From Ardenticatenaceae bacterium (GTDB lineage Bacteria > Chloroflexota > Anaerolineae > Promineifilales > Promineifilaceae): DNA of 16,241 bases. Below the pieces are notes generated by a model that saw only the letters and a program-made list of their open reading frames with translations, was not told the DNA's origin and made no database searches. Positions 1 to 16,241 of this stretch are shown here, in pieces. A program made the translations under genes and the position numbers. Position 1 is the stretch's first letter; each line of letters opens with the position of its first letter. Where the stretch lies: positions 1 through 16,241 of the forward strand of contig JACKBT010000067.1 of NCBI GenBank assembly GCA_020634415.1, written 5' to 3'.

Positions 1-416
1 ATTCCTTTTAAGATGCGGCGCAGTTCACGGGCATGTTCCGATTCGTCGGCGGCCATGTCTTCCAGGCGTACTTTTAACTCGACTTCGCCTAGTTCTTCGG
101 CCTGGTGCGCTCGCATTTTGTAGTTTTCTACATCTTGCAATTCCATTTCCAAGTCGAGTTCGACCATGCCGCGCAGGGAGTCGGGCTTGTCGAAGTTGAG
201 CGGTTTGACGGTTGGTTCGCCGCCGAGGTCCACAATGACATCAGCCAGAAAGGCGGCGTGTCCTAATTCGTCTTGGATTTCGCTCTGGAAGAGGTCGCGT
301 ACTTCGGAACCGCTGGGGCCGAAGGCTTTGCTGGCCTGGTAGTTATAGCGAATGATGGCTCCCAGTTCGCCAGCTAAATCTTCATTGAGTCCTTTTATCA
401 GTTGCTCTTTGGACAT
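1..416 (-). CDS. Ferritin-like di-iron protein (bacterioferritin/rubrerythrin-like), 3' end outside window
   Basis: Reading the minus strand from ATG at 416-414 gives 138 open codons that continue past base 1, so the C-terminus is missing. The product begins MSKEQLIKGLNEDLAGELGA and is all-helical. It carries the carboxylate/histidine pattern of a ferritin-like four-helix bundle: Glu17 in helix 1, an ExxH motif (ELGH, residues 50-53) in helix 2, and a second ExxH (ESEH) in the last visible helix. Such proteins bind a di-iron centre and store iron or remove peroxide in the cytoplasm. An AAGGAG ribosome-binding site (complement of 423-428) lies 6 bases before the ATG and fixes the start. The gene diverges from the stress-protein run at 699. 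A bacterioferritin, a Dps-like protein or a rubrerythrin without its rubredoxin domain cannot be told apart without the C-terminus. Confidence 0.8.
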   Translation of the reverse strand, partial: MSKEQLIKGLNEDLAGELGAIIRYNYQASKAFGPSGSEVRDLFQSEIQDELGHAAFLADVIVDLGGEPTVKPLNFDKPDSLRGMVELDLEMELQDVENYKMRAHQAEELGEVELKVRLEDMAADESEHARELRRILKG

Positions 417-428
417 GTTTTTCTCCTT

Positions 429-698
429 GTTAGAAGTTACACGGTTGAAGGGCTGGCCTTCTCGACCAGCATGTTTGTGTACGTTCTACTTGTTTTGAGT
501 CAGACTCTTGGTGTTAAGCGGAGTTGGCTCAAGGTTTGTTTGATACTAGCCTACGAGAGGAGGCGGCTTCCTTCAATGTATCGAGGTATAGATGGGGGCA
601 TGAAGTTCGATATATTTCGCAAAATGTATCGAGACTTGTACCTTGTTTCTGTATCTTTGCCCATTCCGCTCTCTGTGGTTTGGCCGTAGGATGGGGGT
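429..698. other. Non-coding spacer between divergent genes
   Basis: About 270 bases separate two divergent genes. Short open frames exist in it, but none shows a recognisable protein or a good ribosome-binding site. It contains a 10-bp direct repeat, ATGTATCGAG, at 576-585 and 624-633. It also contains an imperfect copy, at 591-612, of the translation start region of the next gene (690-710). The promoters of both flanking genes are presumably here, but I see no convincing -35/-10 pair. Confidence 0.5.
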
Positions 699-1211
699 AT
701 GAAAGCGATAATTGGATTATTTTCGGAGATGGATGAGGCGGAAACGGCCGTTGCCCGATTCAAACAAGCTGGTTTTGCTGAAAAAGAGATCGGTGTGATG
801 GCGCGTGGGTATCTGGTGAAAGAGCAGTTGCCCCACGACCCCACAACGGCCGATGTGGCCGAGAAGGCGGGTATTGGCGTGGCGGTGGGGGCGACGGCGG
901 GCGGTTTGCTGGGCTTGTTGGCCGCCGGTGTGTCTTTGACGCTGCCGGTGTTGGGGCCGATTCTGGCGGCAGGCAGCCTGGCCCCTATTTTGGGCGGGGC
1001 GGCGGCGGGGGCGGTGTATGGTGGGGCGCTGGGTCTGTTTTTGGGGCTGGATGTGCCGGAACGGGAGGCGCAGTTTTATGTGGATAAGTTGGCGGCGGGG
1101 GCGATTATGGTGATTGTGAATGCTGAGGAGGAGCGGGCGGCTGAAGCCTGGAGTTTGATGCGGGATTTACGGCCGTTGCCGACCCCCACCACTGAACGGC
1201 TGCAACCATAA
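699..1211 (+). CDS. General stress protein-like, DUF1269/glycine-zipper protein
   Basis: 170 aa. The first 40 residues (MKAIIGLFSEMDEAETAVAR...) form a ferredoxin-like alpha/beta unit typical of the YflT/GSP17M type of general stress protein, in which a protein 'senses' nothing enzymatic but carries a beta-alpha-beta fold. Residues 57-117 are a Gly/Ala-rich hydrophobic stretch with GxxxG spacing (VAVGATAGGLLGLLAAG and later AAAGAVYGGALGLFLGL), a glycine zipper that probably sits in or on the membrane. Residues 120-158 return to the alpha/beta fold. No catalytic motif is visible. The start is the ATG at 699 with a weak purine-rich leader (AGGATGGGGG). The TAA stop shares its last base with the next ATG, so the channel gene downstream is translationally coupled. 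This family is widely found near osmotic-stress genes, but its molecular role is unknown. Confidence 0.75.
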   Translation: MKAIIGLFSEMDEAETAVARFKQAGFAEKEIGVMARGYLVKEQLPHDPTTADVAEKAGIGVAVGATAGGLLGLLAAGVSLTLPVLGPILAAGSLAPILGGAAAGAVYGGALGLFLGLDVPEREAQFYVDKLAAGAIMVIVNAEEERAAEAWSLMRDLRPLPTPTTERLQP

Positions 1212-2116
1212 TGGATTGGTTCCCCTTTTCGCTGCCGCAAGCTCTGCAAATACAGATTGCCATCGCCCTGGTCGGGTTGGTGGTCATTGTTATTGTTTTT
1301 GGTCTGGTGCGGCGGCTGACAGCGCGGCGGCTGGTGGATGTGCATACGCGCTACCGGGTGCGTAAGGCGATTACCTTTGCCGGTTATCTTGTTACCGGGC
1401 TTTTCTTGGCGATTGTTTTTAGTGATCAGCTGAGTGGTATAACGGCCGCTTTGGGGATTGCCGGGGCGGGCATTGCGTTTGCCTTGCAAGAGGTGATCGT
1501 TAGTGTGGCGGGCTGGGTGGCTATTGCTTTTGGTGATTTTTATAAGGTGGGTGAGCGGGTGGAATTGGGCGGGATTCAGGGGGATGTGATTGATGTGGGC
1601 ATTTTGCGGACGACGTTGATGGAGTGTGGGCAGTGGGTGGGGGGCAGTTCGTATAACGGCCGTATTGTGCGCGTCGCCAATTCCTTTGTTTTCAAAGAGC
1701 CGGTCTTTAACTACTCCAGCGATTTTCCCTTTTTGTGGGATGAAATTACGCTGCCGGTGAAGTTTGGCAGTGACCGCGACCTGGCGCGGCGCATTTTGCA
1801 ACAGGTAGCCCAGGAACTGCTGACTGATTATGCTACTGAGGCTCAATCTACCTGGAACAAGATGACCCGCAAGTTCATGATTGAGAAAGCCAGAGTTCAG
1901 CCGTCGGTGATGATGGCGGCTAATGATAATTGGCTGGCGTTTACGCTGCGTTATGTGGTGGATTATCGCCAGCGGCGAGTGATGAAGGATAAGCTGTTTA
2001 ATGACATTTTGGATGAATTGGAGGCGACAAACGGCCGTGTGGCCCTGGCCTCCGCAACATTTGAACTGGTGGCTGCGCCCAGTCTTGATGTTCGTTTTAG
2101 AGAACAGCAGAAGTAG
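1211..2116 (+). CDS. MscS-family mechanosensitive ion channel
   Basis: 301 aa, close to the 286 aa of E. coli MscS. Hydrophobic helices lie at about residues 13-35 and 53-71. The pore-lining TM3 follows at about 77-107 (ITAALGIAGAGIAFALQE), with the Gly/Ala packing pattern diagnostic of MscS. The beta-domain after it has FGDFYKVGERVELGGIQG and the IDVGILRTTL strand, both family hallmarks, and an alpha/beta C-terminal domain follows to residue 290. The protein opens under membrane tension to release solutes during hypo-osmotic shock. Residues 139-157 (CGQWVGGSSYNG) form a longer loop than in the E. coli protein. The start overlaps the preceding stop (TAATG), implying a shared mRNA. Which MscS subfamily it belongs to is not resolved. 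Confidence 0.9.
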   Translation: MDWFPFSLPQALQIQIAIALVGLVVIVIVFGLVRRLTARRLVDVHTRYRVRKAITFAGYLVTGLFLAIVFSDQLSGITAALGIAGAGIAFALQEVIVSVAGWVAIAFGDFYKVGERVELGGIQGDVIDVGILRTTLMECGQWVGGSSYNGRIVRVANSFVFKEPVFNYSSDFPFLWDEITLPVKFGSDRDLARRILQQVAQELLTDYATEAQSTWNKMTRKFMIEKARVQPSVMMAANDNWLAFTLRYVVDYRQRRVMKDKLFNDILDELEATNGRVALASATFELVAAPSLDVRFREQQK

Positions 2117-2174
2117 GGTGTCAACCCCATGAATTCCCAAAGAGCCAATTGGTTTTAACACACAAGGAGATTGT

Positions 2175-2687
2175 ATGTTTTTAGGTAAAGATATTATTGG
2201 TAGTCCGGTCATTACGGTGAGTGATGGTCGTCGTATTGGCAAAGTGAAGGATGTTTATTTAACGGCCGATTGCCAGTCGGTTGTTGGCCTTTATTTAGGT
2301 ACAGAGGGTCTGTTTAGCCGCACCACCTATCTGGTGAAGAGTGATGATGTGACGGCGATTGGCCCCGATGCAGCCCTGGTGAAGCACGATCAGGTGATTC
2401 AGGAGTATGACCATGTGGCTGAAGCCAAAGATTGGCTGCGGCGTGATGATCTGCAAGGCCGACCGGTGGACACGATGGGTGGCACGAAAGTGGGCAAGGT
2501 GGGCGATGTGATTTTGGACAAAAACGGCCGTACTCTGGGCTTTAGTCTGAGCCATACCTTTGTGACTGGGCCTGTGGCCGAGAAACGGGCCATTGCCTGC
2601 CATGTGGTGCAGGATGTGGGCAGTGAGGATGGGGCGATGACGATTGATCTGAAAGAGGCGGAGCGGCAGCAGTTGAGTGTTGTGTAG
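2175..2687 (+). CDS. Protein with two PRC-barrel domains
   Basis: 170 aa built from two PRC-barrel units, about residues 1-75 and 85-165. Each opens with the family pattern 'G-x-P-V-x(2-5)-G-x-x-I/V-G-K-V-x-D-V': IIGSPVITVSDGRRIGKVKD in the first and LQGRPVDTMGGTKVGKVGDV in the second. PRC-barrels are small beta-barrels that recruit partners, as in RimM (ribosome maturation) and the photosynthetic reaction centre H subunit. Stand-alone double PRC-barrel proteins are common in envelope or stress contexts, and their partners are mostly unknown. There is no signal peptide or membrane segment, so it is probably cytoplasmic. A strong AAGGAGA (2164-2170) sits 4 bases before the ATG. The next gene begins 2 bases after its stop, which indicates an operon. 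Confidence 0.8.
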   Translation: MFLGKDIIGSPVITVSDGRRIGKVKDVYLTADCQSVVGLYLGTEGLFSRTTYLVKSDDVTAIGPDAALVKHDQVIQEYDHVAEAKDWLRRDDLQGRPVDTMGGTKVGKVGDVILDKNGRTLGFSLSHTFVTGPVAEKRAIACHVVQDVGSEDGAMTIDLKEAERQQLSVV

Positions 2688-2689
2688 CC

Positions 2690-3493
2690 ATGCGTGCGGC
2701 CATTTTTTCGGATGTTCATGGCAATCTGACGGCTCTGGAAGCGGTGTTGGCGGACATCAAACAGCAAGCGCCAGATATGATCTTTTTTGCCGGAGATTTG
2801 TGTTTGGGCGGCGCACGGCCGTTGGCCTGTTTGCAGCGTGTGCGTGAGGAGCCTATCTCCTGTGTGTATGGCAACACGGATGAAGAGGTAGCGCAACGGC
2901 CGCTGCTCTCTGACGATATTCGCGCTGAACGGAAAGCTTTGCAAACTGCCGTTGATGACAATCTAAGTTGGACGCAAATGCAGCTATCTGTGATGGATCG
3001 CGCCTGGCTGCAAGAACTGCCCTTCTACCGCCGCATTTCGCCCACCACCAATCCGCGAGACGATATTTTCATCGTTCACGCCAATCCCCGCGACGTAACC
3101 CGCCATATCTACCCGCCAGAAGCACAGCAGCAAAAGCTCTATGGTGAAATTAAGCAGCCGGATGATGCGGCCGATCTGAGCCATTTGCTGCATGACCTGG
3201 ATACGGGCATTTTGGCTTTTGGGCATTTGCATGTGCCCAATATTCGCCCTTGGCATCGCCTGACTCTGGCGAATATCAGTTCTGTCAGCCAACCGCTGGA
3301 TGGCGATCCGCGTGCTAAATATGGTTTGTTTACCTGGGCCAACGGCCGTTGGTCTATCACCCATCACTATGTGGCCTATGATGTGCAGGCCGAGTTGGCG
3401 CAACTGGCGCACATACAGCCGCCCGGTTGGCAAGCCTTGCACCACGATTTGCAACGGGTGAGCCAGGCAGGGGCGAGGTCGCCTCAGGTGTGA
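2690..3493 (+). CDS. Calcineurin-like metallophosphoesterase (YfcE/MJ0936 type)
   Basis: 267 aa. All metal-binding motifs of the calcineurin-like phosphoesterase fold are present in order: SDVHGN (Asp8, His10), FAGDL (Asp36), YGNTDEE (Asn62), IVHANP (His130) and FGHLHVP (His179, His181). These residues bind two metal ions that hydrolyse a phosphoester. The physiological substrate cannot be read from the sequence; relatives act on phosphodiesters or nucleotides. The insert at about residues 70-105 (between GNTDEE and the third conserved block) and the C-terminal tail after 230 are the variable parts. No good ribosome-binding site precedes the ATG, which lies 2 bases after the PRC-barrel stop, so translation probably depends on the upstream gene. 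The last six codons run into the first copy of a 17-bp tandem repeat that also supplies the TGA stop. Confidence 0.87.
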   Translation: MRAAIFSDVHGNLTALEAVLADIKQQAPDMIFFAGDLCLGGARPLACLQRVREEPISCVYGNTDEEVAQRPLLSDDIRAERKALQTAVDDNLSWTQMQLSVMDRAWLQELPFYRRISPTTNPRDDIFIVHANPRDVTRHIYPPEAQQQKLYGEIKQPDDAADLSHLLHDLDTGILAFGHLHVPNIRPWHRLTLANISSVSQPLDGDPRAKYGLFTWANGRWSITHHYVAYDVQAELAQLAHIQPPGWQALHHDLQRVSQAGARSPQV

Positions 3494-3542
3494 GGTGGCC
3501 TCAAGTTTGAGGTGGCCTCAAGTTTGAGGTGGCCTCAAGTTT
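3475..3542. repeat. 17-bp tandem repeat, four copies, spanning a stop codon
   Basis: The unit GAGGTGGCCTCAAGTTT is present in three identical copies (3492-3508, 3509-3525, 3526-3542). A degenerate first copy (3475-3491, GAGGTCGCCTCAGGTGT) precedes them. The first copy codes for the end of the phosphoesterase, and its last base begins the stop codon. Because 17 is not a multiple of three, expansion of the array would not extend the protein in frame. Each unit contains a short imperfect palindrome (GAGG/CCTC). Identical copies suggest recent expansion by slippage. Confidence 0.95.
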
Positions 3543-3627
3543 AAGGTTGTTGGGAATTGGCTCGTTTCTTATAATCGTAATGGTTATGAAGGAAACGGCC
3601 GTTACCCCCCCACCTGCAACAAACAAA

Positions 3628-3900
3628 ATGGAGTGCCGCGTTGGCTGCGGCGCTTGCTGCATTGCCCCCTCCATCTCCTCCCCCATACCCGGTATGCCAC
3701 AGGGCAAACCGGCCGGCGTGCGCTGCATCCAACTATCGCCAGATAATCGCTGCCTGTTGTTTGGCCGCCCCGAACGGCCCACTGTTTGCAGCCGCTTTCA
3801 GGCCAGTTTGGAGATGTGTGGTTACACCACAGAAGATGCCCTTCTGTATTTAACGATGCTGGAAACAGCCACCCAGCCAGTCACTGCCCCCTCTGAGTAA
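3628..3900 (+). CDS. YeiW/YkgJ-like cysteine-cluster protein (UPF0153)
   Basis: From ATG 3628 the product is 90 aa and begins [20 protein letters not shown], with Cys3, Cys7, Cys10 and Cys11. Further cysteines follow in GVRC, NRCLLFG, PTVC and EMCG, giving eight in all. This is the pattern of the YkgJ/UPF0153 family, thought to chelate zinc or an iron-sulfur cluster. The segment [20 protein letters not shown] is a signature of the small YeiW-like branch, whose members start directly at MECR. The reading frame is open further upstream, with ATGs at 3580 and 3586, but none of the candidate starts has a convincing ribosome-binding site. I chose 3628 by family length; an extra 14-16 N-terminal residues are possible. 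Function is unknown. The array at 3475-3542 separates it from the phosphoesterase gene. Confidence 0.8.
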
Positions 3901-3967
3901 TTTGCCATCAGGAACTATTGTCCACCCACGCACGTTATGGGGTGATAGGCTAACTGGTGCGATTGGA

Positions 3968-3994
3968 CTTTAGCTGGAACGATTCCGGCTAAAG
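3968..3994. repeat. Intergenic hairpin (12-bp stem, 3-base loop)
   Basis: CTTTAGCTGGAA at 3968-3979 pairs with TTCCGGCTAAAG at 3983-3994. All 12 positions pair if one G-U pair is allowed in RNA on the plus strand. No U-tract follows, so it is not a classical terminator. It sits in the 141-bp space between the cysteine-cluster gene and the lipoprotein gene and could be an mRNA leader structure or a dispersed palindromic repeat. Confidence 0.6.
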
Positions 3995-4029
3995 CTGCCA
4001 CTCCGCCAATATATTTGTGGACGATTACA

Positions 4030-4035
4030 AAGGAG
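4030..4035 (+). promoter_or_regulatory. Ribosome-binding site that decides the lipoprotein start
   Basis: AAGGAG sits 6 bases upstream of ATG 4042. It rules out the earlier in-frame start at 4015, which has no such site and would put nine polar residues in front of the signal peptide. Confidence 0.85.
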
Positions 4036-4041
4036 TCAAGA

Positions 4042-5397
4042 ATGCGTAAGTGGACAATTTTGTTGATGATTTTGCTATTGGCAGCGGCTTGCGGTGCGGG
4101 GGAGGTGGAGCCAGCGGCGATGCAGGCGACACCGCTGCCTACTCCAAATGAGGTTCAGGATGAGGCGGCGGATATAGATACATCGCCTGACCCGATGTGT
4201 ACTGATGCGGGAGACGGCCGTTCCCTGGCCATCTTCCCCCAAGAAGGCCGTGAACTCATGATCAACGGCTTCGACCTGCCTCCCGGTTCGCAGCCCACCC
4301 TGCGCCTCACCACCCTCAACGACACTGGCCCCGATGAGCAAATCGAACGGACCCCCACTGTGAACGAGGAAGGCATGTTCAGCGAACGGATTACCCTGCC
4401 TGAGTATGACTACATGCGCTGGAACGTGCGTCTGCTGCATGATGCGGGTGTGTTATGTTACTACGTGGTGATGGGGCAGGATGAGGTGCTGGAGATGGGC
4501 TGGGATGGCCCGCGTGAAGAGGATGGGGCCATACAGAACGATTTGGCTCTGATGGCAGAACAAACGGGCATTCCCTTGGCGGAATTGGAAGCACAAATGG
4601 CTTATGAGGATGCCATCACTGAATTGCAGGCACGGCTTCAGGCCAATGAGGCGGCTACGTATGCCGGGTTATGGCTGGAGCATGAACCGGTGTACCGGGT
4701 TGTGGTGGCCTTTACGGAGAATGGGCAGGAGACGGTGGCCAAGTATGTGGCTGAAGGGGAGGCGTTAACGGCCGTTCTCGACATCCGCCCCGCCACCTAT
4801 ACCCAAGCCCAACTGATGGCTGACCAACAATCGCTGAATCAAGTATTGGAAACGGCCGATTTCGACTTCTTCACCAGCGTAGATGTGCCTCATAACCGCG
4901 TTGAATTAGGCGTACCCACCGAAGAAATTTGGGAAGCGTATGTGGGCACACACGATGTTCAACTACCCCCCAGCGTTGTCCTCACCTTTGCCTTCCCCGG
5001 CGGCATTACCTTCACCCCACCGCCCAACCTCACCCCCGCCCCAGACATTTACATGGCTCAACTGGCCCTGCCGAGCATGGCTTTCATGGAAGCATTACTC
5101 GAGGCCAATCTCATCGTAGACAACAACTGTTTGCTGGCTCAATACCCGGAGATGCCCGACGAGAAGTGGTTGATTATCTGGCAGCCTGGTTACTATGTGC
5201 ATGAGGCCGATGGGATTGTTCAAATCCTCGACCAGGAGGGCAAAGTGGTCGCCACTGTGGGCGAAAAGCTCTATATGGGTGGTGGTGAAGGCTCTCTGCC
5301 TGCGGAAAACAAGTTAACGGCTCCCATTCCCGAAGCCTGCCACGCCGATCATGTCTGGTATATGGGTGAGTTTTTGCCGGAGGAGTATCGGGACTAA
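4042..5397 (+). CDS. Predicted lipoprotein of unknown function with protease-prodomain-like segment
   Basis: 451 aa. The N-terminus MRKWTILLMILLLAAAC is a lipoprotein signal peptide, with Cys17 as the likely lipidated residue. It resembles the one in the 691-aa protein at 9299-11374, which also ends LLLAAAC. A Thr/Pro/Asp-rich linker (residues 20-55) follows, then a beta-rich region (60-150). Residues 168-225 contain LALMAEQTGIPLAELEAQMA and YAGLWLEHEPVYRVVVAFT. This arrangement recalls the helical-plus-strand segment seen in propeptides of secreted serine proteases (streptogrisin/alpha-lytic type), and FTSVDVPHNRVELGV (277-291) recalls the second part of such a unit. No protease domain or catalytic triad follows. 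A C-terminal beta module (359-445) has WLIIWQPGYYV, VQILDQEGKVVATVG and paired Cys363 and Cys433. Function is not recognised. The prodomain resemblance is from memory of the motif and needs a profile search. Confidence 0.75.
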   Translation: MRKWTILLMILLLAAACGAGEVEPAAMQATPLPTPNEVQDEAADIDTSPDPMCTDAGDGRSLAIFPQEGRELMINGFDLPPGSQPTLRLTTLNDTGPDEQIERTPTVNEEGMFSERITLPEYDYMRWNVRLLHDAGVLCYYVVMGQDEVLEMGWDGPREEDGAIQNDLALMAEQTGIPLAELEAQMAYEDAITELQARLQANEAATYAGLWLEHEPVYRVVVAFTENGQETVAKYVAEGEALTAVLDIRPATYTQAQLMADQQSLNQVLETADFDFFTSVDVPHNRVELGVPTEEIWEAYVGTHDVQLPPSVVLTFAFPGGITFTPPPNLTPAPDIYMAQLALPSMAFMEALLEANLIVDNNCLLAQYPEMPDEKWLIIWQPGYYVHEADGIVQILDQEGKVVATVGEKLYMGGGEGSLPAENKLTAPIPEACHADHVWYMGEFLPEEYRD

Positions 5398-5405
5398 AAG
5401 GTAAC

Positions 5406-5444
5406 GAGGTAATGGGGGCATTACGTCAATTACCCCATTACCTC
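5406..5444. terminator. Bidirectional hairpin between convergent genes
   Basis: GAGGTAATGGGG (5406-5417) and CCCCATTACCTC (5433-5444) form a perfect 12-bp stem with a 15-base loop. It begins 9 bases after the lipoprotein stop and lies 20 bases from the end of the converging dehydrogenase gene, as expected for a shared transcription end. There is no strong T-run. The sequence belongs to the same TAATGGGG family as the hairpin at 9259-9290. Confidence 0.6.
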
Positions 5445-5463
5445 ATTATTCAATTACCTCTTT

Positions 5464-6663
5464 CTATCCCGTAAATGCCTGAATATCCGTCTGTGCCCGC
5501 CCCAGGATGAGGGCATGAATGTCGTGTGTGCCTTCGTAGGTGTTCACGGCTTCCAGGTTGAGAACGTGGCGAATGACGTGGAATTCGTCGGAGATGCCGT
5601 TGCCGCCGTGCATGTCGCGGGCGATGCGGGCGATGTCTAGGGCTTTGCCACAGGAGTTGCGCTTGACGAGGGAGATCATTTCGGGGGTGGCTTTGCCTTC
5701 ATCCAGCAAACGGCCGACACGCAGCACGGACTGCAAACCAATGGTGATCTCGGTCATCATGTTGGCTAATTTCCATTGAATGAGCTGATTGGCGGCTAAC
5801 GGCCGTCCAAACTGCGTCCGGTCCAGCGTGTATTGCCGCGCCGCGTGCCAGCAAAACTCCGCTGCGCCCAATGCCCCCCAAGAAATGCCATAACGCGCCT
5901 TATTCAGGCAGCCAAACGGCCCCTTCAACCCCTGTACATGGGGCAGGAGCTGCGCTTCCGGCACAAAAACCTCATCCATCACAATCTCGCCCGTGATGCT
6001 GGCCCGCAGGCTGAACTTGCCTTCCGTTTTAGGCGCACTTAGTCCCGCCATCCCCTTTTCCAACACAAAGCCGCGAATTGTGCCATCGGCGACATCATCA
6101 CCGCCAAACACCTTCGCCCAAACGACGAAGACATCAGCAATAGGTGAGTTGGTGATCCACATCTTATTGCCATGCAGCACCCAGCCGCCGTCCGTTTTGG
6201 TGGCGCGGGTTTCCATGCTGCCCGGATCACTGCCGTGATTTGGCTCTGTGAGACCAAAGCAGCCTACCCATTCGCCGCTGGCGAGCTTGGGCAGGTACTT
6301 TTGCCGCTGCTCTTCTGTGCCGTAGGTGTAAATGGGGTACATCACCAGCGAGCTTTGCACACTCATGGTGCTGCGATAGCCGCTGTCCACCCGTTCCACT
6401 TCGCGGGCGATGAGGCCGTAGCAGACATGGTTCAGGCCAGCCCCGCCATATTCTTCTGGGATGGTGGAGCCAAGCAGGCCCATCTCGCCCATTTCGTTGA
6501 AGATGGAGCGGTCAAAGGTTTCGTGTCGGTGGGCTTCCAACACGCGGGGCATAAGTTTGCCCTGACAATAATCATGGGCGGCATCGCGTACCATGCGTTC
6601 TTCGTCAGTTAGTTGGTCGCTAAATAGGAAGGGATCACGCCATCTAAAAGTTGGTTTTGCCAT
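5464..6663 (-). CDS. gcdH: Glutaryl-CoA dehydrogenase (acyl-CoA dehydrogenase family)
   Basis: 399 aa, the usual length. The FAD-dependent enzyme oxidises and decarboxylates glutaryl-CoA to crotonyl-CoA in lysine, tryptophan and aromatic-compound degradation. Diagnostic features are Arg97 in [14 protein letters not shown] (the glutarate-binding arginine, equivalent to human Arg94), [16 protein letters not shown] (135-150, flavin/substrate loop) and the catalytic base Glu377 in [17 protein letters not shown]. The last motif separates this family from short-chain acyl-CoA dehydrogenases. The start ATG (6663-6661) has a GAGAGG ribosome-binding site upstream. No electron-transfer flavoprotein, CoA-transferase or other pathway gene is adjacent, so it appears to be a stand-alone transcription unit. 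A non-decarboxylating variant or a related acyl-CoA dehydrogenase cannot be excluded from sequence alone. Confidence 0.93.
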
Positions 6664-6688
6664 ATTAAACCTCTCAAATAGTAGTATC

Positions 6689-6782
6689 AGTAGATCGAAA
6701 TCCTTGTAGAGTGATTTTGTAAATCGTCCGAGCGATTTGCAAAATCGCTCTACAACACACTCGTGATCTGTTTCGATCTACT
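6689..6782. repeat. Composite palindromic element, copy 1
   Basis: The outer inverted repeat is AGTAGATCGAAA (6689-6700) with TTTCGATCTACT (6771-6782). It encloses a core hairpin whose arms are 6706-6726 and 6733-6753. The core has a 21-bp stem with two T/C differences that become G-U pairs in plus-strand RNA, and the loop is TCCGAG (6727-6732). The core motif, CGATTTTGtAAATCG facing its reverse complement, recurs at 11466-11501 and 13459-13496 with different outer arms. A 10-bp direct repeat, CTCAAATAGT, lies outside on both sides (6673-6682 and 6808-6817). The element sits between the histidine kinase stop and gcdH and contains no open frame. Confidence 0.85.
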
Positions 6783-6791
6783 AAGTATTGG

Positions 6792-6822
6792 TCCCACATT
6801 ATGGAGACTCAAATAGTGGGAG
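6792..6822. repeat. Short hairpin downstream of histidine kinase gene
   Basis: TCCCAC (6792-6797) pairs with GTGGGA (6817-6822) around an 19-base loop. On the minus strand it lies 27 bases after the histidine kinase stop. The stem is short and no U-run follows, so a terminator role is only possible. Confidence 0.3.
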
Positions 6823-6849
6823 CTAAACTATATCAGATTCTTATTGGTT

Positions 6850-8460
6850 TTACTTGGAATGGTGAGAATTAGCGGCTGGCAGGATGAAGTAGAAGGTGCT
6901 GCCCTGGCCGGGCTGGCTTTCGACCCCGACTTGCCCGCCTAGCTTTTCGGCGATGCGGCGGACGATGGACAGGCCCAGACCATGCCCTTCGATTTTGCCT
7001 AGCTGTTCCAGGCGTTCAAACGGCCGAAATAAACGCCCTTGCTCCTCAACCGTCATCCCGTGCCCGTTGTCTGTTACTTCAAAACGAATGAGCTGGTGGG
7101 GCAGATGCTGATAATTGAGACGGACAATTTGTGAAGCGCCGCCGTATTTGATGGCGTTGCTGATGTAGTTGACCCATATCTCCTCTATCCAGGAGGCATA
7201 CCCCAAGGCCATAGGCCAGGCATCTGGCTGGGTGATTTGGGGGCGATGTTCTTCCACGAGGTCGGCGAGGCGCTCGATGGCTTCGTGGACGGTACGGCCG
7301 ATATTGACGGGGACGACTTCTAGGTCTGCTTTGCGCACTTGGGAGAGCAGGAGCAGTTCGTCTATGATGTTGTTCATTTTACGGCCGTTATTATGAATAT
7401 GCGTTGCCTGTCTGTGTAAAAAGTCATCTAGGCCCACGCTGTCTAGGGCGAGCATTTCGGCAAAGCCAATGAGATTGCTCAGAGGGGCTTTCAAATCGTG
7501 GGCGACGGTGTGCGCGAAGGCATCTAGCTCTTCATTGTGGGCCTGTAGTTCTCGTGTGCGCTGCTGTTCGGCTTCGTACAGGCGCACATTTTCTAAGGCC
7601 AGAGCTACGTGGTTACTCATGGCCATCATTAGCTCTTTGTCTTGTTCGGTAAAATCTGGCTGTTTATAGCCGTTCATGGCGATGAGGGTGCCCATTGTCT
7701 GGCCCTGATAATGGACGGGAACAACGATGATGGAGCCAATGTTTAATTCGGCGCGGCGCTCGAAAATGGCGGAACTGACTCGTGGATCGGGTTCGTTTTT
7801 TAGGGCCAGGGCTGGCTGCTGATGGCGCAGCACCCAGCCGGGCAGGCCATCCATAATGGCCTGGAAGGTGTAACGGATAATGTTTTCGGCTCCGGGGCCG
7901 CCTTTGGCGAAGTGGATGACTTCTTTTTTGGCGATGTCTACGGTGTAAAGGATAACCCGGTCGGCGGGCAGCACTTCGGCGACGCTGTTGGTGACGATTT
8001 GGAGGAGGCGCGGCAGGTTTTGGTAGGCGATTTGGGATCTGGCGATTTGGTAGAGGGCGGCGGTGCGCTTGAGGGAGGCTCTTAGTTGGTTTTCTACGTC
8101 CAATCGTGGGGTGATGTCGCGGAAAACGCCGAGGGTGGTGAGGAAACGGCCGTCTTCCATGCAGGCATTGACGTTGCCGTCTACATGGATTTTTTGACCA
8201 GATTTGGTTACAAAGATGGTTTCTAATTGCTGGCAATGCTGCCCTGCTTGTACTGATTTGAAGAGGCGGCGGCAATGTTCTATGTGTTCAGGATGGACGA
8301 TTTGCTCAAAATGGAGTTGGTAGGCTTCTGTTTCGGTGTAACCCATAATTTGCAGCCAGCGTTGGTTTACGAACCGGAAACGGCCGTCTGGCCCCACGCC
8401 CTGAATCAAATCATTGGTGTGGTGAAAAAAATGGCGATAAATCGCTTCCTGAACCTGCAT
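6850..8460 (-). CDS. Soluble PAS-GAF sensor histidine kinase
   Basis: 536 aa. Domains in order: PAS (about 8-118, ending in the PAC-like LGVFRDITPRLD), GAF (about 130-295, with VALALENVRLYEAE at its exit helix), HisKA dimerisation (about 305-380) and HATPase_c (about 420-528). The phosphoacceptor is His321 in AFAHTVAHDLKAPL. The ATP-binding boxes are N (Asn435 in NYISNAIKYG), G1 (DNGHGM, 464-469), F (LFRPFERL) and G2 (GHGLGLSIV). No membrane segment or signal peptide is present, so it should sense a cytoplasmic or diffusible signal through PAS/GAF. No heme- or chromophore-binding residue can be assigned: it lacks an obvious bilin cysteine context. No response regulator gene is nearby, making it an orphan kinase. 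The ATG at 8460-8458 has only a weak AGG upstream. Confidence 0.92.
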   Translation of the reverse strand: MQVQEAIYRHFFHHTNDLIQGVGPDGRFRFVNQRWLQIMGYTETEAYQLHFEQIVHPEHIEHCRRLFKSVQAGQHCQQLETIFVTKSGQKIHVDGNVNACMEDGRFLTTLGVFRDITPRLDVENQLRASLKRTAALYQIARSQIAYQNLPRLLQIVTNSVAEVLPADRVILYTVDIAKKEVIHFAKGGPGAENIIRYTFQAIMDGLPGWVLRHQQPALALKNEPDPRVSSAIFERRAELNIGSIIVVPVHYQGQTMGTLIAMNGYKQPDFTEQDKELMMAMSNHVALALENVRLYEAEQQRTRELQAHNEELDAFAHTVAHDLKAPLSNLIGFAEMLALDSVGLDDFLHRQATHIHNNGRKMNNIIDELLLLSQVRKADLEVVPVNIGRTVHEAIERLADLVEEHRPQITQPDAWPMALGYASWIEEIWVNYISNAIKYGGASQIVRLNYQHLPHQLIRFEVTDNGHGMTVEEQGRLFRPFERLEQLGKIEGHGLGLSIVRRIAEKLGGQVGVESQPGQGSTFYFILPAANSHHSK

Positions 8461-8533
8461 GTTTGAAAAACCTGATAGGTGATGTTTATTAATTATATGA
8501 GGACACCTGCCAGGAGATTATAACCTATTTGGC

Positions 8534-9247
8534 CTATTCGCCATCAACTTGAGGCGATTTGGATTCGTGCCGAAATTTGGCCGACCACTGTTTGTAGAGA
8601 TGGGTAAAACTGTTACCGGCTTCGTCCACCCACCGACTGGGGGAAACTGCTTCTTCGGCGAGGTAGGTGGCTTCCCGTTGGGCTAAGGCGGTTTGTTCGG
8701 TTTCGGTTAACGGCCGTATGTCCATCTGTTCGTGGCGCGGAATGACCACAACCCGGACGACGGGGGTTTGATAATCTAGCTGAATGGTGATGCCTGGCGG
8801 CGGCACTTGAAAAACCGCGAATATCTGGCGCGGATACCAATCGGTTTCGACGATGCCGGTTAGGGCGGTGAGGCCAGCGGGGGCTTGGGGTGAGGGCAGC
8901 AGCAGGCTGACAAAGCCGGGCGGGGTTTGCAGGGTGTAGCCCAGGCCCAGCCCGAAATGGGACGCGGCGAATTGTTGGATGATGTTCGGCTGGTTGGTTT
9001 CTCGGGCCAGGGTGGGCAGGTTGGGGATGTGAATACGGCCGTTTTCACCCACCGTAATCGTTACCGCAGTCAAATAGCCATAAAACAGCGTCCAGCCTAC
9101 CGACTGCCCATCGAGCCAGGGTTTGCAATGAAACGGAACCGCCGCCGGGGGTGTGGCGGCGGCTTTGGTTTTGTCGTCATCGGTAATATGTGGTCGGGAA
9201 CGAACGGGATCGGGAAGGTAGGCAACCGATTTGGCAAATTTTAGCAT
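8534..9247 (-). CDS. Hypothetical protein, 237 aa
   Basis: I do not recognise this protein. It has no signal peptide or membrane helix. The N-terminal 45 residues are polar and Pro/Ala-rich. The folded part starts near PFHCKPWLDGQSVGWTLFYG (about 38-57). It continues with alternating strands (AVTITVGENGRIHIPNL, GLGYTLQTPPGFVSLLLPSP, GITIQLDYQTPVVRVVVIP) and ends in a charged helical tail (about 180-237). The lone Cys41 and the motif GWTLFYG recall DUF6065-like hypothetical proteins, but I am not certain. The ATG at 9247-9245 lacks a clear ribosome-binding site, and a strong hairpin lies only 12 bases upstream on the minus strand. The open frame, coding-like composition and lack of a better frame on the other strand support it being real. 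It could be co-transcribed with the triple-DsbA gene upstream. Confidence 0.7.
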   Translation of the reverse strand: MLKFAKSVAYLPDPVRSRPHITDDDKTKAAATPPAAVPFHCKPWLDGQSVGWTLFYGYLTAVTITVGENGRIHIPNLPTLARETNQPNIIQQFAASHFGLGLGYTLQTPPGFVSLLLPSPQAPAGLTALTGIVETDWYPRQIFAVFQVPPPGITIQLDYQTPVVRVVVIPRHEQMDIRPLTETEQTALAQREATYLAEEAVSPSRWVDEAGNSFTHLYKQWSAKFRHESKSPQVDGE

Positions 9248-9258
9248 GAGGGACGCGA

Positions 9259-9290
9259 GTAATGGGGTAATTGGGCAATTACCCCATTAC
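9259..9290. repeat. TAATGGGG-type hairpin between co-directional genes
   Basis: GTAATGGGGTAATT (9259-9272) pairs perfectly with AATTACCCCATTAC (9277-9290) around a 4-base loop. It is followed by further CCCCATTACCTAATTA, which runs into the stop codon of the upstream gene (complement of 9299-9301). It is related in sequence to the hairpin at 5406-5444 and to the outer arms of the element at 11446-11521. It could terminate or attenuate transcription from the thioredoxin-domain gene into the hypothetical gene. Confidence 0.75.
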
Positions 9291-9298
9291 CCCATTAC

Positions 9299-11374
9299 CT
9301 AATTACTATCTTGTTCGGCCAAAATGGTTATGGCTTCTTCAAAGGCAGATAAGGGCTGTGCGCCGGAGATGAGACGGCCGTTTAGGGCAAAAGTGGGTGT
9401 TCCCCGAATGCCCAGGCTGAGGCCATATTGCAAGTCGGCATCCACTGCGGCTTGGTGTTGATGAGAGTTGAGGCATTCACTGAAAACGGCCGTGTCCAGC
9501 CCCAACTGCTCGGCATAGCTGATGAAGAAATCGGCTGCATTATTTTGCCCGCTCCACTCACCTTGCTTCATAAACAGCATATCGTGCATGTCCATGTACG
9601 CTTCCTGGTCCCAGGCACACCGCGCCGCTTCTGCGGCAATAAAAGCTTGGGGATGGATTTGCGTCAGCGGTAAATCCTTAAACACATAATACACCATTCC
9701 CGTTTCCACATAATTTGCCATTAAGCCGGGCAAGGTTTGGGCAAAATGACGGGCACAGAAGGGGCATTGGAAGTCCGTAAATTCCACAATCGTCACGGGC
9801 GCATTGGGGTCGCCGATGCTGAAACTGCCGCTAATGTCCACATCAATAATGGTGGGCGGCTGCTGTTCCTGCTGCTGCTGTTGTTGTTCTTGGGGACGAT
9901 ATGCTTCAGCCAGCGTCCCTTCTTCGGCGCGGCTAATGGCAAACTCGAACAAATCGTAGGGTTGGGCACCATTGATGGGGAAGCCATCAATGAAGAAGAA
10001 GGGAGTGCCATTCACCCCAAACTCGGCGGCTTCATTCATATTGGCCTGCACCAAATCGTCGTAGCGGCGCTCGGTGACACATTGGTCAAAGACCTCGGTG
10101 TCTAGACCCAGTTCGGTGGCTAAATCTACAAACACAAGTTGGGCCGCCGCTTCACCCTGACCGCCCCATTCGCCCTGGGTGGCAAAAAGCAGGTCGTGCA
10201 TCTCGACATAGGCTTCTTGTTCACCGGCGCAGCGGGCGGCGTTGGCCGCAATACGGGCTTCGGGATGGAGGTTTTCCAGAGGCAGGTCTTTAAGCATGTA
10301 GAAAACTCGTCCGGTTTCAATCATCTGGCTCAGGAGTTGGGGCATGGTTTGGGCGACATGGCGCTGGCAGAAGGGGCATTGGTAATCGGTGAATTCGACA
10401 ATGCGCACGGGGGCATCTTCATCGCCTAAGGTCATGGCTACGGAGTCGTAGTCGAGGGGGACGGGGGTGGGCAAGGCGGCTGCTTGAGCGGCCGTTTCTT
10501 CCGCTTCGCTGACAATGGAGCCGCCACCTTGGATGATGGCGATGGCCTGGTTGAAAACATCTAGAGGTTGTGCGCCTACCAGTATCTGGTCGTTGAGGAA
10601 GAAACTGGGGGTGCTGCGGACACCCAGCGAACTGCCCAGGGATATGTCGGCTTCGATTTGCTGTGTATATTTGCTTTCCGTTAAGCAAGGTACAAAGGAG
10701 TCGGCGTTTAGGCCAATGGTTGCGCCGTAGTCAGCGAAGACTTCGTTGGCGTTGGCATTAGACCATTCGGAGGCATCGGCGAAGAGCAGGTCGTGCATTT
10801 GCCAATAGGCTTCTACGCCTTGTTCACCGGCGCAGCGGGCGGCATTGGCGGCGGCCATTGCTTGGGGGTGTATGGAGGTGAGGGGGAAGTCGTAGTAGAT
10901 CATGAGGACTTCGCCGTTTTTGATCTGATTTTCCAATAAGGGGGGAAGGGTTTGGTTGGCGAAGCGGGAGCAGTAGGGGCATTGGAAGTCGGAGAACTCT
11001 TCCATGACGATGGGGGCATCCAGGTGGCCGCGATAGGGATGCCCATCTTCGGTGAAGCCGATGGGAATGCCGTAGTCGTCTAGGAGGCTGGTTTCGGTGG
11101 TGGCGGGCTTGGTGGTTGGTTCGGGGGCAGTGGTGGGAGATTCGGTGTTGGTGGTAACGGCCGTTTCCTCGACACTCTCTCCTTCCGTTGCTATCGGAGC
11201 CACATCCATCACCTCGTCACTGGTGGCATTGGTGGCAAAAATATCTTCTATTGTGCTGGGCGCATCGGCATTGGCGGCCGATGGCTCACTAGCCGAGTTA
11301 CCCACTGGGCCGCACGCGGCAGCCAAGAGCAGCATGAAGAAGGTGCTAATTAGTAAGATTCGTTGTTGTTTCAT
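9299..11374 (-). CDS. Lipoprotein with three tandem DsbA-like thioredoxin domains
   Basis: 691 aa. The signal peptide ends in LLLAAAC with Cys21 as the likely lipidation site, and a Ser/Thr/Ala/Glu-rich tether follows (25-100). Three homologous DsbA/thioredoxin_4 domains come next. Active-site CxxC motifs are at 132-135 (CPYC), 333-336 (CPFC) and 537-540 (CPFC), about 200 residues apart. Each is followed by a cis-proline loop (STP 254-256, GTP 456-458, GTP 658-660) and by a second conserved cysteine pair (181/230, 382/432, 586/634). Each domain has the AARCA and MHDLLF/MHDMLF motifs of the family. The linker between domains 2 and 3 is Gln-rich (residues 495-505). DsbA-like proteins catalyse disulfide formation in exported proteins; here all three sites look intact. 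Family members normally carry one such domain. No DsbB or VKOR partner is in the window. Confidence 0.93.
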   Translation of the reverse strand: MKQQRILLISTFFMLLLAAACGPVGNSASEPSAANADAPSTIEDIFATNATSDEVMDVAPIATEGESVEETAVTTNTESPTTAPEPTTKPATTETSLLDDYGIPIGFTEDGHPYRGHLDAPIVMEEFSDFQCPYCSRFANQTLPPLLENQIKNGEVLMIYYDFPLTSIHPQAMAAANAARCAGEQGVEAYWQMHDLLFADASEWSNANANEVFADYGATIGLNADSFVPCLTESKYTQQIEADISLGSSLGVRSTPSFFLNDQILVGAQPLDVFNQAIAIIQGGGSIVSEAEETAAQAAALPTPVPLDYDSVAMTLGDEDAPVRIVEFTDYQCPFCQRHVAQTMPQLLSQMIETGRVFYMLKDLPLENLHPEARIAANAARCAGEQEAYVEMHDLLFATQGEWGGQGEAAAQLVFVDLATELGLDTEVFDQCVTERRYDDLVQANMNEAAEFGVNGTPFFFIDGFPINGAQPYDLFEFAISRAEEGTLAEAYRPQEQQQQQQEQQPPTIIDVDISGSFSIGDPNAPVTIVEFTDFQCPFCARHFAQTLPGLMANYVETGMVYYVFKDLPLTQIHPQAFIAAEAARCAWDQEAYMDMHDMLFMKQGEWSGQNNAADFFISYAEQLGLDTAVFSECLNSHQHQAAVDADLQYGLSLGIRGTPTFALNGRLISGAQPLSAFEEAITILAEQDSN

Positions 11375-11445
11375 TAACCTGACTCCAGATGTAATTTTGT
11401 TGCCTAATTGTAACTACTAAAACCCTATTGCAGTTTAAGTAATAA

Positions 11446-11521
11446 ATCGGGTAATGGGTATGGGACGATTTTGTAAATCGTCCGAGCGATTTACAAAATC
11501 GCTCTACATTTATTACCCGAT
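11446..11521. repeat. Composite palindromic element, copy 2
   Basis: The core hairpin has perfect 15-bp arms, CGATTTTGTAAATCG (11466-11480) and its complement (11487-11501), with loop TCCGAG identical to copy 1. Outside it lies a different inverted repeat, ATCGGGTAAT (11446-11455) with ATTACCCGAT (11512-11521), which resembles the TAATGGGG hairpin family. It lies upstream of two divergent genes, the triple-DsbA lipoprotein and the lactate permease. Confidence 0.85.
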
Positions 11522-11530
11522 CAATTCGTT

Positions 11531-11596
11531 AAAGACCCAAAGGGTTTGGTGAACGAGAGATTGCTAATTCCAGCAAATAAAACCCTTTGGGTCTTT
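11531..11596. repeat. 17-bp perfect inverted repeat upstream of permease gene
   Basis: AAAGACCCAAAGGGTTT (11531-11547) and AAACCCTTTGGGTCTTT (11580-11596) are perfect reverse complements separated by 32 bases. Each arm is itself nearly palindromic (ACCC-AAA-GGGT), so alternative small hairpins can form. It lies in a 410-bp gene-free stretch between divergent genes. It could be a regulatory leader structure or a MITE-like repeat. It does not fold like a tRNA or show a recognised riboswitch core. Confidence 0.85.
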
Positions 11597-11693
11597 CGGT
11601 CACGGTTGTAGCTATTTCTAATTATGGCATAAAGGGTGATAAATCAGAAATGGTTGGCAACAGTTATCATCTGCTGTTTAGTGAAGGAGACGA

Positions 11694-11726
11694 GAGATGG
11701 GAGATTGGGGATTGGAGATTGGAGAT
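11694..11726. repeat. Degenerate GGAGATTG short tandem repeat
   Basis: About four imperfect 7-8-bp units (GAGATGG, GAGATTGG, GGATTGG, AGATTGG) run in a row 59 bases upstream of the permease ATG. A related sequence on the other strand occurs at about 13594-13610, next to the guanylate kinase stop. No coding role is evident, although the permease reading frame is open through it. Confidence 0.6.
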
Positions 11727-11784
11727 ATGCTGTCTTCATGTCAATTATTGCCGCTGCTGTCTGGTTTTATTACACTTCCAGGCT

Positions 11785-13335
11785 ATGTCTTTACCACCAT
11801 TTACACTCTGGAATATTCTTTTGGCCGCTGCGCCAATTTTGGTTGTTTTGTATTTGATGATCGGCCGTAATTGGGGCGGGAGTAAGGCGGGGCCGGCCGG
11901 ATGGGCGGTCTCGGTGCTGGTGGCGGTGCTGTTTTTTGGGGCTGGTGGCGATTTGCTGCTGGTGGCTTGGGGGAAGGCGGTGCTGTTGGCCTGGTTTGTG
12001 TTGTACATTATTTGGATGGCTTTGCTGCTTTACCATACGGTTAATGAGGCGGGGGCGATTACCTTGATTGGTGAGGAGCTGCCGGGGCTGGCGCAGGATA
12101 GGCCGGCGCAGGCGTTGTTGATTGCCTGGCTGTTTGGCTCGTTTTTGCAGGGGGCGACGGGGTTTGGTGTGCCAGCGGCGGTGGTGGCGCCATTGCTGTT
12201 GGGGATGGGGTTTGGGGCGGATACGGCCGTTACCATTGCGCTCCTGGGTCATTCCTGGGCCGTTACCTTTGGCTCGTTGGGTTCTTCGTTTGTGTCGCTG
12301 ATGGCGGCGACTGGTTTGCCGGGGGAGGTGTTGGCGGGGCCAACGGCCGTTATCCTGGCAATTTGCTGTTTGGGCTGTGGGGCGGGCGTGTTGTGGCTGG
12401 TGGGGGGGAAAACGGCCGTGCAGCAGCGCGGCCTCTTCATGATAGTTCTCACCGTCGTCATGGGCGGCGTACAGTGGGGCATTGCCCAGTTGGGGCTGTA
12501 TACCCTGGCTTCTTTTGGGGCGGGCTTTGTGGGGTTAATGGCCGCCATTGTTTATTTCTTGCGTTCGGGGCGCGGTGAGCAGCGCTTTGATGCCCGTCGT
12601 TTGCTGCAAGCCTTTATGCCCTACTTACTGCTAATTGTGATTATCGTTTTGGGTGAGTTGGTGCTGGATGATGTGCTAGGGGTGGTGCAGATTAATCCTG
12701 TTTTTCCCGAAGTGGTAACGCGCTTTGGCTGGCTGACGGTGGCAGGCACGGGCCGTTCTATTAACTTGTTTGGTCATGCCGGTGCGCTGCTGCTTTACAC
12801 CAGTCTGGTCACTTTAGGCTGGTATTTGTGGCAGAGCAAACGCTCCTCTGCAAGCCTGCTCCCGCGCAACTGTGACAAGTATAACGGCCGTCTCATCTTC
12901 CAAAAAACCCTCAAAGGCAGCGTCAAGCCCACCATTGGCATCTATGCGCTGGTGGCGATGGCCTTAACTATGCAGCACGCGGGCATGACACAAATGCTGG
13001 CTGAAGCTCTTAGCAATACGGGGGCCATCTTCCCCTTCCTTAGCCCTTTCATTGGTGCCTTGGGGTCGTTTATGACGGGCAGCAATACTAACAGTAATGT
13101 GGTTTTTGGGCAGTTGCAGCAGCAGACGGCGATGGCTTTGCAGTTGGTTGTGCCCATTATTTTGGCGGCGCAAACGGCCGGTGGTGCCATGGGCGGCACC
13201 TTTGCGCCAGCGAAAGTGATTGTAGGCTGCAGCACTGTGCCGGGGGCAGATGACGGCCGTGTGCTGAAATCGGCCACCCTTTACAGCCTCATCATTTTGG
13301 TTTTTGTGGGGGTGATTGTCTGGTTCGCAGCTTGA
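11785..13335 (+). CDS. LctP-family L-lactate permease
   Basis: 516 aa from the chosen ATG, near the usual length of about 530-560 aa. The protein is almost entirely hydrophobic, with roughly 12-14 membrane helices. Family signatures are WLFGSFLQGATGFGVPAAV (115-133), LGSFMTGSNTNSNVVFGQLQ and QTAGGAMGGTFAPAKVIVGC (463-482). LctP proteins import lactate or glycolate with protons across the cytoplasmic membrane. The frame stays open upstream to a TTG at 11587, but that would add 66 polar residues encoded by repeat DNA (GDERWEIGDWRLE), so ATG 11785, whose product starts MSLPPFTLWNILLAA, is preferred. No strong ribosome-binding site is seen before it. No lactate dehydrogenase (lldEFG, dld) or lactate-utilisation regulator is next to it, so the substrate is not supported by context. 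Confidence 0.9.
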   Translation: MSLPPFTLWNILLAAAPILVVLYLMIGRNWGGSKAGPAGWAVSVLVAVLFFGAGGDLLLVAWGKAVLLAWFVLYIIWMALLLYHTVNEAGAITLIGEELPGLAQDRPAQALLIAWLFGSFLQGATGFGVPAAVVAPLLLGMGFGADTAVTIALLGHSWAVTFGSLGSSFVSLMAATGLPGEVLAGPTAVILAICCLGCGAGVLWLVGGKTAVQQRGLFMIVLTVVMGGVQWGIAQLGLYTLASFGAGFVGLMAAIVYFLRSGRGEQRFDARRLLQAFMPYLLLIVIIVLGELVLDDVLGVVQINPVFPEVVTRFGWLTVAGTGRSINLFGHAGALLLYTSLVTLGWYLWQSKRSSASLLPRNCDKYNGRLIFQKTLKGSVKPTIGIYALVAMALTMQHAGMTQMLAEALSNTGAIFPFLSPFIGALGSFMTGSNTNSNVVFGQLQQQTAMALQLVVPIILAAQTAGGAMGGTFAPAKVIVGCSTVPGADDGRVLKSATLYSLIILVFVGVIVWFAA

Positions 13336-13409
13336 GTGTGAGGAGTGGCGATTTGGTTAGTGTGTTGAAGTTTTGCCAGCTTGGGAAGACTACAGCGGAT
13401 ATGGAAATA

Positions 13410-13541
13410 AGCGGATAAAAACGGCATGGTATTCTAGTTTGCTTTACAAAGTGTCGAACGATTTTGCAAATCGTTCTCTGGCGATTTGCAAAATCGCCCT
13501 ACAAAGTCGAACCATGCCTAAAAACAGAGACATAATCCGCT
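13410..13541. repeat. Composite palindromic element, copy 3, between convergent genes
   Basis: The core arms CGATTTTGCAAATCG (13459-13473) and CGATTTGCAAAATCG (13482-13496) form a perfect 15-bp stem with loop TTCTCTGG. Around it are two further inverted repeats: GGCATGGT/ACCATGCC (13423-13430 and 13511-13518) and AGCGGAT/ATCCGCT (13410-13416 and 13535-13541). The core is also flanked by a near-direct repeat, TACAAAGT..CGAAC (13445-13459 and 13500-13512). It lies in the 285-bp space between the converging permease and guanylate kinase genes and may serve as a transcription end. Confidence 0.8.
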
Positions 13542-13620
13542 AATTTCCTCATCCATTGTAGTTATGGCGAAATCTGATGACACTAACGAGACTGGAAATT
13601 AACCAATCTCCAAACTCTTC

Positions 13621-14244
13621 TTAGAGAATAACAGGTTTCTGTTTGACTTGGCAGTGGGCGGCATCAATGATGGCTAGGATGTGAGCCACAGCGAGGGATT
13701 GCTCGCCATCGGCGTTCAGCACCACATAATCAAACTCCTCCATCCGTTTCATCTCCTGGCGGGCCATCGTGATGCGCAGTTGCAGCCCTTCGGTGGTTTC
13801 CGATTTGCGTTCCACCAGCCGTTTAACGAGGTCTTCTTCGGATTTGGGGGTGAGGAAGACGAAGGTGGCGTTGGGGATGAGTTTACGGATGGTGGCCGCG
13901 CCTTGTACGTCTACGCGCATGACGACATCTTTGCCGCTTTTGAGGGCATCTCGGATTTGTTGTTTGGGTACGCCTTTGTAGTCGTTGTAGACGATGGCCC
14001 ATTCGAGCATTTCGTCGGCTTCGATCATGCGGGCGAATTCGTCGCTGGAAACGAAGATGTAGTCGCGGCCATCTATTTCACCTTCGCGGGGGGGGCGGGT
14101 GGTGGCGGTGACAACGAAGTGGAATGAATCTGGACGTAGGGCGATTAATTCGCGGGCGATGGTGTCTTTGCCGACACCGGAGGGGCCGGAGATGACAACA
14201 AGTTGGGGATGATACGGCCGTTTGTAACTGTTTAAGCTGCTCAA
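13621..14244 (-). CDS. gmk: Guanylate kinase
   Basis: 207 aa, the normal length. The enzyme phosphorylates GMP to GDP with ATP and is essential for guanine nucleotide supply. Motifs: P-loop GPSGVGKDT (20-28), TATTRPPREGEIDGRDY (GMP-binding TTR..R and GxDY region), AIVYNDYKGVPKQQI and VMRVDVQGAATIR. The lid region follows with TPKSEEDLVKRLVERKSE. The start is a TTG (14244-14242) supported by AGGTG five bases upstream (complement of 14250-14254). No ATG or GTG lies between it and the P-loop. An Asp replaces the more common Gly/Ser in the P-loop (GVGKDT). It diverges from the zinc-ribbon gene. In many bacteria gmk is followed by rpoZ or coaBC; neither is present here. Confidence 0.95.
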   Translation of the reverse strand: MSSLNSYKRPYHPQLVVISGPSGVGKDTIARELIALRPDSFHFVVTATTRPPREGEIDGRDYIFVSSDEFARMIEADEMLEWAIVYNDYKGVPKQQIRDALKSGKDVVMRVDVQGAATIRKLIPNATFVFLTPKSEEDLVKRLVERKSETTEGLQLRITMARQEMKRMEEFDYVVLNADGEQSLAVAHILAIIDAAHCQVKQKPVIL

Positions 14245-14249
14245 GCTTG

Positions 14250-14274
14250 CACCTGCCTTTGTGAAAAGTATAAT
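14250..14274. promoter_or_regulatory. Short divergent promoter region for gmk and the zinc-ribbon gene
   Basis: The 58-bp gap between the divergent genes must hold both start regions. TATAAT (14269-14274) is a consensus -10 reading rightwards, 29 bases before the ATG at 14303. Its -35 (TTGCAC, 14247-14252) is poor. The overlapping TATACT on the minus strand (complement of 14267-14272) could serve gmk. CACCT at 14250-14254 is the gmk ribosome-binding site on the minus strand. Confidence 0.45.
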
Positions 14275-14302
14275 GATAAATCATACATGAGAGAGGAGCA
14301 CC

Positions 14303-14686
14303 ATGCCATATTACGATTACATTTGCAAGAGCTGCCATAAGGGCAGCCGCCTGTTTTTTACCTATGCGGAGTACGGCACGAAGGAGCCGATATGCCGTCA
14401 CTGCCAGAGTAAGGATTTGCAGCGGCGCATTGGCCGAGTGGCGTTGGGCAAGTCGGAAGATGCGCGGATGGATTCGATGATGGATGAGTCGGCGCTGGCG
14501 GGGTTGGATGAGGAGGACCCGCGGGAGATCGGCCGTTTTATGCGTAAGATGAGCCGGGATATGGGCGAGGATATGGGTGAGGAGTTTAATGAGGTGGTGG
14601 ATCGCCTGGAGAAGGGGCAGTCGCCAGAGGATATTGAGGCAGCGATGCCTGATTTAGCCAGTGGTGGAGATGATGGGTTTGTGTAA
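14303..14686 (+). CDS. FmdB-type zinc-ribbon protein
   Basis: 127 aa. Residues 1-40 are the FmdB/CxxC_CxxC zinc ribbon: MPYYDYICKSCHKGSRLFFT with Cys8/Cys11 and ICRHCQSKDLQRRI with Cys31/Cys34. The four cysteines probably bind one zinc. The tail (50-127) is acidic and Met/Asp-rich (MDSMMDESALAGLDEEDP, then FMRKMSRDMGEDMGEEFNEV) and predicted helical, as in longer family members. The family was named for a putative regulator of formamidase expression, but its role is unknown in most bacteria. The ribosome-binding site AGGAG (14294-14298) is 4 bases from the ATG. The TAA stop (14684-14686) overlaps a copy of ACGGCCGT. Confidence 0.85.
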   Translation: MPYYDYICKSCHKGSRLFFTYAEYGTKEPICRHCQSKDLQRRIGRVALGKSEDARMDSMMDESALAGLDEEDPREIGRFMRKMSRDMGEDMGEEFNEVVDRLEKGQSPEDIEAAMPDLASGGDDGFV

Positions 14687-14715
14687 CGGCCGTTGAGCCG
14701 CGACATTAGGCCAGA

Positions 14716-14750
14716 TGCCAGTTGGCAGGGGCGGGCCTTGTGCCCGCCCC
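14716..14750 (+). terminator. GC-rich hairpin pair after the zinc-ribbon gene
   Basis: A small hairpin, TGCCA/TGGCA (14716-14720 and 14723-14727), is followed directly by GGGGCGGGC (14728-14736) pairing with GCCCGCCCC (14742-14750) around CTTGT. The 9-bp GC-only stem is 42 bases after the stop. No U-tract follows, so it is either a factor-dependent end or a REP-like sequence. Confidence 0.5.
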
Positions 14751-14788
14751 CGCATTACCCCCCCCAAAAAAAGTACCCAAAATTGAAT

Positions 14789-14859
14789 CTGTAGGCGCGG
14801 TTTCTTACCACATTTTAGGCCATCTGTTTTCAGATGCGGTGGGAATAACGCGCCTACAG
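14789..14859. repeat. 71-bp nested palindrome
   Basis: CTGTAGGCGCG (14789-14799) and CGCGCCTACAG (14849-14859) are perfect inverted repeats. Inside them CATCTG (14821-14826) pairs with CAGATG (14831-14836) around TTTT, and TTACCAC at 14805-14811 can partly pair with GTGGGAATAA. The whole segment can fold as one long arm. It has no open frame and lies upstream of the CSLREA protein gene. It has the same build (outer arms plus separate inner hairpin) as the composite elements elsewhere but a different sequence. Confidence 0.7.
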
Positions 14860-14939
14860 GGAGCAAGCGGCCGTTTGCCTGTTGGGGACGTTTTGGGGAC
14901 GGAGGCTGTGTATAAAGCCCGCCATATCAGATATTGACA

Positions 14940-14945
14940 AAGGAG
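14940..14945 (+). promoter_or_regulatory. Ribosome-binding site deciding a GTG start
   Basis: AAGGAG lies 6 bases upstream of GTG 14952. The first in-frame ATGs (14964, 14979) lie inside the signal peptide and have no such site, so GTG is preferred. Confidence 0.8.
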
Positions 14946-14951
14946 TGTATT

Positions 14952-16241
14952 GTGAAACGTTTAATGATTCTTATTTTTATGGGATTAATTTTGGGCGGGC
15001 TGGGGCTGATGGTGAACCATGTGGCGGCTGGTGGCAGTACGATTGTGGTGACAACAACGGCCGATGTAGATGTGAATATAGACGGGCAATGTTCCCTGCG
15101 CGAGGCCATTATTGCCGCTAATACCAATACGCCTTCCGGCATTGTGCTGGGAGAATGCCCGGCAGGTTCAGACACGAGTGAAGATTTTATTGTGCTGACC
15201 AGCGGCGAGAGCTACACCCTGGCGATTGCGGGTAAGGACGAAGACGCCGGCCTGACGGGTGATCTGGATATTGTGGATGATATTGACAGTGAGATTTTGG
15301 CCGATGTGGTGATCATAACTGATGAGGCGGGGCAGGCGACGATTGATGGTGCGGGCGTAGACCGTGTGCTGCATTTATTGGGGGCGCGGGTGCGGCTGGA
15401 TAATTTGGTGGTGCGCGGTGGCAATCCTGGCGCGGCCAGTGGTGGCGGTGTGCTGAATGAATCAGGACATCTGGCCGTGAGTGACAGCCAAATCATCCTC
15501 AATGAATCCAGTTTGGGTGGTGGTATTGCGAGTAAGGAAGGTGAGCTGCGGCTGACGGATGTGATTGTGCGGATTAATGTGGCGACGCAGGGCGGTGGTT
15601 TGGGTTTGGTGGGGAATACGGCCGTTTCCCTTAACAACAGCGACATTACCTTAAACACAGCCAATGAAGGCGGCGGTATTTATGCCGATGCTGCCAACGG
15701 GGCCATCACGATTGAGGGTGGTTCGGTGAGCAATAACGGCACGGCCAGCGGTGCAGGTGGCGGCTTATATGTAGCCAGCAGCAGTCCCGTAACGATTGAC
15801 CAGACATCTATCAGTGAGAATGAGACGACTAGTGGTGTGGAAGTGGGGCATGGCGCGGGCATTTACATGGGGGATGCGGCCAGTATGCTGCATGTGCGTA
15901 ATGCGTCTATTGAGCAAAATACGGCTGATGCCTTTGGCGGCGGCATTTTTAGTCATGGGACGGTGGTGATGACGCGCACGATGGTGATGTCGAATACGGC
16001 CGTTTCCGGCGGCGGTGTTCACATCAGCGAAGGCCAGCAGATAACTGTGACCAGTTCCGGGTTTGTGCATAATGCGGCAATGGGGAACGCAGGCGGGGGC
16101 ATTATGGCGGCCAAAGCCAGTCTGGTTGCCAGTACCGTAAGCCAAAACAGTGCTGTGGTGGGCGCGGGCATCTATGCGGATGAACTCACAGCCACCTACG
16201 TGGAGTTTGTGAATAACCGGGCCGATAGCTGGGGTGGGGCA
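14952..16241 (+). CDS. Exported CSLREA/beta-helix surface protein, 5' part
   Basis: 430 codons from GTG 14952 run without a stop off the right edge. The start KRLMILIFMGLILGGLGLM is a signal peptide, with probable cleavage after HVAA (about residue 28). It is followed by TIVVTTTADVDVNIDGQCSLREAIIAAN, whose CSLREA hexapeptide defines the N-terminal module of many secreted bacterial repeat proteins. From about residue 155 the chain consists of irregular repeats of about 20-30 residues with GGGI/GGGL/GGGV and N-T-A/N-N/N-S-A turns (NTANEGGGIYA, NTADAFGGGIFS, NTAVSGGGVHI, NSAVVGAGIYA). This is typical of right-handed beta-helix proteins and similar to the GGxI repeats of chlamydial Pmp proteins. 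It is likely a cell-surface or secreted adhesin-like or carbohydrate-facing protein; no catalytic site is evident. The C-terminal anchor is outside the window. Confidence 0.87.
   Translation, partial: MKRLMILIFMGLILGGLGLMVNHVAAGGSTIVVTTTADVDVNIDGQCSLREAIIAANTNTPSGIVLGECPAGSDTSEDFIVLTSGESYTLAIAGKDEDAGLTGDLDIVDDIDSEILADVVIITDEAGQATIDGAGVDRVLHLLGARVRLDNLVVRGGNPGAASGGGVLNESGHLAVSDSQIILNESSLGGGIASKEGELRLTDVIVRINVATQGGGLGLVGNTAVSLNNSDITLNTANEGGGIYADAANGAITIEGGSVSNNGTASGAGGGLYVASSSPVTIDQTSISENETTSGVEVGHGAGIYMGDAASMLHVRNASIEQNTADAFGGGIFSHGTVVMTRTMVMSNTAVSGGGVHISEGQQITVTSSGFVHNAAMGNAGGGIMAAKASLVASTVSQNSAVVGAGIYADELTATYVEFVNNRADSWGGA

Follow-up and report, generated by a model that had tools for sequence, protein, structure and literature searches.

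A genome-wide HIP system on a CGGCCG core with lineage-specific flanks in one order of Chloroflexota

The cyanobacterial palindrome HIP1 has been known since 1995 without agreement on its cause, in part because the cyanobacteria were the only large example. With a second system, in which relatives use several dialects, losses occur and there is a candidate enzyme, the cause can be tested by comparison. The DUS/USS uptake sequences of Neisseriaceae and Pasteurellaceae are likewise short, high-copy motifs kept genome-wide, and they form related dialects between species. According to the available part of Elhai 2015 (PMC4390886), HIP1 and the alternative HIPs reach 300-2,700 copies per Mb, with observed-to-expected ratios (O/E) of 55-228.

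The system described here shares several features with the cyanobacterial HIPs, as far as that part of the source presents them: the motif is an 8-base GC-rich palindrome (437-2,088 per Mb; O/E 65-91 in five genomes), one-base deviations gather at the outer base (374 vs 165 expected), relatives carry alternative palindromes (TCGGCCGA, GCGGCCGC and, in genome G045, TGCCGGCA), and solitary methyltransferases are suspected. There are also clear differences. Firstly, HIP1 (GCGATCGC) has a CGATCG core while the core here is CGGCCG, in another phylum. Secondly, several flank dialects surround one core within one order, and there is a flankless state with 3,000-5,130 cores per Mb. Thirdly, the m5C enzyme is not universal, and the candidate is an amino-methyltransferase of another family that lies beside nurA in some genomes. 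The motif also differs from DUS/USS, which the available text of PMC1939737 describes as non-palindromic, and from a type II restriction-modification site, in as much as CGGCCG is enriched and not avoided. The kind of phenomenon is known from the cyanobacteria; what is new, within the reach of our literature search, is the lineage, the sequence, the dialects and the candidate machinery. The available portions of PMC12772301 and PMC13340088 make no mention of the motif, and the methylation published for CL500-11, from a different order of Chloroflexota, is at GANTC, TTAA and GCWGC (available part of PMC6329791).

The motif in the window and in related genomes

The window, i.e. the whole stretch analysed, comprises 16,241 nt of an Ardenticatenaceae bacterium (JACKBT010000067.1). 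The original prediction gave at least 28 copies of the eight-letter palindrome ACGGCCGT against about 0.25 expected; exact matching finds exactly 28 perfect copies, spanning 744 to 16003, and dinucleotide-preserving shuffles (n=200) give a mean of 0.24 and a maximum of 2. The expectation is 0.28 under a first-order and 1.04 under a third-order Markov model, and the runner-up palindromic 8-mer has 4 copies. That the motif is read in all three frames is confirmed by the ORF translations of the window (e.g. ETAVARF, YNGRIV and GARPLAC). The exact matches to ACGGCCGT are listed below without strand, with the residues read where assigned.

744..751, exact match; ORF 699-1211, TAV
1169..1176, exact match; ORF 699-1211, RPL
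1656..1663, exact match; MscS-like ORF, NGR
2031..2038, exact match; MscS-like ORF, NGR
2524..2531, exact match; PRC-barrel ORF, NGR
2815..2822, exact match; phosphoesterase ORF, ARPL
3342..3349, exact match; phosphoesterase ORF, NGR
3595..3602, exact match; ORF 3529-3900, TAV
4214..4221, exact match; ORF 4015-5397, DGR
4768..4775, exact match; ORF 4015-5397, TAV
5799..5806, exact match
7381..7388, exact match
8146..8153, exact match
8380..8387, exact match
8710..8717, exact match
9035..9042, exact match
9374..9381, exact match
9486..9493, exact match
11157..11164, exact match
12223..12230, exact match; permease ORF, TAV
12343..12350, exact match; permease ORF, TAV
12412..12419, exact match; permease ORF, TAV
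12884..12891, exact match; permease ORF, NGR
13253..13260, exact match; permease ORF, DGR
14214..14221, exact match; guanylate kinase ORF
14686..14693, exact match; end of ORF 14303-14686, running into an intergenic stretch
15618..15625, exact match
15996..16003, exact match

The genome-wide counts are those of relatives' genomes and not of the window's own genome; the closest match of the window's guanylate kinase is 74% identical among the genome contigs and 88% in the protein collection. Both tests named with the original prediction left the excess standing: 1,038 copies were observed against 20 expected under a third-order Markov model in 685 kb of relatives' DNA (motif masked), and the excess is genome-wide in relatives, not confined to the window. 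The survey covered 56 genomes of the relatives' order, probably Promineifilales. In 28 of them ACGGCCGT is present in 2,887-15,176 copies per genome (437 to about 2,090 per Mb), with an O/E of 65-91 in the five genomes tested. CGGCCG is the core common to all dialects and the flanks vary by clade. The octamer dialects, found in 31 genomes, are named A, T and G after the flank: ACGGCCGT (A-dialect) in 28, TCGGCCGA (T-dialect) in two and GCGGCCGC in one. A further six genomes have 3,000-5,130 CGGCCG per Mb without a dominant octamer, the densest being G032 at about 5,130. G002, G031 and G045 are without core excess, and G045 has TGCCGGCA in place of a CGGCCG-based octamer. This is a genome-wide HIP system on a CGGCCG core, with lineage-specific flanks, in one Chloroflexota order, and the likeness to HIP1 noted earlier now extends, by genome-wide counts and site retention, outside the cyanobacteria.

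Retention of single sites and effect on proteins

Between genomes at 79-93% DNA identity, 82-100% of the sites are in place, as compared to 13-57% for control 8-mers. Retention is seen at synonymous positions too, 12 of 13 non-coding sites are kept, and motif codons are retained far above the same codons elsewhere. It is limited to genomes where the system runs: in four genomes without core excess the core is kept at none of 32 positions. One-base near-misses at the outer base are enriched (374 vs 165 expected), those in the core depleted (154 vs 250 expected). As for dialect switching in place, 2 of the 19 T-dialect positions that align with an A-dialect site carry TCGGCCGA, a number too small to support a claim. 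Single sites are held at the DNA level, within genes and outside.

The motif shapes proteins, altering tripeptide usage across proteomes. Thr-Ala-Val is 8 times as frequent as in the outgroups, and 450 of its 478 occurrences are encoded by ACGGCCGT; conversely, about half of the coding ACGGCCGT sites (456/875) read Thr-Ala-Val, and the sites occur in all three frames and in non-coding DNA. The tripeptides are dialect-specific (TAV, SAE/SAD and AAA), which, together with retention above controls at synonymous and non-coding sites, upholds the earlier view that the bias acts on DNA and not on protein. A DNA motif is here shown to change tripeptide usage across proteomes. Site density is 1.63 per kb in coding and 1.11 per kb in non-coding DNA, and the reversed word of ACGGCCGT occurs merely 40-459 times per A-dialect genome. 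Spacing is random (CV about 1), so the even spacing expected from the earlier chromosome-organising idea was not seen.

Candidate methyltransferase and possible mechanisms

Vsr is found in 8 of 41 genomes, five of those octamer-rich, which speaks against Vsr-type repair as the common cause. NurA does not set the motif-bearing genomes apart, since 50 of the 56 genomes have it whether they carry the motif or not. Well-matching PF01555 enzymes fall away as a common cause, as four octamer genomes have only weak matches. These weak matches led to a candidate solitary amino-methyltransferase, and in ten genomes without it a PF01555 search gave no strong match in common. The candidate is present in 29 of 31 octamer genomes and 14 of 25 others (Fisher p 0.0013, uncorrected for kinship, related genomes not being independent). 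The earlier methyltransferase link is partly supported in this form, with a putative specificity for the motif. An m5C enzyme (PF00145), which no more than 17 of the 31 octamer genomes encode, is rejected as the common cause. The candidate is missing from two octamer genomes (G021 and G053), from all six flankless-core genomes and from G002, G031 and G045; G043 has a partial gene at a contig end, yet no core excess. Because it occurs in 14 non-octamer genomes and is absent from the six flankless and two octamer genomes, it is neither sufficient for the octamer nor, for the bare core, necessary.

The candidate adjoins nurA in eight genomes covering the A, T and G dialects, and lies away from nurA in five octamer genomes inspected. 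It is a protein of about 660 residues, from a family that has received little study, in which a long insert separates the two motifs, and it has SAM-binding and catalytic stretches in common with the defence-associated DUF1156 / PglX / HmaB anti-phage methyltransferases, whose models span about 920-970 positions; its scores are just 71-76 bits against an NCBIfam cut-off of 1,000. With the predicted structure (mean pLDDT 86.6) a fold search returned general methyltransferase folds only, the best TM-score over the query being 0.15 among the 50 listed. No restriction-enzyme gene was recognised beside it in 10 loci (ORFs judged by eye, some domain-scanned), and its distant relatives in 29 viral-collection loci showed no association with the motif. 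Since CGGCCG has no A and TDPPY is a motif often seen in adenine methylases, the mark may be on another base or at another site.

We tentatively favour the explanation that the candidate marks the core, that repair or recombination rewrites near-misses, and that a drive-like process, not a function of host genes, keeps up the motif. The enzyme, part-related to the DUF1156 phage-defence methylases, would recognise CGGCCG, and the mark would most likely be N4-methylcytosine. A step that reads the mark would convert near-misses to the full motif and shield existing copies; its reader may be HerA-NurA, an end-resection pair encoded next to the enzyme in several genomes. Either the enzyme or a partner of it would determine the flanking base, clade by clade, giving rise to the dialects.

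A DNA uptake signal, spread and kept by preferential uptake of own-dialect DNA, transformation and molecular drive as in Neisseria and Haemophilus, is a possibility that we hold to be on the unlikely side. Dialects around a fixed core, even genome-wide use, sites kept singly and mobile elements dense in the motif would all fit it, but the palindromic form and a density that reaches about 2,090 per Mb do not. It is unlikely that biased mismatch repair alone is responsible, i.e. the GmeC-directed ratchet of Elhai, in which core methylation steers repair to keep palindrome-creating mutations and the sites are otherwise functionless. The near-miss pattern is that of HIP1 in the available part of PMC4390886; however, the model requires a new GC step, which A and T flanks would not create, the G032 core density exceeds its saturation near 1,000 per Mb, and the sites are randomly spaced. 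Slightly less likely still is a methylation-coupled recombination code, in which the methyltransferase, ancestrally beside nurA-herA, would make the methylated palindrome a signal for HerA-NurA end resection (a Chi counterpart), biased gene conversion would spread the signal and rewrite proteins (TAV, SAE/SAD, AAA), and dialect changes would isolate lineages genetically. It seems improbable that the motif is under direct selection as the site bound by an abundant nucleoid or chromosome-segregation protein: a palindrome fits a dimer and single sites are conserved, but the spacing is random, the sites lack positional order, there are up to about 15,000 copies, and coding density is above non-coding. 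An artefact of composition, codon or peptide preference, to which the share of Thr-Ala-Val readings might point, is practically untenable, being contradicted by the excess far above third-order Markov, codon retention, three frames, non-coding sites, dialect-specific tripeptides and the rarity of the reversed word.

Six viral stretches contained a triple of the T-dialect motif, none clearly at HIP density. Mobile elements dense in the motif exist, and the motif can serve as a simple sequence label by which viruses and mobile elements are linked to these uncultured hosts.

The palindrome and its dialects

The octamer ACGGCCGT occurs exactly 28 times in the window, i.e. once per 580 bases, as against 0.24 copies expected from shuffles of the window and 1.04 from a third-order Markov model, and the runner-up palindromic 8-mer has 4 copies. 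The count and the excess given in the original prediction are thus borne out, and the reading frames it named were correct wherever they were checked in ORF translations. Spacing is random in three large sets of sites (CV 0.97-1.09); in the window alone the CV is 0.71, compared to 0.95 +/- 0.16 in simulations.

With the guanylate kinase of the window as lineage marker, the relatives are Chloroflexota, including Candidatus Leptofilum and Promineifilum, which NCBI taxonomy places in the order Promineifilales; we infer that this is the 56-genome order searched. In the first count set, 41 genomes reached via 41 of the 80 marker loci, ACGGCCGT ranges from 7 to 15,176 copies per genome. The fraction of CGGCCG cores that read ACGGCCGT splits the 56 genomes cleanly, being at least 0.34 in 28 and at most 0.15 in 28. 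The excess reaches beyond the window and is genome-wide in relatives: the 28 high-share genomes contain 2,887-15,176 copies each, compared to 40-459 of the reversed word, and in the five genomes for which O/E was computed from base composition (GC taken from samples) it is 65-91. At outgroup loci (Anaerolineales-type) CGGCCG is mostly below expectation, exceptions being L077 and L078 with 46 and 43 cores vs about 22 expected. Cores are rarer than reversed words in G002, G031, G043 and G045, and the genomes of the Promineifilum-like group show a weak core excess.

The core carries clade-specific flanks, or dialects, which were read in 40-61 kb samples. Besides the A dialect, ACGGCCGT, there is a T dialect, TCGGCCGA (75 of 110 cores in G029, 53 of 68 in G047), and a G dialect, GCGGCCGC (63 of 79 cores in G027). 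Six flankless genomes (G032, G055-G059) have 3,000-5,130 cores per Mb, or as many as one every 195 bases. Their samples of 15-49 kb have no dominant octamer around the core, the most frequent being ACGGCCGT in G055 (14 of 109 cores).

One genome, G045 (loci L205 and L231), is a switch to an unrelated core: its 4.0 Mb contain 3,665 copies of TGCCGGCA (18 in a 13-kb sample) vs 14 of ACGGCCGT, and only 447 CGGCCG.

A separate observation concerns one protein of the window:
9299-11374, minus strand: 691-residue protein in which three thioredoxin/DsbA-like domains in tandem (three PF13462 stretches) follow an apparent lipoprotein signal

Maintenance of sites at the DNA level

Single sites are kept in place. 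Eleven pairs of related genomes (79-93% identity) were compared, and the partner has the same sequence at 82-100% of aligned sites, while 8-mers of equal GC count are kept at 13-57% and other palindromes of that GC count at 0-44%. In the largest pair, G018 vs G011, 112 of 136 sites are kept at 79.6% identity (both directions counted). It is the DNA that is maintained: where the amino acid is conserved in this pair, ACG is kept in 28 of 31 cases inside sites vs 80 of 154 elsewhere, GCC in 28 of 31 vs 310 of 516, and of the 13 non-coding sites 12 are retained as well. Coding DNA has 1.63 sites per kb, non-coding DNA 1.11. At about 73% identity, exact retention is down to 60 of 198 positions. Flankless cores are kept at 50-78% (control 20-42%), and those of the weak group barely so (30-47% vs 21-30%).

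In four genomes without core excess the core is found at none of 32 site-aligned positions, where control hexamers are kept at 14%. The corresponding values are 10 of 107 in the weak group (control 12%), 3 of 19 in T-dialect genomes (8%), 4 of 16 in flankless genomes (12%) and 0 of 6 in the G-dialect genome. Sites thus do not persist where the system is not running.

Near-misses were counted with the motif masked. In the A dialect, those at the outer base are enriched (374 observed vs 165 expected; the ratio is 4.2 for A to T, 2.5 for A to G and 0.8 for A to C), whereas core near-misses are depleted (154 vs 250). Outer near-misses are also enriched in the T dialect (35 vs 11.5) but not in the G dialect (7 vs 9). 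When the partner in a genome pair has a single mismatch, the outer base differs in 13 of 16 cases.

Protein composition is shaped by the motif, the tripeptide rates being estimates from mechanically called ORFs. Thr-Ala-Val reaches 27.0 per 10,000 in A-dialect ORFs (177,106 residues) vs 3.4 in outgroups, and ACGGCCGT is the spelling of 450 of its 478 occurrences. The T dialect has raised rates of Ser-Ala-Glu (17.2 vs 2.6) and Ser-Ala-Asp (12.2 vs 2.3), and the G dialect of Ala-Ala-Ala (39.1 vs 13.5, in 10,219 residues only).

A candidate methyltransferase and its neighbourhood

Of the 56 genomes, 26 have a methyltransferase of the m5C type (PF00145), 17 of them among the 31 octamer genomes (those with an A, T or G dialect); Vsr occurs in 8 of 41. 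The weak PF01555 matches in four octamer genomes include one common protein of about 660 residues, whose SAM motif DPMMGGGTT (residues 74-82) precedes a catalytic TDPPY (475-479), an order that, with the long intervening insert, resembles that of alpha-class amino-methyltransferases. The protein is near DUF1156, PglX and HmaB enzymes (NCBIfam, PADLOC), far below the NCBIfam cut-off. Counted as present at 100 bits or more, this candidate enzyme occurs in 29 of the 31 octamer genomes and 14 of the 25 others, a total of 43 of 56; in the flankless genomes it was not found, and neither was an m5C or strong PF01555 enzyme common to them. The two octamer genomes without it, G021 and G053, may be gapped drafts, since 5 of the 22 genomes searched for guanylate kinase, and 6 of the 56 searched for NurA, lack the gene. 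Loss is possible too, because G002, the sister of G021 on the marker tree, also has no enzyme.

In the enzyme tree the two T-dialect enzymes form a weakly supported group with long branches, and the G-dialect enzyme branches by itself. In G047 the coding sequence of the enzyme is divided between two frames. The T-dialect species are likewise close, with weak support, on the guanylate kinase tree, so common descent explains the grouping as well as a changed specificity does.

The gene adjoins that of NurA (PF09376) in G003, G006, G027, G028, G029, G033, G046 and G047. Four of these neighbourhoods were read, and HerA (PF01935) was confirmed in one of them, G029. The surrounding order appears to be icd, thiD, MarR-like regulator, yjjX, the enzyme, nurA, a gene for a protein of some 210 residues and herA; apart from NurA and HerA, the genes were named from ORF starts. 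The same locus minus the enzyme is retained in G002, a genome without core excess; flankless G059 has the nurA-herA locus with the enzyme absent there, and in G001, G005, G011, G017 and G018 the enzyme is located elsewhere. As NurA is near-universal, the adjacency is a hint of function rather than proof.

A further gene was noticed in G005:
L346:5344-6204, minus strand: possible second methyltransferase gene with a DPPY motif (read by eye), between nurA and the 210-residue gene

Possible mechanism and related systems

Our best explanation is that the candidate enzyme puts a mark on the core, and that a repair or recombination process would read this mark and turn near-misses into the motif. 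The strongest rival is that the motif is an uptake signal. Elhai's ratchet leaves both the A/T flanks and the 5,130 cores per Mb unexplained.

The motif is of the same class as the cyanobacterial HIPs described in PMC4390886, the main text of which contains neither CGGCCG nor Chloroflex. According to a 2012 paper (PMC3497702), "very few" bacterial genomes have octamers at HIP1 frequency. In Synechocystis, integrative transformation reportedly increases 11- to 161-fold when the plasmid DNA is methylated by the HIP1-core enzyme (cited in PMC6604393), which fits a recombination or self-mark role. The open-access literature, to which the search was confined, gave no account of the motif in Chloroflexota. 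A related case is perhaps the 2.9-Mb Chloroflexota genome BD1 of CL500-11, for which Table 3 of PMC6329791 lists 77,932 GCWGC, 93% of them m4C-methylated; this is, very roughly, several times as many as expected by chance.

A viral collection was scanned for close motif pairs (at least 120 stretches) and motif triples (14 stretches). Among the matches listed, 106 loci of at least 4 kb were counted, and 18 are at HIP level, with up to 3.7 motifs per kb, a density inflated by the selection for close pairs; these 18 have at least three pairs from the same contig. The 20 proteins scanned from three loci include anti-repressor, endolysin-like, partition and helicase-loader families. Four putative viruses or mobile elements (L367, L404, L355 and L363) carry ACGGCCGT at 3.0-3.7 per kb vs 1.5-2.1 in the hosts, with the selection bias acting upward.
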